Source of the DNA: Deltaproteobacteria bacterium | GTDB lineage: Bacteria; Desulfobacterota; Syntrophia; Syntrophales; JACQWR01 | Direction: 5' to 3' | DNA length: 64,000 bases | Assembly (NCBI GenBank): GCA_016209105.1 | Contig: JACQWR010000018.1 | Coordinates: 62,001-126,000 of the forward strand | Shown: in pieces, positions 1 to 64,000 of the stretch | Position numbering within the stretch: the first letter of the stretch is position 1 | How the letters are laid out: the number at the start of each line of letters is the position of its first letter | The notes under the pieces: model-generated | Database searches by the model: none | What the model saw: only the letters and a program-made list of their open reading frames with translations | Told to the model about the DNA's origin: nothing | Position numbers and translations under genes: made by a program

Positions 1-144
1 TCATGATTCTTCCCCGAACGGTTTTTTCCCCGGCTTATTGCCCCGGAATTGATTCGCGGTTGCCATAATAGCCATATTTGAGAAAAAGGCAACGGCTATT
101 AGCGATTTGCAGATGCCCGCATTCTCCGCCCCACTTTGCACACC

Positions 145-190
145 GCATTGCGGCTCTCCGCGACAAGCCGCGGGGCATGCTCGCTGCCGA
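145..190. repeat. Dispersed hairpin repeat (CGCGGCAAGCCGCG family), copy 1
   Basis: An inverted repeat around the arms CCGCG and CGCGG with a CAAG-like loop is followed by a tail ending GAATTCAA. Related copies occur at about 27592-27640, 27665-27705 and 56581-56626. It lies upstream of the first gene, so here it may terminate transcription entering from the left. Apart from this repeat and the promoter that follows, nothing else is recognised in bases 1-287. Confidence 0.55.
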
Positions 191-196
191 ATTCAA

Positions 197-225
197 TTGA
201 CAGAGAAGACGGTTTTTTTTATACT
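197..225 (+). promoter_or_regulatory. Sigma70-type promoter of the sugar dehydrogenase gene
   Basis: TTGACA (197-202), a 17-base spacer and TATACT (220-225) closely match the housekeeping consensus. The predicted start of transcription, near 232, is about 65 bases before the ATG at 297. The same TTGACA-N17/18-TATACT layout recurs before many genes in this window. Confidence 0.7.
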
Positions 226-296
226 CCCTCCAAGAAAAAGGATCGTCGCTCAAATCAATCATCTCTCCGCTCCGTTGATACCCGTATGTGTGCACA

Positions 297-1421
297 ATGA
301 AACTGCCAAAGCTGCTTGTATTCATTGCCGTGCTCGGTACTGCAACCTCGTCAGCCGTTGCCGCCGAGAGCAAACTATTTAAGTCAGAGAAGCACACGTT
401 CCACGTCGTGACGCTGGTCGGGGGGCTTTCTCACCCATGGGCGGCTGCGTTTCTGCCCGACAGACGCATACTGGTCACCGAGCGCCCCGGACGTCTGCGG
501 ATCGTGTCGAAAGATTTCAAACTCGACCCCCAGCCTATCGGGGGAGCGCTGCCGGTGGCAGCAGTGGGACAGGGCGGATTGTTAGACGTCGTCCTGCATC
601 CGCAGTATGCCAAGAATGGCTGGCTCTATCTCGCCTATAGCGGCCCCGGCGCGGGCGGCACCGGTACGGAACTGATGCGCGCAAAGCTCGACGGGCATCG
701 GCTGGTGCAACCCCAGGTGCTGTTCCGGTTAGAACCCAAGACACCCTCAGACCATCATTTCGGCGGGCGCATCGTGTTTGATCGCCAGGGTTACGTCTAT
801 TTGACGCTCGGCGACCGTGGCGATAAGGAACGCGCACAGCGGCTTGACGATCATGCGGGATCGGTGATCCGGTTGCACGACGACGGACGCGTACCCGTGG
901 ACAATCCTTTTGTGAAGCGCGCCGGCGCAAAGCCGGAAAAGTTCACGCTCGGCCACCGCAACATCCAGGGTGCGGCGCTGCATCCGGTAACCGGCGAACT
1001 CTGGACGCATGAACACGGACCGCAGGGCGGCGATGAAATCAACGTGATGCGCGCCGGGCGCAATTACGGCTGGCCGGTGATCACCTACGGCGTCAATTAC
1101 GTCATCGGCACCCGCATTGGCGAGGGCACACACAAGCCCGGCATGGAACAACCGCTCTACAAATGGGTGCCATCAATCGCCCCGTCGGGAATGGCCTTCT
1201 ATGAAGGTGATAAATTCCCCAACTGGCGCGGCAACATGCTCGTCGGCGCGCTCAGAGATGAGATGCTGGTGCGCCTGGAACTCAACGGCGAGAAGGTGCT
1301 GAAGGAAGAGCGGCTTATCAAAAACACCATCGGACGCATCCGCGACGTGCGCGTTGGACCCGACGGCTACGTCTATCTTCTCACCGACGAGGCGAATGGC
1401 GTACTGGCGCGGCTTGAGTAG
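297..1421 (+). CDS. PQQ-dependent soluble aldose sugar dehydrogenase, exported
   Basis: This is a six-bladed propeller quinoprotein of the soluble glucose/aldose dehydrogenase family (YliI/Asd-like), which oxidises aldose sugars in the periplasm with PQQ and calcium. Family motifs are visible in order: HPWAAAFLPD near the N-terminus, SDHHFGGR, LGDRGD, GHRN and HEHGPQGGDE, then NYGWP. The N-terminus, beginning MKLPKLLVFIAVLG, is a signal peptide ending at AVAA. A GTG at 288 is in frame, but the ATG at 297 gives a cleaner signal peptide and is preferred. The gene is monocistronic with its own promoter. Its third codon positions are more GC-rich than those of the next gene, so it may be an acquisition. 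No PQQ synthesis genes are in the window, so the cofactor source is unknown. Confidence 0.88.
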   Translation: MKLPKLLVFIAVLGTATSSAVAAESKLFKSEKHTFHVVTLVGGLSHPWAAAFLPDRRILVTERPGRLRIVSKDFKLDPQPIGGALPVAAVGQGGLLDVVLHPQYAKNGWLYLAYSGPGAGGTGTELMRAKLDGHRLVQPQVLFRLEPKTPSDHHFGGRIVFDRQGYVYLTLGDRGDKERAQRLDDHAGSVIRLHDDGRVPVDNPFVKRAGAKPEKFTLGHRNIQGAALHPVTGELWTHEHGPQGGDEINVMRAGRNYGWPVITYGVNYVIGTRIGEGTHKPGMEQPLYKWVPSIAPSGMAFYEGDKFPNWRGNMLVGALRDEMLVRLELNGEKVLKEERLIKNTIGRIRDVRVGPDGYVYLLTDEANGVLARLE

Positions 1422-1441
1422 GGCAGCGCTCAGGGCGCGCT

Positions 1442-1593
1442 TGACCAGAGGCGATTTAGCAATGCTCCGTGCGATACGTCAGGGCAGTGAATCCAGCAGC
1501 GCTTGCTTCCTTCCGGATCGAGGATTCTCCGCAGCGTGCTCACGAAAAGCTTCAATCACCCCCCTCCCCGTCCTTGACAATATCGTCAGCCCA
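1442..1593. repeat. 3-prime-located dispersed repeat, copy 1
   Basis: The segment starts TGACC, contains GCGAT..GCAATGC..ACGTCAGGGCAGTGA, and ends with TTGACAATATCGTCAGCCC. It resembles 14691-14814 closely at both ends, and 17045-17098 at its left end. All three copies lie just downstream of a plus-strand stop codon. It fills most of the gap between the sugar dehydrogenase and the GntR promoter. Function unknown. Confidence 0.6.
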
Positions 1594-1612
1594 AAAAAAT
1601 CCAAAAAAAATG

Positions 1613-1641
1613 TTGACAAATCTTTTGTATTTAATTATTAG
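1613..1641 (+). promoter_or_regulatory. Promoter of the regulator and 2-oxoacid dehydrogenase operon
   Basis: TTGACA (1613-1618), 17 bases and TATTAG (1636-1641) in an AT-rich stretch form a good sigma70 promoter. No other strong promoter is seen before 14.8 kb, so it may drive the regulator and the catabolic genes behind it. Confidence 0.6.
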
Positions 1642-1649
1642 ATTTTTCG

Positions 1650-1659
1650 CTGTATACAG
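1650..1659. promoter_or_regulatory. Palindromic operator candidate CTGTATACAG
   Basis: A perfect ten-base palindrome begins nine bases after the predicted -10 box, at the expected transcription start. A second TACAG half follows at 1662-1666. GntR/FCD regulators commonly bind short palindromes of this type and repress their own genes, so this is the likely self-operator of the next gene. Direct evidence is limited to position and symmetry. Confidence 0.45.
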
Positions 1660-1713
1660 CGTACAGAATGCAGTAAACAACATTTTTATCAGCAGAGAAG
1701 AGGTGTGGTTTTG

Positions 1714-2373
1714 ATGGACATGGAAGGGAGTATTGAAAAAATCAGTTATCAATCCCAGGTTTACAACATATTGGAAAATATGATTGTTCACGGGAAGTTT
1801 AAGCCTGGTCAACGGCTTGTCGAGACGGAACTCGCCGCTTCCTTAGGAGTCAGTCGCTCTCCCATCAGGGAAGCCATTATGGCTCTTTGTCAGGACAGAT
1901 TGGTAGTGAACAAGAAAGGAAAAGGATGGGTAGTTTCCGAATTGTCACTTCGAGATATCATCGAAACATACGAAGTCCGGAAACTCATCGAGATGCACGC
2001 CGGCAAACAAGGCTGCTTGGACTGTCCCAAAGAAGTCCTGGAGGAAATGGAGGTCACGTTAGAGGAGCTTGAAACAATTTCCGAGATCGAACCATTTAGA
2101 GAAAAGAACCGCAGGTTCCATGAACTGATTGTCTTGTCTTCCGGAAACGCAAAGTTCCATGAAGTTTTTTTGTGGTCAATGAGAAACATACGGTGGTGCG
2201 GTTATATCACCATGGAAATTCCCGGAAGAATGGAAGAAATTAGGAAAGAACACAAGGCGATTCTAAAAGGATTTTTGAAACGAGATCCCGATTCTATCGG
2301 CAAAGCCTTAGAGAACCATATTTCCACACTTCAAAATACTATTGCTCAGAAGTGGGATGAACATGGCTTTTAG
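1714..2373 (+). CDS. GntR family transcriptional regulator, FCD (FadR) subfamily
   Basis: The protein has an N-terminal winged helix-turn-helix (residues about 10-75, with RLVETELAASLGVSRSPIREA typical of GntR proteins) and a C-terminal all-helical FCD ligand-binding domain (about 85-215). FCD regulators usually bind small organic acids. The ORF can be opened at GTG 1705, but the GAAGAGG ribosome site at 1697-1703 is well spaced only for ATG 1714. It is the first gene of the operon and lies 57 bases before the oxidoreductase gamma subunit, so it probably represses the uptake and oxidation genes and is released by their substrate. The ligand is not identifiable from sequence. Confidence 0.88.
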   Translation: MDMEGSIEKISYQSQVYNILENMIVHGKFKPGQRLVETELAASLGVSRSPIREAIMALCQDRLVVNKKGKGWVVSELSLRDIIETYEVRKLIEMHAGKQGCLDCPKEVLEEMEVTLEELETISEIEPFREKNRRFHELIVLSSGNAKFHEVFLWSMRNIRWCGYITMEIPGRMEEIRKEHKAILKGFLKRDPDSIGKALENHISTLQNTIAQKWDEHGF

Positions 2374-2430
2374 GGTGAGGGACGCTCTGCGGGAGGATAG
2401 TGTGTCGGTGAGGAGGAAGGGGAGGTTTCT

Positions 2431-2985
2431 ATGAAGGAAATTAGATTGCATGGCCTTGGTGGGCAAGGCGCGGTTATCGCTTCCGATATCCTGGCGATAG
2501 CGTTTGCCGAGGAAGGAAAAGAGGTGGCTGCCTTTCCCGCATTCGGCGCCGAGCGGCGGGGTTCTCCCGTTGCCGCTTACGTTCGCTTTGATGACAAACC
2601 TATACGGGAGAAATGCCTTATCTACACTCCGGATTGCCTGATGATTTTAGACGCCTCTCAAATGGAGGCGAATTCCACGTTCGCTGGAGCCAAGCCCGAT
2701 TGTGCGTTGATAGTCAATTCTCCGGCGCCTCTGAATGGGTTTTCACGTCCCAACATAAATCTGATTGCAACAATAGATGCCACGGGAATCTCCCGGCAGG
2801 AGCTCGGCAGGCCGATCGTAAACACCTGCATAACAGGGGCGTTTGCCGGCGCTACACGCTGGGTGAGCTTTGAATCTCTCGTGGTGGGACTGAAAGAATT
2901 CTTTAAAGGTGCAATCTTGGAAAAAAATACCCGGGCGGCACAAAGGGGATTTAACGAGGTCACCGTTACAAAGGTGGATCACTAA
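2431..2985 (+). CDS. 2-oxoacid:acceptor oxidoreductase, gamma subunit (PadE-like)
   Basis: The 184-residue protein is a complete POR gamma-domain protein. It has the GLGGQGAV motif at residues 8-15, FPAFGAERRG and the SPVAAYVRFDD region that contacts CoA/ThDP in this superfamily. It is one subunit of a CoA-acylating ferredoxin-type 2-oxoacid oxidoreductase. A strong GGAGG-like site precedes the ATG. The five-gene order gamma, delta, alpha, FAD protein, beta is that of phenylglyoxylate dehydrogenase of aromatic-degrading anaerobes, rather than ordinary pyruvate oxidoreductases, which lack the FAD gene. The substrate assignment rests on this order and on downstream genes. Confidence 0.85.
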   Translation: MKEIRLHGLGGQGAVIASDILAIAFAEEGKEVAAFPAFGAERRGSPVAAYVRFDDKPIREKCLIYTPDCLMILDASQMEANSTFAGAKPDCALIVNSPAPLNGFSRPNINLIATIDATGISRQELGRPIVNTCITGAFAGATRWVSFESLVVGLKEFFKGAILEKNTRAAQRGFNEVTVTKVDH

Positions 2986-3004
2986 TTCAGATGAGTGAGG
3001 AGGC

Positions 3005-3220
3005 ATGAGTGGTACGGTTAACCAGCAAATACGAAATACCGTTCAGAGACAGAAATGTTCTCGATGTGGATGGTGCTATCTCTTTTGCCCGACGGGATGT
3101 GTCGCAATTATTGACGAAACTCACTTTGAAGCGGATTTGGAGTTCTGCAAGGGCTGCGGGATTTGCGCGAAGGAATGTCCGGCGGTTGCCATCGCAATGG
3201 TAGAGGAAGACAAGAGATGA
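3005..3220 (+). CDS. 2-oxoacid oxidoreductase delta subunit, 2[4Fe-4S] ferredoxin (PadF-like)
   Basis: This 71-residue ferredoxin carries two CxxCxxCxxxC sets, at C18/C21/C24/C28 and C48/C51/C54/C58, which bind two [4Fe-4S] clusters. It passes electrons from the ThDP subunits. Its stop codon overlaps the start of the alpha-subunit gene (ATGA), so the two are translationally coupled. The length is typical of separate POR delta subunits. Confidence 0.87.
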   Translation: MSGTVNQQIRNTVQRQKCSRCGWCYLFCPTGCVAIIDETHFEADLEFCKGCGICAKECPAVAIAMVEEDKR

Positions 3221-4371
3221 CGGATACTGCATTAATAAAAAGACAAATGAAAGTTTGTAACGGCAACAAGTCTGCGGCATATGGGGTTAGGCTCTGCCGC
3301 CCTGATGTTATCAGCGTCTACCCGATTACCCCCCAGACACCTCTTCTGGAATATTTATATGAGTGGCGGGCTGCCGGTCTGCTTGACACCGATTTTATCG
3401 AGGTGGAAGGGCGCACGTTTACCGCAACCTGCGGGGCCGGGCTATCCTTTATGTTTGACAGTTATCTCTGGCCCCCCGCGCTGAGGCTTCCGGTAGTGAT
3501 GGCCAATGTCAACCGGGAGGCGAGCCCGCCGGTGCAGGTTTCTGCCGGTAATTCCGACATGATGGTTGTCAAGGATGGGGGATGGATACAAATCCATGTC
3601 GAGAACTGTCAGGAAATCCTTGATACCATGATTATGGCTTACCGGCTGGCTGAAGATCCTGAGATACTCCTTCCTGTTCAGGTCTCCTATGACGGTTTTA
3701 TTCTCTCTCATCTGTCTCAAAAGATAGAAATTCCGGCTCAAAGCGAAGTAGATGCATTCCTTGCGCCCGTTCGCAACGTTGATCGGCCCAAGTTGGACCC
3801 GGATGAGGGAAATACCTTTGCCAGTTGGGTGCGGGGGACCCTCCTTGTCGAGTTTTACTACAAACACTTGGCTGCCATGGAACGGGTAAAGAGAAAGGTT
3901 TGCGAGGTCGAAGAGGAATTCTACAATATTTTTGGAAGACGATACGGAGGGCTGATTGAGGAGTATCGGACCGAGGATGCCGAGATTGTCCTGGTGAGTT
4001 TTGGAAGCGAAGTCGGCAGCATACGGGTTGTGATAGACAAGAAACGAGAGGAAGGAATGAAGATCGGGCTCATTAAAGTTCGGGTCTTTAGACCGTTCCC
4101 GGCGGAAGCAATAGCCAAAGCACTGCGGGGAAAGAAGGCAATTGGAGTCCTTGAGAAGAATCTCTGTTGGGGCTGGAACTCAGGCCATCTCTTCATGGAA
4201 CTGAAAGCGGCTCTCGGTGAGTTAAACACCCCTACCCCCATGGCCAACTTTGTTGATGGATTCGGCGGCATTGATGTGACCTTGGAAGGCATAGAGCGAA
4301 GTGCGGACATTACCTGGGGAGCTTCGCAGGGCAAGCCTTTCGAGAAACTGACCTGGATACCATTAGAGTAG
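3217..4371 (+). CDS. 2-oxoacid oxidoreductase alpha subunit (PadG-like)
   Basis: This is a PorA-type alpha subunit of 384 residues. The YPITPQTP motif at 35-42, typical of the pyrimidine-binding ThDP half, and the EVEGRTFTATCGAGLSF region are present, followed by domain II (about 245-380). It forms the ThDP active site together with the beta subunit encoded at 5862. The ORF is open from 3163, but the ATG at 3217 overlapping the delta stop is the coupled start and gives the normal N-terminus. Substrate: probably an aryl or branched 2-oxo acid; phenylglyoxylate is favoured from context. Confidence 0.86.
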   Translation: MTDTALIKRQMKVCNGNKSAAYGVRLCRPDVISVYPITPQTPLLEYLYEWRAAGLLDTDFIEVEGRTFTATCGAGLSFMFDSYLWPPALRLPVVMANVNREASPPVQVSAGNSDMMVVKDGGWIQIHVENCQEILDTMIMAYRLAEDPEILLPVQVSYDGFILSHLSQKIEIPAQSEVDAFLAPVRNVDRPKLDPDEGNTFASWVRGTLLVEFYYKHLAAMERVKRKVCEVEEEFYNIFGRRYGGLIEEYRTEDAEIVLVSFGSEVGSIRVVIDKKREEGMKIGLIKVRVFRPFPAEAIAKALRGKKAIGVLEKNLCWGWNSGHLFMELKAALGELNTPTPMANFVDGFGGIDVTLEGIERSADITWGASQGKPFEKLTWIPLE

Positions 4372-4388
4372 AACGAGGTAGATGAGAA

Positions 4389-5660
4389 ATGCCAAGCAAG
4401 AGACAGTTGATAATAGGATGCAGCGCGGCAGGCCTGAGCGCATTGGAGACGATCAGGAGTCTTGCCCCGGATGATGAGATCCGTATGGTAACAAGGGAAG
4501 ATACTCTTCCCTACTCGCCGGCGGCCCTTCCCTATCTCACTTCCGGAAGAATGAGCGAAGACAAGTTCTGGATAAAAAACAGAGAGTACTTTTCCCGGAT
4601 GAAGGTCTCTCTGTCTCAAGGGAAAGAAGTGGTCCAGGTTGTCCCCGAGGAAAAAAAGGTCGTGTATAGCGGCGGGGATTGGGAAGCGTTTGATAATCTC
4701 TTGATCGGGGTGGGAGCGGAACCGGTTAACCTTCCCATAAAGGGGTTGGAAGAAAATAGCATCTTTCACTTCCACACGTTCTGGGACTTTAAAAGACTGG
4801 CTCAACGCCTGGGGAACACCAATGAAAAGAACGTGCTTATCTACGGCGGGGGTTTAGTTGCCGTTGAGCTGGCGATGAGTTTATTGGAGAGGGGCAATCC
4901 CGTTGCGGTTGTGGTGAGAAGCAGGCTTCTTCGCGGATATTTCAACGAATATGTGGGCGGCGTCATAGAGAATATCCTTCGTGATAAAGGCGCCGAGATA
5001 TATACCGGGAATGAAATTACGGAAGGGAAAAAGCAAAAGGATAAAATCGGCGTAACTCTTTCGGACGGCAGTTCCCTCCTGTGCGATATTTTCGTCGGCA
5101 GCGTCGGAGTCAGACCGAGGACATCAATGGTTGCCGGAACCCAGATCAGGACCAATGTCGGAATATTAGCCGACAGGAGAATGGAGACAACTGTCCCGGG
5201 CATTTACACTGCCGGCGATGTTGCAGAGGCCCCCGGCTTTTTTTCCGGTAAGCAAGGCATAAACCCGATCTTACCCAACGCACTGAGGCAGGGAACAATA
5301 GCGGGGGCGAACATGGCCGGCAAGACAACGGAATATGAGGGATGGGTATCTCTCAACATCCTTAATTTGCATGGGAATGTTGCCTGTTCCATAGGAGAAG
5401 CCCTGCCTTCAGAGGGGGGATATGAAGTTTTGGAGGAAGAAAGCGATCGAGGGAAGCGGTTCAAAAGGTTGGTATTTAAAGAAAACAGGCTGCATGGAGC
5501 AATGTTTCTTAATGCGGATGTTGACCCAGGCGCTGCTCGCTATCTCATCGAAAATAAGGTGGATATCGGCTCCTATAAAGAAGCTCTTCTGGAGAAAACC
5601 GTTGAGTTGTGCTCCTGGTTGGTGAGTCGCACGGAAAAAGAAAAGAGCAAGGTTTCTTAA
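4389..5660 (+). CDS. NAD(P)H-dependent FAD oxidoreductase subunit of the 2-oxoacid dehydrogenase (PadH-like)
   Basis: A 423-residue pyridine nucleotide-disulfide-type flavoprotein. The FAD Rossmann motif is GCSAAGLSALE (10-20), the NAD-binding motif YGGGLVAVE (152-160), and the second FAD motif GIYTAGDVAE lies around 268-277. The redox cysteine of NADH oxidases and CoA-disulfide reductases is replaced in DTLPYSPAALPYL, so it should act as an electron-transfer (NAD-reducing) subunit rather than a disulfide reductase. In phenylglyoxylate dehydrogenase an equivalent subunit lets the enzyme reduce NAD+. It lies 17 bases after alpha and is separated from beta by a 180-base repeat. Confidence 0.83.
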   Translation: MPSKRQLIIGCSAAGLSALETIRSLAPDDEIRMVTREDTLPYSPAALPYLTSGRMSEDKFWIKNREYFSRMKVSLSQGKEVVQVVPEEKKVVYSGGDWEAFDNLLIGVGAEPVNLPIKGLEENSIFHFHTFWDFKRLAQRLGNTNEKNVLIYGGGLVAVELAMSLLERGNPVAVVVRSRLLRGYFNEYVGGVIENILRDKGAEIYTGNEITEGKKQKDKIGVTLSDGSSLLCDIFVGSVGVRPRTSMVAGTQIRTNVGILADRRMETTVPGIYTAGDVAEAPGFFSGKQGINPILPNALRQGTIAGANMAGKTTEYEGWVSLNILNLHGNVACSIGEALPSEGGYEVLEEESDRGKRFKRLVFKENRLHGAMFLNADVDPGAARYLIENKVDIGSYKEALLEKTVELCSWLVSRTEKEKSKVS

Positions 5661-5842
5661 ATAGTGGCCGTCCGGAAACGCCGGGCGCCACTATTTAGTT
5701 TCCAATTCGGAAACGAGAAATTTTTTGTCCTGGCAAGGAAATCAAGGGGTTGCGCGGAGGCGTACTAAACGTACGCCGCACAAGCAAGCCCGAAGATTGA
5801 CACCGCCAGGGCGAAAAAGGGCCGTTTCCGGATAGACACTAA
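5661..5842. repeat. MITE-like inverted-repeat element between flavoprotein and beta subunit genes
   Basis: The ends are imperfect inverted repeats: ATAGTGGCCGTCCGGAAACG at the left and, on the other strand, TTAGTGTCTATCCGGAAACG at the right (16 of 20 match). The centre has a perfect GGCGTAC-TAAAC-GTACGCC hairpin (5759-5777). No ORF is inside. A related core occurs in the element at 61818-61943. It probably represents an insertion into a formerly continuous operon. Confidence 0.7.
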
Positions 5843-5861
5843 TTACAAACTGGAGAGAACA

Positions 5862-7181
5862 ATGGGTATCTTTAATACTGTTCTTATCGCGAAAGAGAAC
5901 GCATGCCCCGCCGGATGCTCTGCCTGTGAAGAGGCATGTGCGAAGGAAAGAAACGACGGCGTTGTGGGAATGATCAAAAGCATCCACGTCCCTGATATCG
6001 GTGTTCATGAGGTGGGAACCTGTAAGCAATGCGGCGAGCCCAGATGCCTTGAAATATGCCCGGCGGGAGCAATAGTGAAGAATGAGACCGACGGTGTGGT
6101 GCGGATTGAGGAAAACAGATGTGTAGGGTGCAGACTTTGCACGTTGGCATGCCCGTACGGAGGGATGCACTTCAATGTGGTGAAGGGGAAGGCTGCCAAG
6201 TGCGATATGTGTGAGGGGAAACCCAAATGTATCGAGGCGTGTCCTCATGATATCCTTTCCCTCGGTCAGGGCCGCACGGTAATGAACTATCTGGCTGAAG
6301 ACACGGTCACGCATGGAAACTACCTCTGCCAGGGATGCAGCGCCGAGTTGGCCCTTCGGTTTGCCCTCCGGGTCCTTGGAAAAAGGACAATGGTTTTTAA
6401 TACCTCCGGTTGTGCAAGCCTTATGGTGGGGGGCATGGGCGAAGACCGGCAACTCATGAACCCGGCATCCAGAGGGCTTATGCCCAATGTGGCCTCTATC
6501 ATGACGGGAGCCATGAGATACTATCGCAGGAAAGGCAAGGAGGCGACGCTGGTGGGCTTTCTCGGAGACGGGGCTTTGTCTGATGTAGGTTTTCAGGCGC
6601 TTTCCGGTGCTGCTGAAAGAGACGAGAATCTGATTTTCATCTGCTATGACAATGAAGGGTATATGAATACCGGCATACAGCGAAGCGCTACCACGCCGTA
6701 TTTTGGTTGGACTATGACCACGCCGATAGGAAAAAGATCAAAAGGAAAACCCGAAGCTCCCAAGAACATGCCGTTAATCATGGCCTTTCATGGAATTCCC
6801 TATACCGCTACCGCTTCAGTCGCCTTTCCGGAAGACTTTGCGAAAAAACTGCTGAAGGCAAAGGCCGTTAAAACCGGCATGTCCTATATTCATCTCATCA
6901 TACCCTGTGTCACGGGGTGGAGGGCGCCCAATGACAGCGCCATTGAATTGGGAAGGTTGTGCGTGGAGACAAATTATTTTCCGCTGTGGGAGTCCGAAGA
7001 GGGAAAATTTCATTTTACCTATAAACCGAAAAAAAAGAGACCCATCAGAGATTTAACCCGATTAATGGGCAGATTTTCCCATCTGACGGAATCGGATCTG
7101 GATGAATTTCAGAAAATTGTCGATTCAAGATATTTTACTATTGAACATATGACCGGAGCTGCCGAGCCTTTAAGAGTCTGA
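5862..7181 (+). CDS. 2-oxoacid oxidoreductase beta subunit fused to a four-cluster ferredoxin domain (PadI-like)
   Basis: Residues 1-135 form a HycB/DmsB-like ferredoxin domain with four cysteine groups (starting C15, C54, C87 and C114). Residues 150-439 form the ThDP-binding PorB domain, with GDG at 235-237 and N264 for Mg-ThDP and C156/C159/C184 likely binding the proximal cluster. Ordinary PorB proteins lack the N-terminal extension, so this chain can wire the ThDP site to the FAD subunit through several clusters. A GGAGAG site precedes ATG 5862. It completes the five-subunit complex despite the repeat element inserted upstream. Confidence 0.86.
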   Translation: MGIFNTVLIAKENACPAGCSACEEACAKERNDGVVGMIKSIHVPDIGVHEVGTCKQCGEPRCLEICPAGAIVKNETDGVVRIEENRCVGCRLCTLACPYGGMHFNVVKGKAAKCDMCEGKPKCIEACPHDILSLGQGRTVMNYLAEDTVTHGNYLCQGCSAELALRFALRVLGKRTMVFNTSGCASLMVGGMGEDRQLMNPASRGLMPNVASIMTGAMRYYRRKGKEATLVGFLGDGALSDVGFQALSGAAERDENLIFICYDNEGYMNTGIQRSATTPYFGWTMTTPIGKRSKGKPEAPKNMPLIMAFHGIPYTATASVAFPEDFAKKLLKAKAVKTGMSYIHLIIPCVTGWRAPNDSAIELGRLCVETNYFPLWESEEGKFHFTYKPKKKRPIRDLTRLMGRFSHLTESDLDEFQKIVDSRYFTIEHMTGAAEPLRV

Positions 7182-7226
7182 ACGGTATCTCTTTTTATAA
7201 ATCCAACCCAGGAAAGGAGTAGAGCC

Positions 7227-8204
7227 ATGAAAAAAGTATCTTTGGGTCTTATTTTGCTGTGTCTGTTGTTTTTTGTGTCTGTCAATCTTACACTGGCGCA
7301 AAACTATCCCGATAAGGCAATTCAGTTGGTAGTTCCCTGGACTCCCGGCGGCAGCAACGATGTGCTTGCGCGGTTGATAGGACAGAAGCTCCTGGAAAAA
7401 TGGAAGCAACCGGTGGTCGTTGAGAATCGCCCCGGAGCTGCCGGCAACATCGGCGCCACTTTAGTGGCGAAGGCCGCGCCGGACGGTTATACGCTTTTAG
7501 TCGCAGCGCAGAACATTTTAGCGATTAACCCCACCCTTTACTCCAATTCGCCCTTTGATACCTTTAAGGACTTTACGCCTATTGCGACGATGGGAGCCGT
7601 GCCGGTGCTGCTGACGGTCAACCCGTCCGTACCCGCTCATTCGGTGAAAGAGCTGGTGGCCATAGCCAAGTCAAAGTCCGAGGGCCTGACATACGGCTCA
7701 TCCGGAATCGGCAGCCCGCAACATCTGACAGCCGAATTGTTCATGAAAATGGCCGGCGTCAAGATGGTCCATGTGGCTTACAAAGGAGCTGCGCAAACGA
7801 TCCCCGATCTGATCTCGGGCCAGATCCAAGTTCTCTGCTGCCCGATTAATTCCATTCTCCCTCACGTAAAAAGCGGCAAGGTGCGCGCACTTGCCGTCGC
7901 CGGCGTCAAACGCGTTCCTTCCCTTCCGGATTTGCCGACGGTTACAGAGGCGGGTGTCAAAAACGTTTTAAGCGATATCTGGATCAGCATTGTCGGACCG
8001 AAGGGGATGGCGCCCGGTACCGTGAACAAGATAAACAGCGAGGTCGCCAAGATCCTTGCCAGTGATGATGTGGTGAAAAACCTCCGGATGCAGGGTATAG
8101 AGCCTTTGATACATACCCCTGCCGACTTTGCTAAGCTGATCCGCAGTGACTACGATCGTTGGTCTAAACTGATCAAGGAATTGGGGATACGCGCGGAACA
8201 ATAA
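7227..8204 (+). CDS. tctC: Tripartite tricarboxylate transporter substrate-binding protein (TctC/Bug family)
   Basis: The 325-residue protein has a signal peptide (residues 1-24, cleaved after TLA) and the family signature YPDKAIQLVVPWTPGGSNDVLAR. PGAAGNIGA, which closes over a ligand carboxylate, follows. It captures a carboxylic acid in the periplasm for the TctAB membrane pump. A strong AGGAAAGGAG ribosome site is 7 bases before the ATG. Bug proteins bind diverse carboxylates, including aromatic ones; the neighbours suggest a 2-hydroxy or 2-oxo acid. Confidence 0.9.
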   Translation: MKKVSLGLILLCLLFFVSVNLTLAQNYPDKAIQLVVPWTPGGSNDVLARLIGQKLLEKWKQPVVVENRPGAAGNIGATLVAKAAPDGYTLLVAAQNILAINPTLYSNSPFDTFKDFTPIATMGAVPVLLTVNPSVPAHSVKELVAIAKSKSEGLTYGSSGIGSPQHLTAELFMKMAGVKMVHVAYKGAAQTIPDLISGQIQVLCCPINSILPHVKSGKVRALAVAGVKRVPSLPDLPTVTEAGVKNVLSDIWISIVGPKGMAPGTVNKINSEVAKILASDDVVKNLRMQGIEPLIHTPADFAKLIRSDYDRWSKLIKELGIRAEQ

Positions 8205-8221
8205 CGGACGGGGAGGAGACG

Positions 8222-8671
8222 ATGATAAAGATCCGCAACCCGAAGGATTTATGTGCCGGTCTCTTTTTCATGGTTTTCGGGCTGAGCGCTGTTTTAATTT
8301 CCAGAACATACCCCCTGGGAACGGCGTTTCGGATGGGTGCGGGATATTTCCCTATACTGATCGGCGGCATTCTTTTTCTTATCGGGCTTGTGATTGTGAT
8401 AAAAGCGTTCTTTGGCGCGAGAGAATCGCTTTCCCTTCCGAAATGGCGCCCCCTTCTTTTCATCGTTATCTCGATAATCCTGTTCGGACTGATGATCAAA
8501 CCGCTTGGCTTGGTAGTGACGGCATTTATTGTGGTAATGACCAGCGGATTGGCCGGCGAACGCTTCCACGTCCGTGAAATGATTTTGCTGGCGACAGTGC
8601 TGGCGGTGCTTTCCGCCGTATTGTTCGTCTCTATCTTGGGGCTTCCTTTTCCGGTTTGGCCGCAATTGTGA
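8222..8671 (+). CDS. tctB: Tripartite tricarboxylate transporter small membrane subunit TctB
   Basis: This is a 149-residue protein with four predicted membrane helices (about 12-30, 40-60, 75-105 and 120-145), the usual size and shape of TctB. It lies 17 bases after tctC and just before tctA. It is the small, poorly conserved subunit of the proton- or sodium-driven carboxylate importer. Confidence 0.87.
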   Translation: MIKIRNPKDLCAGLFFMVFGLSAVLISRTYPLGTAFRMGAGYFPILIGGILFLIGLVIVIKAFFGARESLSLPKWRPLLFIVISIILFGLMIKPLGLVVTAFIVVMTSGLAGERFHVREMILLATVLAVLSAVLFVSILGLPFPVWPQL

Positions 8672-8682
8672 GGGTTGGCGCG

Positions 8683-10194
8683 ATGGATATTTTTGATAAC
8701 ATCTTATTGGGTTTTTCCGTCGCAATCACGCTAAAAAACCTGTCCTACTGTCTGCTCGGTTCGTTGGTCGGCACCTTGGTCGGCGTGCTTCCCGGACTGG
8801 GCCCGGTGGCGACGATCGCCATGCTTATGCCGCTTACCTATGGATTGGACACCACCACGGCGCTCATCATGCTGGCCGGCATTTATTACGGCGCCCAGTA
8901 CGGCGGCTCGACCACCGCGGTGCTGGTAAATATACCCGGTGAAACGAGTTCCATAATCACAACCTTCGATGGTCACCAAATGGCCCTTCAGGGCAGAGCG
9001 GCCGAGGCGCTGCTGGTGGCGGCCTTGGGATCGTTTTTTGCCGGCACGGTGAGCACGTTTCTGGTTGCCGGATTCGCCCCTCCGCTTTCGATGCTCGCGA
9101 TCAACTTCAGCGCCCCGGAATACTTCTCTCTCATGGTGCTGTGCCTGATCGGCTTAGTCGTGCTTGCACACGGCTCGGTTTTGAAGGCGATAGCCATGGT
9201 GCTGGCGGGGTTGCTGCTCGGACTGGTAGGCCAGGATGTTACGAGCGGAGTGAATCGCCTTACCTTCGGCATTCGGGAACTGAGTGACGGCATCGGCTTT
9301 GTCGTGGTGGCCATGGCTCTGTTCGGCATTAACGAGATTATCGTCGGCCTGGAATCTCCCGAAGAAAGACGCGAAGTGCTTTCTAAAAAACGTGGGGGGC
9401 TGGGGAAATGGTCCCTTTCCAAGGAGGATTTCAGACTGGCGTGGCCGGCTTCGGTGCGCGGCACCGCTTTGGGCGCAGTATTAGGGCTGCTGCCCGGAAG
9501 CGGAGGTGTGCTCGCTTCGTTTGTCTCGTATATTGTGGAAAAGAAAATCGCCAAGGATCCCAGTCGCTTCGGCAAGGGCGCCATAGAAGGCGTGGCCGGC
9601 CCCGAGTCGGCAAATAATGCAGGCGCCCAGACATCCTTCATCCCCATGCTGACATTGGGACTCCCCTCAACCCCGACCATGGCGCTTATGATCGGGGCTT
9701 TGACGCTCCACGGCATCCAACCGGGGCCGCAGGTAATGACAACCAACCCCACGCTTTTCTGGGGTTTGATCGCCAGTATGTGGATCGGTAATCTGTTTCT
9801 GGTGATCCTTAACCTGCCCCTGATCGGCGTATGGATCAAGCTGGTAAGCGTCCGATTCCGCCTCCTGTATCCGGCCATCCTGCTTTTTTGCTGCATCGGG
9901 GTCTATAGCCTCAGTAATTCGACGTTTGAGGTGATCCTCACCTCCCTTTTCTGCGTGCTTGGCTATTGCTTGGTAAAGCTCGATTGTGAGCCCGCGCCGC
10001 TCCTCTTGGGCATGATCCTGGGGCCAATGATGGAAGAGAATCTGCGTCGCGCTATGACGATTTCCCGCGGAGATCCCGGCGTGTTTATCAGACGCCCCGT
10101 AAGCTTGGTGTTGCTTATCTTTGCCGCCGCACTCCTGCTCATGTTGGTCGTGCCGGCCATCAGAAAGAAAAGAGTCGAGGCGTTCAAGGAGTAG
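8683..10194 (+). CDS. tctA: Tripartite tricarboxylate transporter large membrane subunit TctA
   Basis: The 503-residue multi-spanning permease has the TctA signatures GVLPGLGPVATIAMLMPLTY and YYGAQYGGSTTAVLVNIPGE in the first half. GLLPGSGGVLASF and AGPESANNAGAQTSFIPMLTLGLP follow in the second, an inverted duplication typical of the family. ATG 8683 is preferred to the upstream in-frame 8656 because a GAGGG site lies 8 bases before it. It forms the substrate channel with TctB. Confidence 0.92.
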   Translation: MDIFDNILLGFSVAITLKNLSYCLLGSLVGTLVGVLPGLGPVATIAMLMPLTYGLDTTTALIMLAGIYYGAQYGGSTTAVLVNIPGETSSIITTFDGHQMALQGRAAEALLVAALGSFFAGTVSTFLVAGFAPPLSMLAINFSAPEYFSLMVLCLIGLVVLAHGSVLKAIAMVLAGLLLGLVGQDVTSGVNRLTFGIRELSDGIGFVVVAMALFGINEIIVGLESPEERREVLSKKRGGLGKWSLSKEDFRLAWPASVRGTALGAVLGLLPGSGGVLASFVSYIVEKKIAKDPSRFGKGAIEGVAGPESANNAGAQTSFIPMLTLGLPSTPTMALMIGALTLHGIQPGPQVMTTNPTLFWGLIASMWIGNLFLVILNLPLIGVWIKLVSVRFRLLYPAILLFCCIGVYSLSNSTFEVILTSLFCVLGYCLVKLDCEPAPLLLGMILGPMMEENLRRAMTISRGDPGVFIRRPVSLVLLIFAAALLLMLVVPAIRKKRVEAFKE

Positions 10195-10282
10195 TGATGC
10201 CTCCGGACTTTTTTTACCTGCATATTTTGAGGCCCTCATACAGGCAAAAAATAGTTAATACGAAATCGAAGGAGAAGTTGGT

Positions 10283-11326
10283 ATGACAAAAAAGTGGAAC
10301 GTGTTTATCGCCGAGCCGATTGATTTCCCGGGAACAACACACAGTGAATTGGAAGCGGCAGGCTGTAAAGTCATCATCGGGCGACCGACCTGGAAGCACC
10401 CCGGCTGGGAATATACCGAAGACGAGTTGATAGAGGCATGTCAAGATATGGATGCGGTAATGGGCGCCTCCCGTGATAGTTATACGCGACGGTTCATGGA
10501 GTCGGTGAAAAGGCTGAGGATCATTTCCAAGTACGGGATAGGTTTAGAGAAAATAGACGTTAAGGCCGCCACCGATAGCGGCGTCCTCGTTGCCAATACA
10601 CCGGTTCAGGAAAACATTGACGCCGTCGCGGAGCATACCGTTGCCTTGATGTTAGGTCTCTCGAAGAGATTATCGTTTGCATCTCGTCATGCAAAAAGCG
10701 GAAAATGGAGAGATCAAGCCGTTACGACAAGCGAGCTTTTCGGAAAAACCGTCGGGATCGTAGGGCTGGGAAGGATCGGCACCGCAATAACCCAAAGACT
10801 TGCCGGATGGAAGGTCAATTTTTGGGGATATGATCCGTATAAAACCGATGATTACTTCAAACGGCATGGAGTTGATCCCGTCTCCATGGAGAAACTGTTG
10901 AAGGAAGCGGATATTATTTTGGTAAACGTCGTGGCGACAAGTGAGACAGAGAAGATGTTCTCTGAAAACCAGTTTAAAATGATGAAGAAAGACGCTATAA
11001 TCATCAATACTTCCCGGGGAGAGGTGATTGACGAAGAGGCATTGATAAAAGCGCTGCAAGAGAATTGGATAGGGGGTGCAGGTCTTGATGTCACCGACCC
11101 GGAACCTCCATGCCCGGACAACCCCTTATGGAAAATGGAGAACGTGATTATAACTCCTCATATCGCCGGATGGTCGAACACCACGTTGGTCGCTATTACA
11201 AAAAGGGCTGCGAACAATCTGCTCAACGCCTTGCGTGGGGATGTCCCCATATCGTTGGTAAACCCGGAAGCCCTGCCTCAATGGAGGGAGCGAATTAAGA
11301 AGATCGAAAAAAATCGTGAGGCCTAA
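10283..11326 (+). CDS. D-isomer-specific 2-hydroxyacid dehydrogenase, NAD-dependent
   Basis: The 347-residue enzyme belongs to the phosphoglycerate dehydrogenase-like family. The NAD motif GLGRIG is at 161-166; the catalytic Arg is R245 (TSRGE), the Glu E274 (DPEPP) and the His H293 (TPHIAGWS). It interconverts a D-2-hydroxy acid and a 2-oxo acid. Next to a 2-oxoacid dehydrogenase and a carboxylate importer, it could turn D-mandelate or a similar acid into the 2-oxo substrate. Preceded by an AGGAGAAG site. The exact substrate is not visible. Confidence 0.87.
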   Translation: MTKKWNVFIAEPIDFPGTTHSELEAAGCKVIIGRPTWKHPGWEYTEDELIEACQDMDAVMGASRDSYTRRFMESVKRLRIISKYGIGLEKIDVKAATDSGVLVANTPVQENIDAVAEHTVALMLGLSKRLSFASRHAKSGKWRDQAVTTSELFGKTVGIVGLGRIGTAITQRLAGWKVNFWGYDPYKTDDYFKRHGVDPVSMEKLLKEADIILVNVVATSETEKMFSENQFKMMKKDAIIINTSRGEVIDEEALIKALQENWIGGAGLDVTDPEPPCPDNPLWKMENVIITPHIAGWSNTTLVAITKRAANNLLNALRGDVPISLVNPEALPQWRERIKKIEKNREA

Positions 11327-11390
11327 ATGTTTCAGGGGCGCGGGCTGACCGATACCACCTCGAACAATTGCCTGTTTTAGCGGAGAACAT

Positions 11391-13175
11391 ATGAACAAAA
11401 AGAAAAACTCGCACCGTGGCGCGGGAGAAATTCCCCTCAAAGGTCCAAACCAGAAGGAACTCTGGGGAAGCGACGCCCTGGCGGCGATGGTGCGGGCGCT
11501 TGATATCCCCTATCTTGCTCTAAATCCCGGGGCGAGCTATCGCGGTTTGCACGACAGCATCGTCAACTATCTGGGAAACTCGCGTCCGAAGATATTACTG
11601 TGTCTGCACGAGGAAAACGCCGTTGCCATCGCACACGGCTATGCCAAGGCTTCAGGCAAGATCATGGGAGCGCTTGTTCACAGCAACGTAGGATTGATGC
11701 ACGCATCAATGGCGGTATTTAACGCATGGTGCGACCGTATGCCGCTTCTTCTGCTGGGCGCAACGGGTCCGATGGATGCGGCCAAGAGACGTCCGTGGAT
11801 CGACTGGATACATACCGTCAGCGACCAGGGATCTCTCATCCGCGATTACACAAAATGGGATAACCAGGCCGGATCGGTTATTTCCGCCTATGAAGCATTG
11901 TTGCGGGCTGTGCAGATTGCCGATACTGCGCCCCGCGGCCCGACCTACGTCAATCTCGACGCAGCGTTTCAGGAAGAGGAAATCGGCGCTATTCCGCCCC
12001 TGCCGGATGTGAAGCGCTATTGCGCTCCCGAGTCGACGATTCCCTCTGATGATCTTATCAGAAAGGCGGCAAGGCTCCTTTCGGGCTCGAAAAATCCGAT
12101 TATTCTCGCCGGTCGGGTATCCCGAAGCGAAACCGCATGGAAGCATCGCATTTCGCTTGCCGAAAAGCTCCGGGCGCGGGTGCTTACCGATCTGAAAGTT
12201 GGCGCCGCATTTCCGACCGACCATGCTCTGCACCCGATTCCACCCTCGGCCGTCGTTTCGCCTCTCATGGCAAAGGCTATTGGCGAGGCCGATGTGATTC
12301 TTTCGCTTGACTGGGTTGATCTGGCAGGATCGCTCAAACGGGCCGCTGCGGGAAAGAAGAAGGTGCAACAAAAAATTATCCGGGTCTCAGCCGATGCGCA
12401 TATCCATCGCGGCTGGAGCATGGATTACCAGGGGATGCCTCCCGCGGATATCTATCTCATGAGCGAGCCGGATGCCACGGTTCCACTACTCCTTGAGGCT
12501 GTTATGGAGCGCTCTTCCCCCGCCCGCACCATGCAGACGGTCTCTCCCCTGAAACCGGATAATATCGTCTCGATTCGCGCCTTGGCGCATGCTTTGAACG
12601 CCGCTACCAAAGGGATGGATGTTTGCATTACCCATTTGCCCCTCGGTTGGAACGGAGCTTACCGCCATTTTAAACACCCTCTTGATTATATCGGCTCCGA
12701 AGGCGGCGGCGGGATCGGAGCAGGACCCGGTTTGACGGTAGGCGCTGCGCTGGCGCTCAAGGGCAGCGGCCGCATGCCCATCGGTATTGTGGGCGATGGA
12801 GATTTTTTGATGGGAGTGACCGCCCTCTGGACAGCGGTGCATTACCGGATTCCGTGCCTCATTCTTGTCGCAAACAACCGTTCCTTCTTTAACGACGAGT
12901 TGCATCAAGAGAGCGTGGCTCAAGAACGAGGACGTCCACGAGAGAACCGGTGGATCGGCCAGCGCATCAGCGACCCGGATATAGATCTGGCTATGATGGC
13001 GAAGGCCCAGGGCGCAGAAGGCATCGGACCAATCGGAAAGGTGTCGGATATCGTTCCGGCAATAGAGAAGGGGATCACTCTGGTTGAAGGCGGCGCCGTA
13101 TGCGTGGTTGATGTTCGAGTTCAGCCGGGCTACGATATTAATCTTGAAAGTTTCTCGGCAATAGCCAAGCGTTGA
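11391..13175 (+). CDS. ThDP-dependent decarboxylase/acetolactate synthase-like enzyme (benzoylformate decarboxylase-like)
   Basis: A 594-residue enzyme with the three ThDP-family domains. The pyrimidine domain contains catalytic Glu E74 in HEENAVAIAHGYA, the central TPP_enzyme_M domain spans about 220-360, and the PP domain has GDGDFLMG at about 468 with the metal-binding Asn near 496. It resembles the benzoylformate decarboxylase/acetolactate synthase group, which breaks 2-oxo acids to aldehydes or joins them. An aldehyde dehydrogenase directly downstream supports decarboxylation to an aldehyde. Specificity for phenylglyoxylate is inference only; acetolactate synthase activity cannot be excluded. 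Confidence 0.78.
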   Translation: MNKKKNSHRGAGEIPLKGPNQKELWGSDALAAMVRALDIPYLALNPGASYRGLHDSIVNYLGNSRPKILLCLHEENAVAIAHGYAKASGKIMGALVHSNVGLMHASMAVFNAWCDRMPLLLLGATGPMDAAKRRPWIDWIHTVSDQGSLIRDYTKWDNQAGSVISAYEALLRAVQIADTAPRGPTYVNLDAAFQEEEIGAIPPLPDVKRYCAPESTIPSDDLIRKAARLLSGSKNPIILAGRVSRSETAWKHRISLAEKLRARVLTDLKVGAAFPTDHALHPIPPSAVVSPLMAKAIGEADVILSLDWVDLAGSLKRAAAGKKKVQQKIIRVSADAHIHRGWSMDYQGMPPADIYLMSEPDATVPLLLEAVMERSSPARTMQTVSPLKPDNIVSIRALAHALNAATKGMDVCITHLPLGWNGAYRHFKHPLDYIGSEGGGGIGAGPGLTVGAALALKGSGRMPIGIVGDGDFLMGVTALWTAVHYRIPCLILVANNRSFFNDELHQESVAQERGRPRENRWIGQRISDPDIDLAMMAKAQGAEGIGPIGKVSDIVPAIEKGITLVEGGAVCVVDVRVQPGYDINLESFSAIAKR

Positions 13176-13196
13176 AGATACTATTTGAGCGGCATC

Positions 13197-14681
13197 ATGA
13201 ACCGAAAAAAAGAATTAGCGGAAATCAAAACCAAGATAGCGTCATTCCTTCCCCAGCATCGTGATCTCTATTATGACGGAAAGTGGCAGAGGCCTCAAGG
13301 CGGCTACCGTGATACCGGGAATCCGGCAACGGGCGATTCTCTCGGCCCCGCCGCAGAGGCTGATGCCGGGGATGTGGATGCAGCCGTAAAAGCGGCGCAC
13401 AGAGCCTCGCTTGAGTGGCGCAGGATTAAGCCGCTGGAACGGGCCGCGCTTTTGAAAAAGGTTGCGGGTGTTTTGCGCGCCCACGCCGAAGAACTGGCGA
13501 TGATTGATGCAGCCAATTGCGGCAACCCGATTCGAGAGATGCTTCAAGATGCGGTGGTTGCGGCAATGCAGATCGAGTTTTATGCCGGGCTCGTCACCGA
13601 GGTCAAGGGCACAACAATCCCCATGGGCGAAGGGGTGGTCAATATGTCGGTGCGGGAGCCTTATGGCGTGGTTGGGAGGATCGTCGCCTATAACCACCCC
13701 ATCATGTTTACCGCAGGCAAGGCGGCCCCGGCGCTTGCCGCCGGCAATGCCGTCATCATGAAGCCGCCCTATCAGGCGCCGCTTTCGGCCTACCGGATGA
13801 TGGAGCTTATCGAAGGCATTCTGCCTCCCGGAGTGCTCAATATCGTATCCGCAGGCCGCGAGGGCAGCGAGGCGCTCGTGATCCATCCGCTGGTGCCGCG
13901 CATCGCTCTTATCGGCAGTGTCCCCACGGGTCGCGCTGTCGCGAAGACGGCATCCGCTCGGCTCAAACGGGTAACCTTGGAGCTGGGCGGCAAGAACGCC
14001 TGTATCATCTATCCAGACGCTGAAATAAAGAAAGCAACACAAGGCGCCGTAACCGGCATGAATTTCAGTTGGTGCGGCCAATCCTGCGGATCCACGTCCC
14101 GTCTCTTCCTGCACGAGGACATATACGATCGTGTAATGGAAGGCATATTGGAAATCATCAAGATTTACCGCCCCGGCATCCCCACGGACATGGAAACAAC
14201 GATGGGCGCCGTCATCTCCAAGGCACAGCATGAGAAAATCCTGGGCTATATTGATATCGCCAAACGGGAGGGTGCAAGGCTCGTCTATGGCGGTAATATC
14301 CCGACCGATCCCCTGCTTTCCCGCGGGTGGTTCGTGGAGCCTACCGTGTTCACCGACGTAGATCAGGACATGCGCATCGCTCAAGAAGAAATTTTTGGTC
14401 CGGTCCTCAGTGTAATCAAATGGAAGGATGAGGAGCGGATGTTCGCCCAGGTCAATGCCGTGGAGTACGGCCTGACCGCATCCATCTGGACCACCAGTCT
14501 GGCCAACGCCCACCGGGCGGCAAGCCGGACGGAGGCGGGCTATGTTTGGGTGAACAGCGCGAGCGCGCATTTCTTAGGCGCAAGTTTCGGCGGCTATAAA
14601 CAGTCCGGCATCGGCCGCGAAGAAGGCCTCGATGAGCTGCTCTCCTATACCCAGGAAAAGAACATCAACATTACTCTTTGA
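13197..14681 (+). CDS. NAD(P)-dependent aldehyde dehydrogenase
   Basis: A full-length aldehyde dehydrogenase of 494 residues from ATG 13197; an in-frame TTG at 13185 also exists. The catalytic residues are E262 in LELGGKN and C297 in WCGQSCGSTSR, and EEIFGPVLSV lies towards the C-terminus. It oxidises an aldehyde to the acid. Its position 21 bases after the ThDP decarboxylase suggests it removes that enzyme's aldehyde product, for example benzaldehyde to benzoate. The ribosome site is weak, so translation may be coupled to the upstream gene. Confidence 0.87.
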   Translation: MNRKKELAEIKTKIASFLPQHRDLYYDGKWQRPQGGYRDTGNPATGDSLGPAAEADAGDVDAAVKAAHRASLEWRRIKPLERAALLKKVAGVLRAHAEELAMIDAANCGNPIREMLQDAVVAAMQIEFYAGLVTEVKGTTIPMGEGVVNMSVREPYGVVGRIVAYNHPIMFTAGKAAPALAAGNAVIMKPPYQAPLSAYRMMELIEGILPPGVLNIVSAGREGSEALVIHPLVPRIALIGSVPTGRAVAKTASARLKRVTLELGGKNACIIYPDAEIKKATQGAVTGMNFSWCGQSCGSTSRLFLHEDIYDRVMEGILEIIKIYRPGIPTDMETTMGAVISKAQHEKILGYIDIAKREGARLVYGGNIPTDPLLSRGWFVEPTVFTDVDQDMRIAQEEIFGPVLSVIKWKDEERMFAQVNAVEYGLTASIWTTSLANAHRAASRTEAGYVWVNSASAHFLGASFGGYKQSGIGREEGLDELLSYTQEKNINITL

Positions 14682-14690
14682 TCTCTGTAA

Positions 14691-14814
14691 TGACCGTATG
14701 CGATTTTTGCAATGCCCCTTGCGTACGTCAGGGCAGTGAGGCCCACCGGGCGGAGCTTGCAGGCGCGTCCCCGGTTAACTTGTTTTCCCCCGCCCTTGGC
14801 GATATTGTCCGCCC
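14691..14814. repeat. 3-prime-located dispersed repeat, copy 2
   Basis: The segment begins TGACCGTATGCGATTTTTGC, contains ACGTCAGGGCAGTGAGG and ends CGATATTGTCCGCCC, matching both ends of 1442-1593 and the left end of 17045-17098. It begins nine bases after the aldehyde dehydrogenase stop codon and may mark the operon end. Confidence 0.65.
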
Positions 14815-14830
14815 AAATTCCTCTAATGGC

Positions 14831-14860
14831 TTGACATCTGCCGTCCCTACAGGGTACTCT
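14831..14860 (+). promoter_or_regulatory. Promoter of the SPFH-domain gene
   Basis: TTGACA (14831-14836), an 18-base spacer and TACTCT (14855-14860) precede the SPFH gene by about 80 bases. Confidence 0.5.
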
Positions 14861-14939
14861 TCCGAGAGAACAAGGGATAGGGAAGGATAAAAACAACAGA
14901 GAGCGTTTCTCGCAGACGGGAAAAAGGAAGGGAAATACC

Positions 14940-15812
14940 ATGTACGAAAGCGATGTGGACCGGGTAAAAGAGGGCATACAGACCCTGTTGAAAAAGGGAC
15001 CTTCAAGAACGGCGGTTATTGTCGGCGTCATCATTCTCCTGTTATTTTTAGTGAGGCCCTGGGTGCAGGTCGGTCCGGGACAACGGGGTATCGTCCTTAA
15101 TTTCGGCGCCGTGCAAACGTTGGTCCTGGGGGAAGGCTTGCATTTCCGCATACCGGTAATGCAGGAGATCGTCCTGGTGGACGTGAAGGTTCAGAAGGCG
15201 GAGACGGATGCGGCCGCAGCCTCGGCAGATCTCCAGGACGTCAGTTCCCGGGTGGCCTTGAACTATCATATCGTTCCCGATAAGGCCAATATTGTCTATC
15301 AGAAGATCGGTGTCCAGTTCAAGGAACGCATTATTGACCCGGCTATCCTTGAGGTCGTCAAGGCCGTAACCGCCAAGTACTCTGCGGAGGAACTTATAAC
15401 AAAGCGCCCGGCGGTAAGCGAGGCCATGAGGTTGGCCTTGTCCGAACGGCTGATGGTACATAATATAGCCGTAGATGCCTTTTCTATTGTAATATTTAGT
15501 TTCTCCAGGATCTTCACCGAAGCGATTGAATCGAAACAGACGGCCGAACAGTTGGCTCTGAAGGCCAAACGTGACCTCGACAGAATAAAGATAGAAGCGG
15601 AACAGAAAATCACCGCAGCCCGTGCGGAAGCGGAGTCGCTCAGGCTGCAGAGAACAAATATTTCCCCTGATCTTATTGAGTTGAGAAAAATCGAAGCCAA
15701 TATGAAAGCGATAGAAAAATGGAACGGCATCCTCCCCCAGGTGACGGGCGCCGGCGCCGTGCCTTTTATCGGCGTGGGGGACACATCCAAAAAATCTTCG
15801 GTCAGCAAGTAA
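14940..15812 (+). CDS. SPFH/prohibitin-family membrane protein
   Basis: The 290-residue protein has one N-terminal membrane helix (about 24-38) and an SPFH domain (about 41-215, with VGPGQRGIVLNFGAVQ and LGEGLHFRIP). A charged coiled coil (about 195-245, EQLALKAKRDLDRIKIEAEQ) follows. Prohibitin-like proteins form ring assemblies in the inner membrane and modulate proteases such as FtsH. No protease gene is adjacent. A GGAAGGGAAA site precedes the ATG and a hairpin terminator follows, so it is a single-gene unit. Confidence 0.86.
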   Translation: MYESDVDRVKEGIQTLLKKGPSRTAVIVGVIILLLFLVRPWVQVGPGQRGIVLNFGAVQTLVLGEGLHFRIPVMQEIVLVDVKVQKAETDAAAASADLQDVSSRVALNYHIVPDKANIVYQKIGVQFKERIIDPAILEVVKAVTAKYSAEELITKRPAVSEAMRLALSERLMVHNIAVDAFSIVIFSFSRIFTEAIESKQTAEQLALKAKRDLDRIKIEAEQKITAARAEAESLRLQRTNISPDLIELRKIEANMKAIEKWNGILPQVTGAGAVPFIGVGDTSKKSSVSK

Positions 15813-15867
15813 CTTTCCCGTTACAGGATACTGGTTGTGCCGCTCGAGGCACAGCGGTAACTGAAAC

Positions 15868-15898
15868 GCCCCCGGCGGGAGCCGGGGGCATCTTTCGC
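15868..15898 (+). terminator. Rho-independent terminator after the SPFH gene
   Basis: GCCCCCGGC (15868-15876) pairs perfectly with GCCGGGGGC (15881-15889) across a GGGA loop, and is followed by ATCTTT. The stem is strong but the T tract is short. Confidence 0.7.
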
Positions 15899-16064
15899 TG
15901 CCGGCGCGGTTGAGCCTTGTAGGCAACCGCACAAAACTTCAGACAGGAAATCCGGGAACGCCATACTGGTTTTTACAAAGAACGGACATGAGGTCACCAG
16001 ATTTTATGCCCCGTTGGTTGGAGAAGGAAAAAAGAAAAAAACCGGAGAGACCGGGAGGACCTTC

Positions 16065-17012
16065 ATGGCGCTTTCTGTTTTGATCTTTATTGCGAGTTTG
16101 GTGATGTTGCTGCTCTCTGCAAAGTATTTTACCGGGGCGGCAGAAAAACTCGGGTTCTTTTTTGGATTGTCGCCCTTCACGATCGGTGTGTTTATCGTGG
16201 GCATTGGCACCTCCCTGCCTGAGTTGGTCTCGGGTATTCTGGCAGGCGCATCCGGGAATTCGGAAATCGTTTCCGGAAATGTGCTGGGAGCCAACACGTC
16301 TAATATTTTTCTTATCATAGGTGTCATTGCCCTGCTCAGCAGCAAGGGCATTGAACTGGGCAGCCAGTATATCATGGTTGACCTGCATTTTATGATAGGT
16401 TCGGCATTCCTGCTCGGACTGATCATGATGGACGGGAAAATCGCCTTTGCCGAAGGGATCTTTCTCCTTTCGGCCTACGGTATTTACGCGTTTTTTTTAC
16501 TCAAGAGCGGCGAAAAGGCTAAAATTAAACTTAACGAAAAACAGCGGCCGATACCAGTGATTTTCCCGCTGAAAGAACTGCTGGTCGCGCTGGTCACAAG
16601 CCTCGGCATTTATATCGGTGCGAACTATACCGTCCAGAGCATTGTTGACATCGCACATGTTCTCCGCGTCCCCCCTTCCCTGATCTCTCTGACGGTTTTA
16701 TCGTTCGGCACCACGTTGCCTGAATTGACCGTGAGCACAACGGCCATCAAACAGGGAAAGCAGGAGATCGCCGTCGGCAACATCTTAGGTTCGTGTGTGT
16801 TCAACGCCCTGGTTATACCTGGTGCCGTGTCGGCTTTCGGCGATATCCATGTGCCTGAATACCTGATTCATTTTTTTCTCCCCCTGTTTGTCGTCGCCTC
16901 CGTGTTCTTCTATCTCCTCACCCAGGATAAAAAAATATCCAAGTGGGAAGGATTGCTGTTTCTGGTATTTTATGGATTTTTTATCAGCAGGGCGATTGCG
17001 GTGTTTGTATGA
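16065..17012 (+). CDS. Sodium/calcium exchanger family antiporter (CaxA/YrbG-like)
   Basis: A 315-residue membrane protein with two inverted halves. Each half carries the exchanger alpha repeat: GIGTSLPELVSG with GNVLGANTSNIF in the first, SFGTTLPELTVS with GNILGSCVFNAL in the second. These acidic motifs bind the exchanged cation. ATG 16065 has a GGGAGGA site 7 bases upstream, whereas the longer ORF from 16014 begins with an improbable lysine-rich stretch. It is predicted to expel Ca2+ (or another divalent ion) using Na+ or H+ across the inner membrane. Confidence 0.9.
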   Translation: MALSVLIFIASLVMLLLSAKYFTGAAEKLGFFFGLSPFTIGVFIVGIGTSLPELVSGILAGASGNSEIVSGNVLGANTSNIFLIIGVIALLSSKGIELGSQYIMVDLHFMIGSAFLLGLIMMDGKIAFAEGIFLLSAYGIYAFFLLKSGEKAKIKLNEKQRPIPVIFPLKELLVALVTSLGIYIGANYTVQSIVDIAHVLRVPPSLISLTVLSFGTTLPELTVSTTAIKQGKQEIAVGNILGSCVFNALVIPGAVSAFGDIHVPEYLIHFFLPLFVVASVFFYLLTQDKKISKWEGLLFLVFYGFFISRAIAVFV

Positions 17013-17044
17013 GAAACAGAGAGAGAGGATGACGAATAATCGCA

Positions 17045-17098
17045 ATGACCGGATGCGATTTTTACAATACCGTTTGCTATAGATCAGGGCCGTAAATC
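17045..17098. repeat. 3-prime-located dispersed repeat, copy 3 (short)
   Basis: ATGACCGGATGCGATTTTTA followed by AATACCGT and GATCAGGGC matches the left half of the copies at 1442 and 14691. It fills the gap between two convergent genes and may serve as a shared 3-prime element. Confidence 0.55.
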
Positions 17099-18476
17099 AC
17101 CCCCGCAAAATCCGTTCGATTTCCGAATGATCATATTTTCCCGTAGACGCTATCGGGATCCCTTCTACCACGGCAATGCGGCGGGGAACGGCATACGATT
17201 CACTGACCGCGGCGATTTGCCTCCTCACGTGCGACACGTCGAGATGGGTGACTACCAGCGCGGCAATTTCATTTTGACGTCCGTTCCCCGTGGGAAGCGA
17301 TATAACTACGGCATCGCGAACACCCGGTATCTCTTTCAGTTTGGCCTGCACGGCGGCCAGGTCAACCCGTTTTCCTGCGACCTTGACGATATCGTCCGCC
17401 CTGCCCTGGAGAATGAATCGCCGATCTCCGTCCGAATCGGCGCGATCGGCGGTGGCAAAGAAGCCATCGCTATCGAGGGACAGCGTCGGAGAGATAAACG
17501 CCGATCGGACATGCAATATTCCTTCCTGTATCTTCCAATCTACCGTCTCCAGGGGATTCCATGATTCTCCGTCCTGGGAACGATGCCGCACAGCCACCCC
17601 TCCCGTTTCCGTCGAACCATATATTTCGGTGATGTCCAAACCCGTTTTCGCGTGGAAATATGCGGCGTCCTCTTTATCCAGCGCCCCGGCTGAGGAAAAC
17701 GCCATGCGGAGATCGCGACGCTCAAGATCGTCCACCTTCAAAACCCGGTAGTGCACGGGGACGCTGACCAGGACGGATGCCCGGTAATCGCGCGCAGCGC
17801 GGAGTATCTCTCGCGGAAAAGCATATACCCCGTCGAGAACGCGCGCCCTACAGATGAAGGGAATCAGTACGGAATAGAGGAGGCCGTAAATATGCATGGG
17901 CGGCACTGTGGATAGGAAAAGATCGTTGGGAGATATGCCGAATTTCTTTGAGAGATGCAGGGCCTCTGCAAGCATATTCCGGGGCGTCTTGGCCCATACC
18001 TTCGGCTTTCCCGTAGATCCGCCCGTAAACAGCATGAGAAAGGGATTATCCAGATCGAGCACGGCATCGCTCATCAGGGAGTCACCAACCAGCATCGGGG
18101 GAGTTATGACGTCGGGCCCCGAGGGAAAATCACCGGGACAATCCGTCAGGAGAAATGACAACGGCATAATCTCCAGGACTTCCTCAATAGCCTGCCGCGA
18201 AAAGGCATACGGGACGACAAGGCGGGGACCGCCGGCGAGTGAAGCGATGAGCGCCGCAGCCAGAAGGGCTTTATCGTCGGTGCACAGACAGATCGCGGCG
18301 CGGCTTTCTCCTGAAGACGGCTGAAGACGACAAATCGCCGCCGCGCGGCGATAGACCGTTTCATAGGTGCAGCAGTTCAGGACAAATTCCCTGCTTAAGT
18401 CCCGGGGAGGGGAAAAGATATTCCCATACCGCGCCGTTTCCGTGAAACAATCAAGCATGACCGAATCTGTTTTCAT
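17097..18476 (-). CDS. AMP-dependent acyl-ACP/CoA ligase of the aryl polyene type (ApeH-like)
   Basis: The 459-residue ANL-superfamily ligase is shorter than acyl-CoA synthetases, as is usual for aryl polyene adenylation enzymes. Motifs are MLFTGGSTGKPKVWAKT (148-164, ATP P-loop), EIYGSTETGG (A5) and a C-terminal TGKYD with catalytic Lys K447. It should activate an aryl acid such as 4-hydroxycinnamate as adenylate and load it on an ACP as starter. It is divergent from the dehydratase operon at 18619 and convergent with the exchanger. The ammonia lyase at 22659 could provide its substrate. Confidence 0.8.
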   Translation of the reverse strand: MKTDSVMLDCFTETARYGNIFSPPRDLSREFVLNCCTYETVYRRAAAICRLQPSSGESRAAICLCTDDKALLAAALIASLAGGPRLVVPYAFSRQAIEEVLEIMPLSFLLTDCPGDFPSGPDVITPPMLVGDSLMSDAVLDLDNPFLMLFTGGSTGKPKVWAKTPRNMLAEALHLSKKFGISPNDLFLSTVPPMHIYGLLYSVLIPFICRARVLDGVYAFPREILRAARDYRASVLVSVPVHYRVLKVDDLERRDLRMAFSSAGALDKEDAAYFHAKTGLDITEIYGSTETGGVAVRHRSQDGESWNPLETVDWKIQEGILHVRSAFISPTLSLDSDGFFATADRADSDGDRRFILQGRADDIVKVAGKRVDLAAVQAKLKEIPGVRDAVVISLPTGNGRQNEIAALVVTHLDVSHVRRQIAAVSESYAVPRRIAVVEGIPIASTGKYDHSEIERILRG

Positions 18477-18488
18477 CGTTAATTGCCC

Positions 18489-18517
18489 TTGACTTCCCCC
18501 TTTTTCCTATTTACTAT
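18489..18517 (+). promoter_or_regulatory. Promoter of the dehydratase-ketoreductase-ammonia lyase operon
   Basis: TTGACT (18489-18494), 17 bases and TACTAT (18512-18517) point rightward about 100 bases before the gene at 18619. The divergent gene at 18476 must use a promoter on the other strand, for which no clear match was seen. Confidence 0.55.
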
Positions 18518-18618
18518 TCCGGCGCCTATTAGCACATTTTGGCGGCTTTGAACATCGGGAAAAAACCCGCGCATCGTGATAACGGGCGATACAACTATTA
18601 TTTTTTGGATCGGATGAC

Positions 18619-19047
18619 ATGCCGGCATTGCCTCTGGACATTGAGAAACTGATCCCTCATCGGGACCGGATGAAATTAATCAATGAGGTGATAGCGGTAA
18701 ACGCGGATATGGCCGTAACGTCATCCATCGTCTCCGAGCGATGGCCCCTCTGTGACGGGTCTTTTGTTGATCCTCTCGTCCTCATTGAGGTTGTTGCGCA
18801 GACGGCGGGAGTCCACGTAAGCTGGAAAAAAGGAACAGACAAGGGTGTCGGCGGGATGGGATGGCTCGTGGGAATTAAGGACGCCGATTTCTTCCTGGAT
18901 CGGGTTTCGCTCCATACGGAGTTGATCACCACGGTAAAAAATCTGTACAGCGTCGAAAACTATAATGTCCTGGAGGGAACCGTTCTGGCAGGAATAGACC
19001 TCCTGTGCCGGATACAGATACAGGTATTCCGGTCCGGATCGGATTGA
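18619..19047 (+). CDS. Hotdog 3-hydroxyacyl-ACP dehydratase subunit, lacks catalytic His (ApeI-like)
   Basis: A 142-residue FabZ-like hotdog protein. It keeps the N-terminal LIPHRDRMKLI motif and the E57..Q61 pair (LVLIEVVAQTAG) that carries the catalytic acid in FabZ. The HFPxxP segment with the catalytic His is replaced by CDGSFVDP. By itself it therefore lacks half of the active site. The second hotdog dehydratase at 41562 has the opposite loss, so the two probably pair. It would dehydrate 3-hydroxyacyl-ACP during polyene chain growth. First gene of a rightward operon. Confidence 0.75.
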   Translation: MPALPLDIEKLIPHRDRMKLINEVIAVNADMAVTSSIVSERWPLCDGSFVDPLVLIEVVAQTAGVHVSWKKGTDKGVGGMGWLVGIKDADFFLDRVSLHTELITTVKNLYSVENYNVLEGTVLAGIDLLCRIQIQVFRSGSD

Positions 19048-19084
19048 GCATTGCCATCGTAGCGCATTATAGGAGCAACGTACG

Positions 19085-19813
19085 ATGAACGAAGAGCAGG
19101 TCGCGCTGGTGACGGGGGGCAGTCGTGGCATTGGCCGTGCCATTGCCGTTGAGTTGTCCGAGGCAGGTTACAGGATCATCCTCACGTACAAATCAAACGA
19201 TCTGTCCGCCGAGGAAACCCTGGAAATCATCCGTTCGAAGGGCGGCCACGGAGAAAAGATCCGGTTTGATGTGGCCGATTCAAAAGAAACAGCAAAACAG
19301 ATGGATGAAATCATTTCCCACTATACCGACATTCGCGTCCTGGTCAATAATGCCGGAGTAACCGCCGACGGCCTCTTTATGATGATGCCGGAGGAAGACT
19401 GGGATAGGGTTATACAAACGACCCTGAAAGGCTTTTACAATGTAACAAAACCGGTTCTCCGGAGGATGGTTCGAAATAAGAAAGGATCCATCGTTTCCAT
19501 TTCTTCCGCGTCAGCCCTCCTGGGAAACAGGGGGCAGGCCAATTACGCCGCGGCAAAGTCCGGATTGATCGCCGCGAGTCGCTCCCTGGCATCCGAGGTG
19601 GCACGGCTGGGCGTCCGGGTCAATGTGGTCGCACCGGGGCTGATTGATACGGAAATGATCAAGGGAGCGCCGGTAGAGAAAATTAAGGAGATTATCCCCA
19701 TGGCGAGAATCGGCAGGCCGGAAGAGGTTGCGAAGGTCGTCCGTTTCCTCTGTTCCGATGATGCCTCGTATATTACGGGACAGGTAATCTCCGTGAACGG
19801 CGGCATGATCTAG
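19085..19813 (+). CDS. fabG: 3-oxoacyl-ACP reductase, FabG family
   Basis: This is a short-chain dehydrogenase of 242 residues with GGSRGIGRAI for NADPH (11-20), the NNAG motif at 88-91 and catalytic S141, Y154 and K158. It reduces the 3-oxoacyl-ACP formed by the cluster ketosynthases. It lies 37 bases after the dehydratase gene with an AGGAG site. It is the only ketoreductase in the cluster, so it probably serves every elongation round (the ApeQ role). Confidence 0.9.
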   Translation: MNEEQVALVTGGSRGIGRAIAVELSEAGYRIILTYKSNDLSAEETLEIIRSKGGHGEKIRFDVADSKETAKQMDEIISHYTDIRVLVNNAGVTADGLFMMMPEEDWDRVIQTTLKGFYNVTKPVLRRMVRNKKGSIVSISSASALLGNRGQANYAAAKSGLIAASRSLASEVARLGVRVNVVAPGLIDTEMIKGAPVEKIKEIIPMARIGRPEEVAKVVRFLCSDDASYITGQVISVNGGMI

Positions 19814-19844
19814 TGTCGTGTTTCAGTAAAGGCTTTACCATGCC

Positions 19845-19909
19845 GTCATTTCGAGCGAAACGGGAAATCTTCATGAGAATAAACTATTAAAAGATATCTC
19901 CCTTGGGTC
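19845..19909. repeat. TCATTTCGAGCGAA dispersed repeat, copy 1
   Basis: GTCATTTCGAGCGAAACGGG, AAATCTTCATG and AAAAGATATCTCCCTTGGGTCG match, in inverse orientation, the sequence at 37611-37677. It lies in the 148-base gap between the ketoreductase and LolA-like genes. Confidence 0.7.
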
Positions 19910-19961
19910 GATATGACATCGAATCAGGATAACACCATATGAGCAGCCTGAAATAGATTTT

Positions 19962-20594
19962 ATGACTATTTACCGCACAATAAAAAGAGGGACATCCCTC
20001 ATCGGGATGCTTCTTGTCTGCACGTTCCTGCTCGGATGGGCAGACACCTGGGAGGATATTCAAAGAGCATCCTCAAAGATAACATCGGTCAGCGCTCGTT
20101 TCTCTCAGGAAAAGCACATGCAGATCCTCGCCAAACCGCTCATTTCCCGGGGGCGTTTTTATTTTCAGACACCCGATTCGGTCAGATGGGAATACACCGC
20201 TCCCGTGAGAAGCGTTTTGCTGATGCACAAAGGCAAAATCAAACGATACACCCAGGGCAGTAAAGGCTTCGTCGAGGATAGGGGCGGGGCCGTTGATTCG
20301 ATGCAGTTCATCCTCCAGGAGATCGGCAGGTGGAGCAAGGGACGGTTCAACGAGAATGAGTATTTTTCGGCGACGCTGAAAGGGGGAACGGGGGCGCATA
20401 TTATCCTGACCCCCAAGGAAAAGGGACTTGCGGCCATGATATCGCGCATCGTGATAACCCCTTCCCCGGACAGACCGGGAGTCCTCAAATCCGTTACCAT
20501 TGTCGAAAGCGAGGAAAATTATACCCTCTTTGAATTCACCGACTCGCAGCTCAATGCGCCTATCGCTGAATCGTTGTTTCGGGAAGTGGAATGA
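19962..20594 (+). CDS. LolA-like outer-membrane lipoprotein carrier protein
   Basis: A 210-residue exported protein with an N-terminal hydrophobic segment (about 12-26) and LolA-type features: the TSVSARFSQEKHMQILAKPLISRGRFYFQTPDSVRWEYTAP region and a beta-rich remainder. LolA homologues are standard members of aryl polyene clusters, where they are thought to ferry the lipid product across the periplasm with the MMPL exporter. The stop overlaps the next lipoprotein gene (ATGA). Confidence 0.8.
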   Translation: MTIYRTIKRGTSLIGMLLVCTFLLGWADTWEDIQRASSKITSVSARFSQEKHMQILAKPLISRGRFYFQTPDSVRWEYTAPVRSVLLMHKGKIKRYTQGSKGFVEDRGGAVDSMQFILQEIGRWSKGRFNENEYFSATLKGGTGAHIILTPKEKGLAAMISRIVITPSPDRPGVLKSVTIVESEENYTLFEFTDSQLNAPIAESLFREVE

Positions 20595-21268
20595 AAGCCC
20601 CCCTGTTGCCCAGGAGCCGGTTTTGGATCGTGATGTGGGCGGTCTGCCTTATCTCCTGCAGCCCTCTTCCCGTCATTAAGCCGACGGATCAAACGGCGGC
20701 TACCGTGCGGAAGTGTCGTCAGCCCTTTCTCGACACTCCCTACCGTTTCGTTCATGCCATTGAGGCCGCATTGCCGGGCGGCGGATCGGGAACGGTTCTG
20801 GGTATCACCGTCTTTAATCCGGAATCAAAGGCGATCCACAGTGCGATCTTCACCCTTGAGGGATTTGTTCTGTTTGATGCCCGGTATGATGGCAAACTGG
20901 TTGTGTCTCGAGCGCTGCCGCCATTCAATGCGGAGCGCTTTGCCGAATACATGATGGAGGATATTCGTCTTATTTTTCTTCCCCCTGAGGGAAGGCTCTT
21001 AACTGCCGGCACGCTTGAAGACGGATCAGCTATCTGCCGGTATGAAGGAAATCAGGAAACCATTATAGATGTGATCGTCCATCGGGATGACAGCTGGGAA
21101 ATCTCCACCTATCGCAATCGGTATGAACGGCTGCGAACAATCAGCGGCTTTTCCGTACGGGATGGGATTCCCGGAATGCTGGAACTGACCGGTTTCGAAT
21201 CCAGGAATTATTCGTTGCGCCTGAAGGTAATCAGTGCCGAGCCGCTTTCCCGCGAGACGATCCCCTGA
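20591..21268 (+). CDS. Aryl polyene cluster lipoprotein (DUF3261-like)
   Basis: The 225-residue protein has a lipobox at LISC (C23) and a predicted beta-rich domain. By position after LolA and by size it matches the DUF3261 lipoprotein of aryl polyene clusters, presumably an outer-membrane partner receiving the product. I recognise it mainly by context; the domain call is not certain. Confidence 0.65.
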   Translation: MKAPLLPRSRFWIVMWAVCLISCSPLPVIKPTDQTAATVRKCRQPFLDTPYRFVHAIEAALPGGGSGTVLGITVFNPESKAIHSAIFTLEGFVLFDARYDGKLVVSRALPPFNAERFAEYMMEDIRLIFLPPEGRLLTAGTLEDGSAICRYEGNQETIIDVIVHRDDSWEISTYRNRYERLRTISGFSVRDGIPGMLELTGFESRNYSLRLKVISAEPLSRETIP

Positions 21269-21269
21269 A

Positions 21270-21371
21270 GCACTCAATCCACAGGGCGGGGCTTCTCGGT
21301 AAGGACATCATTATTTGCCATGCGCCCCTAACCCCGCTCACACGCGGGGCTTAACCGGTCGCGCCCGGTCA
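21270..21371 (-). repeat. Double-hairpin dispersed repeat, copy C (minus orientation)
   Basis: Read on the minus strand it shows GACCGG, a CCCCGC/GCGGGG hairpin (plus-strand 332-337 and 344-349 of the 21 kb region), then GGGGCGC, an AT-rich linker, TTACCGAGAAGCCCCGCC and a degenerate second hairpin. It is the same family as 28371-28481, 48561-48668 and the shortened 25981-26030. Confidence 0.75.
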
Positions 21372-21381
21372 GGAAACCACC

Positions 21382-22662
21382 GTGAAATTCAAACTGATCT
21401 ATCCGAAATGGAAAAAACTGGAACGGCAAACGGAATTCCACCTTCCGCCCCACGGCCCCGTCGTCTTTGCGGCGACACTGCCCGACGATGTGGAAATTGA
21501 TTTTACCGATGAAAACGTGGAAGCCCTCAACTTCGACGATTCCCCCGATCTCGTGGGGATATCAATGCTGCTGACCAGCCAAGTCAAGCGGGGGTGGGAG
21601 ATTGCCGATACGTACCGGCAGCAGGGAATCAAGGTTATCTTCGGGGGCATCGCAACAATGCTGCATGCCGAGGAAACAATGCTGCGCGCAGATGCTGTCT
21701 TTCTTGGCGAGGCGGAAGGCAGGATGGAGGAGGTCATCCGCGATTTCCGAAACGGTCGGCTCAAGAAGCGCTACGACTACATGACCGATTTTCCCCCCGT
21801 TGAAAGTATCGGGACGGCACGGAGAGAGATATTAAACCGTGAATTATACAATTACAAAGGCGTGCAGATGCTGGATCTCGTGCATGCGTCGCGGGGATGC
21901 CGATTCAATTGCTATCCCTGCTGCGTGTCCTTTCTGGGAGGGAGGAAGTTCCGCCCCCGCCCCATTGACCGGGTGATGAATGAATTGGCCACCATTGACA
22001 ACAACCGCCTGTTCATCGTGGACAATTCCCTCGCCCAGGACAAGAACTGGGAGCGGGAGCTCTTTACGGCCATGATCCCCCTGAAAAAGAAATGGTGCTG
22101 CCATCCCATTGAGGACGACGACGAGATTCTTGATCTTGCCGCCCGTGCGGGCGCCTGGTACGTGTACCAGGCCATCTTTGACACATCGGACTATATCCGG
22201 GATCGCATCAGGCGCTACCACGAACACGGCATCGCTGTGGAGGGAACGATCCTCCTGGGCCTCGACGACCATACCGAAGACTCCATTCGCCGGCTCGTAG
22301 ATTTTCTCATGGATATCAATCTGGACCTTGCCGAATTCACCTTGCTCACGCCGTTCCCCCACACCCGGACATTTGACGACCTGCGCCGGGCCGGACGAAT
22401 CCTCTCCGCCGACTGGGACGATTACACGGCGGACAAGGTGGTCTTCCAACCCAGAAACATGACACCGGAGCGGCTTCAGGATATCTACAACTACGCCTGG
22501 GATGCCTTCTACCGGGATGAGCCCCAAACCTATAAAATGTTCAAGCTCATGCAGAAAGTAATCGAGAAGGAGAAAGACGGCGGAACATACCGGGGCCGCA
22601 AGCGCGATCTGATAGACCGTCGGTTCGGAAAAACGGAAAAATGCATTGGGGGTAAATCATGA
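21382..22662 (+). CDS. B12-binding-domain radical SAM protein
   Basis: The 426-residue protein has an N-terminal cobalamin-binding-like Rossmann domain (about 25-125) and a radical SAM core with CxxxCxxC at C173/C177/C180 (GCRFNCYPC). GTG at 21382 follows an AGGAAA site. Such proteins carry out methylations or carbon-skeleton chemistry; the substrate is unknown. It lies between the lipoprotein and ammonia lyase genes and overlaps the latter by four bases. No conserved DxHxxG cobalamin ligand is seen, so cobalamin, if bound, would be base-off. Confidence 0.82.
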   Translation: MKFKLIYPKWKKLERQTEFHLPPHGPVVFAATLPDDVEIDFTDENVEALNFDDSPDLVGISMLLTSQVKRGWEIADTYRQQGIKVIFGGIATMLHAEETMLRADAVFLGEAEGRMEEVIRDFRNGRLKKRYDYMTDFPPVESIGTARREILNRELYNYKGVQMLDLVHASRGCRFNCYPCCVSFLGGRKFRPRPIDRVMNELATIDNNRLFIVDNSLAQDKNWERELFTAMIPLKKKWCCHPIEDDDEILDLAARAGAWYVYQAIFDTSDYIRDRIRRYHEHGIAVEGTILLGLDDHTEDSIRRLVDFLMDINLDLAEFTLLTPFPHTRTFDDLRRAGRILSADWDDYTADKVVFQPRNMTPERLQDIYNYAWDAFYRDEPQTYKMFKLMQKVIEKEKDGGTYRGRKRDLIDRRFGKTEKCIGGKS

Positions 22663-24203
22663 AGCAACAAGCGACCAGAATGGTGACCATCGGCAGGAAC
22701 CCGTTGACGCTGGAAGAGATTATTGCCGTCGCACGGGGGAACGCCCCGGTAAAACTCAGCCGCGAACGCTCCTTCCGGGATCGGATCCGCCGAAGCGAAG
22801 CCATGCTTTATTCCGCCATCCGCAACGAGATTCCCATCTACGGCGTCAACACGGGATACGGCAAGTCCTGCGGGAAGCGACTGACGCAGGATCAGGTACT
22901 AAAGCACCGCAAGGACAATCTCATCCGGTTTCACGGCTGCGGCACCGGCGAGCCCATTGGCGTCGAGGCAACACGGGCAGCCATGCTCTGCCGCCTCATC
23001 TGCTTATCCCGTGGCTATTCCGGCGTTTCCTTCGGGCTCCTGGAACAACTGGCGGCCTTTCTCAACCACGGGATTACGCCCGTCGTCCCCTGCGAGGGAT
23101 CCGTGGGGGCTTCCGGTGACCTGACCCCCATGTCCTACGTGGCGGCGGCTCTGACGGGGAAGCGCGATGTTTTCTGCCGGGGTAAGCGCATGCCCGCCAC
23201 GGGGGCGCTGAGACTGTCCGGCCTCGCCCCGTACGCCTTCGCCCCGAAGGAAGCCATCTCCATGCTGAACGGCACCTCCACGATGACGGGTCTGGCAATC
23301 CTTGCCGTGGAGAGGGCCGGTCGGATTCTGAATGCAGGCATTTTCGCCACGGCGCTCACCGTCCACGCCCTGAAGGGAAAGGCTCTCCACTTCCACCCTA
23401 CCATCGGCGAGGCAAAACCCTTTCCGGGGCAAGTCCAGGTTGCCCGCCGTCTGACAGAGCTCCTCCGGATGCGGAAACGCATCGCCGATATCGAGTCCCA
23501 GGCAAAAGAAGACCTGCAGGACCCCTATTCCGTCCGGTGCGCCCCGCACATCATCGGGGTGCTTTCCGATGCCCTGACATGGATCCGGCAATGGGTCGAG
23601 ACCGAGGCAAACAGCGCCAACGACAACCCCATCTTCGATCCGGAAACGAGTCAGCCGCTCATGAGCGGAAATTTCTATGGCGGACACATAGCCTTCGCCA
23701 TGGATGCCCTGAAGGCCGCCCTGGCGTCCATAGCGGACATGTGCGACCGACAGGTGACCCTGCTGGTGGATCCCCTTTTCAACCGGGGGCTCCCGGCAGA
23801 CCTGGTGCGGGTTCCAAGCGAATCCCTGGTATTTCACCACGGCTTTAAGGCCATGTCCCTCTCCACATCGGCATTGGCGGCAGAGGCGCTGAAACTGACC
23901 ATACCCGCGGCCTCCTTTTCCCGTTCCACGGAATCCCACAACCAGGACAAGGTCAGTATGGGAACCATCGCCGCCCGCGACGCGGAACGGATATGCACGC
24001 TGACGGAGCGGGTGCTGGCCATCCATCTTCTCGCCGCCGCCCAGGGCTGCGAGATCCGCGGGAACATTGATGTACGGCCAAGACTTGTGTCCCTCATCCA
24101 TCAGATCCGCTCCCTGTCGGAAGCAGTGCTGGAAGACCGCGAAATGGACGAAGACATTGAGCGCCTCGCCCGGACCATTGCCAAGGCGGAACTGTTCAGT
24201 TAA
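22659..24203 (+). CDS. Aromatic amino acid ammonia lyase (HAL/PAL/TAL family)
   Basis: A 514-residue MIO-type lyase. The self-made MIO cofactor derives from Ala-Ser-Gly 151-153 (SVGASGDLTPMSY), catalytic Tyr is Y61 in YGVNTGYG, and NDNP plus the FxHNQD-like ESHNQDKVSMG motif are present. In an aryl polyene setting it should deaminate tyrosine or phenylalanine to the cinnamic acid starter. The selectivity pair in NLIRFHGCGTG reads Phe-His, unlike the Ser-His of histidine lyases, His-Leu of bacterial tyrosine lyases or Phe-Leu of plant phenylalanine lyases, so specificity cannot be assigned by sight. No hut genes are nearby. Confidence 0.88.
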   Translation: MKQQATRMVTIGRNPLTLEEIIAVARGNAPVKLSRERSFRDRIRRSEAMLYSAIRNEIPIYGVNTGYGKSCGKRLTQDQVLKHRKDNLIRFHGCGTGEPIGVEATRAAMLCRLICLSRGYSGVSFGLLEQLAAFLNHGITPVVPCEGSVGASGDLTPMSYVAAALTGKRDVFCRGKRMPATGALRLSGLAPYAFAPKEAISMLNGTSTMTGLAILAVERAGRILNAGIFATALTVHALKGKALHFHPTIGEAKPFPGQVQVARRLTELLRMRKRIADIESQAKEDLQDPYSVRCAPHIIGVLSDALTWIRQWVETEANSANDNPIFDPETSQPLMSGNFYGGHIAFAMDALKAALASIADMCDRQVTLLVDPLFNRGLPADLVRVPSESLVFHHGFKAMSLSTSALAAEALKLTIPAASFSRSTESHNQDKVSMGTIAARDAERICTLTERVLAIHLLAAAQGCEIRGNIDVRPRLVSLIHQIRSLSEAVLEDREMDEDIERLARTIAKAELFS

Positions 24204-24241
24204 ATCATGATGCCTCATACTGCGAAGGGAAACGTGATCGG

Positions 24242-25984
24242 ATGGACAGTCAGTTGCACGCCATGAGAGAGGATTTCCGGCAGGCCATCATTGCCGGCGT
24301 CGAACGCCTCACGGCCTGTGCTGATCTCCTGGACCGGATCAATGTCTTCCCCATCGCGGATGGCGACACGGGTCGGAATTTCGTCATCAGCTTATCACCC
24401 CTGCGCCGACCAGAACGGGACCGGAAGATCGTGGCCCGTGATCTTCTCCTCTCGGCACGGGGGAATTCGGGAAATATCGCCTCCGCTTTTTTCCAATGCT
24501 TTATTCAGTCGGATTCCCTCGAAGACCTGCCGGATACCGTCCGGCTGGGACGCGATCGCTCGCGGAAAGCTATACCCGAACCTCAAGAGGGGACGATGCT
24601 GAGTTTCTTCGATGCCCTGGCGGCAGGCCTTCCCGATGCCGGAGTTCTCTCCGATCCAGAGCGGATCGCTGAACTCCTGACACAACTGGAAACCGTCGTC
24701 CGCAATACGACGGATCAGCAGCAGAAGCTCCGGAAGGCCGGGGTGGTGGATGCCGGCGCTCTGGGTCTCTTCCTGTACTTCGAAGGATTCTTCCATCTCC
24801 TCGCGGGTGGCCGAGTCCCCTTCCGTCTTTTACCGGAAGCGTTTCGCGACCGGCTTCAGATCTCGCCCTCCTACGGCGGAGATCGGGAAACGGGGTACTG
24901 TGTGGACACGGTGCTGCAGGGCGAAGCGGATGCGGCAGAGACGGGACAGATGCTTACTACCCTTGGCGAGTCGGTTATCGTAACCCGCACGGATGCCTGT
25001 TATAAAATTCATTTTCACACCCAGGACCGTGAAGATGCCCGCCGGAAGCTTGTCCGCCTGGGGAAAGTCATCGGCTGGGCGGAAGATGATTTACACCAGC
25101 AAACATCGGCCTTCGCCCGCACAAGCCGCGAGCCCGCCATCCACATCATGACCGACGCGGCGGCCTCACTCAGCCGCCAGGATGCGAAGGATTTAGGAAT
25201 CAGCCTCCTGGACAGCTACATCACCATCGGGGATCGCTGCCTGCCGGAGACCTATTTCAGTCCGGAGGAGCTCTACAACGCCATGCGTTCAGGTCAGCGG
25301 GTGACGACCGCCCAGGCCTCCGTCTTCGAGCGCCACCAGTTCTATGCAAGCGTTATGAGCCGCTATGCGCAGGTGCTCTACCTGTGCGTTGGATCGGCCT
25401 TCACGGGCAACTATCCGGTGGTCATGGACTGGAAGCGGCAGCATGACCCGGAGGACCGTCTCGTCGTGCTGGATACCGGCGCGGCGTCGGGACGGCTCGG
25501 GGTGCTTGCCCGCGCCGTGGCCGCCTGTGCCTCTGAGGCCGACGAGGCCGGGCGCGTCATCGCCTATGCCCGGCAGGCTTTGACCCGCTGCGAGGAATAT
25601 GTGTTTCTCGATCGCCTCGAATATCTGGCTGCCGGAGGGCGGCTGTCGAAAACGGGGGCATTTTTCGGCGATATGCTGCACATGAAACCGATTGTGAGCC
25701 CGATGGCTGAGGGGGTCCGCAAGGTCGGCATCGCACGGAACCGGAAAGATCAATTGCGTTTTGCGCTGGATGCCTTGGACTGTTCGCTGAAGCAGGATAA
25801 CAATGCCCTTATCCTGCTGGAATATTCGGATAACCGGCCTTGGGTGGATGAGGTCGGGCTTGAGGTGGCAAAACGCTATCCGGAGGCCCGCATAGTCGTG
25901 CATTCCCTGTCTTTGACCTCCGGCGCGCACATGGGCCCCGGAACCTGGGCCCTGGCCTTTCTGCCGGACCTCAGGATGCAGTGA
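24242..25984 (+). CDS. DhaL (FakA-like) kinase - DegV (FakB-like) fusion, putative acyl kinase
   Basis: The 580-residue protein joins two normally separate partners. Residues 1-190 are a DhaL/DAK2 kinase domain with NVFPIADGDTG (Mg-ATP binding, D40/D42) and GNSGN (74-78). About 195-295 is a FakA-like middle region. Residues 298-580 are a DegV acyl-binding domain with MTDAAASL, TTAQAS, GSAFTGNY and YLAAGGRLSKTG. In Firmicutes FakA phosphorylates a fatty acid held by FakB to acyl-phosphate. A one-chain version at the end of the starter operon could activate or recycle a fatty or aryl acid. The role is inferred; the fusion is seen directly. Confidence 0.82.
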   Translation: MDSQLHAMREDFRQAIIAGVERLTACADLLDRINVFPIADGDTGRNFVISLSPLRRPERDRKIVARDLLLSARGNSGNIASAFFQCFIQSDSLEDLPDTVRLGRDRSRKAIPEPQEGTMLSFFDALAAGLPDAGVLSDPERIAELLTQLETVVRNTTDQQQKLRKAGVVDAGALGLFLYFEGFFHLLAGGRVPFRLLPEAFRDRLQISPSYGGDRETGYCVDTVLQGEADAAETGQMLTTLGESVIVTRTDACYKIHFHTQDREDARRKLVRLGKVIGWAEDDLHQQTSAFARTSREPAIHIMTDAAASLSRQDAKDLGISLLDSYITIGDRCLPETYFSPEELYNAMRSGQRVTTAQASVFERHQFYASVMSRYAQVLYLCVGSAFTGNYPVVMDWKRQHDPEDRLVVLDTGAASGRLGVLARAVAACASEADEAGRVIAYARQALTRCEEYVFLDRLEYLAAGGRLSKTGAFFGDMLHMKPIVSPMAEGVRKVGIARNRKDQLRFALDALDCSLKQDNNALILLEYSDNRPWVDEVGLEVAKRYPEARIVVHSLSLTSGAHMGPGTWALAFLPDLRMQ

Positions 25985-26030
25985 GGCTCCCCACCCAGAG
26001 GGCGGGGCTTCCCGCGCGCTCACCCGGTCA
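25981..26030 (-). repeat. Double-hairpin dispersed repeat, shortened copy D (minus orientation)
   Basis: On the minus strand GTGACCGGGT is followed directly by GGGAAGCCCCGCCC and a complementary arm GGGTGGGG; the first hairpin and the AT-rich linker of the full copies are missing. It starts inside the stop codon region of the kinase-DegV gene. Confidence 0.6.
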
Positions 26031-26037
26031 CATTGCA

Positions 26038-26066
26038 TTGACAATCCCAAACGCTTCCCCTATACT
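26038..26066 (+). promoter_or_regulatory. Promoter of the lipoprotein and ferritin-like genes
   Basis: TTGACA (26038-26043), 17 bases and TATACT (26061-26066) are near consensus and are followed by TCCCTGC, as at other promoters in this window. Confidence 0.7.
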
Positions 26067-26120
26067 TCCCTGCAACAAAAAGAATTTTCTATCAACGATA
26101 TCGCTGAAGGGAGTAATCGT

Positions 26121-26618
26121 ATGGAAAAGAAGAGCATCTTGGCACTATTGATCCTCTGGAGCTTTTTCATAGCAGGATGTACTTCACCGGCGGTAAACGG
26201 GACCTATATCAAAAAAACTCTGCCGGAAAAATCCGCGATATTGATAGACTCGGATAATGTTTTGTCCGATGCCCTTATGGGAGAACTTATCAAAAGAGGT
26301 TATGCGGTTATCACAAAGGATGATGTTAAACGGGCGCTATCGGGTAAAGCGGTTGCCCTGTCAGGGTTGTCCGAACAAAGCGATCCGGTCCAGATCGGAA
26401 AGAGATTGCAGGCCAACGCCGTTATGACGATAAAAATGTTTCCCTTTTCGTGGGAGGAGCATACGGTATATACGGCCATCATCAAGCTCTTCGACACAGA
26501 GCAGGGGAGTCTCATCGGATCGGCAACGTACCAGAACGGTACGGCATGGATCAGTCGGGAACCCTTGCCGAACAGCGCCGAGCGGATTGCAAAGCAGCTA
26601 TTTGAAGGAGCAAATTGA
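26121..26618 (+). CDS. Small lipoprotein of unknown function
   Basis: The 165-residue protein has a signal peptide with lipobox FIAGC (C20). The mature part looks like the CsgG/TolB-like alpha/beta fold of lipoproteins: AILIDSDNVLSDALMGEL, a Lys-rich helix, and AVMTIKMFPFSWEEHTVYTA strands. A GAAGGGAG site precedes ATG 26121. It lies 30 bases before the ferritin-like gene and is probably cotranscribed. I do not recognise a specific family. Confidence 0.7.
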   Translation: MEKKSILALLILWSFFIAGCTSPAVNGTYIKKTLPEKSAILIDSDNVLSDALMGELIKRGYAVITKDDVKRALSGKAVALSGLSEQSDPVQIGKRLQANAVMTIKMFPFSWEEHTVYTAIIKLFDTEQGSLIGSATYQNGTAWISREPLPNSAERIAKQLFEGAN

Positions 26619-26648
26619 CGGTTCAGCAAATTTATCAGGGGGATAACC

Positions 26649-27500
26649 ATGGACAGTAAAGAATTGATCGAGATGTTGAATAGTGATTTCGCAGATGAAC
26701 ACGCCGCCATCATCCGCTATCTGGTCCACGCCTATCAGGAGGGAGAGGATACGCCCATGGGCGCCAGTCTTCTTTCCCGTTCCCGGGAGGAAATGTGGCA
26801 CATGCACTGGCTGGGCATGATCATCGGCCGGTTGGGCGGCGAGCCTAATTTTGTACCGGGACCTTATCCCTTTGATCCCACAAGCCGGGCAACCATGCTG
26901 AAATCCTACATCGATTACGAAGAAAAGCTGATTCCTCATTACCATGGCGAAGCGGGAAAGGTTGATGATCCCCATATCCGCCGGGTTCTTCATAGGGAAG
27001 CCTGGGAGTCGGCGATCCATGCACGGCGTTTTCAGCGGCTGCTGGATAAACTCAGTCCGGAAGCTGCGAAAAGTTTGCCAAAAGGAGGCTATGAACTTCC
27101 TCCTCCCTTCCTGGAAACGCTCCAGGCAGAGTTGAACAGCAAATATAACGAAATGCTTCAGCACCTTCGCCTGTCCTGGCTTTCCCAGAAAGACGCAAGT
27201 AAGGCCTGGGCACTTATGGACCAGTCCATGGAAAAAATGAAGCAGCTGGCCCTTTTCGCAGAGGCGGTCGCTGAGGATGGCTCGGCGCCGCTTATGAAGC
27301 CGGGGAGCATAAATGCGGGTCAAGCGATGGAACTGGTTCTCAGAAAAGCCCTGGGGGATGTACGGGAAGCTCTGGGCCGGCACACCAAACTGCAGGGAGA
27401 TGCGGAGTTTAAGAAACACGCCGGTTTAGTTATGAAGATGGATCTTACGGTTCAGCAGGAGGCCTGGCAGGCTGAAGAAATGGAAGATTGGCTGAAATAA
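26649..27500 (+). CDS. Ferritin-like (diiron) domain protein
   Basis: In this 283-residue helical protein the N-terminal half shows a ferritin-like four-helix pattern with candidate iron ligands E17-H18 (ADEHAAIIRY), E48 with H51 (EEMWH), E91 and E117/E120 with H124. The C-terminal half (about 150-283) is helical and may hold a degenerate second bundle. Ferritin-like diiron proteins store iron or reduce oxygen or peroxide. A GGGGGAT site lies upstream. There is no evidence for a link to pigment synthesis other than location. Confidence 0.7.
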   Translation: MDSKELIEMLNSDFADEHAAIIRYLVHAYQEGEDTPMGASLLSRSREEMWHMHWLGMIIGRLGGEPNFVPGPYPFDPTSRATMLKSYIDYEEKLIPHYHGEAGKVDDPHIRRVLHREAWESAIHARRFQRLLDKLSPEAAKSLPKGGYELPPPFLETLQAELNSKYNEMLQHLRLSWLSQKDASKAWALMDQSMEKMKQLALFAEAVAEDGSAPLMKPGSINAGQAMELVLRKALGDVREALGRHTKLQGDAEFKKHAGLVMKMDLTVQQEAWQAEEMEDWLK

Positions 27501-27591
27501 GGCTGTTCACCCTTCCATACTCCTTGAACACGAAACAAAACGTAACAAAGGAGTCAGTCGGGACTTAATTTGCCGTGTTTGCCATGACGTT

Positions 27592-27705
27592 TTTCGCAGC
27601 TCCCCGCGGCAAGCCGTGGAGAGCTGCGATCCTCACTGAATTGTTGTAACCATTTGCTCGACTATACCATGGCAAGCCGCGGAGAATACGCTCCGTTGCC
27701 GGACA
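27592..27705. repeat. CGCGGCAAGCCGCG hairpin repeats, two copies in tandem
   Basis: Copy one is GCAGCTC..GAGCTGC (27596-27627) enclosing CCGCGG-CAAG-CCGTGG. Copy two, around 27669-27685, is GGCAAGCCGCGGAGAAT. They sit between convergent genes ending at 27500 and 27747 and could act as a bidirectional terminator. The rest of the gap shows nothing recognisable. Confidence 0.6.
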
Positions 27706-27746
27706 TCCGGATGCTGGAATAGGCGCCCCTTCCCTGCCCCTCATTA

Positions 27747-28319
27747 TTAGAAGTTCCGGGAAAACTCCGGATCTTCAAGAATAACGGTAAAGGCAAGATC
27801 AATCAACGCATATGCCCTCTGCTCCAGCGCAATATCGTCTGTCTGCACAGCAGGCCGCACGTTTACCGTATAGTTCTTCTCAAATAGTTGGAACCCGTCC
27901 TTTAAAAGCGTGACCTTATAGCTGAAGACCTGGTCATTCAACGACAGCAAGGCTAAACGAAACTCCGGCACTCCCTTGGGCGGGGCTCCATGCACGTGAA
28001 CTCCCATTCCGACTGAACGGAAGGCCTTGTCGAAACAATCCCAGAAAAAAATGTCCAGCGCTGAAATCTGTGACTTGTATGTTATCCATCTGTCCGGACT
28101 CTGGTAGGCGCCGCTATACGTATTTTCGGCTCTATTGGCAATTCCGGCAAGATAGATGGATTTCCCCTTGTACTTGCTGTATTCGGACGGTTGAAATGAG
28201 GGAGCGTATCTGTCTTGCTTGATCAGCACCTCGATACGTTTGCATGCCTGTAATGGCAAAACAAGGAAGAACAGCAATACAGAAATGACTATGATTCGAA
28301 CATATCTCAAGTTCCTCAT
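27747..28319 (-). CDS. Lipoprotein of unknown function
   Basis: The 190-residue protein has a signal peptide and lipobox PLQAC (C26), followed by an alpha/beta domain of unrecognised family. An ideal AAGGAGGTTGCA ribosome site precedes the ATG. It is single-gene and divergent from the lipoprotein gene at 28720. Function unknown. Confidence 0.65.
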   Translation of the reverse strand: MRNLRYVRIIVISVLLFFLVLPLQACKRIEVLIKQDRYAPSFQPSEYSKYKGKSIYLAGIANRAENTYSGAYQSPDRWITYKSQISALDIFFWDCFDKAFRSVGMGVHVHGAPPKGVPEFRLALLSLNDQVFSYKVTLLKDGFQLFEKNYTVNVRPAVQTDDIALEQRAYALIDLAFTVILEDPEFSRNF

Positions 28320-28370
28320 TGCAACCTCCTTTTGTCTTATTAATTCTGTTTCTCTGACAGGGATAAGCGA

Positions 28371-28481
28371 GTGACCGGGGACGCTCCCGCAATCCCCGCC
28401 TTGCAGGCGGGGTTAAGGGGCGCACTGAAAAAATAAATACTCCGTACCGGGAAGCCCCGCTCTCTGAGCGGGGAACTTCAA
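28371..28481 (+). repeat. Double-hairpin dispersed repeat, copy A
   Basis: GTGACCGGGG is followed by hairpin one (CCCCGCC 28394-28400, GGCGGGG 28406-28412), TTAAGGGGCGC, an AT-rich linker, ACCGGGAAG and hairpin two (CCCCGCTC 28455-28462, GAGCGGGG 28466-28473), ending ACTTCAA. The paired-hairpin design resembles the ends of IS200/IS605-type elements, but no transposase is present. It occupies much of the 400-base gap between divergent genes. Confidence 0.75.
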
Positions 28482-28633
28482 TGTTAAATACTATTCCTTA
28501 AGAATCGAAGATCCTCCGCAGCTTGCCGCCGAGTACGTTAATTTGATATCAAGAAATAATGAAAAATTCAAGATGATCTTCGTCCCCATCTTAACAAAAC
28601 TCGGCTCACAAATTGTAGTGTTCTCAAATCGTA

Positions 28634-28663
28634 TTGACATGCAAGGATATCTTCCTCTATAGT
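28634..28663 (+). promoter_or_regulatory. Promoter of the DUF2846-like lipoprotein gene
   Basis: TTGACA (28634-28639), an 18-base spacer and TATAGT (28658-28663) are close to consensus and lie about 55 bases before ATG 28720. Confidence 0.65.
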
Positions 28664-28719
28664 TCACACACAAAACAGGAGGTTCTTATTAACGCATCAC
28701 CATTTGCAGGGAGGAGAAT

Positions 28720-29268
28720 ATGAAAAGATTAGCTCTCTTGGCGATTTGTATCTTTTTACTCTCAGGCTGTACAACGAGTTACATGGTGAAACGCGACATA
28801 ACACCGGAAATAAAAGCAAAATCCGACGCGGCCACCCTCGTGATCATCAGAGATACGTCGTTCGGCTTTGCCATTGTGTTCTGGAACTACCTGGACGGGA
28901 AGCTGATCGGTGAAACAAAAGGCTCTACCTATTTTGTAACTCAGGTAAAACCGGGACCGCATTATGTTGTGGTGACAACAGAAAACACGGCGGTTGCACA
29001 TTTAGACTTTCAGCAGGGGAAAACGTATTATCTCCGGGAGGGAGTACTCATGGGCTGGTGGCGTGCTCGAACAAGTGGATTTGAACCTTTGACACATCAA
29101 CAGGCTATGGAATCCATGAAGGAGTGTACTTATTGGGAACTCGATGCGAGCAAGATCACTGAAGATATGGATCCAAAATTATACAGGGCTGCGATTGACG
29201 AATATCATGCAGAAGTCAAACAAAACCCCGGAGGATTCAAATCTATTCTTGAATACAAAGGGTATTAG
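28720..29268 (+). CDS. DUF2846-like lipoprotein
   Basis: The 182-residue protein has lipobox LLSGC (C17). It contains a beta-rich domain with ATLVIIRDTSFGFAIVFWNY, an IGETKGSTYF turn and VKPGPHYVVV, the pattern of DUF2846 lipoproteins (nucleophilic or carrier function unknown). A GGGAGGAG site precedes the ATG. Single-gene transcription unit with its own promoter. Confidence 0.7.
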   Translation: MKRLALLAICIFLLSGCTTSYMVKRDITPEIKAKSDAATLVIIRDTSFGFAIVFWNYLDGKLIGETKGSTYFVTQVKPGPHYVVVTTENTAVAHLDFQQGKTYYLREGVLMGWWRARTSGFEPLTHQQAMESMKECTYWELDASKITEDMDPKLYRAAIDEYHAEVKQNPGGFKSILEYKGY

Positions 29269-29313
29269 ATACCTGAGCGGGAAGCTTCTCTTTTTATAAC
29301 CCAACAATTTCCC

Positions 29314-29673
29314 TCAGCGTACTGTCAGCTCTGAAACGAGATCCAGCATGCCCTGAGCGGTGTAGAATAACAGTTCATGGGCCGCGACCTGCTGGTGTTT
29401 GTCCGGTGCTTCATTGAGCACCGGAACAATTTCGATGGCGGTTACCGCCAGCCACTGGCCGTCGTTATATATGCGCACAACGGTTCCCTGCGCGTTCCGT
29501 TCATGAGGGATGGTGTATGAGGTAAGCACCTGCGAAACGAAATCGTTCTTTAGCTTGATTACATGATCCGCCCTCTGTTGCATAGCGCGGATCTTACCAT
29601 ATTCCTGTGCATGAACCAGGGATAGGCACACAAAAAACAGAAACACTGCAAGCAAATAAATACGTATCTTCAT
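29314..29673 (-). CDS. Small exported protein of unknown function
   Basis: A 119-residue protein with a signal peptide (1-22, cleaved after VHA) and a short mixed domain of no recognised family. A strong GGAAGGAAAGGGGG site precedes the ATG at 29673. It lies downstream of the long minus-strand operon (72 bases after plsY) and may be cotranscribed with it. Confidence 0.6.
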   Translation of the reverse strand: MKIRIYLLAVFLFFVCLSLVHAQEYGKIRAMQQRADHVIKLKNDFVSQVLTSYTIPHERNAQGTVVRIYNDGQWLAVTAIEIVPVLNEAPDKHQQVAAHELLFYTAQGMLDLVSELTVR

Positions 29674-29745
29674 GACATCCCCCTTTCCTTCCTATGTTAG
29701 CTGTGCACGTTTTTAATTGACTTTACCGCTCCCGGGATATCTCCC

Positions 29746-30354
29746 CTATCCACGTTTATCAGAATGACTACTGCTGAAAAGGTCCATGATATTTTGTTCG
29801 TGGTTATAGAAGATAAACAGGGCCGTGGCGATTGTCCCCGCCGTTGCCGAGGGATGGTATCCGCATGCGATGATCGTTCCGACCATGAGCACGGCCATCA
29901 TAAAAAAAGAAGCAATAAAAGGAATACGGACAATCCCGTATGCCATCAACCAGACGAGAGCCGAAATCATGGCCGATACGGGTGAGAGCAAAGCGGTAAA
30001 ACCCAGATAGCTTGCCACCCCTTTCCCCCCGCGGAATTGATGGAAACAGGGGAAGTGGTTGCCGAGGACGAGGACAAGTCCAACCCAGGGAACGTACTGT
30101 TTCGGGAGCAAATCCAGCGCGGCCCCTGAAACGACGACAGCCCTGCCTAAATCAAGTAATAGTACTACTCCGGCCCACCACAACCCGGCCTGCCGATAGA
30201 CATTCGTAGCCCCGGCATTCCCGCTGAAATGATACCTCGGATCATCCCTCCCCAGCATACTGAAGAGCAGGATGGGAAAATTAACCGAACCCGCAAGGTA
30301 GGTTGCCGGTAGGAGCATTGCCAGCATCATGACGGTATTCTCCACTACGTGCAT
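29746..30354 (-). CDS. plsY: PlsY-type acyl-phosphate:glycerol-3-phosphate acyltransferase
   Basis: This integral membrane acyltransferase has the family motifs SGNAGATNVYR (motif 1), GNHFPCFHQFRGGKGVA (motif 2) and a helical C-terminal part. It moves an acyl group from acyl-phosphate to glycerol-3-phosphate. ATG 30354 follows the stop of the upstream gene by 25 bases; longer in-frame starts would lie inside that gene. As the last gene of a polyketide-like operon it may make a specialised lipid. Its acyl-phosphate substrate is what a FakA/FakB-type kinase (24242) makes. Confidence 0.82.
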   Translation of the reverse strand: MHVVENTVMMLAMLLPATYLAGSVNFPILLFSMLGRDDPRYHFSGNAGATNVYRQAGLWWAGVVLLLDLGRAVVVSGAALDLLPKQYVPWVGLVLVLGNHFPCFHQFRGGKGVASYLGFTALLSPVSAMISALVWLMAYGIVRIPFIASFFMMAVLMVGTIIACGYHPSATAGTIATALFIFYNHEQNIMDLFSSSHSDKRG

Positions 30355-30379
30355 AATGACCCGTTCGTGCGAAACATTA

Positions 30380-31915
30380 TCATTCCCGTTTAACCAGGGT
30401 AAAAACGTGATCATCCACGGTATCGTGAAAGGCCGCGTATCGTATCCCTTCAACGCTCAGACGACTTTCATTTATTCCTATCTCACTGACCGATACGTGC
30501 TTCCAGGATTCGGCAAGAGACCTGCCCGTTGCCTTGGATACCCCTTCCTTTATGGACCAGACCCGGACCGAGGCCTGAGTAACTCCCAGGGGAGACGCAT
30601 CCGTCAATGTCATTTCCTCCCGTCCCATATAAGCGTGTCGGACCTTCAGAATCCTGTCGGCTATCATTTCCACGTCCACCCCGATCTCCCCATCGCCCGC
30701 AACGGCGACCGCAAAACGGCGATCGTGTGATACGGAACAGTTCATGGGCCCCGTGTTCCCCAAAACAGGACAACAGGGTCGAATTCCATCCGCCATCACC
30801 GTATGGATATCGGCGGCCGGCGTCGCCCTGTCCCCGCCGGACAGTTTCCGTGAAAGATATTTCAAGGCAAGACGCGCACCCAGATAGTTTCTGAGCCTTT
30901 TTGCTCCCATGCGTTCAGAACGCTCACGTTCATCACTCGAAAGGGCATTTATGGCAAAATCCACGACCGTATCATGATCAATGACGGATAAAGCCCTGCA
31001 CTCTCCCCTGATGACGGCAAGTGGATCTGTCCCCTCGCTCCGCACCCATTCGGGGGGCCTGATGCGGCCGCCGGAGATATCCCTCATCAGTACACCTCTG
31101 ATATACTCGCGAAGGCCCGCCGACAAATCATGAATCCATATGTCGAAGGTAAGTGACGAGCCAGTCACCGGAGCAGGCAGGATCCTGCAGAAGTACGTTT
31201 CACCCGGGACAGTCGGATTGACGACGAGGCGTTCCTCAAAGCCCACCGGAAAGGCCACGGTATTATGGAACCGCTGTCCCCAGGCGCAGGCGGCATGGAG
31301 AGCCGCGTCCAGGGGAAAGGTTGAGCCGAGGGGCTCCGACGGCGCCGGATGCTCCGCTGCCTGAACGTGGGCCACCGCGCCGCTTGCAGACAGAAAAATT
31401 TTTCCGGTGATGTTCTGATAAGACGGCCCGAAGGGTACGAGGTCGCTGTACAATTTCCCAGAGGAGACCCCGCAGGAAATCCCCTCCAGGGCCGACGCCA
31501 TATCCATGGGGAGTCCAGAGATACGTTCCCCCGTTTCCGCAAAATCAACGACGGCATGGACCTTCGTTCTCCTGATCGTCGTGCCCCGTATCATGCCCTC
31601 GGTAATAAATTTGGACGAGATGCGGCCACATTCATAGACTTCCAGTTCGTTACAGGCTTCAATGACGCCTGAATCCTCCTCAACAGGCAATAATCGGTCG
31701 AATGAGGCAAAGCGCATGCGTCTGACGTGCACGTCGGAACGATAAGAAAGCGCCGATCCGGCCAGCAACTGAAGGATCTCAACGGCTGGGAAAATGATTT
31801 TCCCGTCAAAATGGTGGTCTTTGAGATAGGGCTGAACAGGGATTGCCAGGGGAAGACGGATCCGTTCCCTCATGCGTGAAGGGTCCACCGTTGAAGAGAC
31901 CGGGGACGGCGTCAT
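30380..31915 (-). CDS. Polyketide-type dehydratase - phosphopantetheinyl transferase fusion
   Basis: A 511-residue bifunctional protein. The N-terminal double-hotdog dehydratase (about 20-290) has the PKS-DH motif H34-x3-G38-x4-P43 and the second catalytic acid at D203 (FPLDAALHAA). The C-terminal domain (about 310-505) is an Sfp-type 4-prime-phosphopantetheinyl transferase with SVSHD (394-398), IGVDVE (411-416) and WSIKEGVSK (453-461). It can both dehydrate chains and activate the three cluster ACPs. Its ATG overlaps the upstream radical-SAM stop by four bases. The fusion is uncommon. Confidence 0.82.
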   Translation of the reverse strand: MTPSPVSSTVDPSRMRERIRLPLAIPVQPYLKDHHFDGKIIFPAVEILQLLAGSALSYRSDVHVRRMRFASFDRLLPVEEDSGVIEACNELEVYECGRISSKFITEGMIRGTTIRRTKVHAVVDFAETGERISGLPMDMASALEGISCGVSSGKLYSDLVPFGPSYQNITGKIFLSASGAVAHVQAAEHPAPSEPLGSTFPLDAALHAACAWGQRFHNTVAFPVGFEERLVVNPTVPGETYFCRILPAPVTGSSLTFDIWIHDLSAGLREYIRGVLMRDISGGRIRPPEWVRSEGTDPLAVIRGECRALSVIDHDTVVDFAINALSSDERERSERMGAKRLRNYLGARLALKYLSRKLSGGDRATPAADIHTVMADGIRPCCPVLGNTGPMNCSVSHDRRFAVAVAGDGEIGVDVEMIADRILKVRHAYMGREEMTLTDASPLGVTQASVRVWSIKEGVSKATGRSLAESWKHVSVSEIGINESRLSVEGIRYAAFHDTVDDHVFTLVKRE

Positions 31916-33456
31916 GGAACCCCTCCGCCGGCTCTGCGACCCGCCTGGTGTTCATTATTGTCGTTCATGAACGCCTGCAGATCATCAAAGTGATTCATCC
32001 TTTCCAAACGATGGATATCTCTCTGATACCGGCCCTCCCATCCGATCTTACGGATCTGCCTGTCTACAAAAAATTTCATGACCGGCTTGACCAGATACAT
32101 CCAAATGGATGTCCATAGCCTGCCCTGCCTCGTCACAAAGGTTGATGGTTTCCACCAGCCCAAAACGGTCTGCCGGGCGTGCCAGAAGGCGTATTGCAAT
32201 TGATCCGCATCCAGATGCCTTGTTTTCACATTCGCCCAGAGGCCGTTATACCGCTCATAATGATCGGTATTCACCACCAGTCCCTCGCTGATCAGATGCT
32301 CTCTGAGTTTTGTCTTGGGAAAGGGTGACAGCATCTGACAGTAGGAGGCGTCCACCTCCAGATCAATTAAGAATTGATAGTTCCGCCTGATGGCCTCTTC
32401 ATCATCATCAGGCAATCCAAAGATCAGGCCGCCGATCACCATAATGCCGTTCCGCTGGCAATTCTCCACGGCACGCCTCGCCTCTTTCACTACGTCAGCC
32501 TTCTCCATAGTCCGGAGATTTTGACTCGATGCATTTTCGATCCCCAGGAAAACGGTGCGGAATCCCGCCTGGGCCATTTTTTCCACCATCGCTTCATTGC
32601 AGGCCATGGAAATGCAGTCGGCCTGTACGACGAGGTGCAGGTTTTTATAGTTTCTCTGTATAATGGCATCGCAAACGTTCATCACCCATTTCGGATTTAA
32701 AACCATATTGTCATCGGTGATAAAGATCAGCTTTGTTTTCCTGTTGAAATAGATATCGTCAAGATCGGCAAGTATGCGCTCAATGGGGTATGTCCGATAC
32801 GAACGGCCGTACATATGATTGATGCTGCAGAAACTACAGTTGCGGGTGCACCCCCGCGAGGTTTCCATGACCTCGATTCTGCTGTACATAAAATGATACC
32901 CGCTCGTTAAACGCCTGCGATCCCGGATGGGCGGTTTTAAACGCGACAAATCGCAGAGCGGGCACTGCTCGTTGTGAACCCACTGCCCGTCCCGCTTGTA
33001 CGAGAGAGACGGTACGGCGTCCAGCCGGTCCGTCCCCGCCAGGGCGTTCACCAGCCGGCGGAAGGCCTCTTCCCCTTCCCCCCTGACAATGAAATCCACG
33101 TTCTGCGATTCAGGGGATGCGGTCATTTCCCGGTGCATCAATGTGGCGTGATAACCGCCGACGGCGATCTTCACCCGGGGAAGGATATGTTTAATGAGTC
33201 CGATCAAGGCCAGGCAGGTGGGATACTGCCATGTCATGGCAGACAGTCCGATCAGGTCGGGCTTGATTTTTTTCAATGTCTTCGTCAGATAGGCGGAGAT
33301 GCTGTTTCGTTTACGCACGAGGTCAATGAGATAGACCTCATGTCCCGCATCGATATTTCCGCCGATACAGGCAATACCGTGATTCGGCATATGGATCGCC
33401 ATTTCGTGGATGATGATGGGCACCACATCCGGCATGGAGATGAGGACAACTTTCAC
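31912..33456 (-). CDS. B12-binding-domain radical SAM protein
   Basis: The 514-residue protein has an N-terminal cobalamin-binding-like domain (about 1-140, with GGYHATLM and RGEGEEAF) and a radical SAM core with CxxxCxxC at C203/C207/C210. It also has a C-terminal helical extension (about 430-514). The layout is that of cobalamin-dependent methylases and cyclases such as BchE/HpnP relatives. Its start overlaps the plsC-like gene and its stop overlaps the dehydratase fusion, so the three are tightly coupled. Substrate unknown, presumably a chain on ACP or a membrane lipid. Confidence 0.85.
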   Translation of the reverse strand: MKVVLISMPDVVPIIIHEMAIHMPNHGIACIGGNIDAGHEVYLIDLVRKRNSISAYLTKTLKKIKPDLIGLSAMTWQYPTCLALIGLIKHILPRVKIAVGGYHATLMHREMTASPESQNVDFIVRGEGEEAFRRLVNALAGTDRLDAVPSLSYKRDGQWVHNEQCPLCDLSRLKPPIRDRRRLTSGYHFMYSRIEVMETSRGCTRNCSFCSINHMYGRSYRTYPIERILADLDDIYFNRKTKLIFITDDNMVLNPKWVMNVCDAIIQRNYKNLHLVVQADCISMACNEAMVEKMAQAGFRTVFLGIENASSQNLRTMEKADVVKEARRAVENCQRNGIMVIGGLIFGLPDDDEEAIRRNYQFLIDLEVDASYCQMLSPFPKTKLREHLISEGLVVNTDHYERYNGLWANVKTRHLDADQLQYAFWHARQTVLGWWKPSTFVTRQGRLWTSIWMYLVKPVMKFFVDRQIRKIGWEGRYQRDIHRLERMNHFDDLQAFMNDNNEHQAGRRAGGGVP

Positions 33457-34217
33457 CGGTTCATGTTCCTTTCCATGAGAGACCGCGCTTCCGTCATGAG
33501 ACCGGACAGTGAAAAAGAATCGCTCTCATAATCCGGCTCAAGGCTTCCGGCCAGTTCCACCTCAATGACATTCCGGGCACCGGTATCAAATAGCGCCTTG
33601 CCGGGCGGATAGAGTTTATCGGTATTGCGAATGATTACGACCTTGATGGGGGCACGGCAGAGCCTGGCGATTCTGAACACCCCTTTGTCAAATGGGCCGA
33701 TCCGGCCGTTGCGGCTTCTCGTCCCCTCGGGGAAGACGAAGAGGTTCCCGCCTGACGACAGATACGCAGTCAGGTTTTTGATCTGATTCATCAGATCCTC
33801 GGTGAACAGCGTGTCCGCCGCGGACGGTATGTAGCCGGACGTCTTCAATATCCAGCCGAAAACGGGAAGTCTGAAGTAGCCGCTGTTGGCGATGGTTTTC
33901 TGTTTTTCAAAGAGCGACACAAAAAGAATGGGATCAAGGAACGAGAGGTGGTTGGCAATAATGATGGAAGAACGAAGCGAGGAAACCTCTTCCGATACAT
34001 GCCATTTCACTCCGGGGACAATGGTTCGCAACACAGAGAAAAAACAGCGGTGGAGCAGACAATTTAATTTCTGGAAGGCCTCTTCACGCCGCGATGAAAA
34101 AAAGAATGCAGAGAGATAGAAGGGGGAAAAGAACAGAAGATATCCCAACAGGTAATACACCCACAGGGTGAGGGTGATGGTAAAATCCAAAATGGGTCTT
34201 ATCAATGCGGAGAACAT
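33453..34217 (-). CDS. PlsC-like 1-acyl-glycerol-3-phosphate acyltransferase family protein
   Basis: The 254-residue membrane-bound protein carries the acyltransferase motif H90-x4-D95 (NHLSFLDP) and FPEGTRSRNG at about 159-168, with hydrophobic helices at 8-42. It would attach an acyl (or aryl-polyene) chain to a lipid head group. It follows a ketosynthase gene by 13 bases. Confidence 0.86.
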   Translation of the reverse strand: MFSALIRPILDFTITLTLWVYYLLGYLLFFSPFYLSAFFFSSRREEAFQKLNCLLHRCFFSVLRTIVPGVKWHVSEEVSSLRSSIIIANHLSFLDPILFVSLFEKQKTIANSGYFRLPVFGWILKTSGYIPSAADTLFTEDLMNQIKNLTAYLSSGGNLFVFPEGTRSRNGRIGPFDKGVFRIARLCRAPIKVVIIRNTDKLYPPGKALFDTGARNVIEVELAGSLEPDYESDSFSLSGLMTEARSLMERNMNR

Positions 34218-34230
34218 GGCTCGACCGTCT

Positions 34231-35472
34231 TCAGTTGTCCTGCCATCGTTTGATGATGAGGCTGGTATTCACGCCGCCGAAGGCAAAATTCTGAACGGCG
34301 GCAATCCGGATCGGATATTCGCCGACCTTCATGACGTGATTGATCATGGCGCACCTCTCGTCAACCTCACTCAAGTTCAGGGTGGGCACGATCACTCCCT
34401 CCCCCATCAGATACAACGCAATGATGGTCTCGATGGCGCCGCACGAGCCCATGGTGTGCCCCATATAGCTTTTTAATCCCACCACACGGGGCCGATTCCC
34501 ATAGACCTCGTAAATAGCCTGCGCTTCAATCACGTCGCCCATCTTGGTTCCCGTGGCGTGAGCGCTGACGAAATCCACCTCATCCGGATGTATGTTTGCG
34601 TCTTTCAATCCCAGTCGAATGGTCTGGGTGATGCCGTGAAGGTTCGGCAGGATCAGGTCTCCGCCGTTGTTGTTGCAGGCAAATCCTATTACCTCGCCGA
34701 GTATCGGCGCGCCCCGCTTGCGGGCAAATTCATACTCCTCCAACATGACGGCGCCCGCCCCCTCGCCCACAACCAGACCGTCTCTCTTCGCGTCGAAGGG
34801 ACGCGGCGTCAGGTGGGGAGTATCATTGAACGCCGTGGAACAGGCGAGCAGATTATCGAACACCGCAACCGTGGTCGTATCATATTCGTCAGCCCCACCG
34901 CACAGCATGGCATCCTGCATTCCGTATTTGACCGTTTCATACCCATACCCGATGGATTGACTGCTGGTCGTACATGCCGTGCACGAGGAAATGACGCGCC
35001 CGGTAATACCGAACATCTTGGTAATATTCACGGCGGTGGTATGAACCATTGACTTCAGGTAATCCACGGCGCCGATGGAAGCGACTCCGGGACGGGATTC
35101 GCCGAAAAACGTCTTGTATATCCCCCGCTGGACGGTGGGACTCCCATGGGTTGAACCGAAGGCGACGCCCAACCGGCCGGAGGTAACAAAGGATTGTTCC
35201 AGGCCGCTTCCCTCAATTACTTCCTTCGCCACCTGGCATGCATAATAGGCGACCGGCCCCATGGTCTTCCGGTGTTGACGCTTAAAATCGTAGGCAATGG
35301 GATAATCAACGGCGCCGAAAACTTTGGAGTGTATGTAGGGAGATAAGAGGCCGTCCTCCTTCAAACCCTTGACCCCGGAAATTCCGTTCATCAGATTGTG
35401 AAAAATCTCCGCTTTGGAGCGGCCGATAGGGGTAATGGCGGAACATCCGGTTATGACGACTCTTCTTTCCAT
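34231..35472 (-). CDS. Beta-ketoacyl-ACP synthase (KS), FabF-like
   Basis: A complete KS of 413 residues from ATG 35472; an upstream extension to 35625 overlaps the ACP gene and is rejected. Catalytic C167 lies in SSCTACTTSS, with the HATGT and GHTMG motifs carrying the two His. It extends the chain with malonyl-ACP. One of four KS proteins in the cluster; its active-site context TACTT differs from the others, suggesting a separate chain-length or starter role. Confidence 0.9.
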   Translation of the reverse strand: MERRVVITGCSAITPIGRSKAEIFHNLMNGISGVKGLKEDGLLSPYIHSKVFGAVDYPIAYDFKRQHRKTMGPVAYYACQVAKEVIEGSGLEQSFVTSGRLGVAFGSTHGSPTVQRGIYKTFFGESRPGVASIGAVDYLKSMVHTTAVNITKMFGITGRVISSCTACTTSSQSIGYGYETVKYGMQDAMLCGGADEYDTTTVAVFDNLLACSTAFNDTPHLTPRPFDAKRDGLVVGEGAGAVMLEEYEFARKRGAPILGEVIGFACNNNGGDLILPNLHGITQTIRLGLKDANIHPDEVDFVSAHATGTKMGDVIEAQAIYEVYGNRPRVVGLKSYMGHTMGSCGAIETIIALYLMGEGVIVPTLNLSEVDERCAMINHVMKVGEYPIRIAAVQNFAFGGVNTSLIIKRWQDN

Positions 35473-35491
35473 ACGTCCCCCGTCTCCCCCG

Positions 35492-35758
35492 CTATCCGGA
35501 AAAAGCCTGTCGTGTCTTGGCCACCGACTCAACGTAATCGCAGATTTGATTAATGGTCCGGATATCCATTGCCCGTTTTTTCTCCTCCTGAGTAAGCTCG
35601 GAGGCGAGCATATGCTCAATCTCAAGGAGCAGTTCGATTGCGTCTATGCTGTCGAACTCGTGTTTCTCTCTCAGGTCGTCATCCATCCCCGGATTTTCAA
35701 TCTCAAACTCCTTCCGGAGAAAGGCGAGTATTGCGGTGGTAATCTCTTCACGTGTCAT
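35492..35758 (-). CDS. Acyl carrier protein
   Basis: An 88-residue ACP with the phosphopantetheine Ser S37 in FDSIDAIEL. A TTG start at 35770 is possible because AGGAG lies just upstream of it, but ATG 35758 gives the usual N-terminus. It sits 19 bases before the KS gene and 48 bases after a thioesterase gene, so is likely its dedicated carrier. Confidence 0.86.
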   Translation of the reverse strand: MTREEITTAILAFLRKEFEIENPGMDDDLREKHEFDSIDAIELLLEIEHMLASELTQEEKKRAMDIRTINQICDYVESVAKTRQAFSG

Positions 35759-35806
35759 ATGGGTTATCAAATACTCCTATCGGCAATTGATCTGTCTTTT
35801 TCCTGC

Positions 35807-36286
35807 TTATTTCGGAAAGGCTTTCCACAGGTGAACCGTCTTCGGGTCAACGGTCACCGGTTTTCCCGCTGAGTTGAGCGCGCAATGCCTGGTAAACCCG
35901 GTGCAGATGATCCTCCCGGTTTCACCATGGGTAATCACATAATCGAACCGAAGCTTCACCCGTTCCAGCTCCGCCGGCCGGGTATGAATATGCAGGGGAT
36001 CGTCATAGTAGAGGGGTTCATAGAACTGTATTCCCAGATCAATAATCGGGTAGACATAGCCGCTCGCTTCTATTTCCCGGTACGGGTATGCCGCATCCCG
36101 CATCAACGAGGCGCGGCCAAATTCAAAATACCGCAGATAATTGGCGTGATAGACCACGGTGGAACGATCCGTATCGGCGTAGAGCGTCCGTTCCCGGCAT
36201 CGGTGCCAGACAAGGTCGGTCTCCTGATCCCGGACATAACGGTCGTCACTTCCCAATGTTTTCGGTCTGAATGGTTTCGGTCTCAT
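35807..36286 (-). CDS. 4-hydroxybenzoyl-CoA-type acyl thioesterase (hotdog)
   Basis: The 159-residue hotdog thioesterase from ATG 36286 has the motif YADTDRSTVVYHANYLRYFEFGR, in which D38/D40 match the 4HBT/YbgC active site. It would hydrolyse aryl- or acyl-ACP/CoA, releasing the chain or clearing mis-primed ACP. It starts one base after the stop of the preceding KS gene. Confidence 0.82.
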   Translation of the reverse strand: MRPKPFRPKTLGSDDRYVRDQETDLVWHRCRERTLYADTDRSTVVYHANYLRYFEFGRASLMRDAAYPYREIEASGYVYPIIDLGIQFYEPLYYDDPLHIHTRPAELERVKLRFDYVITHGETGRIICTGFTRHCALNSAGKPVTVDPKTVHLWKAFPK

Positions 36287-36287
36287 G

Positions 36288-37553
36288 CTACACCCCTCTG
36301 AACAGAACACAACAGTTCGTGCCGCCGAAGCCGAAGGCATTCGACAGGACGATTTCATGATGGCGTCGGCGTGCGCCATCGGCAACGAAGTCCAACCCCT
36401 CAAACTGCGGATCGGGAATATAGTTTATCGTAGGAAGCATGATCCCCCGCTGCATGCCCTCTATAGCCAGGGCATTCTCAATGGCGGCGGCGGCGCCGAG
36501 GGTATGACCGATCTGGGATTTATTCGACGATATGGGAATATCGTTCAATCGGTCGCCAAAAACGGCGCGCAGACAGTCAATCTCCGTGCTGTCCCCATTG
36601 GTCGTGGACGTTCCATGCGCATTGACATACTCAACGTCGCCTGCCTTCAGACCGGCATCGTCAATGGTTTCCCGGATCGCCCGGATAATGGTTTCTCTGT
36701 TCGGTCTCGTAAAATGATAGGCATCGGAACTCCATCCGACACCCATGACTTCCGCTTTCGCCTTCAGGCCGTACGGGGAAAGGGTTTCCTCTGCGGCAAG
36801 AACGATTACCCCTCCCCCTTCGGAAAGGACAAACCCTCTTCGGTCAATGCTGAACGGTCGGGATGCCTGAGACGGATCGTCACAGGCGCGATCATCATGG
36901 CATATCTTGATAGTGGCGTTCATATTGGCAAAGCCATGGATAATTTCGGGCATAATCGGCATGTCCACGCCGCCGGCAAGGACAAAGTCGCAGTCTCCGT
37001 CGCGGATCATCCGTGAACCGACGGCAACGGCATAGTTACCCGAAGCACACGCCCCCTGGGGAGAGAATATGGGACCGGTAAAACCCAGAAGCATTCCCGC
37101 CTTGCCCGACGGCAGGTTCGCGCAGAGGTTGGGGAGCAGATAGGGACTTACCTTCAACGGCCCCTTCTCCCTCAGATTTTCCGCGGCGATACGGAAGGAA
37201 TCCGTTCCGTTTATGGCCGAGCCGATCAGACACGCCGTTCGGGAACTGGTTTCTCCATTTAAGTGAAGTCCGGAATTCTCCAATGCCTCCTTACATACCG
37301 CCATGGTCAGAATGACAAAAGAGGCATTCCAGTTGTACACTTCTTTCTCGCTCGAAAAATCAAAGGTGCGAGGATCCCAGTCGGGAATCTCTCCCACGAT
37401 ATTACGGGCGGACTTCACCTCGCACCGCGTCACTTTGCGGAACCCCGCCTCGCCTTTTACCGCACGCTCCCAGGTGCGGGCAAATGTCTTCCCCAGGGGC
37501 GACGCCGCGCCATATCCGATGACAAATACCCGCCTGTTTTTCGGTGCTTTCAT
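36288..37553 (-). CDS. Beta-ketoacyl-ACP synthase (KS)
   Basis: A 421-residue KS with catalytic C169 (QGACASGN), NAHGTSTTNGD and NKSQIGHTLGAA. The start at 37553 has an AGGAAA site (in CAGGAAATGT), whereas the longer start at 37589 has none. It resembles its neighbour at 37713 more than the KS at 34231, suggesting duplication. Elongation or starter condensation in the cluster. Confidence 0.88.
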   Translation of the reverse strand: MKAPKNRRVFVIGYGAASPLGKTFARTWERAVKGEAGFRKVTRCEVKSARNIVGEIPDWDPRTFDFSSEKEVYNWNASFVILTMAVCKEALENSGLHLNGETSSRTACLIGSAINGTDSFRIAAENLREKGPLKVSPYLLPNLCANLPSGKAGMLLGFTGPIFSPQGACASGNYAVAVGSRMIRDGDCDFVLAGGVDMPIMPEIIHGFANMNATIKICHDDRACDDPSQASRPFSIDRRGFVLSEGGGVIVLAAEETLSPYGLKAKAEVMGVGWSSDAYHFTRPNRETIIRAIRETIDDAGLKAGDVEYVNAHGTSTTNGDSTEIDCLRAVFGDRLNDIPISSNKSQIGHTLGAAAAIENALAIEGMQRGIMLPTINYIPDPQFEGLDFVADGARRRHHEIVLSNAFGFGGTNCCVLFRGV

Positions 37554-37610
37554 ACATTTCCTGTTGAGCAAGGGAACGTAGTGCTTCACTTCGCAAAATC
37601 TGTGTCATAT

Positions 37611-37677
37611 CGCCTGAAGGGAGATATCTTTTATCGTCTAATATCCATCAAGATTTCTCGCTTCGTTCGAAATGACA
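37611..37677. repeat. TCATTTCGAGCGAA dispersed repeat, copy 2
   Basis: Read on the minus strand it is GTCATTTCGAACGAAGCGAG, AAATCTTGATGG and AAAAGATATCTCCCTTCAGGCG, matching 19845-19909. It fills the 159-base gap between two ketosynthase genes in the long operon. Confidence 0.7.
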
Positions 37678-37712
37678 GACAATAGGTAACCGAATTTATG
37701 AAGCAATGCAAC

Positions 37713-39008
37713 TCAGGCGATTCGGCGAAGGACAATACAGGAATTACAGCCGCCGAATCCAAACGCATTTTTCAACACGTGCTCCTGAGCAACACGTCTT
37801 GCGCCTTCCGGTACGCAATCAATCGGGATGTCCGGATCAGGCGAATAATTAATCGTGGGGAGCACCATATCCCGAATCATCCCTTCCATGGCGAGGATGA
37901 TCTCGATGGCGGACGACGCCCCCATGGCATGGCCCGTCTGGGACTTGTTGGCCGACACCGGCGGCATCTCCCCGCCGAAAATATCCTTCAAGGCATCCCC
38001 CTCGATCCGGTCGCCGATCTTCGTTGATGTGCCGTGTGCGTTGACCGCATCAATATCCCCGGGCTGCAGACCGGAATGGGCGATACTCTCCGCAATGCAC
38101 TGTTTGACCGTTTCAAGGTTCGGGGCGACAAAATGGTGGGCGTCGGATGTCATGGCCCATCCCGCCATTTCAATCCTGGGGGCAAGGCCATGGGCCTTTG
38201 CGAAATCCGCCCGCGCGATAATGATGCATCCGGCGCCTTCCGATACGACAAAGCCCCGCCGGTTGAGGGAGAAGGGACGGCTTGCTTTCTCCGGGGGTTC
38301 GACCGGCTGACCTTCCTTCGGCCGGTAGGCGCCGTTCATTGTGGCAAAACCGCCCAGAATGCTTTCCAGGAGAGGAAAGTCCACTGCGCCGCAAATGGCC
38401 ACATCCGCCATGCCCTGCGCTATGAACATGGCACCGAGAATCATGGACGTGGAGCCGGTCGCGCAGGCGGTAATCGTCGAAGTTATCGGGCCTGTCGCGC
38501 CGGTCATGATAGAGACCTTTCCCCCAACCATATTGATGCAGGAGTTTGCATTGGTATAGGGAGGGGGAAGTTTCCCTTCCGATACCAACTGCCTGTCGGC
38601 ATGGAGAACGGAGTCAAGTCCACCGATGGCGGAACTGAACGTAATGGCCACTCTCGGCGCAATATCACCCGTTATTTCAATCCCGCTCTTTTTCAACGCA
38701 CGGTGGACGACCAACAGCGCATGTTTAAAAACAGGCGATGTCCACAGCGCCATGTCACGGGATGTCAAAAAAGGGTAGGCATCGGTGACGATATCATCAA
38801 CCTGACCGGCTATTCTCACGGGGAATCGTTCGCGAAGGGGGAAACGGGTCAGACCGCCGATGCCGCTTAACCCCTGGGACGCGCGTTCCCACTGGGCATC
38901 CATATCAACGCCCAGGGGCGATACCGCATCATAGCCCACAATCACGGGTCGTCGCCCATCCGTTCTGGTCGGCCTGGTATTGGGTAGAGAAGATGTTGAC
39001 GCTACCAT
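37713..39008 (-). CDS. Beta-ketoacyl-ACP synthase (KS)
   Basis: A 431-residue KS with catalytic C182 (ITACATGSTS), NAHGTSTKIGD and NKSQTGHAMGAS. Its start overlaps the upstream radical-SAM gene by seven bases. Together with the KS at 36288 it forms a pair of related enzymes that might act as separate condensing steps or as a heterodimer. Confidence 0.88.
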   Translation of the reverse strand: MVASTSSLPNTRPTRTDGRRPVIVGYDAVSPLGVDMDAQWERASQGLSGIGGLTRFPLRERFPVRIAGQVDDIVTDAYPFLTSRDMALWTSPVFKHALLVVHRALKKSGIEITGDIAPRVAITFSSAIGGLDSVLHADRQLVSEGKLPPPYTNANSCINMVGGKVSIMTGATGPITSTITACATGSTSMILGAMFIAQGMADVAICGAVDFPLLESILGGFATMNGAYRPKEGQPVEPPEKASRPFSLNRRGFVVSEGAGCIIIARADFAKAHGLAPRIEMAGWAMTSDAHHFVAPNLETVKQCIAESIAHSGLQPGDIDAVNAHGTSTKIGDRIEGDALKDIFGGEMPPVSANKSQTGHAMGASSAIEIILAMEGMIRDMVLPTINYSPDPDIPIDCVPEGARRVAQEHVLKNAFGFGGCNSCIVLRRIA

Positions 39009-40000
39009 GGTATGAACCGGTAGAGTTTGGCGAACATTTCATAAACTTCTATCCAGTTCTGAAGGTCCTTCGTGGATTGCAGATGGTCTCGTTTGTTGAC
39101 CATAATCCAACTCATGTGCGCAGCGCCATCCTTGCAGGTGGAACAATCCCGTGTCGCAGAGGTGCAGCATCGGTGCACGGTTTTCAGGTCAGAGGCCCAC
39201 CGGATAAAGCGAATGAGCCTTTTGGGCCGAGGCGTCCTATTGTCCATCGGCTCCGTAACGGACGGGCATTCCGCCCATCCGAATTGACGATTCATCATCC
39301 TCCCCGTGGTGATGACTTCGTGATAGTACTTGCAAGAAATTACGGTCTTTGGATATGCATCCAGCATACCGTCCATTTCTGCCCGAACATCCCGCAGTTT
39401 CTCCTCCGTCCAGGAAAAACCGTCCACCTTTTCATCATTCGACAGCAACTGCAAATGAACCTTCAGTCCGACGTCGGCGATTTTTCGGATCATCTGTTCT
39501 ATCCGTCCAACCTGTTTCGGCGTAATCGTATAAAGATAGTACGTGTACGGATCACCTTGATAATTTTTGCTGGATACGGAGAACGTATCTTTTCCTCTGA
39601 GGATTTTTTCGTCTTCCTCATTTCCCCAGAGTGAGATACCCATCATCATATCGGGGAAACGGTCTCGGGGAATCTTGATCTGCCCGTTCGTCGAGCAAAA
39701 CGTCGGCAGTTGCGCATAGAAGGCCTCGATCCGGTCAAGGCACAGCGTCGGTTCCCCGCCGATTAATATGGCAAGATTGACGCCCCGCTCCTTTTCCTTC
39801 TGAATAAACCGGGACCATTTTCCCACATCCGTTTCCTCGGACGCGGCCTGATGTTCGTTGGAAGAAAAGAAGAAACAACCCTTACAGCGCAAATTGCACT
39901 GATTGGTCACATCGTAGATGGAGCTGCGGATATTCAGGGTAGCTATTTTTCGGTAACGCTCATGCCAGTTGTTATCGAGCAAGGAACTGACGGTTTTCAT
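39002..40000 (-). CDS. Radical SAM protein with C-terminal Cys cluster (paralogue 1)
   Basis: In this 332-residue radical SAM enzyme the CxxxCxxC motif is C35/C39/C42 (CNLRCKGC). The GGEPTL motif and an ENYQGDP-like segment (KNYQGDPYTYYLYT) are shared with the neighbour at 40072. Extra cysteines near the C-terminus (HRCCTSATRDCSTCKDG) suggest an auxiliary SPASM-like cluster. No B12 domain. Substrate unknown. It may be a tandem duplicate of the next gene. Confidence 0.84.
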   Translation of the reverse strand: MKTVSSLLDNNWHERYRKIATLNIRSSIYDVTNQCNLRCKGCFFFSSNEHQAASEETDVGKWSRFIQKEKERGVNLAILIGGEPTLCLDRIEAFYAQLPTFCSTNGQIKIPRDRFPDMMMGISLWGNEEDEKILRGKDTFSVSSKNYQGDPYTYYLYTITPKQVGRIEQMIRKIADVGLKVHLQLLSNDEKVDGFSWTEEKLRDVRAEMDGMLDAYPKTVISCKYYHEVITTGRMMNRQFGWAECPSVTEPMDNRTPRPKRLIRFIRWASDLKTVHRCCTSATRDCSTCKDGAAHMSWIMVNKRDHLQSTKDLQNWIEVYEMFAKLYRFIPW

Positions 40001-40071
40001 ACATGTCTCCCGGTTTCATATGCGCATCGGTCGGTACAAACATGGCGATTGCTACGGTATCTCTCCCTTGC

Positions 40072-41154
40072 TCACGACAGATGTCGGGGCGGCTCGATAA
40101 TCTCACGGCAGAGGTTCTCCCCCTTCTCATAACCCATCACCCATACGGCAAGGTAGGTATCCACATAGTCGAGCCACGATCTGAACACATTCGGGTCAGT
40201 CACATGGCGATAGAGGCGTGCCGTAACGACGGCGCTGCCTGCGGCATAATGCCGGCACTCATCACAATCCGTGTCAGGGACGCAGCAAGCCGCTTCCCGA
40301 TTCCAGGACAGGTCTGTCCGATATTGCCGGAAAGACCTCCCCAGACCGATATTTGTCGAAGGGTTCCTTCGCGGATACGAACATCCGTAAAGCTCGTGCA
40401 GGCCGCTCTGATGGGTATGTGCAACTGCGCTATAGGAAGAGAAAAGCGTTTGTTCCGGGTATCGGAACAGGATATCCAGCATGGCACTGCGTGTCCGGTT
40501 GAGAGAATCCTGGTTGTGCCGGAGAGTCCCGGTATAGCCGGCAGGAGATGAAAAAACACTGAACGTGATCTTGCAATCATTCGCGGCAATAATGTCCATC
40601 ACTTCATAGACTTCATCTACATTATCCCGCGTAAAGGTATAGACGAACACCGCTCTCGGATCGCCCTGATAATTTTCTATCTGTTTCGACAGCAGATTGT
40701 TAGCCCGTCTCACCCGGAGGCTCGTTTCATCGTTGCCCCACACGGAGATATGAATTCGGTAACCGACCGCTTCGGGAATGCGCTTGAAACCGTTCGTGGC
40801 AATGCACCCGAGGGGCATTTCACCGTAACAGACCTTCAATAGCTCCGGCACCAGCGATGGCTCGGCGCCGGCCAGAACAACATAGGTGATTCCCCTCGCT
40901 CGTTCCTCCCTCATCAGTTTGCGCCACGCTTCGGGATCACCGTTTTCTTCGGCGAACTGTTTTTCCCCCTCATAATAATAACAGCCGTTGCATCGGATAT
41001 TGCATCGGTTACTCATATCATAAGTAGATTCCCGGAGAAAAAAATATTTTCGCACCTTCTCCCAGCGCCGGCGAACTTCCTGGTCGGCCAGCAACTCGGA
41101 AAATTTCCATTTTCTTATCTTCTTTTCGCGTTGCGGGATCGTTTTGACGTCCAT
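40072..41154 (-). CDS. Radical SAM protein with C-terminal Cys cluster (paralogue 2)
   Basis: The 360-residue enzyme from ATG 41154 (GTG at 41163 is also in frame) has C51/C55/C58 (CNIRCNGC) and an AGAEPSL motif. It shares ISVWGND and ENYQGDP with the gene at 39002 and has C-terminal cysteines (CCVPDTDCDECRHY) for a likely auxiliary cluster. It lies 71 bases upstream of paralogue 1 and 62 bases after an ACP gene. Confidence 0.83.
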   Translation of the reverse strand: MDVKTIPQREKKIRKWKFSELLADQEVRRRWEKVRKYFFLRESTYDMSNRCNIRCNGCYYYEGEKQFAEENGDPEAWRKLMREERARGITYVVLAGAEPSLVPELLKVCYGEMPLGCIATNGFKRIPEAVGYRIHISVWGNDETSLRVRRANNLLSKQIENYQGDPRAVFVYTFTRDNVDEVYEVMDIIAANDCKITFSVFSSPAGYTGTLRHNQDSLNRTRSAMLDILFRYPEQTLFSSYSAVAHTHQSGLHELYGCSYPRRNPSTNIGLGRSFRQYRTDLSWNREAACCVPDTDCDECRHYAAGSAVVTARLYRHVTDPNVFRSWLDYVDTYLAVWVMGYEKGENLCREIIEPPRHLS

Positions 41155-41225
41155 GGCATCCACAAATTCGCGCGCTCGTCACCCACCGCTGCTTGCCCAA
41201 GGAGAGCTTCGCTCATTCCCTCGAT

Positions 41226-41492
41226 TTATGCGGCCCGTTTCTGTTCGATATATTCGGCAATCATGCGGACATTTCTGAGTTTGGGGTAATCATCTTCATC
41301 AATGGAAATGCCGTATTCGTCTTGCAGCACGAGAACCACCGTGGCCAGATCCATGCTGTCAACGCCCAGTTCATCCACCAGATCGAGATCGGGATTGAAT
41401 TTTTCCGGTGTAATCTCCTGCAGCTTGAGTTCAAAGATAATAATTTCGGCAATGCGACGTATCATCGTTTTTTTATCTGTAGTAAAGGACAT
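41226..41492 (-). CDS. Acyl carrier protein
   Basis: An 88-residue ACP with pantetheine Ser S46 in GVDSMDLATV. It lies between the radical SAM pair and the hotdog dehydratase gene, 69 bases from the latter. Confidence 0.87.
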   Translation of the reverse strand: MSFTTDKKTMIRRIAEIIIFELKLQEITPEKFNPDLDLVDELGVDSMDLATVVLVLQDEYGISIDEDDYPKLRNVRMIAEYIEQKRAA

Positions 41493-41561
41493 TCTCCATT
41501 CTCCTCACAATAATATCGGTCATCACAGCCACCAACCTCATACCGGGCTCATGAAAACGCT

Positions 41562-41951
41562 TCAAAGCCTCTTCTGTTCAACCGGCAACGTTTTCGCCAC
41601 AACAATGCCCGTGCATACCGTTTTCCCGGTTGACTCAACCCGAAAATGATAGGAAAGACTTTCCTCCTGAGCGGAAAAAGACAGGGAGATTGTTATCGCC
41701 TCGTCCGGTCTGACCGGCAGCCGGAACCGAACCCGTCTGATATTTGATATCCGAATCTCTCTTCCCTTCTCTGATGCATGGAGTCTGATCGCATCCGTCG
41801 CCATGGCCAGGATGGCAATACCCGGCAGAATCGGTTCATCGGGAAAATGGCCGGAAAACCAGGGCGATCCGGTTGCCGCGTACGCCTCCGCCGAAAACAC
41901 GCCGTCGGTCATTGCCCCTTTATACGATATGCTGTGCCACGCATCATCCAT
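41562..41951 (-). CDS. Hotdog 3-hydroxyacyl-ACP dehydratase subunit, lacks catalytic Glu (ApeP-like)
   Basis: A 129-residue FabZ/FabA-like protein. It keeps the catalytic His H35 in WFSGHFPDEPILPG, but where FabZ has PGVLxxEAxxQ it reads PGIAILAMATD, so the catalytic Glu is replaced by A49 and the Gln by D53. Its partner is probably the protein at 18619, which keeps the Glu and has lost the His. In FabZ the site is shared across the dimer interface. A 151-base AT-rich gap follows upstream. Confidence 0.75.
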   Translation of the reverse strand: MDDAWHSISYKGAMTDGVFSAEAYAATGSPWFSGHFPDEPILPGIAILAMATDAIRLHASEKGREIRISNIRRVRFRLPVRPDEAITISLSFSAQEESLSYHFRVESTGKTVCTGIVVAKTLPVEQKRL

Positions 41952-42102
41952 ATCATCTGACGGTCAGCGCCACCAACCTCTCGTTATCAAACGGTTTATT
42001 CTCGCATTTCCCGTGTCTTCTCTGCCTTGTCCCGGCAGCAGCAGGCCCCTCAATCAACTATTTATCATGAGCCTCTATAGAGCCGCGTTTTTTATCATTT
42101 AT

Positions 42103-42969
42103 CTATATGTTAATCAATATCTTTTTGGCTTGCCCCAGATCAATGGTATGCCGCTCAGCATTCGTTCGGATCATCACCGGTCCCCCCAAAAGGTCTGACA
42201 GGGAAACGACCTGTAATCCTTTATCTTTCAAACCAGACAGGATCAGCTCAATCTCACGCAGCCAAAAATCGGCGTTCACTTTTCCTTTCGGCTTTACATC
42301 GTGGAGAAGAACGACATCATCCGGTTTCACCTTTTTCAGGATCCTCCGGGATAGCCCCCGGATATGCCTGTTCCCTCGGTCAAAGGCGCGACAGGAAAAG
42401 GTTACGCAGACCATGCCCTGCTTACGCAGAGCCCGGTACAGTCTCGGACTGGTAACACCCACGGGTGGTCTGAAGGCGGCAGGAACTATGCCGAAGCCTC
42501 CGAGCGCTATCTGCGCCGATTCGATTTCCCGATACAGCGTCTCTGAACGGCGCAGCATTAAAAAGGGATCATGGCTGTAGGAATGATTGCCAATATCATG
42601 ACCACGATCAATGATCTCCACGATTAGGTCGCCGTATTGGGCGACCCGTTCCCCGGTAACAAAAAAAGTGGCCTTTGCGGCATGCCGTTCCAAGAGTTGC
42701 AAAAGGGGCCGGGTAGTCGCCGGATCAGGGCCGTCATCAAAGGTCAAAGATACCACCGGCCTTCCCGTATGCCCCCGACTGAAAACGGGCAAAAAAAATC
42801 CCCTCGATGGGAAAAAAGACGCCGCCATGCAGAGAAAAACAAACGCGGACAGGGGAATGACGGCAAGTTCAACGCGAAGGAGGGCGCATATCGGCGCCAG
42901 GGCAAAAGCGACACATCCAGCCAGCACCGCCGGAGAGATAGAGAACCCACCTTTACCGTCATGGTTCAT
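42103..42969 (-). CDS. NodB-type polysaccharide deacetylase family protein, membrane-anchored
   Basis: The 288-residue protein from ATG 42969 overlaps the upstream radical SAM stop (ATGA). It has two hydrophobic N-terminal segments (about 13-33 and 37-54). The NodB domain carries TFDDGPDP (D78/D79) and HSYSHD (H129/H133), which bind the catalytic metal. It would remove an N- or O-acetyl group or cleave a similar amide. In this setting it may modify a glycolipid head group rather than a polysaccharide. Confidence 0.83.
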   Translation of the reverse strand: MNHDGKGGFSISPAVLAGCVAFALAPICALLRVELAVIPLSAFVFLCMAASFFPSRGFFLPVFSRGHTGRPVVSLTFDDGPDPATTRPLLQLLERHAAKATFFVTGERVAQYGDLIVEIIDRGHDIGNHSYSHDPFLMLRRSETLYREIESAQIALGGFGIVPAAFRPPVGVTSPRLYRALRKQGMVCVTFSCRAFDRGNRHIRGLSRRILKKVKPDDVVLLHDVKPKGKVNADFWLREIELILSGLKDKGLQVVSLSDLLGGPVMIRTNAERHTIDLGQAKKILINI

Positions 42970-44315
42970 CGGATTAATTGCTCCCAGAGGGGACCTACGT
43001 GACCCCATGCATGCATCCTCGCAAGGCTTTTAACCATTTGCGGGGAACCAGCCCCAATAATCCAGTTGATCCGGCCATCGGCATGGTCATGCAGGAATTC
43101 CATAACCGCCATCTGATTCAAAGGCGGCGCCCAGTAAAACACCGGTTGAAGCAGATTCCGTTCGGCTTCGATCTGTCCTTCTTCAACGGCCATTTCATAC
43201 AGGGCGGTACGGGGATAGATCCTTACGCCGGCAAAAACAAAGAAAACGGTTTTTTCCAGTTCATCCGCCCTACCCAGGGTTTCCCTCAACGTGGCTTCAC
43301 TTTCTCCCGGTCCGCCCAGCATGAGATAATGCGCGACGTGCAACCCGGCGTCTACGGCACGCCGGTGCGAGGCAAAGACATCGCCGATGCGAAAAGGTTT
43401 TCCGTAGGAATCGAGCACCGCATTAGAAAGGGATTCCGTCCCGAATTCCACATGCTCAAGCCCCGCGTCGGCCAGGATATGATAATAGTCGGGTGGCGTT
43501 GGCAGAGGCGTAAAGAAGCCACCCCAGGGAATGGAAATACCCGCCTTTTTCAATGCCGCTGCGACCGCCAGGCTATGTTCAGCACTGCCGTTAAATGTCG
43601 AATCAGCCATATAGAGGTATCGGGCGCCGGCATCCTGGAGCATTCTGGCCGTATCGGCGACTTCTCCGGGCGGCACCAGGCGAAACCGTCTCCCCTCTAT
43701 CTGCGGATAGGTGCAATAGATACAGTTAAATGGACAGCCCCTTTTCGTCTGCAGGTTGAGCATGCCGCCCCTCTTCAGGTAGAAAGACGTATAGGAATGG
43801 TCGGCAAAACCGCCACGCGAAAATGATGCAGGCAAGGGATCGGGAAACACCACAGGGCCGTTTCTGGTTACGACGCCGGGAAGTCCCGAGACGTCCTCAT
43901 TCCGTTCCAGCGCCTGGAGAAGGAGCGGAAGCCGTTCTCCCTCGCCGATGATGCCGAAATCGGCATCCAACCGGCTCATAAATTCGTCGGGAAGAATGGT
44001 AAACCCGCTGCCTCCCAGGACGATCGCCCCCGTTGAATGCCGCCGGATGATGCCGATCAGTTCCCGGATTTCTTCTATAAAGGTTCTTCCATTCTCTGCA
44101 TCGGTCGTATCAATATTTCGGATGGACAGCCCGATGATATCGGGCAGGTACTGGGAAAGAACTCCCGCCAGGGCATCCCCGTTCTTCAGCTCATTCATGT
44201 CAACACTTCTCACCTGGTGCGCCGGTGAGACGGCATTCATCACATAATCGAGGCCGATGGGATACGACGGGTAGGGTTCAATTAACCTGTTTGTGGATAC
44301 GAGCAGTACCTTCAC
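42966..44315 (-). CDS. B12-binding-domain radical SAM protein
   Basis: The 449-residue protein has a cobalamin-binding-like N-terminal domain (about 1-130, with LGGSGFTILPDEFMSRL and IGEGE) and a radical SAM core with C194/C198/C201 (CPFNCIYC). It overlaps both neighbours by four bases. Substrate unknown. Confidence 0.84.
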   Translation of the reverse strand: MKVLLVSTNRLIEPYPSYPIGLDYVMNAVSPAHQVRSVDMNELKNGDALAGVLSQYLPDIIGLSIRNIDTTDAENGRTFIEEIRELIGIIRRHSTGAIVLGGSGFTILPDEFMSRLDADFGIIGEGERLPLLLQALERNEDVSGLPGVVTRNGPVVFPDPLPASFSRGGFADHSYTSFYLKRGGMLNLQTKRGCPFNCIYCTYPQIEGRRFRLVPPGEVADTARMLQDAGARYLYMADSTFNGSAEHSLAVAAALKKAGISIPWGGFFTPLPTPPDYYHILADAGLEHVEFGTESLSNAVLDSYGKPFRIGDVFASHRRAVDAGLHVAHYLMLGGPGESEATLRETLGRADELEKTVFFVFAGVRIYPRTALYEMAVEEGQIEAERNLLQPVFYWAPPLNQMAVMEFLHDHADGRINWIIGAGSPQMVKSLARMHAWGHVGPLWEQLIR

Positions 44316-45793
44316 CGGAAATCCTCCATCACCTCTCGACAGAATCTCTCATGACCGATTATGCGTTTGACCGTCTGGAAAGAACCCAGCGTTGTTCCCA
44401 TAATCCCCGGCGCCATGCTGTTCTGACCGGCGAGAAACAACCCTTCAATGGACGTGCGATTCAGGGAAGCCGTCTTCATTAACTGCCGGGTCGAACGGAG
44501 GATCCCATAGGCGGATCCGTCCGGGCTACCCACCCGATCTCTGATGGTCAGCGGAGTATAGATGTCCAGTATCTTCATCCCTTTAAGGTTCCCGAATACG
44601 GTTGACGCCTCGGCGATGAACTCGCGGGCTTTCTTTTCCTTTGCCGCGACATAGTCGCCGCCCCGCCGTCCGGACGTCGTTTGTTCCCATTGCCGCCATT
44701 CCTCAATGCCGCTCGTTGTCATCATGGATAAGATGTTTATGCCCGGCTGCCCGCTCCTGCGCAATTGATGGAATATGCCGTGGGACAGGGTCCCGTCTCT
44801 TTCCGGGTAAACCCGATAGATGTTGTAGGGCAGCGCCTCATGCGCATCGGCATCAACGGCAAGGGTTACGGAAAAAAGCCCTTTTGTATTTTCGAGCTCT
44901 GCAATCCGTTCCGCATAGGCAGGCCTCACCGCACCCTCAGGCAACAGGGCGACGACGCATCGGGGATGGATAGCGGCAATAACGACCGCCGCATCGAGGA
45001 CGCGGCCGGATTGCAGAACCACCCCGCTTACTCGTCCCGATCGAACAAGAATCTTTTTCACGCCGTCTCCCGTCACGATAGCGCCGCCGAGCGAACCGAA
45101 TGTGGACGTGAACGCATCCGACATATGGGAACCGCTGCAGGCCAGTCTCCAGGAGGACAGGAGATAGGACGCGAGGGTCATATAATAGTAGAACGCAGGA
45201 CAATCGCGCAAGGGAACGCCGATCAGCGTGGAAGGAACACCCAGGACGGAGAGGAGCGGTATTGAACACCGCATGCGCTGGAGACGCCCCCCCATGGAGT
45301 CAAGGCTCTCTGAGGAAAGGAAGGGCATCCCCGGCTCCGTCAGAAGGTCGAGCGAGAACAAGCTCTGAGATATCGTTCTCATATCACCCATGAGCTCGGC
45401 AATCTGATTCTGCTCCCGGGGGAAGGCCTGTTTCAGGTCGTCTTCGAAGGCATCAATGCCTTCGTGAAGATCGAAGGAAAAATCATCAAAAAGGTAGCGA
45501 TCTATGACGCCGTTCATCCCCATGCGCTCGAGGGGAAGTGAAGAGGTAACGCCGAGATAATCCCACAACCGTCGCAGGGGCTGCCCACGGTCGAGCGATC
45601 CCATGTAATGCACGCCCAGGGGACAATCAATGCCGGAGCGGACGTAGCTCCGCATCAATCCGCCCGGCAGGGGATTTTTTTCTACCACGGTAACTCGGTG
45701 ATGAAGTTTCGCAAAGATGATGCCGACGGTTAATCCGCCGATGCCGGAACCGATGATCAGCACATTGTCCGTTGCTTTTTCCGCCCGTGTCAT
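44312..45793 (-). CDS. CrtI-like FAD-dependent desaturase/isomerase
   Basis: In the 493-residue protein the dinucleotide-binding motif is IIGSGIGGLTVGI (residues 13-25), followed by VVEKNPLPGGLMRSYVRSG. The C-terminal LAGQNSMAPGIMGTTLGS is the second FAD-binding motif of the phytoene desaturase/CrtISO family (COG1233). In aryl polyene synthesis unsaturation normally arises by dehydration only, so this enzyme could desaturate or isomerise the chain. Its start overlaps the KS-CLF fusion stop. Confidence 0.84.
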   Translation of the reverse strand: MTRAEKATDNVLIIGSGIGGLTVGIIFAKLHHRVTVVEKNPLPGGLMRSYVRSGIDCPLGVHYMGSLDRGQPLRRLWDYLGVTSSLPLERMGMNGVIDRYLFDDFSFDLHEGIDAFEDDLKQAFPREQNQIAELMGDMRTISQSLFSLDLLTEPGMPFLSSESLDSMGGRLQRMRCSIPLLSVLGVPSTLIGVPLRDCPAFYYYMTLASYLLSSWRLACSGSHMSDAFTSTFGSLGGAIVTGDGVKKILVRSGRVSGVVLQSGRVLDAAVVIAAIHPRCVVALLPEGAVRPAYAERIAELENTKGLFSVTLAVDADAHEALPYNIYRVYPERDGTLSHGIFHQLRRSGQPGINILSMMTTSGIEEWRQWEQTTSGRRGGDYVAAKEKKAREFIAEASTVFGNLKGMKILDIYTPLTIRDRVGSPDGSAYGILRSTRQLMKTASLNRTSIEGLFLAGQNSMAPGIMGTTLGSFQTVKRIIGHERFCREVMEDFR

Positions 45794-47973
45794 GGCACAA
45801 CCTCCACCGCCGTGACAACATGACCAAAGCCCAGGATAAGAACACCTCTCCCCCGCAGCGGCGTTTTCCGCCGGTCGCAGATATTTTCCGGTATTTCACC
45901 TGCCTCAATAAATGAAACCGCCAGAACCGTTGCGACGGCCGACGCCGAGGCAAATTCGCCGACAAAGCGCCGGTAATCAATAACGGGATGCGGATACCCC
46001 GTTATGGACAGGAATTCTTCCAACTGCGCTGTTCCGCGCGCCCGCTGTGCGGCGGGAATCCCCGCCATGACGGCGCCGAATTGCTCCCGTATCGTTCTGT
46101 TTCCCCCCAGTGCGCGGATGAGCGCCAAAATGACCTGATCGTTGTTCGGGGAATATGCCATAAAGGAGGGACATACCCGCCGGGGTGCTGCCGGCGTTGC
46201 CGGTTTGAGACAGAGGGCGCCTCCCCCGTCTGAGGGCGGTCCGCCAGGCAGAACGGACGCATCGAAGAGGGGGGATAATATTTTGTGATGCTCATCGGCT
46301 CCGATCACGAGGAGCGGTTTGTCGCTCCGGCGGATAAGGAGGCATGCGCTGAACAGGGCCTGTTCGAAAGAACAATCGCCACCCGTCATGGTCACGTTCG
46401 GCCCGGTGGATTTGAAATGGACGGCAACATGACCCGCAGCGGCGTTATGCACGGATCCCACAAAGTCCGTCGGACTGGCAAACCGCTCTCCGGAAGCAAA
46501 AAGGTTCATGAGCAGATCGTAGGTCTCGGAAAGCCCGCCCCAGCCGGTCCCTAAAAAAACGGACGAAGGGGGGCCGTCGGTTGCGCTCGCTCCGCAGGCC
46601 GAAACGGCCAGAGACAGGGCCATGCGGGGAAACCTCTTCAGGCGGCGGACGTATTTCTCGGAAAGGGGCTTCACTATCTCGGAAAAAGAAACTATTCCCG
46701 GCAAACCCTTGCCGTGACGCATGGCATCAATTGTCTGTTCTAAGCCTCCCGCAGCGGTGAGACAGGCGCTTCCGAGAACGGTAAACGACCTGAGACGGTC
46801 GGCGCAAACAGGCGTCTCTGGACGTTTCCGTCGCCTCGGATGACCGACGGCGAGGACGGCATTGTTTCCACCGAAACCAAATGAATTGACCAGGGCCGTG
46901 TTTATATCCTTCACCGTCGGCATACGAACGGGAATCAGGTTCAATTGGGGATCGGGCTCATGAAAGCCCGCATTGGCGGGAATAATGTCGTGGGCAATAC
47001 TCAAGACAGAGACGGCGGCGCCCATTGCCCCGGCTGCGCCGAGGGAATGCCCAACGGATCCTTTTATGGAAGACAGCGGCGGGATAGGCCGCTCGCCAAA
47101 TAGGGCGTGTATGGCCTTTGCTTCGGCAAGGTCGTTGTCAAGGGTGCCCGTGCCGTGCAGTTGGATATACTCTATATCCGCCGGTGAGAGGCAGGCGTCT
47201 GAAAGCGCGTCTTTCATGGCGCGCAATGCGCCCGTGCCTTCGGGATGGGGGGCTGCGGGATGATAGGCATCGCAGGATAACCCGGCGCCGAGAAGTTCGG
47301 CCATGGCGTTATCCGGTGGATCATCGGCGCTCGTCAGCAACAGTATGGCTGCCCCTTCGCCGACCGACATTCCCCGTCTGTTTCTATCAAAGGGACGCGC
47401 GCCCGCCTCATCCACCAACTGCAGGGCATGAAACCCGTAATAGGTCAGTCGGCAGAGGGCATCGGCGCCGCCGGCCAGCACCCGCTTCGCCATGCCGCTG
47501 CGCAGCATTTCCAGGGCGATTTTCAGCGCCACGGCTCCCGAAGAGCATGCCGTTGACACCGTCAAGACCGGCCCCGTGCACCCCACATGACGGGCAACGC
47601 ACTCGGCAACGGAACCAGTCGAGTGGTATTCATACTGCTTTGAATCGAGTTCGCCCCGTTTGAGCAGTTCTTCCGTAAACGGCATCCCCCCCGTCGTCAC
47701 GCCGATGACCACGGCATCCGGCACGCCTGCGGCATGTTTCATTGCCTCTTCGGCGGCAACAAGCGCCAGGGCATGGGTTCGGGGGAGATCAGAGGCGAGT
47801 GAGAATGAACCGACCTCGCCGACGGGCAATGGCGGCGTGTGGCTCGTCGGGAAAAGATGAAGCGGCTTGATTCCCCGTGTGGCTTTTCGGATGGCGTCAA
47901 GGGTATCGTTCAGGCCCTGCCCCACCGGGCTGATGATCCCCAACGAGGTAATAAAGACGCCTGTATTGCTCAA
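45790..47973 (-). CDS. Ketosynthase - chain length factor (KS-CLF) fusion
   Basis: A 727-residue protein with two KS folds. Domain 1 (1-380) is active-looking, with C143 (TACSSG), H273 (HGTGT), K304 and H309. Domain 2 (395-727) is KS-like but lacks these: lining up TVSTACSSG with TMTGGDCSF places Asp D533 at the Cys position, and no HGTGT or GHxxG motifs are seen. This is a single-chain version of the KS/CLF pair, ApeO-ApeC-like in aryl polyene systems. The CLF half should set chain length. Overlaps ACP and FAD genes by four bases each. Confidence 0.85.
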   Translation of the reverse strand: MSNTGVFITSLGIISPVGQGLNDTLDAIRKATRGIKPLHLFPTSHTPPLPVGEVGSFSLASDLPRTHALALVAAEEAMKHAAGVPDAVVIGVTTGGMPFTEELLKRGELDSKQYEYHSTGSVAECVARHVGCTGPVLTVSTACSSGAVALKIALEMLRSGMAKRVLAGGADALCRLTYYGFHALQLVDEAGARPFDRNRRGMSVGEGAAILLLTSADDPPDNAMAELLGAGLSCDAYHPAAPHPEGTGALRAMKDALSDACLSPADIEYIQLHGTGTLDNDLAEAKAIHALFGERPIPPLSSIKGSVGHSLGAAGAMGAAVSVLSIAHDIIPANAGFHEPDPQLNLIPVRMPTVKDINTALVNSFGFGGNNAVLAVGHPRRRKRPETPVCADRLRSFTVLGSACLTAAGGLEQTIDAMRHGKGLPGIVSFSEIVKPLSEKYVRRLKRFPRMALSLAVSACGASATDGPPSSVFLGTGWGGLSETYDLLMNLFASGERFASPTDFVGSVHNAAAGHVAVHFKSTGPNVTMTGGDCSFEQALFSACLLIRRSDKPLLVIGADEHHKILSPLFDASVLPGGPPSDGGGALCLKPATPAAPRRVCPSFMAYSPNNDQVILALIRALGGNRTIREQFGAVMAGIPAAQRARGTAQLEEFLSITGYPHPVIDYRRFVGEFASASAVATVLAVSFIEAGEIPENICDRRKTPLRGRGVLILGFGHVVTAVEVVP

Positions 47974-48236
47974 TGAGCGCTCCCCAACCGATTTTGATAA
48001 ACGTAGTCCGCCAACGCCCTCACGGATGCGAAGACCTTGACGCCGAGCTCCTTGGTGTCAATTTTCACGCCGTAATCTTTTTCCAGCATCATGACCAGTT
48101 CCAGGACATCTATGGAATCCAGCCCGAGATCGCCTCCCACCAGTTGGGCGTCGTCTTTGATATCCGCAGAGCGAACGTCGAGCAAATTAAGCGTTTCGAT
48201 GATTTTAACCTTCAGTTCAGAGATCAATTCGTCCAT
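47970..48236 (-). CDS. Acyl carrier protein
   Basis: An 88-residue ACP with pantetheine Ser S41 in GLDSIDVLEL. ATG 48236 has a GGAAGGAAAG site; the extended ORF to 48275 runs into the upstream membrane-protein gene. It is coupled by a four-base overlap to the KS-CLF fusion and is probably its carrier. Confidence 0.88.
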   Translation of the reverse strand: MDELISELKVKIIETLNLLDVRSADIKDDAQLVGGDLGLDSIDVLELVMMLEKDYGVKIDTKELGVKVFASVRALADYVYQNRLGSAH

Positions 48237-48493
48237 GTTCTTTCCTTCCAGGCAGTCTTTATCCGTCCCAGACATGCCATGGCATAATCTTTACCGGCAT
48301 AATACATACCGATGAGAAACATCAAGTGAGACAGCCCATACACCAGCGGACCGCCGACGGCCAGGATCAGGGGCTTCCCCGTATAGAGGGCAACCAGGCC
48401 AAGCGCGCCGACGGCAGGCCAACCGATGACGTAACTGAGCAGAATAAGAAATAAACCGACCATGACCCGTACCGGCGGCGGTTTCTTATACAC
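48224..48493 (-). CDS. Small membrane protein of the aryl polyene cluster
   Basis: An 89-residue protein beginning at GTG 48493, which has a GGAAGGGAG site 8 bases upstream; an in-frame TTG at 48514 has none. Two or three hydrophobic helices span about 10-62. Small membrane proteins next to the ACP/KS genes occur in aryl polyene clusters, but I cannot name the family. First gene of the long minus-strand operon; overlaps the ACP gene by 13 bases. Confidence 0.68.
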   Translation of the reverse strand: MYKKPPPVRVMVGLFLILLSYVIGWPAVGALGLVALYTGKPLILAVGGPLVYGLSHLMFLIGMYYAGKDYAMACLGRIKTAWKERTWTN

Positions 48494-48560
48494 GAATATC
48501 GCTCCCTTCCGCAATGGCTTTTCCGAGAGAATTTTTATCCCTAAACATTATCTTGTCTTT

Positions 48561-48668
48561 GACCGGAAACGCACCCTGTAAACCCGCCCTGTTGGCGGGA
48601 TAAAGGGGCGCGATAAAAATAATCGCTCCTTACCGGGAGGCCCCCGCCCTATGGGTGGGGGCCTCAAA
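48561..48668 (+). repeat. Double-hairpin dispersed repeat, copy B
   Basis: GACCGG is followed by hairpin one (CCCGCC 48583-48588, GGCGGG 48594-48599), TAAAGGGGCGCG, an AT-rich linker, TTACCGGGAGG and a 13-base-pair hairpin two (48637-48649 with 48653-48665, one wobble), then TCAAAT. It lies in the 5-prime leader of the long minus-strand operon. The remaining gap to 49022 holds the operon promoter and no gene. Confidence 0.78.
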
Positions 48669-48959
48669 TACTAGGAACCTTCTGTGCCTGGTTGGACGCT
48701 ACTATGGGAAAGTTTTCCTCTGAAATCAAGATATAATAATGAAGATATTTATGTGGACCAGGTCACGAAGAGAATTACCAGAGATTTGGAAAACTTTGCC
48801 ACCAACCAGTTTTCATCAATAAACCAGTCGCCAATTATCAAAATTGTCTGCTTGGCATCTCCCATTTTTATCTCCGTGGATTCGTGAACACCATTGACAT
48901 CAGAGGTCAACAGTCACGTAAATCACTGTTTTTACATTTGAACTTTTTCTTCATGCAGA

Positions 48960-48988
48960 AGTGTAGGGAAAAGGGATTTGTGTGTCAA
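48960..48988 (-). promoter_or_regulatory. Promoter of the long minus-strand polyketide operon
   Basis: On the minus strand TTGACA (48988-48983), 17 bases and TACACT (48965-48960) give a strong promoter just downstream of the acyltransferase gene. Transcription would start near 48953, leaving a leader of about 460 bases that contains the double-hairpin repeat. Confidence 0.65.
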
Positions 48989-49022
48989 GGAGAAAAGCAT
49001 TCTTTGCTGATGGGGATCCGGC

Positions 49023-49922
49023 TTACATAAGTTTCCGACCGATAAACGGCTCGAAGTGGTACCACTCGAAGGGGTAGCGCCGTACGGCGTCCTCCAGGCG
49101 TTCGGCGTACGCCTGCGCCGCCCTCCTGATGGCCTCCTGTCTGTCCTTGCGTCCTTGGGCACAAACGCATTGGGGCGGCATGATCTTAAAATGGTACATC
49201 TGCCGGCCTGTCCGATGAGCAAAAAATATCAAGAGGGGACTGCCGGACAGCAGGGCGAAGACAAAGGGCGTCTCCGGCAGGAAGGCCTCGTGTCCCAGGA
49301 ATCTTACGGGGATGGAACGCTGGTCTTCACGCCATTTGCGGTCGCCCGTCAGAGAAACCAGTCCGCCCGCCTTCAGAAAATTGATGCCCGCGACAATATC
49401 AAAAGGAGACCCGCCCTCCTGTCCCACCGCGACAACCTGCACCCCGCTCCGGACAAGGCTTTCCTTCTGCACACGTTCAATCTGCTCCTTGTGCTTTCGC
49501 CCCAGATAGAGAAGCAGTTTCATCTCCGGATTATTCCGGGCAGGTACCCGCAGGAACAGGTGGGCCGCTATTTCCCAGTTGCCCACGTGAGACATGAGAA
49601 GAACGCCGCCGATCTTACTGTTCACGGCATCTTCAAGGTATTCCCAACCCTCATGGGTAAAGGTGACATTCTTGTCGTCGAACAGGAGAAACCTGTCGAG
49701 AAACACGGAGGTAAAATGATGGTACTGCTTCCAGGCGCACCAGAGATGGTGCCACCACTGCCTTGACGGAAAGAGGGCCCGGTAAAAGCGCACGCTTATG
49801 GCTACCCTTCCCGGGAACAGGAAAAAATAGCCGGAGGCGATGCCCCAGGCGATGATCCGGAAAAACCGCTCTCCCAGAAGCTTCGACAGGGCGATAAGAA
49901 ACCGGTAGAAACCTTCCTTCAT
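49023..49922 (-). CDS. Lipid A-type (LpxL/HtrB-like) acyltransferase
   Basis: A 299-residue inner-membrane acyltransferase with the H112-x4-E117 motif in MSHVGNWEIAA and an N-terminal hydrophobic segment. LpxL-like enzymes are regular members of aryl polyene clusters and attach the polyene to a lipid or glycolipid anchor. Last gene of the glycosyltransferase-MMPL-acyltransferase operon. Confidence 0.86.
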   Translation of the reverse strand: MKEGFYRFLIALSKLLGERFFRIIAWGIASGYFFLFPGRVAISVRFYRALFPSRQWWHHLWCAWKQYHHFTSVFLDRFLLFDDKNVTFTHEGWEYLEDAVNSKIGGVLLMSHVGNWEIAAHLFLRVPARNNPEMKLLLYLGRKHKEQIERVQKESLVRSGVQVVAVGQEGGSPFDIVAGINFLKAGGLVSLTGDRKWREDQRSIPVRFLGHEAFLPETPFVFALLSGSPLLIFFAHRTGRQMYHFKIMPPQCVCAQGRKDRQEAIRRAAQAYAERLEDAVRRYPFEWYHFEPFIGRKLM

Positions 49923-49937
49923 TCTTTCCTCATTAAA

Positions 49938-52900
49938 TTATGATGCCGGTGCGGCCGTTTCCCCTCCCCTGCTGCTCACCCTCGCCACAAACCACCACTC
50001 TTCCTCGCCGGGAGCGCTGATTTCCGTGCCAATGATCTCGAAACCAGCCTCCGCTATGATGGTCAGGATATTTTTTTGAGAACGAAAATGGGGTATCCCT
50101 TTCTGCATAGCAATCCTCTTCGTCTCGATCCACCGTTTCCAGGGAACTCGTTTCCCCGAAGGCACTGTCGCCCTGATAATCAACGCACCTCCGGGACAGA
50201 GCTTGCGATGGAGGCGCTGCAAGGACAGTCCGAGCTCGGCGTCTGTCAGCAGATGGATGACGTCGAGGAGAAGAGCCGTATCGGCCCGTTCGGAAATATC
50301 GGGTATATTGGGGGCGCGCCCGACCTCTACCATCCCTCTCGTTCCGACCGCCCGCAACGCGAACCGGACGCGCTCACGATCCGGTTCGATCCCGTAAAGC
50401 CGCGCGCGCGGATGCAATTCAAGAAGCCAGACGGCCGGCACGCCGAAGCCGGTTCCCACATCCAGGATGATTCCCGGTTCTTTGACAAAATCGGCCAGAC
50501 GCGGAAACATGGGATCGAGGAGAATCTTAAACCGGGCAAAGAGCCGCGGATAGGCTTCCATGTGCCGGTACCGCGATACCGCGCGCTGCAGGTGCCTTCT
50601 CGATCCGGCTACAAGAGTGTCATCCGACGACGGCTCCTGAGCAAATATCCGTTTCATAAGCGGGGGAGCAATCGTAACAGCGCCCAGAAAAGAATAGCCG
50701 ATCCCCAGGGAAAGTCCAAGCCCGGCGCCCCTCAACAGGACATTGTCTGAAAGGGCAAGGACGCCGAACCCCAGAAATGTCGTGGCAAATGAAAGAAATA
50801 CACTCAGCCGGATCAGTCCCAGAGAAGGATCATCCTCATCACGATAACGCTGATAGGCGCGCACCAGATAGAGGGCATAGTCCGTTCCCATGCCGATGAC
50901 GACGACGGATACCATCAGTGTCGGTATGCTGAGGGGCTGCCCCACGAGATTCAACGTGCCGAGGGTGCAGACCAGGGCAAACACAGTCGGCGCCATGCTG
51001 ATCAGGGTCAGCTGCCAGTCTAAAAAATACAAAAAGGCCGTCAGAATTGTGATGAGCCCCACGATGGCGGCCATCTTCAGGAAGGCAGACAAGAGGACCG
51101 CTCCAAAACGCTTACTGAACAGGGCGGGGTCAAACACCCGCGCCAGGCCCGTTGCCGTGAAACGCCGGTAAAAATCTTCTCCCCCATATCCAGGTCCCGG
51201 GGTCAACGCGGCAACCTGCACCCAGGAAGACCGATCCTGATTCACCGAGATGCCGAGAAGACCGGAAAACCCCTCCGGCATGTCTGTCCCCTGCACGTCC
51301 TGTTTATCGAGCAACGCGAAAAACGGATCAAACGCGCCAGGCGAAAAACCCAACTGCCGTGAGGCGTCTCCCATAGCCTCGCGGAGCCCGGCAACCCGAT
51401 CGGGATCCCAGAAGCCCCGCCAGGCTGCAAAATTTTTGCGCGCCAGCTCTTCCCCCGGAAAAATCATGGAAGGGACAAAGGCCTGGGAAATCCGGCCCGC
51501 GGCCACTTCTTCACCCAGTAATTCGGCCATGCGGTCGGATTTCCGCTGGAGATCCCGCGAATCCGGACCCTCAACCATCAGATATACCTTGCTGAAGATA
51601 TCTCCCCATACATCCCTGATACGTTTCTCCGCATTGAGGGTCTCACGGCTGATGGCGTTGACAGAATTCAGATCCACATGAAATTGCGGCTTCGCGAAAA
51701 ACAGCATGACAACCCCAAACGCCAAGGCGGCATACGTCTTCCATAGCCCTCGTGAAGATGCGATTCCGTTGACGAAACGCTGGAGCGGCAGGCGGGGAGG
51801 CCGTTTCGCGGGGGGCATGAACGGAAACAGCAGAGGGAAGAACGTATGAACAAAGATATAGGTAAAGAGGACTCCCAGCGCGGCAAATTGGCCTATCTGC
51901 GCCAAGGCCTGGAATCCGCTCACGGAGAGGAATGCAAAGCTGACCGCCGTCGTCAGCATGGCAAGCAGCCCCAGAGACCAGACCTCCCTGGTGGTTTCCA
52001 GCCCCTGCGTTTCGTACGGACGGTCAAGAAACAGGAGATAGGCGATGCCGTAATCAACGGTAAAAGAAATAATCGCCCCGCCGAAACCGACGGCCAGCAA
52101 TGAAATGGACGGGTGAAACAGGGAATAGACAAAAAAAGCCAGCATGGTTCCGGCAAAGGCCGGCAGAAAAGCCAGCAGTCCGATCAGCGGCCGGGGGAAA
52201 CCCACCAGGAGCAGCAGTGCAATGGCCGCAGTTGAAAACAAAACTGCTCTTTTTACATTACGCTTCGCATTGATCTCATTGTCGAGAGCGGCGCGATAGG
52301 CGCCGACAGGCGTCAGGGAAAAACCGCTCTGCCCGCCCTGCTTCCCGCGCAGTTCCGCCGAGATGCCTTCCATCAGCGCCGTGACCCGTCGTGCAAACCG
52401 TGTATCCATGCCGGAGGTCAACGGCTCCGCAATGATCAGGATGTGCTTCCCGTCCGATGAGACGATACGCCCCTTATATATCCGGGCGCCCCTTGCCGGG
52501 GAGAGATGCGATAAACGCGACATTACCAGGTTCCGTAAGGCGAGAGGGTCATCGGAGATAAACCCCGCCTGGCCGATACCGGCAAGATCATGCAGGGAAG
52601 ATAAAAGGTCATTCAACGTCTGGCGAACCTTTTCCGGCGCCAGGAGCGGTTTGATATTTCTTTCAAGCTCATCACCGCTGAACAGGACGGGGAGGTTATC
52701 AACAACGGAGCGCATCAATTCCGGTATGCGTTGACCGATCTGCTGGAATCCTACCTCCTTAAAAAGGCCGCTGTTCCGCATTCTCGTTTCAACCTGCACT
52801 GCTCCCTCAACGAGGGCATCCAGGTCACCGCCGGTTTGTCCCAGATCGAGGACTACGCGGTCATGAATCGGATGATGCATAATGACATACCGGGCATCGG

Positions 52901-53039
52901 CCAATACCGGATCGGTCCGGGGAAGGGACGCGAGGATATCGCTCTCAAATTGCAGACGGTATATTCCGGACAGGAAAAGTCCGATGACGGCCAAAATTAC
53001 GATAGCCACGAGAGAATATCTCAAGAGGTATTTGTGCAT
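49938..53039 (-). CDS. MMPL/RND-type exporter fused to a SAM methyltransferase
   Basis: The 1033-residue protein has an RND-like membrane part (about 1-800): an N-terminal helix, a periplasmic loop, six-helix bundles with GFGGAIISFTVDYGIAYLLF and VIGMGTDYALYLVRAYQRY, and a second periplasmic loop. The C-terminal 190 residues are a class I SAM-dependent methyltransferase with motif DVGTGFG (860-866), EPDRERVRFA, and LLDVIHLL. It is predicted to move the finished lipid or aryl acid across the inner membrane. The attached methyltransferase could methylate the 4-hydroxyaryl head, as aryl polyene methyltransferases do. Confidence 0.86.
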   Translation of the reverse strand: MHKYLLRYSLVAIVILAVIGLFLSGIYRLQFESDILASLPRTDPVLADARYVIMHHPIHDRVVLDLGQTGGDLDALVEGAVQVETRMRNSGLFKEVGFQQIGQRIPELMRSVVDNLPVLFSGDELERNIKPLLAPEKVRQTLNDLLSSLHDLAGIGQAGFISDDPLALRNLVMSRLSHLSPARGARIYKGRIVSSDGKHILIIAEPLTSGMDTRFARRVTALMEGISAELRGKQGGQSGFSLTPVGAYRAALDNEINAKRNVKRAVLFSTAAIALLLLVGFPRPLIGLLAFLPAFAGTMLAFFVYSLFHPSISLLAVGFGGAIISFTVDYGIAYLLFLDRPYETQGLETTREVWSLGLLAMLTTAVSFAFLSVSGFQALAQIGQFAALGVLFTYIFVHTFFPLLFPFMPPAKRPPRLPLQRFVNGIASSRGLWKTYAALAFGVVMLFFAKPQFHVDLNSVNAISRETLNAEKRIRDVWGDIFSKVYLMVEGPDSRDLQRKSDRMAELLGEEVAAGRISQAFVPSMIFPGEELARKNFAAWRGFWDPDRVAGLREAMGDASRQLGFSPGAFDPFFALLDKQDVQGTDMPEGFSGLLGISVNQDRSSWVQVAALTPGPGYGGEDFYRRFTATGLARVFDPALFSKRFGAVLLSAFLKMAAIVGLITILTAFLYFLDWQLTLISMAPTVFALVCTLGTLNLVGQPLSIPTLMVSVVVIGMGTDYALYLVRAYQRYRDEDDPSLGLIRLSVFLSFATTFLGFGVLALSDNVLLRGAGLGLSLGIGYSFLGAVTIAPPLMKRIFAQEPSSDDTLVAGSRRHLQRAVSRYRHMEAYPRLFARFKILLDPMFPRLADFVKEPGIILDVGTGFGVPAVWLLELHPRARLYGIEPDRERVRFALRAVGTRGMVEVGRAPNIPDISERADTALLLDVIHLLTDAELGLSLQRLHRKLCPGGALIIRATVPSGKRVPWKRWIETKRIAMQKGIPHFRSQKNILTIIAEAGFEIIGTEISAPGEEEWWFVARVSSRGGETAAPAS

Positions 53040-53042
53040 GAC

Positions 53043-53768
53043 CTATTTTCCTCGTGCAAAGGGAAATACGCATACCCTCATGAAGAGCAAACGACTGAAG
53101 GTGCCTGCATTCCGGAAGAAATCAACAAAGCCCCGGTAATGGGACACCCTCTCCTCTGCGCAATCATACGTAACCCGGACGGGCGTTTCCCGAACGGGTA
53201 TCCGCCGCCAGTGCGCCCTGACCAGGATTTCAACCTCAAATTGAAACCGTCGCGCCCTGACGCTCAAATGCATGGCCTCCGGCAGGGGATACAACCGAAA
53301 GCCGCTTTGCGTGTCACCGAGGTTCGGGCCTCCGCATGCCCGCACCCAGAAGTTTGAGAACGCCCTGCCGAAACGGCTTTTCCACGGGACATGGCGCTGA
53401 TTCATCCCTTCCCTTCGACCGACAACGATGGGCCGTTCACCGGGGGGGACGGCCCGTATCAGATTCAGGACATCCTCCGGATGATGCTGGCCGTCGGCAT
53501 CCATGGTGATCGCCCAGTCTACAGAGGGGAAAGCCGCCGTAAACCCGGTCAGAATGGCTGCGCCTTTCCCTCTATTTACGCTATGACGGATGATGGTTAT
53601 GGATGCTTTATCTTTTAGTTGGTTTACTTGGTCGTACGTGGAATCCGATGATCCGTCGTCAATCACAAACAGCGGGAGATGAAGCTTAAGGGCTTCCCTG
53701 ACGACTTCTGCAATCTTTCCTTCATGATTGTAAACGGGAATCACAAGAGCGACGCGGTCTTTGTCCAT
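53043..53768 (-). CDS. Glycosyltransferase family 2
   Basis: A 241-residue GT-A enzyme from ATG 53768. Visible motifs are VIPVYNHEGKIAEVV, DDGSSDST and DADGQHHPED (metal-binding DxD), resembling dolichyl-phosphate mannosyltransferase/DPM1 type enzymes. It should add a sugar to the lipid anchor. It has a GAGGGGA site and lies 3 bases upstream of the exporter gene. The open frame extends to 54086 but the extra N-terminus runs through a repeat element. Confidence 0.83.
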   Translation of the reverse strand: MDKDRVALVIPVYNHEGKIAEVVREALKLHLPLFVIDDGSSDSTYDQVNQLKDKASITIIRHSVNRGKGAAILTGFTAAFPSVDWAITMDADGQHHPEDVLNLIRAVPPGERPIVVGRREGMNQRHVPWKSRFGRAFSNFWVRACGGPNLGDTQSGFRLYPLPEAMHLSVRARRFQFEVEILVRAHWRRIPVRETPVRVTYDCAEERVSHYRGFVDFFRNAGTFSRLLFMRVCVFPFARGK

Positions 53769-53840
53769 CAGTTCAGTCCCCTCCCCCGCTCCTCTGTTAT
53801 CATTCTGGAGATCGCTCTCTCCGGCCGTTACGTCCCGTAA

Positions 53841-53870
53841 TCTATAACCTTGGGAACACTTTTGTGTCAA
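53841..53870 (-). promoter_or_regulatory. Promoter of the glycosyltransferase-exporter-acyltransferase operon
   Basis: On the minus strand TTGACA (53870-53865), 18 bases and TATAGA (53846-53841) lie about 75 bases before ATG 53768. Confidence 0.6.
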
Positions 53871-53941
53871 TCCTTTAATACCGATCAGGAGTTCCCCCCT
53901 CATAACGAACTCGTAAATGGTCACCAAAACGTTAATGTTAG

Positions 53942-54102
53942 GACGGCTTTGTAAAAAGCTCCCCCGGCCTTCGCTGGGGCAGGCTGCGGCAAGGCATACA
54001 ACTTGAGCATCCGGACCGGGAGCGCATCCCGGAGGGGGCGCAAAAGTAATGAGTTCTTCCTTGCCGGGAAGTGCAAAGCACTTCAATTTTTACGAAGCCG
54101 TC
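53942..54102. repeat. 161-base MITE-like element with 16-base terminal inverted repeats
   Basis: GACGGCTTTGTAAAAA (53942-53957) and TTTTTACGAAGCCGTC (54087-54102) match at 15 of 16 positions when inverted. No coding sequence inside. It lies between divergent transcription units. No target duplication is obvious. Confidence 0.75.
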
Positions 54103-54150
54103 AATCATAATTGTTTTGACACGCGTCGGCATTTTACTTACAGTTGGCCC

Positions 54151-55623
54151 ATGACAAAGGGCAGTCCCTTCAAAAAACGCATAGCGCTTGTCCATCCGCG
54201 CGGATTCAACTGGTTGTCCGGTCGTTGCGATATTACGGATATCGCCAATCGCATGGTTCCCCAGGGACTGCTTTCCATTGCCTCTTACCTCGCGGAACAG
54301 GGGCACAACGTTTTTGTTTACGATTGCCTCGGCCCGGATGTTCCCCTCAATCTCCCTGAACAAGTTAAAGCGATTTTAGATTACGAACCCGAGATCGTCG
54401 GATTCTCCGCAACAACGTCATCGTTTCTTGATGCCGCAGATATGGCGCACAAAATCAAGGAACACTCGGCAGACATTATAACCGTTTGCGGAGGCGTACA
54501 TGCTTCCGCATTGAAAGGCGAGTTGCTTCGCGATTACCCCGCCATTGACTTTCTCTGCGCCGGCGAGGGAGAGATCACGATGGCGGAGCTTGCGCAAAAC
54601 AGAGAGCCCGCAGAAATCAAGGGATTACTGTGGCGTCACGCCTCCGAGGTAGTTGCCAATGAGCCGCGCACACAAATAGCCAATTTGGATACTCTCCCTT
54701 TTCCCGCTTATGAAAAACTTAAGGGGTTTCCTCACGATTACCATCTGCCGTTGTTCAGCTATGTCAATACACCCGGAGCGACGATGATTACGTCGCGGGG
54801 CTGCAGGTACCAATGTTCTTATTGTGACCGCTCTGTGTTCAAGAAGGGATTCCGTTATAACTCCGCTTCTTACATTTACGATCACATGAGATATCTGCGG
54901 ACGCGATTTGGCGTGCGGCATATCAATATCTATGATGACTTGTTTACCGCAGACCGCGCACGTATTGTCGAACTCTGCGAGAAACTCGCCCGTTATCCCT
55001 TGGGGATTAATTTCAACTGTGCGGTACGGGTAGGTTACACGGATGATGAGTTGGTCATGATGCTCAAAGATGCGGGTTGTCTGATGGTCTCTCTGGGCAT
55101 AGAATCAGCGGACCCGCAAATGCTGGCCAGGCACAAATCCGGAGTTTCCCTTGATGAGGTGTGCGATACGGTGAAACGGATTCAGGCCGCAGGACTGCGG
55201 GCAAAGGGATTATTTATGATGGGTTTGCCCGGAGAAACGGAAGAATCTATTCGCAGGACGTCTGATTTTATTATTTCGCTCGGCCTGGACGACATGAACA
55301 TGTCCAAGTTTACCCCCTTTCCCGGGGCGCCGCTTTGGTCGTCCATCAGGGAAGAAGGAACTTTCAACGAAGACTGGCGGCTGATGAATTGCCTGAATTT
55401 TGTTTTTGTCCCCAGCGGGATCACATCAAAAGAGCAATTGGATCTGCTATACAATGAACACGTGAAGCGCTTCTATTCCGATCCCGAGTGGCGCAGAAAA
55501 TTCCGGCGTCGTCTTTGGCAACATCGAAAAAGTCTTTCCTATTTAATTCGTCACTTGCCTTCGTTTTGGTCGGCGAAGCGCCAGTTTGAGCCCGACAAAA
55601 GCCGAATTCATTTTGACACATGA
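54151..55623 (+). CDS. B12-binding-domain radical SAM protein
   Basis: A 490-residue protein from ATG 54151 (the frame is open upstream through the repeat). It has a cobalamin-binding-like domain (about 8-140, with GGVHASAL and CAGEGE) and a radical SAM core with C218/C222/C225 (CRYQCSYC). The ribosome site is weak. It is the sixth radical SAM gene of the cluster and the only one on the plus strand at this end. Substrate unknown. Confidence 0.82.
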   Translation: MTKGSPFKKRIALVHPRGFNWLSGRCDITDIANRMVPQGLLSIASYLAEQGHNVFVYDCLGPDVPLNLPEQVKAILDYEPEIVGFSATTSSFLDAADMAHKIKEHSADIITVCGGVHASALKGELLRDYPAIDFLCAGEGEITMAELAQNREPAEIKGLLWRHASEVVANEPRTQIANLDTLPFPAYEKLKGFPHDYHLPLFSYVNTPGATMITSRGCRYQCSYCDRSVFKKGFRYNSASYIYDHMRYLRTRFGVRHINIYDDLFTADRARIVELCEKLARYPLGINFNCAVRVGYTDDELVMMLKDAGCLMVSLGIESADPQMLARHKSGVSLDEVCDTVKRIQAAGLRAKGLFMMGLPGETEESIRRTSDFIISLGLDDMNMSKFTPFPGAPLWSSIREEGTFNEDWRLMNCLNFVFVPSGITSKEQLDLLYNEHVKRFYSDPEWRRKFRRRLWQHRKSLSYLIRHLPSFWSAKRQFEPDKSRIHFDT

Positions 55624-55641
55624 GAACATTTTACCTATACT
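55613..55641 (+). promoter_or_regulatory. Promoter of the MipA/OmpV-like gene
   Basis: TTGACA (55613-55618), 17 bases and TATACT (55636-55641) form a near-consensus promoter that begins inside the last codons of the radical SAM gene. Confidence 0.72.
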
Positions 55642-55704
55642 TCGCTGCGGGAAAAGGATCCTAACCCCACCATGCGCCGCTCCAAAGAAAACCGAGAGGT
55701 CTCT

Positions 55705-56547
55705 ATGTGCATTCATCGGTGGTTGATGGCAGCTTTTGCACTCGTAGGTTTACTGTTACCCGGAAGCGTTCTGTGTGCGGAAAAGCCTCTTTGGGAATTT
55801 GGCGCAGGGTTGGCGCTTCTCCGGATGCCCGATTATCGAGGTTCCGACGAAAGCAGATATTACGTGCTGCCGTACCCCTACCTCATTTATCGCGGCGATG
55901 TTTTAAAAGTGGATAGGGAGCGTATTTCGGGACGCATCTTTAAAACGGACAGGCTGTTATTGGATATCAGCCTGTTTGGTAATGTGCCGGTTGACAGTTC
56001 TAAAAATACTGCCCGCAGCGGCATGCCGGATCTGGATCCAACGTTTGAAATAGGTCCGTCGTTAAATATAACGCTTCTCAAGAAGCAACAAGGTCGTTAT
56101 AAGTTGAATCTTGCCTTGCCGGTGCGTGCATTTTTTTCGACAGATTTTTCCTCGCTGCATCATCAGGGATGGGTATTTAGTCCTAAACTGATCTTCGAAA
56201 AAGAGGATTTTATCCCACAGACCGGCTTGAAGTTGGGGATTTCAGCCGGACCGATGTTTGCCGACAGCTCCTGCAACAGCTACTATTATTCGGTTGATCC
56301 GGTTTATGCGACAGCCTCGCGTCCCGCGTATTCCGCCGGCGGCGGATACAGCGGCTCCACGCTTGCCGTTAGTCTCAATAAAGGATTTGAACAACTTCTC
56401 TTGAATGCCTTTGTCGGCGCGGATTTTCTCCACGGCGCCGTTTACGAAGACAGTCCACTGGTGAAAAAGAAAAATTCCGTCATGTGCGGATTCACCGTGT
56501 CCTGGATTTTCCTCAAATCGGCAAAACAGGTGCCAACAGACAAGTAA
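55705..56547 (+). CDS. MipA/OmpV family outer-membrane protein
   Basis: The 280-residue protein from ATG 55705 has a GAGAGG ribosome site and a signal peptide ending at VLCA. The mature part shows the MipA/OmpV pattern of alternating beta strands, with an early LPYPYLIYRGD and a C-terminal aromatic-rich strand. An earlier ATG at 55672 is in frame but has a poor site. Function in the family is unclear (outer-membrane channel or scaffold). Flanked by cluster genes, it may help place the product in the outer membrane. Confidence 0.75.
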   Translation: MCIHRWLMAAFALVGLLLPGSVLCAEKPLWEFGAGLALLRMPDYRGSDESRYYVLPYPYLIYRGDVLKVDRERISGRIFKTDRLLLDISLFGNVPVDSSKNTARSGMPDLDPTFEIGPSLNITLLKKQQGRYKLNLALPVRAFFSTDFSSLHHQGWVFSPKLIFEKEDFIPQTGLKLGISAGPMFADSSCNSYYYSVDPVYATASRPAYSAGGGYSGSTLAVSLNKGFEQLLLNAFVGADFLHGAVYEDSPLVKKKNSVMCGFTVSWIFLKSAKQVPTDK

Positions 56548-56580
56548 TCATCTCGCCTTACCGGAACAGCACCTTTACCC

Positions 56581-56626
56581 CTTGCAGCTTCCCGCGGCAA
56601 GCCGCGGGAAATGCTGAGCGAGCGGA
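56581..56626. terminator. CGCGGCAAGCCGCG hairpin repeat between convergent genes
   Basis: TTCCCGCGG (56589-56597) and CCGCGGGAA (56602-56610) form a perfect nine-base stem with a CAAG loop between convergent genes ending at 56547 and 56628. It belongs to the repeat family also seen near 145 and 27600 and probably ends transcription from both sides. Confidence 0.6.
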
Positions 56627-56627
56627 T

Positions 56628-57047
56628 TCAAAAACCCAACGCCTTCCGGATTTCATCCGGGATGGCAAACATGATCTCCATCTCCGGCGCTTTCACGGCA
56701 ATCTGTTCCGTCCTGCCGCGGGTACAGAGTTTCCCGTCGTTTTTCAGTCTGATTTCAAAATCTACGACGATTTTATTTTTCCCCTCAACTACGTCCGCTT
56801 TACAGATAAATTCGTCTCCATACCTCAGGGGATAGATATGTTTTGTGGACGTTTTGATGATGGGAAAAAGACATTGCGTTCTCGAATAATACTCAAAGAG
56901 ATCAACGCCGAGATGAGCAAACAGGGCCACTCTCGCATTTTCAAAGTAATTGAAGTAATTGCCGTGCCACACGATTTGCATCGGATCGAGGTCGTAAAAC
57001 GGCACCTTGTGAAAAATCTCAAAACTGTGATTCTGATTCCGGGTCAC
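56628..57047 (-). CDS. YbgC/4HBT-type acyl thioesterase
   Basis: The 139-residue hotdog protein has the motif YDLDPMQIVWHGNYFNYFENAR (active-site Asp D19 or D21). GTG 57047 with an AGAGGAAA site is preferred: an in-frame start at 57113 would lie upstream of the -10 box of its own promoter. It would hydrolyse acyl-CoA or acyl-ACP thioesters. It is distinct from the cluster thioesterase at 35807. Confidence 0.78.
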   Translation of the reverse strand: MTRNQNHSFEIFHKVPFYDLDPMQIVWHGNYFNYFENARVALFAHLGVDLFEYYSRTQCLFPIIKTSTKHIYPLRYGDEFICKADVVEGKNKIVVDFEIRLKNDGKLCTRGRTEQIAVKAPEMEIMFAIPDEIRKALGF

Positions 57048-57094
57048 AATGTCTTTCCTCTTTGAGAGCACTCGCTTTTTATCGCGACTGCGGA

Positions 57095-57124
57095 AGTATA
57101 AGGAAGAAGGCAATTGCGTGTCAA
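57095..57124 (-). promoter_or_regulatory. Promoter of the thioesterase gene
   Basis: On the minus strand TTGACA (57124-57119), 18 bases and TATACT (57100-57095) lie about 45 bases before GTG 57047. Confidence 0.65.
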
Positions 57125-57235
57125 GGGAAATGACTACGTACTATCAACCGCAGTTTTATTGGATGGTTTTTGCATGCCTATATGGCAGTATCGCGCAACT
57201 GTCTCCGGATGTATTGTTATCTTCCGAAAAATGAT

Positions 57236-57264
57236 TTGACAACCACGCGACTATTCATTAAATT
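57236..57264 (+). promoter_or_regulatory. Promoter of the coiled-coil protein gene
   Basis: TTGACA (57236-57241), 17 bases and TAAATT (57259-57264) precede the gene at about 57306. Confidence 0.55.
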
Positions 57265-57305
57265 GACCAACAGTGAAGCCCCCCGGTCAACCGATGGTAT
57301 GGTTC

Positions 57306-59375
57306 ATGTATACGTTTAAGATTCCGTTCATTATTATTTTTATCCTCCTTTCAACCCTTCAGGCATATTCTGCTCCGGTGTCTCCGAGCCATTGGATGAC
57401 GCTCCATTCCGATGCCAAAGAAGAGGTTAAGGAAATCATACGTTCCGAGGTGGACAAGCGGGAAGGTTTCTCCACTCCGCAGGAGGAAAAGGCAAACCTG
57501 AATGCCGTGAAAGATGAAAAGGAGAAGACGGATGCGGCATATAAGAAAGCCATCGCCGCGGCCAACAAGGAATTCAATCTCGCGAAGAAACGTCGTGACG
57601 ACCTGACAAGCCGGTTTCAGGCCGTGTCAATTGAACTGGAAGAACAGCAGAAAAATATTAAAACCATCAAGACCGGCATCGAGAATCTGGATAACCAGAT
57701 CGCCCGCTACGGCCAGGACAGCAAGGCCCAACAGGACGCGCTCAAGAAGTGGCTTCAGACGGAAAAACAGGGGGAGGCCCTTATCGCGGTAGTCTACACC
57801 CGGGGATTTAAAGACACGGCGCACTTTTTAGAGAGCACATCCGACCGGATTTCCGCGCCCCTGATGGCTCAGCACATGGGCACCTATATTCAATCCTTTA
57901 CTAAAGTCATCAACGCCGTCCTTTCCGTAGATTTCATCCGCGCCATTGAGGAAGGAACGGCCAAGTGGAATAACGAGGAACCCCTCCGTATTGAACTGGA
58001 AAAGGGAAACAAAGGCACCACCTATTTACGGTTGAAGCGATACGAGCTTTACCCCTTTCAGCCTCCAAAAGGGGGACGGGTCAAGCCCGCTCCCGCATCT
58101 AAGAACATCCAAGCCGCCATCATCACCAGCAGGAAAGAACTGGACGACTTTATTGCCAAGAACGGTTATTCATCGGCTAATCACGATTTGGAGCGGGCTT
58201 ACAGCATGATCAAGGAGACCGTGCAGATGAACACCGCCGCCGAAGAAGGTCTCCAGGAACAAGTCCGGTCGTTCCAGGACAGGCTCAGTTCCCTGCAACT
58301 CAAGATCAACGCTGCGCGAGCGGAAAAGGAAACCATGTTGTCCCTTCTGGCAAAGAAGGATGAACCCTACAAGAAAGTGATGCAGGATGCGGCCGTTGCG
58401 CAGTCCAAGAAAGAAGAGGCAGACCGGGCCTTTCAGGAGAGCCAAAAATCCCTTCATAGCATCCGTCGCGTCCGGGAGTCTATTATTGTCAAGACAGCCC
58501 TAGCCACTGCTCGTGGTTCCCAGAGTCCTGCCGAGGCCTCCGCAGAGGCCGTTATTGATAAGCTGGCGGAGGTAAAGAACGACGCGAAGATGCAACACTC
58601 CAGTTCAACCACCGAGGTAACGAATTTTCAGGTTACTGCGGAATCATCCTATCAGACGGTAACGGAGGCCCGCATTACCTCAGCCCGCCTGATTTCATTC
58701 ATAAACGAGGGTGACAGCGTCCGGGTGAAAATGGCCTTCCGTGTCAGAAGCGTGCTTGAGGAACCGGGAGAAGATGTCTCCCGGGAAAGGCCGCAGCCTG
58801 CCCCGAAAGTCGCTGACGGGAAAAAAGCGTCTCCGATTGCCGCCCTTTTCAAATCTGCCGACGAGGATGATAAAAAAACCGCCGCGACGCCGGATACGGA
58901 TACTGCTGCACCGGCCAGGGCGCCGGTAAAAAGAAATCCCAAGGCCCTGGGGAGCGCCGAAGTTAAAGATGTCTTGTTTGAGGTAACGAGCGCCAAGTTA
59001 TCGAGCGGCGAGGTTTCCGTCTTTATGGACATGACGAACATGATGGAAGACTCCCGAAGTGTGGCTCTGTATGACGGGGACTATGGCTGGGTAAAATCGA
59101 AGTTGATGGATAATGAGGACAAGGAATATGAAGTTGCACAGGTGGTGTTCTGGAAGGGAAAGCAGAAGACCTCCATGCGCGACGCAGGGCGCCGGGGAGT
59201 GCCCATGGATGCAAATACGAAACAGACGGCGCAACTTATTTTCAAGAAAGTCCCTTCCAACCTGCGAACAATTAAACACCTGACGATTCATCCCTTCGTC
59301 TACTTCCGTAAGGTGTTTGTCTGGAGCTGGCAGGAACAGGATTTGACGTTTGAAAATATCCGCGTAACCCGGTAA
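57306..59375 (+). CDS. Large exported coiled-coil protein of unknown function
   Basis: The 689-residue protein has a signal peptide or membrane anchor in the first 25 residues (FKIPFIIIFILLSTLQAYSA), a long charged coiled coil (about 60-150) and a second one (about 300-395). A Pro/Ala-rich linker near 515-550 and a C-terminal beta-rich domain follow. The start codon is uncertain (GTG 57273, ATG 57294 or ATG 57306). I do not recognise a family. It is located outside the polyene operons but next to them. Confidence 0.65.
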   Translation: MYTFKIPFIIIFILLSTLQAYSAPVSPSHWMTLHSDAKEEVKEIIRSEVDKREGFSTPQEEKANLNAVKDEKEKTDAAYKKAIAAANKEFNLAKKRRDDLTSRFQAVSIELEEQQKNIKTIKTGIENLDNQIARYGQDSKAQQDALKKWLQTEKQGEALIAVVYTRGFKDTAHFLESTSDRISAPLMAQHMGTYIQSFTKVINAVLSVDFIRAIEEGTAKWNNEEPLRIELEKGNKGTTYLRLKRYELYPFQPPKGGRVKPAPASKNIQAAIITSRKELDDFIAKNGYSSANHDLERAYSMIKETVQMNTAAEEGLQEQVRSFQDRLSSLQLKINAARAEKETMLSLLAKKDEPYKKVMQDAAVAQSKKEEADRAFQESQKSLHSIRRVRESIIVKTALATARGSQSPAEASAEAVIDKLAEVKNDAKMQHSSSTTEVTNFQVTAESSYQTVTEARITSARLISFINEGDSVRVKMAFRVRSVLEEPGEDVSRERPQPAPKVADGKKASPIAALFKSADEDDKKTAATPDTDTAAPARAPVKRNPKALGSAEVKDVLFEVTSAKLSSGEVSVFMDMTNMMEDSRSVALYDGDYGWVKSKLMDNEDKEYEVAQVVFWKGKQKTSMRDAGRRGVPMDANTKQTAQLIFKKVPSNLRTIKHLTIHPFVYFRKVFVWSWQEQDLTFENIRVTR

Positions 59376-59398
59376 ACGTCGCGCCTTGTATAAAAATG

Positions 59399-59428
59399 TT
59401 GACAGTGTCTCCCGATCTCTGGTATAGA
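59399..59428 (+). promoter_or_regulatory. trp operon promoter
   Basis: TTGACA (59399-59404), 18 bases and TATAGA (59423-59428) place the transcription start near 59435, about 17 bases before the leader peptide ATG. Confidence 0.65.
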
Positions 59429-59451
59429 TGCCGGCTATGGCGGGTAGAATA

Positions 59452-59526
59452 ATGACAAGAATCAACGTACTCAATAAATACTGGTGGTGGTGGCACAAAT
59501 CAGAGGAAGGGTTTGTCCGCCGCTGA
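59452..59526 (+). CDS. trpL: trp operon leader peptide with four tandem Trp codons
   Basis: A 24-codon ORF (ATG 59452, stop TGA 59524) contains Tyr followed by four consecutive TGG codons at 59482-59493. Trp is normally rare, so this run in the leader of trpE is strong evidence for attenuation. Translation speed across these codons would report the level of charged tRNA-Trp. The peptide ends 20 bases before the first attenuator arm. Confidence 0.9.
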   Translation: MTRINVLNKYWWWWHKSEEGFVRR

Positions 59527-59545
59527 ACCGTCAGCACATAATGCC

Positions 59546-59641
59546 GAGCCGCGGATGACCCTGAGGGGTTCGCGGCTTCGATGCTTTTAAGATAAAAAAA
59601 TAAAGATGCAGAAAAGGCCGCGAGGAATCACGGCCTTTTTT
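59546..59641 (+). terminator. trp attenuator (antiterminator and terminator hairpins)
   Basis: Arm 1 GAGCCGCG (59546-59553) pairs with arm 2 CGCGGCTT (59571-59578). Arm 2 can instead pair with arm 3 AAGGCCGCG (59614-59622, one bulge). Arm 3 AAAAGGCCG (59612-59620) forms a perfect nine-base terminator stem with arm 4 CGGCCTTTT (59631-59639), followed by TTATTT. These are mutually exclusive, as in classical attenuation. A stretch GTCCGC inside the leader (59515-59520) can pair with GCGGAT (59551-59556) of arm 1, which may let a stalled ribosome favour the 2:3 antiterminator. Confidence 0.82.
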
Positions 59642-59667
59642 ATTTCCACACGTGAGGGAAGCTTTTT

Positions 59668-61161
59668 ATGTACTACCCTGCATTCGACACATTCAAGAAA
59701 ATGACCAAGGAGGGGAACCTGATTCCCCTCTACAAGGAAATCCTCGCCGATACGGAAACGCCGGTCTCGGTGCTCATGAAACTGCGCTCCCGTCCCTACG
59801 CCTTCCTCCTGGAGAGCGTGGAGGGCGGAGAAAAGTGGGGACGCTACACCTTCATTGGTTCGGACCCGAGGGTAATTTTCACGGTACGGAAGGATGAAGT
59901 CCTGATAGAAAATGAAGGCAAGATCGTCCGCCACAAACACCGGGGCGATCCGCTTAACTATCTCCGCGAACTGATGGCAGGGTACAAGCCGGTACCGGTG
60001 GAGGGCTGTCCCCGGTTCTACGGCGGTGCGGTGGGCTTCTTCGGCTACGACATGGTCCGCTACTTTGAACGGCTCCCGGACCGGACAAAAGACGATCTTG
60101 CAACCGATGAGGCCACCTTTCTCATCACGGACACACTGATGATCTTCGACAACGTGCGGCACACGGTCAAGGTAGTGGCCTGCGCCATGATCGGCGAGAA
60201 GGACGACGCAGATGTTTATAAGAGCTGCACGGAGAAGATTGATGCCATGATCGCCCTCCTCCGAACCCCCGCCACGAAGGAGGACGACCCACGGGAACTG
60301 CGGAAGGATGAGGCCTTCGCGTCCAACATGACGCCGGAGGCGTTCAAGGACATGGTCAAGAAGGCCAAGGATTATATCGTCGCCGGGGACGTCATCCAGG
60401 TCGTCCTCTCGCAGCGTTTTCACCGGCATAACGAGCATGACCCCATTGACCTCTACCGGGCGCTGCGCTACGTGAACCCCTCGCCGTATCTGTTTTTTCT
60501 CAAAATGAAAGACTCGATCCTCATAGGCTCCTCCCCGGAAGTAATGGTGCGCCTGGAAAAGGGCGAGTTAGAGTTACGGCCGATTGCCGGCACGAGGAAA
60601 AGAGGGAAAACCGAACAGGAAGACCGGCATCTTTCCGATGAGCTTCTCCAGGACCCCAAGGAACGGGCGGAACACGTCATGCTGGTTGATCTGGGCCGGA
60701 ACGACTTGGGGCGGATCGCCCGGATCGGCAGCGTCCAGGTGAACCAGTTGATGGTCGTGGAGCGCTATTCCCATGTCATGCATCTCGTTTCCAACATCCG
60801 GGCACAGCTTGCGGACGGCAAGGACGCGTTTGACGTTCTGAAAGCCACGTTCCCGGCGGGCACGCTGTCGGGGGCGCCGAAAATCAGGGCCATGGAAATC
60901 ATTGATGAACTGGAAGTCTCCCGGCGCGGCCCTTACGGCGGGGCAGTCGGCTACTTTAGTTTCTCGGGAAATATGGACCTGTGCATTACCATCAGGACTA
61001 TCGTGCTCAAGAACGGGGAGATGTTCATCCAGGCCGGCGCGGGTATCGTTGCCGATTCCGACCCGGAGGCGGAATACCAGGAAACACGAAACAAGGCCGC
61101 CGGAATGATAAAGGCTATCAGCCTTGCGGCATCGGGGTTCGAGGTGACGAATGGCATCTGA
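59668..61161 (+). CDS. trpE: Anthranilate synthase component I
   Basis: The complete 497-residue TrpE makes anthranilate from chorismate and ammonia supplied by TrpG. The feedback-binding LLES motif is at 47-50, and the chorismate-binding C-terminal domain contains PSPYLFFLKM, IAGTRKRG, DELLQDPKERAEHVMLVDLGRND and AGAGIVADSDPEAEY. A GAGGGAAG site precedes the ATG. First structural gene after the attenuator. Confidence 0.95.
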   Translation: MYYPAFDTFKKMTKEGNLIPLYKEILADTETPVSVLMKLRSRPYAFLLESVEGGEKWGRYTFIGSDPRVIFTVRKDEVLIENEGKIVRHKHRGDPLNYLRELMAGYKPVPVEGCPRFYGGAVGFFGYDMVRYFERLPDRTKDDLATDEATFLITDTLMIFDNVRHTVKVVACAMIGEKDDADVYKSCTEKIDAMIALLRTPATKEDDPRELRKDEAFASNMTPEAFKDMVKKAKDYIVAGDVIQVVLSQRFHRHNEHDPIDLYRALRYVNPSPYLFFLKMKDSILIGSSPEVMVRLEKGELELRPIAGTRKRGKTEQEDRHLSDELLQDPKERAEHVMLVDLGRNDLGRIARIGSVQVNQLMVVERYSHVMHLVSNIRAQLADGKDAFDVLKATFPAGTLSGAPKIRAMEIIDELEVSRRGPYGGAVGYFSFSGNMDLCITIRTIVLKNGEMFIQAGAGIVADSDPEAEYQETRNKAAGMIKAISLAASGFEVTNGI

Positions 61162-61230
61162 CGACCGCATGGCAGATGCAAATATCCGCCGATACAGTCT
61201 TGATCGGATGGATGAGGGAGGGACAGAACG

Positions 61231-61818
61231 ATGATATTCATGATTGATAATTACGACTCTTTTACCTATAACCTTGTCCAATATCTTGGACAACTGGGTG
61301 AAGACGTCACGGTGCGCCGGAACGACGGAATCTCCATCGAGGAGATAGCCGCCCTGAAGCCGGAGGCCATTTTCCTGTCACCCGGTCCCTGCTCGCCGAA
61401 AGAAGCGGGCATCACGGTGGATGTGATCCGCCATTTCCACAGGGACATACCGCTTATGGGCGTCTGTCTCGGTCACCAGTCGTTGGGTTACGCCTTCGGC
61501 GGCGAGGTTGTCAGGGCGGGAAGAATCATGCACGGGAAAACGTCCAATATTATCAATGACGGCAAAACGATTTTCCGGGGATTGCCCAATCCCTTCGTGG
61601 CGGGACGTTATCATTCCCTGATTGTGAAACGGGATTCCCTCCCTGCCTGCTTTGAGGTCAGTGCGGAAACGGAGGAAGGCGAACTCATGGGCATCAGGCA
61701 CCGGGAATACCCAGCGGAGGGGATCCAGTTCCATCCCGAATCGGTGCTGACCCCAAACGGGAAACGGATTATCAGGAATTTTCTGGGATTGATAAACAGG
61801 GAAAATCGTGCTTTGTAG
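61231..61818 (+). CDS. trpG: Anthranilate synthase component II (glutamine amidotransferase)
   Basis: A 195-residue class I amidotransferase with catalytic C79 (GVCLGHQ), H168 and E170 (QFHPESVLTPNG). It releases ammonia from glutamine for TrpE. A GGAGGG site precedes the ATG. The last base of its TAG stop is the first base of the repeat element that follows. Confidence 0.95.
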   Translation: MIFMIDNYDSFTYNLVQYLGQLGEDVTVRRNDGISIEEIAALKPEAIFLSPGPCSPKEAGITVDVIRHFHRDIPLMGVCLGHQSLGYAFGGEVVRAGRIMHGKTSNIINDGKTIFRGLPNPFVAGRYHSLIVKRDSLPACFEVSAETEEGELMGIRHREYPAEGIQFHPESVLTPNGKRIIRNFLGLINRENRAL

Positions 61819-61943
61819 CAGGCTGCTGAAAAATGTCCGTCTGCGGCGTTTCCCTCATCCTTCGCCATTCAACGTACCAACAAGTACGCCTCATGGCTCA
61901 GGGTGTCGGGGGTCTTGCATCTGGCCATTTTTGAGCAGCCTGC
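61818..61943. repeat. MITE-like element with 18-base inverted ends between trpG and trpD
   Basis: GCAGGCTGCTGAAAAATG (61818-61835) and CATTTTTGAGCAGCCTGC (61926-61943) match at 17 of 18 positions. The centre has GTACC..AGTACGCCTC, comparable with the core of the element at 5661-5842. No ORF inside. It sits within the trp operon. Confidence 0.78.
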
Positions 61944-62034
61944 AAGAGCAATTTTTTCAGCGCCCTGGTAGGCGCCGGGCGTGATTCCCCATTGCCACGG
62001 GGATGACCTCATTACCGGAGAAAGGGGACAAATC

Positions 62035-63048
62035 GTGATTAGAGAAGCCATCGGCAGCGTAGTCGGCAAGGAAGACCTGAAGGAATCCACAATGATGGAG
62101 GTCATGAACGAGGTAATGGACGGCACGGCGACGCCGGCACAGATCGCCGCCTTCATCACCGCCCTGCGCATCAAAGGCGAAACGGTGGAAGAGGTAACAG
62201 GCGCGGCCCGCATTATGCGGCAGAAGGCCACCCGTGTGGATGCCCGTTCATCGGTTATTATAGACACCTGCGGGACTGGCGGAGATGGAATGAACACCTT
62301 TAACATATCCACCACCGCCGCCTTTGTCGCGGCGGCTGCTAGTCTCACCGTGGCCAAGCACGGCAATCGCGCCGTATCAAGCGGCTGCGGGAGCGCCGAT
62401 GTCCTGGAGGCCTTGGGAGTCAACATCAACGTGGAACCGGAAATCGTGGAGGAATGCATCCAGCAAATCGGCATCGGCTTCCTGTTCGCCCCCCGCCTGC
62501 ACGGCGCCATGAAATACGCCATCGGCCCGCGCAAGGAAATCGGCATCAGGACAATCTTCAACATGCTGGGACCGCTGACCAATCCCGCCGGCGCCACCTC
62601 CCAACTCATCGGCGTCTATGATCCGAGGCTCACCGAGATGTTTGCCGGCGTACTGAAGAACCTGGGCACAAAACGGGCATTCATCGTGCACGGCTCCGAC
62701 GGGCTCGACGAGGCAACGGTGACGGGGGAAACGCGGGTCACCGAACTGAAGGACGGCCTCATCAACACCTACAACATTAACCCCGTTGATCTCTTCGGCG
62801 AAACGTACGGACTGAAAGACTTGCTCGGCGGAAATGCGGCACGCAACGCGGAGATCACGAAAAAAGTCCTCACGAGCGGGGATGGGGCCTGCCGCAAAAT
62901 CGTCATTCTGAATTCCGCGCTGGCCATCATGGCAGGGAATAAGGCCGACAATATCGGGGAGGGCATCAAGATCGCGACCGACTGCATTGATAGCGGCGCG
63001 GCAATGAAAAAACTCCAGGAGCTTGTGGAGATGACGAACGGTCGGTAG
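62035..63048 (+). CDS. trpD: Anthranilate phosphoribosyltransferase
   Basis: The 337-residue enzyme transfers phosphoribose from PRPP to anthranilate. PRPP-binding CGTGGDG, KHGNRAVSSGCGSADVLEALG and HGAMKYAIGPRKEIGIRTIFN are present. GTG 62035 with an AGGGG site 8 bases upstream gives the normal N-terminus; the open frame upstream to 61981 has no site. Confidence 0.94.
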   Translation: MIREAIGSVVGKEDLKESTMMEVMNEVMDGTATPAQIAAFITALRIKGETVEEVTGAARIMRQKATRVDARSSVIIDTCGTGGDGMNTFNISTTAAFVAAAASLTVAKHGNRAVSSGCGSADVLEALGVNINVEPEIVEECIQQIGIGFLFAPRLHGAMKYAIGPRKEIGIRTIFNMLGPLTNPAGATSQLIGVYDPRLTEMFAGVLKNLGTKRAFIVHGSDGLDEATVTGETRVTELKDGLINTYNINPVDLFGETYGLKDLLGGNAARNAEITKKVLTSGDGACRKIVILNSALAIMAGNKADNIGEGIKIATDCIDSGAAMKKLQELVEMTNGR

Positions 63049-63059
63049 TGTACGCGAAC

Positions 63060-63848
63060 ATGATGATACTGGATAAAATAGTTACGGCGAAAAAAGAGGA
63101 AGTTGCCCGCCTGAAATCGGAGGAGCCCCTTGCCGAGTTAAAGGAAATGCTCAGGGACATTCCTCAAGCACGTGATTTCAAAGGGATAATCAGTGCCCTG
63201 CCCTGCGCGGTTATCGCCGAGATCAAGGGGCGTTCGCCGTCCAAGGGCACCCTGAAAGAGAACCTCAATCCCTTCGGCATAGCACGACTCTACGAAGAGA
63301 ACGGCGCGGCGGCGATATCGGTCCTCACGGACGAAAAATTTTTCGCGGGCAACAGGGCCTATCTTTCCGGCATCCGGGAAACGGTTGCTCTGCCGCTCCT
63401 CAGGAAGGATTTCATCATAGACCCGTACCAGATCTACGAGACGCCGCTGATCGGCGGGGATGCCCTTCTTCTCATTGCGGGCATCTTGGAAACGGCGGAG
63501 CTGCGTGATTATATCGGATTGGCGCAATCTCTGGGACTCGCTCCCCTTGTGGAGGCACACACAGGAGAGGAACTGGAGAAAGCGGTTGCCGCCGGGGCCG
63601 AGATTATCGGAATAAATAACCGGGACTTGAAAACCTTTGCCGTCAATCTTAACACCACCATTGAACTGGCCCCGTTTGTCCCGCATGACAGGATCGTGGT
63701 CAGCGAAAGCGGCATCCATGCGAGGGCGGATATAGATTTACTGATGAAGGCCGGCATCCATGCCTTTCTGATCGGCGAGGCCCTGATGAAGGCCACGGAT
63801 ATTCCGGGCAAGCTGAAAGAATTCTTAGGGGTCAAGGAAGGGCATTGA
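63060..63848 (+). CDS. trpC: Indole-3-glycerol phosphate synthase
   Basis: A 262-residue (beta/alpha)8 enzyme with EIKGRSPSKG, LRKDFIIDPYQIYE, NNRDLKTF and SESGIHAR, including the catalytic Lys and Glu motifs. ATG 63060 or 63063 is likely, and a GTG at 63048 overlaps the trpD stop. It closes the indole ring. Its TGA overlaps the trpF start. Confidence 0.94.
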   Translation: MMILDKIVTAKKEEVARLKSEEPLAELKEMLRDIPQARDFKGIISALPCAVIAEIKGRSPSKGTLKENLNPFGIARLYEENGAAAISVLTDEKFFAGNRAYLSGIRETVALPLLRKDFIIDPYQIYETPLIGGDALLLIAGILETAELRDYIGLAQSLGLAPLVEAHTGEELEKAVAAGAEIIGINNRDLKTFAVNLNTTIELAPFVPHDRIVVSESGIHARADIDLLMKAGIHAFLIGEALMKATDIPGKLKEFLGVKEGH

Positions 63849-64000
63849 CACAAATAAAAATCTGCGGCATGACAAATCAGGAAGACGCCTTGTTTGCCGC
63901 CTCTTCCGGCGTTGACGCCCTGGGTTTCATTTTTTACGAAAAGACCCCGCGCTTTGTCACGCCGGAAAAGGCCAAAGGGATCATTGCCGCACTTCCCGGC
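63845..64000 (+). CDS. trpF: Phosphoribosylanthranilate isomerase, 5-prime part
   Basis: The frame opens with TTG at 63845, overlapping the trpC stop (TTGA), and reads the TrpF N-terminal signature IKICGMTNQEDALFAASSG and LGFIFYEKTPRFV. The 52 codons shown are intact; the rest lies beyond the window. The TTG start suggests translation coupled to trpC. Confidence 0.93.
   Translation, partial: MTQIKICGMTNQEDALFAASSGVDALGFIFYEKTPRFVTPEKAKGIIAALPG

Follow-up and report, generated by a model that had tools for sequence, protein, structure and literature searches.

A block of around 30 genes (17097-57113 of the window, the 64,000-nucleotide stretch of DNA that was analyzed) most plausibly encodes, with a probability of roughly 0.6, one pathway of a strict anaerobe that would lead to an outer-membrane lipid of the aryl polyene (APE) type, tailored by radical SAM chemistry. 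The block is conserved in many oxygen-avoiding bacteria and, judged from its sequence, its genes constitute one conserved pathway. Because a pathway resembling those for pigment lipids is joined here to four to six radical SAM enzymes and a dedicated lipid assembly route, the product is probably a so far undescribed membrane lipid. We infer every reaction and the product from what was observed: which genes are present, how far they are conserved and occur together, and that their motifs are intact. The following features were annotated (strand in brackets; conservation is counted over 16 compared clusters).

17097-18476 (-), AMP-forming acyl/aryl ligase with an ApeH-like role, which would load an acid onto an acyl carrier protein (ACP) (PF00501, 3e-24; TGGSTGKPK motif); in 12/16 clusters, the lowest two at 22-23% identity
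18619-19047 (+), ApeP-like hotdog dehydratase (PF22817, E = 0.0098, under the Pfam cut-off; EVVAQTAG); in 12/16 clusters
19085-19813 (+), ketoreductase (KR), SDR, in the ApeQ role (PF13561, 3e-61); in 13/16 clusters
19962-20594 (+), LolA-like carrier in the ApeL role (PF03548, 6e-15)
20591-21268 (+), DUF3261 LolB-like lipoprotein in the ApeN role (PF11659, 0.0019, under the cut-off); position beside LolA conserved in relatives
21382-22662 (+), rSAM1, core radical SAM with a degenerate B12-binding domain (PF02310/PF04055); in 15/16 clusters
22659-24203 (+), MIO aromatic amino acid ammonia lyase (PF00221, 2e-151; ASG triad); in 8/16 clusters
24242-25984 (+), FakA-FakB fusion (FakAB; DAK2, FakA middle and DegV domains), putative fatty acid kinase making acyl-phosphate
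29746-30453 (-), PlsY acyl-phosphate:glycerol-3-phosphate acyltransferase (PF02660, 7e-35)
30380-31915 (-), dehydratase (hotdog)-phosphopantetheinyl transferase (DH-PPT) fusion (PF01648, 6.5e-8; PF21089 weak; HxxxGxxxxP); in 16/16 clusters
31912-33456 (-), rSAM2, accessory B12-binding radical SAM
33453-34217 (-), PlsC acyltransferase (PF01553, 7e-21; HX4D, FPEGTR)
34231-35475 (-), KS_a, FabF-type ketosynthase (KS) with intact Cys-His-His; probable start internal to the listed ORF 34231-35625
35492-35770 (-), third ACP, easily missed; TTG start as listed
35807-36403 (-), 4HBT thioesterase a; in 16/16 clusters
36288-37589 (-), KS_b ketosynthase; in 16/16 clusters
37713-39008 (-), KS_c ketosynthase; in 16/16 clusters
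39002-40000 (-), rSAM3, core radical SAM with C-terminal CCx6CxxC
40072-41163 (-), rSAM4, core paralogue of rSAM3 with CCx5CxxC
41226-41492 (-), ACP1 (PF00550)
41562-41951 (-), ApeI-like hotdog dehydratase (PF22818, 1.6e-8, over the cut-off)
42103-43008 (-), NodB-type sugar deacetylase (PF01522, 4e-27; TFDDGPD)
42966-44315 (-), rSAM5, core TIGR04072 'ladder' B12 radical SAM (388 bits vs. a curated cut-off of 360)
44312-45793 (-), CrtI-like flavoprotein (PF13450; CrtD and carotenoid isomerase models under the cut-off)
45790-47973 (-), KS-CLF fusion of 727 aa in the ApeO and ApeC roles; N-half with intact catalytic triad, C-half with PF13723 and no Ketoacyl-synt_C domain
47970-48275 (-), ACP2 (PF00550)
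48224-48514 (-), small conserved membrane protein with two predicted TM segments and no match in Pfam or NCBIfam; in 13/16 clusters
49023-49922 (-), LpxL-type acyltransferase in the ApeD role (PF03279, 3e-13)
49938-53039 (-), MMPL/RND exporter-SAM methyltransferase fusion (ApeM plus methyltransferase), kept over ~1020 aa in relatives
53043-54086 (-), GT2 glycosyltransferase, polyprenyl-P-GalNAc-synthase-like (PF00535, 3e-21); listed ORF start probably too early
54049-55623 (+), rSAM6, accessory HpnJ/AprD4-like B12-binding radical SAM
56628-57113 (-), 4HBT thioesterase b, adjoining the ammonia lyase and FakAB in relatives

Pfam supports every gene class named in the initial annotation. Together with the motifs, it confirms that six radical SAM genes lie among those for KS, ACP, KR, dehydratases, ammonia lyase, LolA, lipoprotein, MMPL exporter, acyltransferases and glycosyltransferase, and the claimed CrtI-like flavoprotein and NodB-like deacetylase are both present. 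The ketosynthase genes number four, KS-CLF included, and the ACPs three; 48224-48514, a membrane protein, was rejected as third ACP in favor of 35492-35770. Missed or understated so far were the three fusions FakA-FakB, DH-PPT and MMPL-methyltransferase, the 4HBT thioesterases, and 57273-59375, which lies just beyond the interval and has a 68% homologue within a related cluster. The genes at 26121-29673 (lipoproteins, ferritin-like, DUF2846) were rejected as pathway members, because four out of the five have no counterpart in any of the 16 compared clusters; the one at 27747 occurs in a single compared cluster and a few other loci.

By domain, most gene roles of the characterized E. coli APE cluster are present. 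This holds for the biosynthetic core (ligase, KS and CLF, KR, ApeI/ApeP, ACPs), with the ApeP-like protein under its cut-off, as well as for the LpxL-like acyltransferase and the transport set (LolA-like, DUF3261, RND), where DUF3261 scores under its cut-off but is syntenic. In the proposed pathway, the ammonia lyase, where present, would supply a cinnamate-type acid, preferably from Phe, given that a phenylalanine, the Phe-type selectivity residue, aligns to H89 of Rhodobacter TAL. Since the lyase (HAL) is missing from 8/16 clusters within the stretch seen, the starter may vary. The AMP ligase would transfer the acid to an ACP, and the KS-CLF fusion, its partner KSs, the KR and the dehydratases would lengthen it into an ACP-bound conjugated polyene, the ACPs being activated by the DH-PPT protein. 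The CrtI-like flavoprotein, the obligate rSAM3/rSAM4 pair and the B12 radical SAMs may then remodel the chain or ring, for which O2 would not be needed; candidates include methylation, the formation of C-C bonds and other radical reactions. A 4HBT thioesterase would release the acid, FakB would bind it and FakA phosphorylate it, after which PlsY would pass the acyl group from acyl-phosphate to glycerol-3-phosphate, and PlsC (and LpxL) would add further chains. GT2 and NodB may provide an amino sugar, and the MMPL-methyltransferase, LolA and DUF3261 proteins would transfer the lipid to the outer membrane. GT2 is closest to polyprenyl-P-GalNAc synthase (PpgS, 87 bits, under the cut-off). APE lipids of Xenorhabdus reportedly carry a galactosamine head group (preprint), which would fit GT2 plus NodB and serves as a lead only.

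A simpler possibility is an ordinary APE pigment lipid, in which the radical SAMs just substitute for the O2-dependent or SAM-methyltransferase steps of aerobes, such as ring methylation. The gene roles indeed match APE closely, and B12 radical SAMs are often methyltransferases, with TokK, TsrM and CysS among the nearest solved structures of those in the window. Nonetheless, four core radical SAMs, extra KSs, FakAB-PlsY-PlsC and a CrtI-like protein are more than a methylated APE would require. The E. coli CFT073 APE gene list, moreover, contains no radical SAM, CrtI-like or FakAB gene (PMC8253772), in line with the earlier remark that APE clusters normally lack radical SAMs. We therefore consider this explanation unlikely.

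The tailored lipid that we favor would be attached through FakAB, PlsY and PlsC, a refinement of the initial suggestion of lipid attachment, which is probably right, as the FakA-FakB fusion and PlsY lie in the cluster. In the fusion, the Mg ligands NVFP..DGDTG and RGNSG are intact and the Mg/ATP residues match S. aureus FakA; its scores fall under the FakA and FakB1 equivalog cut-offs. It is the only DAK2 protein, and PlsY at 29746-30453 the only PlsY, of the host genome (92% complete). Likewise, the cluster-bearing Syntrophales genomes encode no DAK2 or PlsY protein over cut-off besides FakA-FakB and the cluster PlsY, and DAK2, PlsY and PlsX are all missing from five genomes of the order that lack the cluster. 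PlsY occurs in 20 out of 21 cluster-bearing genomes, being encoded elsewhere in the genome where the cluster has none of its own; the one exception is G014 (99% complete), with FakAB present and PlsY absent.

The organization of the locus speaks for a single pathway. Four-bp overlaps join rSAM1 to the ammonia lyase and occur at each junction of PlsC/rSAM2/DH-PPT and of rSAM5/CrtI/KS-CLF/ACP; rSAM3 and KS_c overlap by 7 bp, and rSAM4 is separated from rSAM3 by 71 bp and from ACP1 by 62 bp. Five out of six radical SAM genes thus overlap a biosynthetic or partner gene or follow one closely, and the whole set turns up again, with its order rearranged, in 10 families of the phylum (21 genomes out of the 297 sampled); the association therefore goes beyond chance. 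The set is also present in Spirochaetes; no relatives were found among viral contigs. The proposed coupling of an APE-like cluster to radical SAMs consequently stands, the link of the latter to KS/ACP genes being conserved across relatives. Two independent neighbors, one an ordinary APE cluster and the other a lipid cluster with radical SAMs and KSs, might account for Smithella-type genomes, where the set is divided between two loci. This is decidedly unlikely, as both loci are co-present in all four split genomes checked, the same genes are intermixed in differing orders across ten families, and the overlaps at rSAM1/ammonia lyase, rSAM5/CrtI and CrtI/KS-CLF connect the two presumed halves.

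All six radical SAM ORFs contain CxxxCxxC, and a B12-binding domain is found in four (weak in rSAM1). The initial reading of all six as pathway enzymes applies to the core (rSAM1, 3, 4 and 5) but less to rSAM2 and rSAM6, each in only 4/16 clusters. The most conserved protein is rSAM3 (72-87% in named loci). The AF2 model of rSAM4 (mean pLDDT 79) has no close solved fold, and Foldseek found no close solved relative of rSAM3/4. Tes was rejected for this pair (NF045702, 24-25 bits vs. a cut-off of 450), as was viperin: similarity is confined to the generic radical SAM core, with Foldseek TM-scores of ~0.5 or less. GDGT-MAS matches over part of that core only, and its fold is absent among the Foldseek matches listed. 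The nearest solved structure to rSAM1 is AprD4 (3e-5), and rSAM1 homologues are ~60% identical in Desulfotalea-like clusters and 34% in anammox. In genomes that bear rSAM3/4, the rSAM5 proteins fall into a single clade (support 100/100), separate from the anammox TIGR04072 proteins.

A pathway to ladderanes or to their polyunsaturated fatty acid precursors, as postulated for anammox bacteria, with radical SAMs closing rings on a polyene, is very unlikely: the gene set of ladderane candidates (TIGR04072 radical SAM with FabF, FabZ, ACP and CrtI-like) is present, rSAM5 passes the family that NCBI names for ladderane-type lipid synthesis, and Rattray 2009 linked clusters of this type to ladderanes (PMC2649909), but the rSAM5 clade stands apart, anammox genomes hold only weak generic radical SAM matches to rSAM3/4 and no orthologue, neither ammonia lyase nor FakAB was seen at anammox loci, the related Desulfotalea has acyclic polyunsaturated hydrocarbons and no ladderanes (PMC2649909), and the candidate genes, whose ladderane role is itself unproven, gave no ladderanes in E. 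coli (PMC4790861). Within the favored reading of a radical SAM-tailored lipid, a bolder version is conceivable, if rather doubtful: a lipid class of its own, i.e., a glycero-phospho-aminosugar lipid in which rSAM3/rSAM4 and the B12 radical SAMs reshape the aryl polyene into a rigid hydrocarbon, be it carbocyclic, cross-linked or stiffened in another way. Such a lipid would be the counterpart of ladderanes outside anammox bacteria and would be widespread among syntrophs, sulfate reducers and anaerobic spirochaetes.

What radical SAMs do in clusters of the ladderane type has been asked for a long time, and anammox bacteria are difficult experimental subjects. As TIGR04072 and CrtI-like proteins are common to both cluster types and hundreds of loci of the present type come from anaerobes other than anammox, the shared steps could be tested in more tractable relatives. 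FakAB to PlsY likewise offers a testable route for a polyketide acid into a membrane lipid. Clusters of the present kind may account for some 'ladderane' calls without assigned function in Desulfobacterota, e.g., from the Cariaco Basin (PMC9902471). Literature searches found no Syntrophales ladderane clusters and no link between APE, radical SAMs and sulfate reducers.

Among known systems, the Firmicute FakA/FakB-PlsX-PlsY route resembles the present one in its DAK2, FakA middle and DegV domains with kept Mg ligands and in the PlsY partner. Here, however, FakA and FakB are fused, the separate FakA C-terminal domain is not recognized, PlsX is absent from the cluster-bearing Syntrophales genomes, and the enzyme presumably acts on an internal polyketide acid instead of an exogenous fatty acid. 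Flexirubin/dialkylresorcinol clusters share an aromatic ammonia lyase, AMP ligase and KS/ACP set; the lyase falls short of the FlxA tyrosine ammonia lyase model (297 bits vs. 700), and no DarA/DarB-type gene was recognized in the cluster. The likeness to ladderane candidates noted initially is partial. The TIGR04072 radical SAM, an rSAM1 homologue, CrtI-like, KS, ACP, GT2 and PlsC proteins are common to anammox (two HZS-bearing genomes) and Desulfotalea-type clusters, and NodB is shared with the former, whereas rSAM3/4, ammonia lyase and FakAB occur in neither, and rSAM5 belongs to a different clade. The APE clusters of the E. coli CFT073/Xenorhabdus type share the AMP ligase, KS/CLF, KR, ApeI- and ApeP-like dehydratases, ACPs, LpxL-like acyltransferase, thioesterase, LolA, RND/MMPL, DUF3261 and methyltransferase. 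Compared with these, the present cluster adds four to six radical SAMs, a CrtI-like flavoprotein, an ammonia lyase, FakAB, PlsY/PlsC, NodB and extra KSs, and carries KS-CLF and MMPL-methyltransferase as fusions.

The genes between positions 17097 and 57113 of the window are predicted to form one pathway, because the set recurs in related genomes and overlapping genes bind the radical SAM genes to biosynthetic genes. The initial annotation had proposed a hybrid aryl polyene (APE)-like cluster with six radical SAM enzymes (rSAM1 to rSAM6, numbered by position). This gene list was borne out by ORF calling and Pfam, with some assignments lying below the curated cut-offs. Two details were adjusted: rSAM6 stands, but its ORF opens at 54049, and the ACPs were recovered, but the third lies at 35492-35770. 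The host genome measures 2.7 Mb and is 92% complete. A motif check found CxxxCxxC in all six radical SAM proteins and, where checked, intact motifs in the ketosynthase (KS), dehydratase, ligase, acyltransferase, deacetylase and FakA proteins. B12-binding domains occur in rSAM1, 2, 5 and 6; rSAM3 and rSAM4 are paralogues without such a domain, both carrying a C-terminal CC...CxxC motif. The nearest solved proteins by sequence are AprD4 and TokK for rSAM6, tryptophan 2-C-methyltransferase and AprD4 for rSAM5, 9ccb and TokK for rSAM2 and, as a weak match, AprD4 for rSAM1. For rSAM4 and rSAM3, the AlphaFold models (mean pLDDT 79 and 80.5, respectively) matched solved radical SAM barrels only in part (SuiB, CteB, BlsE, viperin). 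Any product of the pathway, including the unrecognised lipid or pigment suggested earlier, can only be inferred.

Related genomes were compared with the window proteins by tblastn. Almost the entire set lies in one place in genome G039, with identities mostly of 60-88%, and the same set occurs in rearranged order in G085, G134, G077, G273, G132, G281, G014, G261, G088 and G047. In the Smithella-type genomes (G030, G250, G229, G067), it is divided over two loci: one with rSAM3/4, KS_b/c, rSAM5, the sugar deacetylase NodB and the acyltransferase PlsY, and another with the ammonia lyase (HAL), rSAM1, FakAB, the glycosyltransferase GT2 and MMPL, together with the AMP ligase, KR, LolA and CrtI genes as far as the contig extends. 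Among 297 genomes sampled in the phylum, 21 from ten families carry rSAM4 at 62% identity or more. A scan of genome contigs returned 333 relatives, the best 80 of which are mostly from Syntrophaceae, Smithella and Desulfobacteraceae, with several from Spirochaetes and one labelled Planctomycetota. Across 16 related clusters, rSAM3 and rSAM4 are each present in all 16, rSAM1 and rSAM5 each in at least 15, and rSAM2 and rSAM6 each in at least four; these counts are lower bounds with part of the stretches truncated, and as MAG contigs are often incomplete, absence of a gene within one stretch is weak evidence. A Planctomycetota-labelled genome, G297 (record of L134), combines rSAM3/4 at 72% identity to the window with eleven HZS_alpha domain matches, which points to horizontal transfer or to a mixed bin.

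Neighbouring and minor genes are as follows:
2431-17012: 2-oxoacid:ferredoxin oxidoreductase genes, tripartite tricarboxylate transporter, TPP enzyme, 2-hydroxyacid and aldehyde dehydrogenases
26121-29673: small island in the cluster (lipoproteins, ferritin-like protein, DUF2846)
48224-48514, minus strand: small protein with two TM segments, present in 13 of the 16 clusters
57273-59375, plus strand: predicted secreted coiled-coil-like protein, 700 amino acids
59668-63848, plus strand: trpE-G-D-C operon, immediately after the cluster

The first of these, adjoining the cluster, resembles an island for the catabolism of organic or aryl acids. The small internal island is mostly missing from related clusters, several of which contain homologues (33-38%) of 27747-28319. 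The two-TM protein matches no named family. The coiled-coil-like protein has no Pfam or NCBIfam match; it may be part of the pathway, since the related G039 cluster (L130) encodes a 68% homologue.

The gene at 24242-25984 unites DAK2, a FakA middle domain and DegV in one protein (FakAB, a fatty acid kinase fusion), which matches solved FakA and FakB proteins by sequence. The Mg/ATP ligands described for S. aureus FakA in PMC9136124 have their counterparts in the NVFP..DGDTG and RGNSG residues of the fusion. According to PMC12594616 and PMC5700162, acyl-phosphate is the FakAB product and the PlsY substrate. PlsX was not found in the host, the four Smithella-type genomes or G134, where the cluster PlsY and DAK2 gene are the sole copies above the cut-off, and neither PlsX, PlsY nor DAK2 was found in five cluster-free genomes of the same order. 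PlsY is present in 20 of the 21 cluster-bearing genomes, usually encoded elsewhere when the cluster lacks its own; the exception is G014, in which none was found. From these patterns, we read FakAB-PlsY as a putative acyl-phosphate route dedicated to the cluster's product.

The ammonia lyase keeps its MIO triad and, aligned with solved proteins, has Phe at the Rhodobacter TAL selectivity position, where a residue change switches specificity from Tyr to Phe. Its best solved match, entry 2o78, likewise has F there. Counting only the stretch covered, the lyase is absent in eight of the 16 clusters, so the aromatic acid may there be supplied from elsewhere.

For the E. coli APE cluster (PMC8253772), most gene roles have a counterpart in the window cluster. 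Its rSAM5 passes TIGR04072 ('ladder' B12), and a ladderane-candidate cluster was described in the anammox bacterium Kuenenia (PMC2649909). Two HZS-bearing, presumably anammox, genomes contain a Kuenenia-like cluster sharing rSAM1, rSAM5, CrtI, KS, ACP, NodB, GT2 and the acyltransferase PlsC with the window at approximately 20-43% identity; rSAM3/4 were not found in either genome. In a maximum-likelihood tree of TIGR04072 proteins, those of rSAM3/4-bearing genomes form one clade (100/100); anammox, Desulfotalea-like and Geobacter-like proteins fall into groups outside it, the latter two labels being tentatively assigned from gene content and Rattray 2009. Because rSAM3/4 were not found in these two genomes and the TIGR04072 clade is separate, we take the cluster, from its sequence, to be a new variant within the wider APE/ladderane-candidate family, outside the anammox type.

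The Desulfotalea-like TIGR04072 clusters (G195 C1, G240 C29, G492 C345, G319 C100) encode an rSAM1 homologue approximately 60% identical to that of the window, far above the other genes in common. One possibility is that rSAM1 performs the step common to all these pathways.

Follow-up and report, generated by a model that had tools for sequence, protein, structure and literature searches.

Fatty acid kinase (Fak) is usually described as a two-protein salvage system of Gram-positive bacteria that works beside PlsX. The acyltransferase PlsY requires acyl-phosphate, which is normally made by PlsX. FakA of S. aureus consists, in this order, of an N domain (DhaL), an L domain responsible for dimerization and carrying the catalytic residues C240, H282, and H284, and a C domain, which is related to FakB and docks it (PMC9136124). 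The N and L domains alone are active; the C domain merely docks FakB, and the KM changes from 0.09 to 0.99 μM without it (PMC9136124). The residues of FakB1 that bind the carboxylate are Thr62, Ser95, and His270 (PMC8892158). Precedents exist for a route from Fak to PlsY: the thioesterase TesE, Fak, and PlsY act in succession (PMC12288450), and FakA/B together with PlsY functions without PlsX in vitro (PMC13400652).

The window, a stretch of 64,000 nucleotides analysed here, encodes a predicted acyl kinase in which counterparts of FakA and FakB are joined in one chain, referred to below as the fusion. The fusion shares the DhaL and L catalytic residues and the DegV carboxylate residues with FakA/FakB1/FakB2 of S. 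aureus and YloV/DegV of Bacillus; however, it is a single chain, FakA_C and a separate FakB are missing, its gene belongs to a biosynthetic cluster, and its host order is PlsX-less. The reading preferred here, with a probability of about 0.6, is that the fusion is a one-chain fatty acid kinase that feeds the acid made by the cluster, via acyl-phosphate, to PlsY and into glycerolipid. The order of thioesterase, free acid, acyl-phosphate, and PlsY proposed in this reading is that of the TesE/TesS branch of Enterococcus and Streptococcus; however, that branch is a minor one, runs beside PlsX, and serves ordinary lipid synthesis (PMC12288450), whereas the fusion is cluster-linked and PlsX-less. 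Here, one protein stands for Fak; it is bound up with one biosynthetic cluster and with a PlsY for which the order has no other recognised acyl-phosphate donor. The fusion and its domains are positioned in the window as follows:

24242-25984, plus strand: FakAB single-chain acyl kinase (DhaL, FakA middle, DegV), 580 residues; open reading frame and Pfam matches, activity predicted
24350-24790, plus strand: DhaL/DAK2 kinase domain, residues 37-183, with Mg/ATP residues N34, D40, D42, T43, N75, and D170
24890-25108, plus strand: FakA middle (L) domain, residues 217-289, with catalytic residues C220, H257, and H259 (named via PMC9136124)
25139-25966, plus strand: DegV/FakB domain, residues 300-575, with carboxylate-network residues T356, S385, and H563

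Domain organization and conserved residues of the fusion

The 580-residue translation of the open reading frame contains no internal stop, and the true start may be M8 (nucleotide 24263), where the homologues begin. Three Pfam matches, all exceeding the gathering cut-offs, cover the chain: Dak2 (residues 37-183, E 3e-13), FakA-like_M (217-289, E 4e-10), and DegV (300-575, E 4e-43). The single-chain FakA-FakB-like kinase proposed in an earlier, sequence-only reading of this DNA is thereby borne out, and the motifs that it had quoted, NVFPIADGDTG and GNSGN, are both found in the protein. That reading had treated FakA as a DhaL protein; the DhaL domain is indeed present, but FakA also has the L domain, with its catalytic Cys/His residues and role in dimerization, and the C domain that docks FakB. 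The third domain of the fusion is not FakA_C, because DegV scores 148 bits and FakA-like_C has no Pfam match in the window fusion. Judged from its sequence, the fusion is composed of N, L, and FakB, with FakB occupying the place of the docking FakA_C, which is predicted to be dispensable because FakB is covalently attached. The scores of the fusion lie below the NCBIfam equivalog cut-offs for FakA (82.7 versus 975 bits) and FakB1 (48.4 versus 350 bits). An AlphaFold2 model built from three sequences (the window fusion, L002, and L003) had a mean pLDDT of 50 and a pTM of 0.40, too poor for any geometry, including that of an acyl channel in the DegV domain, to be drawn from it.

Dozens of genomes contain the same full-length architecture, with identities of 38-75%; therefore, the fusion is not the product of an assembly join. 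It is the sole DAK2 protein and the sole DegV protein of the window genome. Within the window's order, it is present in 81 of 155 genomes, and 33 of the 395 genomes of a phylum sample match it at E <= 1e-20. Three of those 33 (G341, G450, and G484) owe their match to FakA and FakB encoded separately, and the phylum therefore contains the two-gene form as well. The search beyond the phylum consisted of one pattern scan. Its named matches belong to MAGs of Syntrophaceae (68%) and Smithella (49%), which makes Syntrophales the probable order of the window; a scan of viral contigs found no further homologues of the fusion. The open-licence PMC literature yielded no report of the fusion; DAK2-DegV architectures are presumably listed in domain databases. 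The fusion offers a one-polypeptide enzyme for studying how the acid is handed over from FakB to FakA.

Alignment to solved structures places FakA residues N32, D38, D40, T41, N82, and D185 at N34, D40, D42, T43, N75, and D170 of the fusion, C240, H282, and H284 at C220, H257, and H259, and FakB1 residues Thr62, Ser95, and His270 at T356, S385, and H563. Each of these catalytic and carboxylate residues is retained in at least 67 of 68 fusion homologues, and the fusion is very probably active as an acyl kinase. A regulatory or otherwise non-enzymatic role, in which the fusion would bind the acid of the cluster, would be in keeping with the regulatory or lipid-homeostasis phenotypes reported in Firmicutes upon loss of FakA or DegV proteins (PMC5539427, PMC10138225); however, the near-invariance of all the mapped catalytic residues across 38-75% identity makes such a function extremely unlikely.

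The biosynthetic cluster around the fusion

DNA surrounding close orthologues of the fusion was fetched from across the phylum, and the cluster proteins of the window were mapped onto it. At least two specific cluster genes were found at every one of the 48 loci, all of which have the same KS/radical-SAM/MMPL/LolA cluster type. This neighbourhood survey, a check that the earlier reading had itself named, supports its assignment of the fusion to the cluster. The commonest gene order is LolA, an unknown protein, B12 radical SAM, aromatic amino acid ammonia-lyase (TAL), in some cases a 4HBT thioesterase, the fusion, GT2, MMPL, and LipA-type acyltransferase. The window contains the following cluster genes:

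18619-22662, plus strand: FabZ-like dehydratase, KR, LolA, unknown protein, and B12 radical SAM, conserved upstream of the fusion
22659-24203, plus strand: aromatic amino acid ammonia-lyase (TAL/HAL family), adjoining the fusion but not universal
29746-30453, minus strand: PlsY of a divergent clade, with N for H at position 92; the sole PlsY of the genome
30380-31915, minus strand: protein with a phosphopantetheinyl transferase (PPT) domain, immediately upstream of PlsY
33453-34217, minus strand: PlsC-type acyltransferase, candidate for a second acylation
35807-36403, minus strand: 4HBT thioesterase (YbgC/FadM-like), putatively releasing the acid
36288-41163, minus strand: two radical SAM genes together with KS2 and KS3, a block of the operon found ahead of PlsY in other genomes
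42966-44315, minus strand: B12-binding radical SAM protein above the TIGR04072 cut-off (ladderane-type lipid biosynthesis)
49023-54086, minus strand: LipA-type acyltransferase, MMPL exporter-methyltransferase, and GT2, which in relatives immediately follow the fusion

The phosphopantetheinyl transferase domain takes up only residues 411-493 of the 511-residue product of 30380-31915 (minus strand), the first 400 residues of which have no Pfam match. The 1033-residue chain encoded at 49938-53039 (minus strand) joins an MMPL exporter region to a C-terminal methyltransferase domain. A 727-residue protein (45790-47973, minus strand) contains two ketoacyl-synthase-type domains and resembles a KS-chain-length-factor pair in one chain.

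The features of Ladderane/Desulfotalea-type clusters, namely a TIGR04072 radical SAM (388 bits for 42966-44315 against a cut-off of 360 bits), FabF paralogues, and a CrtI-like oxidase, are all present in the window cluster. Desulfotalea psychrophila and the ladderane bacterium Kuenenia stuttgartiensis have FASII/radical-SAM clusters, candidates for ladderane synthesis, that share with the window FabF paralogues and radical SAM, phytoene-desaturase-like, acyl ligase, and membrane transporter genes; however, the window cluster includes kinase, DegV, and PlsY genes, none of which is named for those clusters (PMC2649909). The ammonia-lyase, a KR close to FlxB, dehydratase, KS genes, LolA, MMPL exporter, and LipA-type acyltransferase are reminiscent of aryl polyene and flexirubin clusters. 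By contrast, the window scores lie below the equivalog cut-offs for FlxA (297 versus 700 bits) and FlxB (302 versus 340 bits), and the cluster has many radical SAM genes. It is possible that it works like an aryl polyene or flexirubin cluster, for which, to our knowledge, there is no Fak or PlsY.

The ammonia-lyase next to the window fusion is present in 29 of the 48 loci and absent from 19; the kinase thus follows the core of the cluster rather than the aromatic starter, and TAL was rejected as the defining partner of the fusion. Hydroxycinnamates, which the sequence-only reading had named for a kinase assay, are for the same reason not supported as the defining substrate. That reading stands in part: the one-chain kinase, its membership of the cluster, and the link to PlsY hold. 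A kinase that phosphorylates coumarate or cinnamate from the ammonia-lyase, and so primes the synthase, would account for the position of TAL; however, it is improbable given the 19 loci devoid of the gene, the AMP ligase with similarity to 4-coumarate-ligase that the window cluster already encodes, the long acyl chains that FakB pockets are known to hold, and an order with no PlsX to shift such a phosphate onto ACP. At 15 loci, the gene immediately preceding the fusion encodes a 4HBT thioesterase; in the window none adjoins the fusion, and the 4HBT gene is a separate one at 35807-36403.

PlsY and its link to the fusion

PlsX above the cut-off was found in none of the 154 genomes of the order by a search that was positive in eight of 14 control genomes, and it was not found in the window genome either. 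PlsB is present in 137 of the 154 genomes and PlsY in 80. PlsB is therefore the usual glycerol-3-phosphate (G3P) acyltransferase of the order, and PlsY was rejected as its housekeeping enzyme. The fusion and PlsY occur together in 72 genomes, the fusion alone in nine, PlsY alone in eight, and neither in 66. Stratified by family, which is a partial rather than a full phylogenetic correction, the association has an odds ratio of 20 (p 9e-9), and the two genes co-vary within seven families. Among 13 genomes compared, picked as long or obvious cases, the two genes share a contig in 12 and are 0.6-28 kb apart.

The position of PlsY is also fixed. In 17 of 19 PlsY loci, the gene is right behind a block of radical SAM, KS3, KS2, 4HBT, and PPT, with KS1/acyltransferase intervening in some of them, and this holds even where a different contig carries the fusion; the remaining two loci are partial (L135) or contain a different PlsY (L137). 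The earlier description of PlsY as the end of a long operon is right, since the synthase operon on the minus strand closes with PlsY, but the fusion belongs to a convergent plus-strand operon that begins at 18619. In the window, the two genes are neighbours 3.8 kb apart that are not co-transcribed. The proposed link from Fak to PlsY is supported by the absence of PlsX, the co-occurrence, and the fixed place of PlsY behind the synthase genes.

The window PlsY matches the Pfam family G3P_acyltransf. With PlsY of A. aeolicus as reference, the 24 cluster-type PlsYs retain S35, R45, K104, S142, H177, and N180 together with the GGKGVA phosphate loop; the G3P clamp, formed by S35, R45, K104, and N180, is thus kept. 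Residue 41 is mostly Thr in these proteins. Position 92, in the acyl-phosphate site, is Asn in all 24, whereas ordinary PlsYs have His. By sequence, the cluster PlsYs are a separate clade with preserved G3P and phosphate sites.

The kinase could instead activate ordinary free fatty acids, with FakAB-PlsY as the phospholipid entry route of this genome. Salvage is the known role of Fak (PMC10146087), and the window genome, which is 92% complete, has no match to PlsB or PlsX, so Fak-PlsY could serve housekeeping there too. In two PlsX-less genomes (G094 and G011), a distant fusion (~25% identity) outside the cluster forms a bicistron with an ordinary PlsY that has His at position 92; the fusion is the upstream gene on the same strand, and the gaps are 8 and 26 bp, respectively. 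However, the fusion lies within the cluster at all 48 loci, PlsB is also present in most fusion-bearing genomes of the order, the cluster PlsY forms a clade of its own, and about half of the order has neither fusion nor PlsY, all of which make a salvage or housekeeping role unlikely.

A proposed acyl-phosphate route and its exceptions

In the preferred reading, the one-chain kinase acts between the synthase and PlsY. The 4HBT thioesterase would hydrolyse the acyl-ACP of the cluster and free the acid made by the synthase, which is the most likely source of the substrate. The DegV domain would bind the free long-chain acid and offer its carboxylate to the DhaL/L-domain site, in cis or within a dimer, so that a separate FakB and the FakB-docking C domain would be unneeded. 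The N and L domains would then phosphorylate the bound acid to acyl-phosphate, which the PlsY of the cluster would transfer onto glycerol phosphate; a PlsC-type enzyme may attach the second chain. The product, putatively a glycerolipid with a special (polyene/aryl or polyunsaturated) acid, would thus be formed without PlsX and beside the PlsB route. In clusters without their own PlsY, the PlsX/PlsY of the host would accept the acyl-phosphate. Delivery of the acyl-phosphate to PlsY is probable, and the odds slightly favour the acid of the cluster as the substrate. The chances are about even that thioesterase, one-chain kinase, and H92N-type PlsY constitute a conserved module that loads an unusual acid made by radical-SAM/FASII enzymes onto glycerol phosphate, free of PlsX and apart from PlsB. 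The association of the fusion with PlsY suggests a testable route for attaching unusual cluster acids to membrane lipid. If the module exists, Gram-negative anaerobes would possess an acyl-phosphate branch reserved for special lipids, which would bear on the way in which acids of the Desulfotalea and ladderane types are delivered to their lipids.

Beyond the order, some fusion genomes have a cluster-type PlsY and most others an ordinary PlsX and PlsY. Counting against this route, several lineages have the fusion and lack the cluster-type PlsY. The single-contig genome G168 contains the fusion, a KS3-KS2-4HBT-PPT operon (L111, L155), and PlsX, with PlsY nowhere. Conversely, genomes G112 (100% complete) and G063 (96%) have the PlsY operon without the fusion; some of the nine fusion-only and eight PlsY-only genomes are partial, G112 and G063 not obviously so. 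G168 and the mostly PlsX-positive fusion genomes beyond the order would suit a scheme in which PlsX converts the acyl-phosphate to acyl-ACP and returns free acids to the synthase, a conversion that has been reconstituted with Fak (PMC9136124); however, PlsX is missing from the window genome and its order, and re-loading is very unlikely. Two genomes of the order, G072 and G073 (family f12; 99-100% complete, one of them a single contig), have no matches to PlsX, PlsY, or PlsB.

The genome G126 has FakB and FakA as a gene pair next to a PlsY-like gene in convergent orientation; together with G094 and G011, this shows that Fak beside PlsY recurs outside the cluster. The G126 locus (L035:7562-13295, contig C98) also includes alpha-oxoamine-synthase-like and epimerase-like genes, both named by eye, and is possibly another Fak-linked special-lipid locus.
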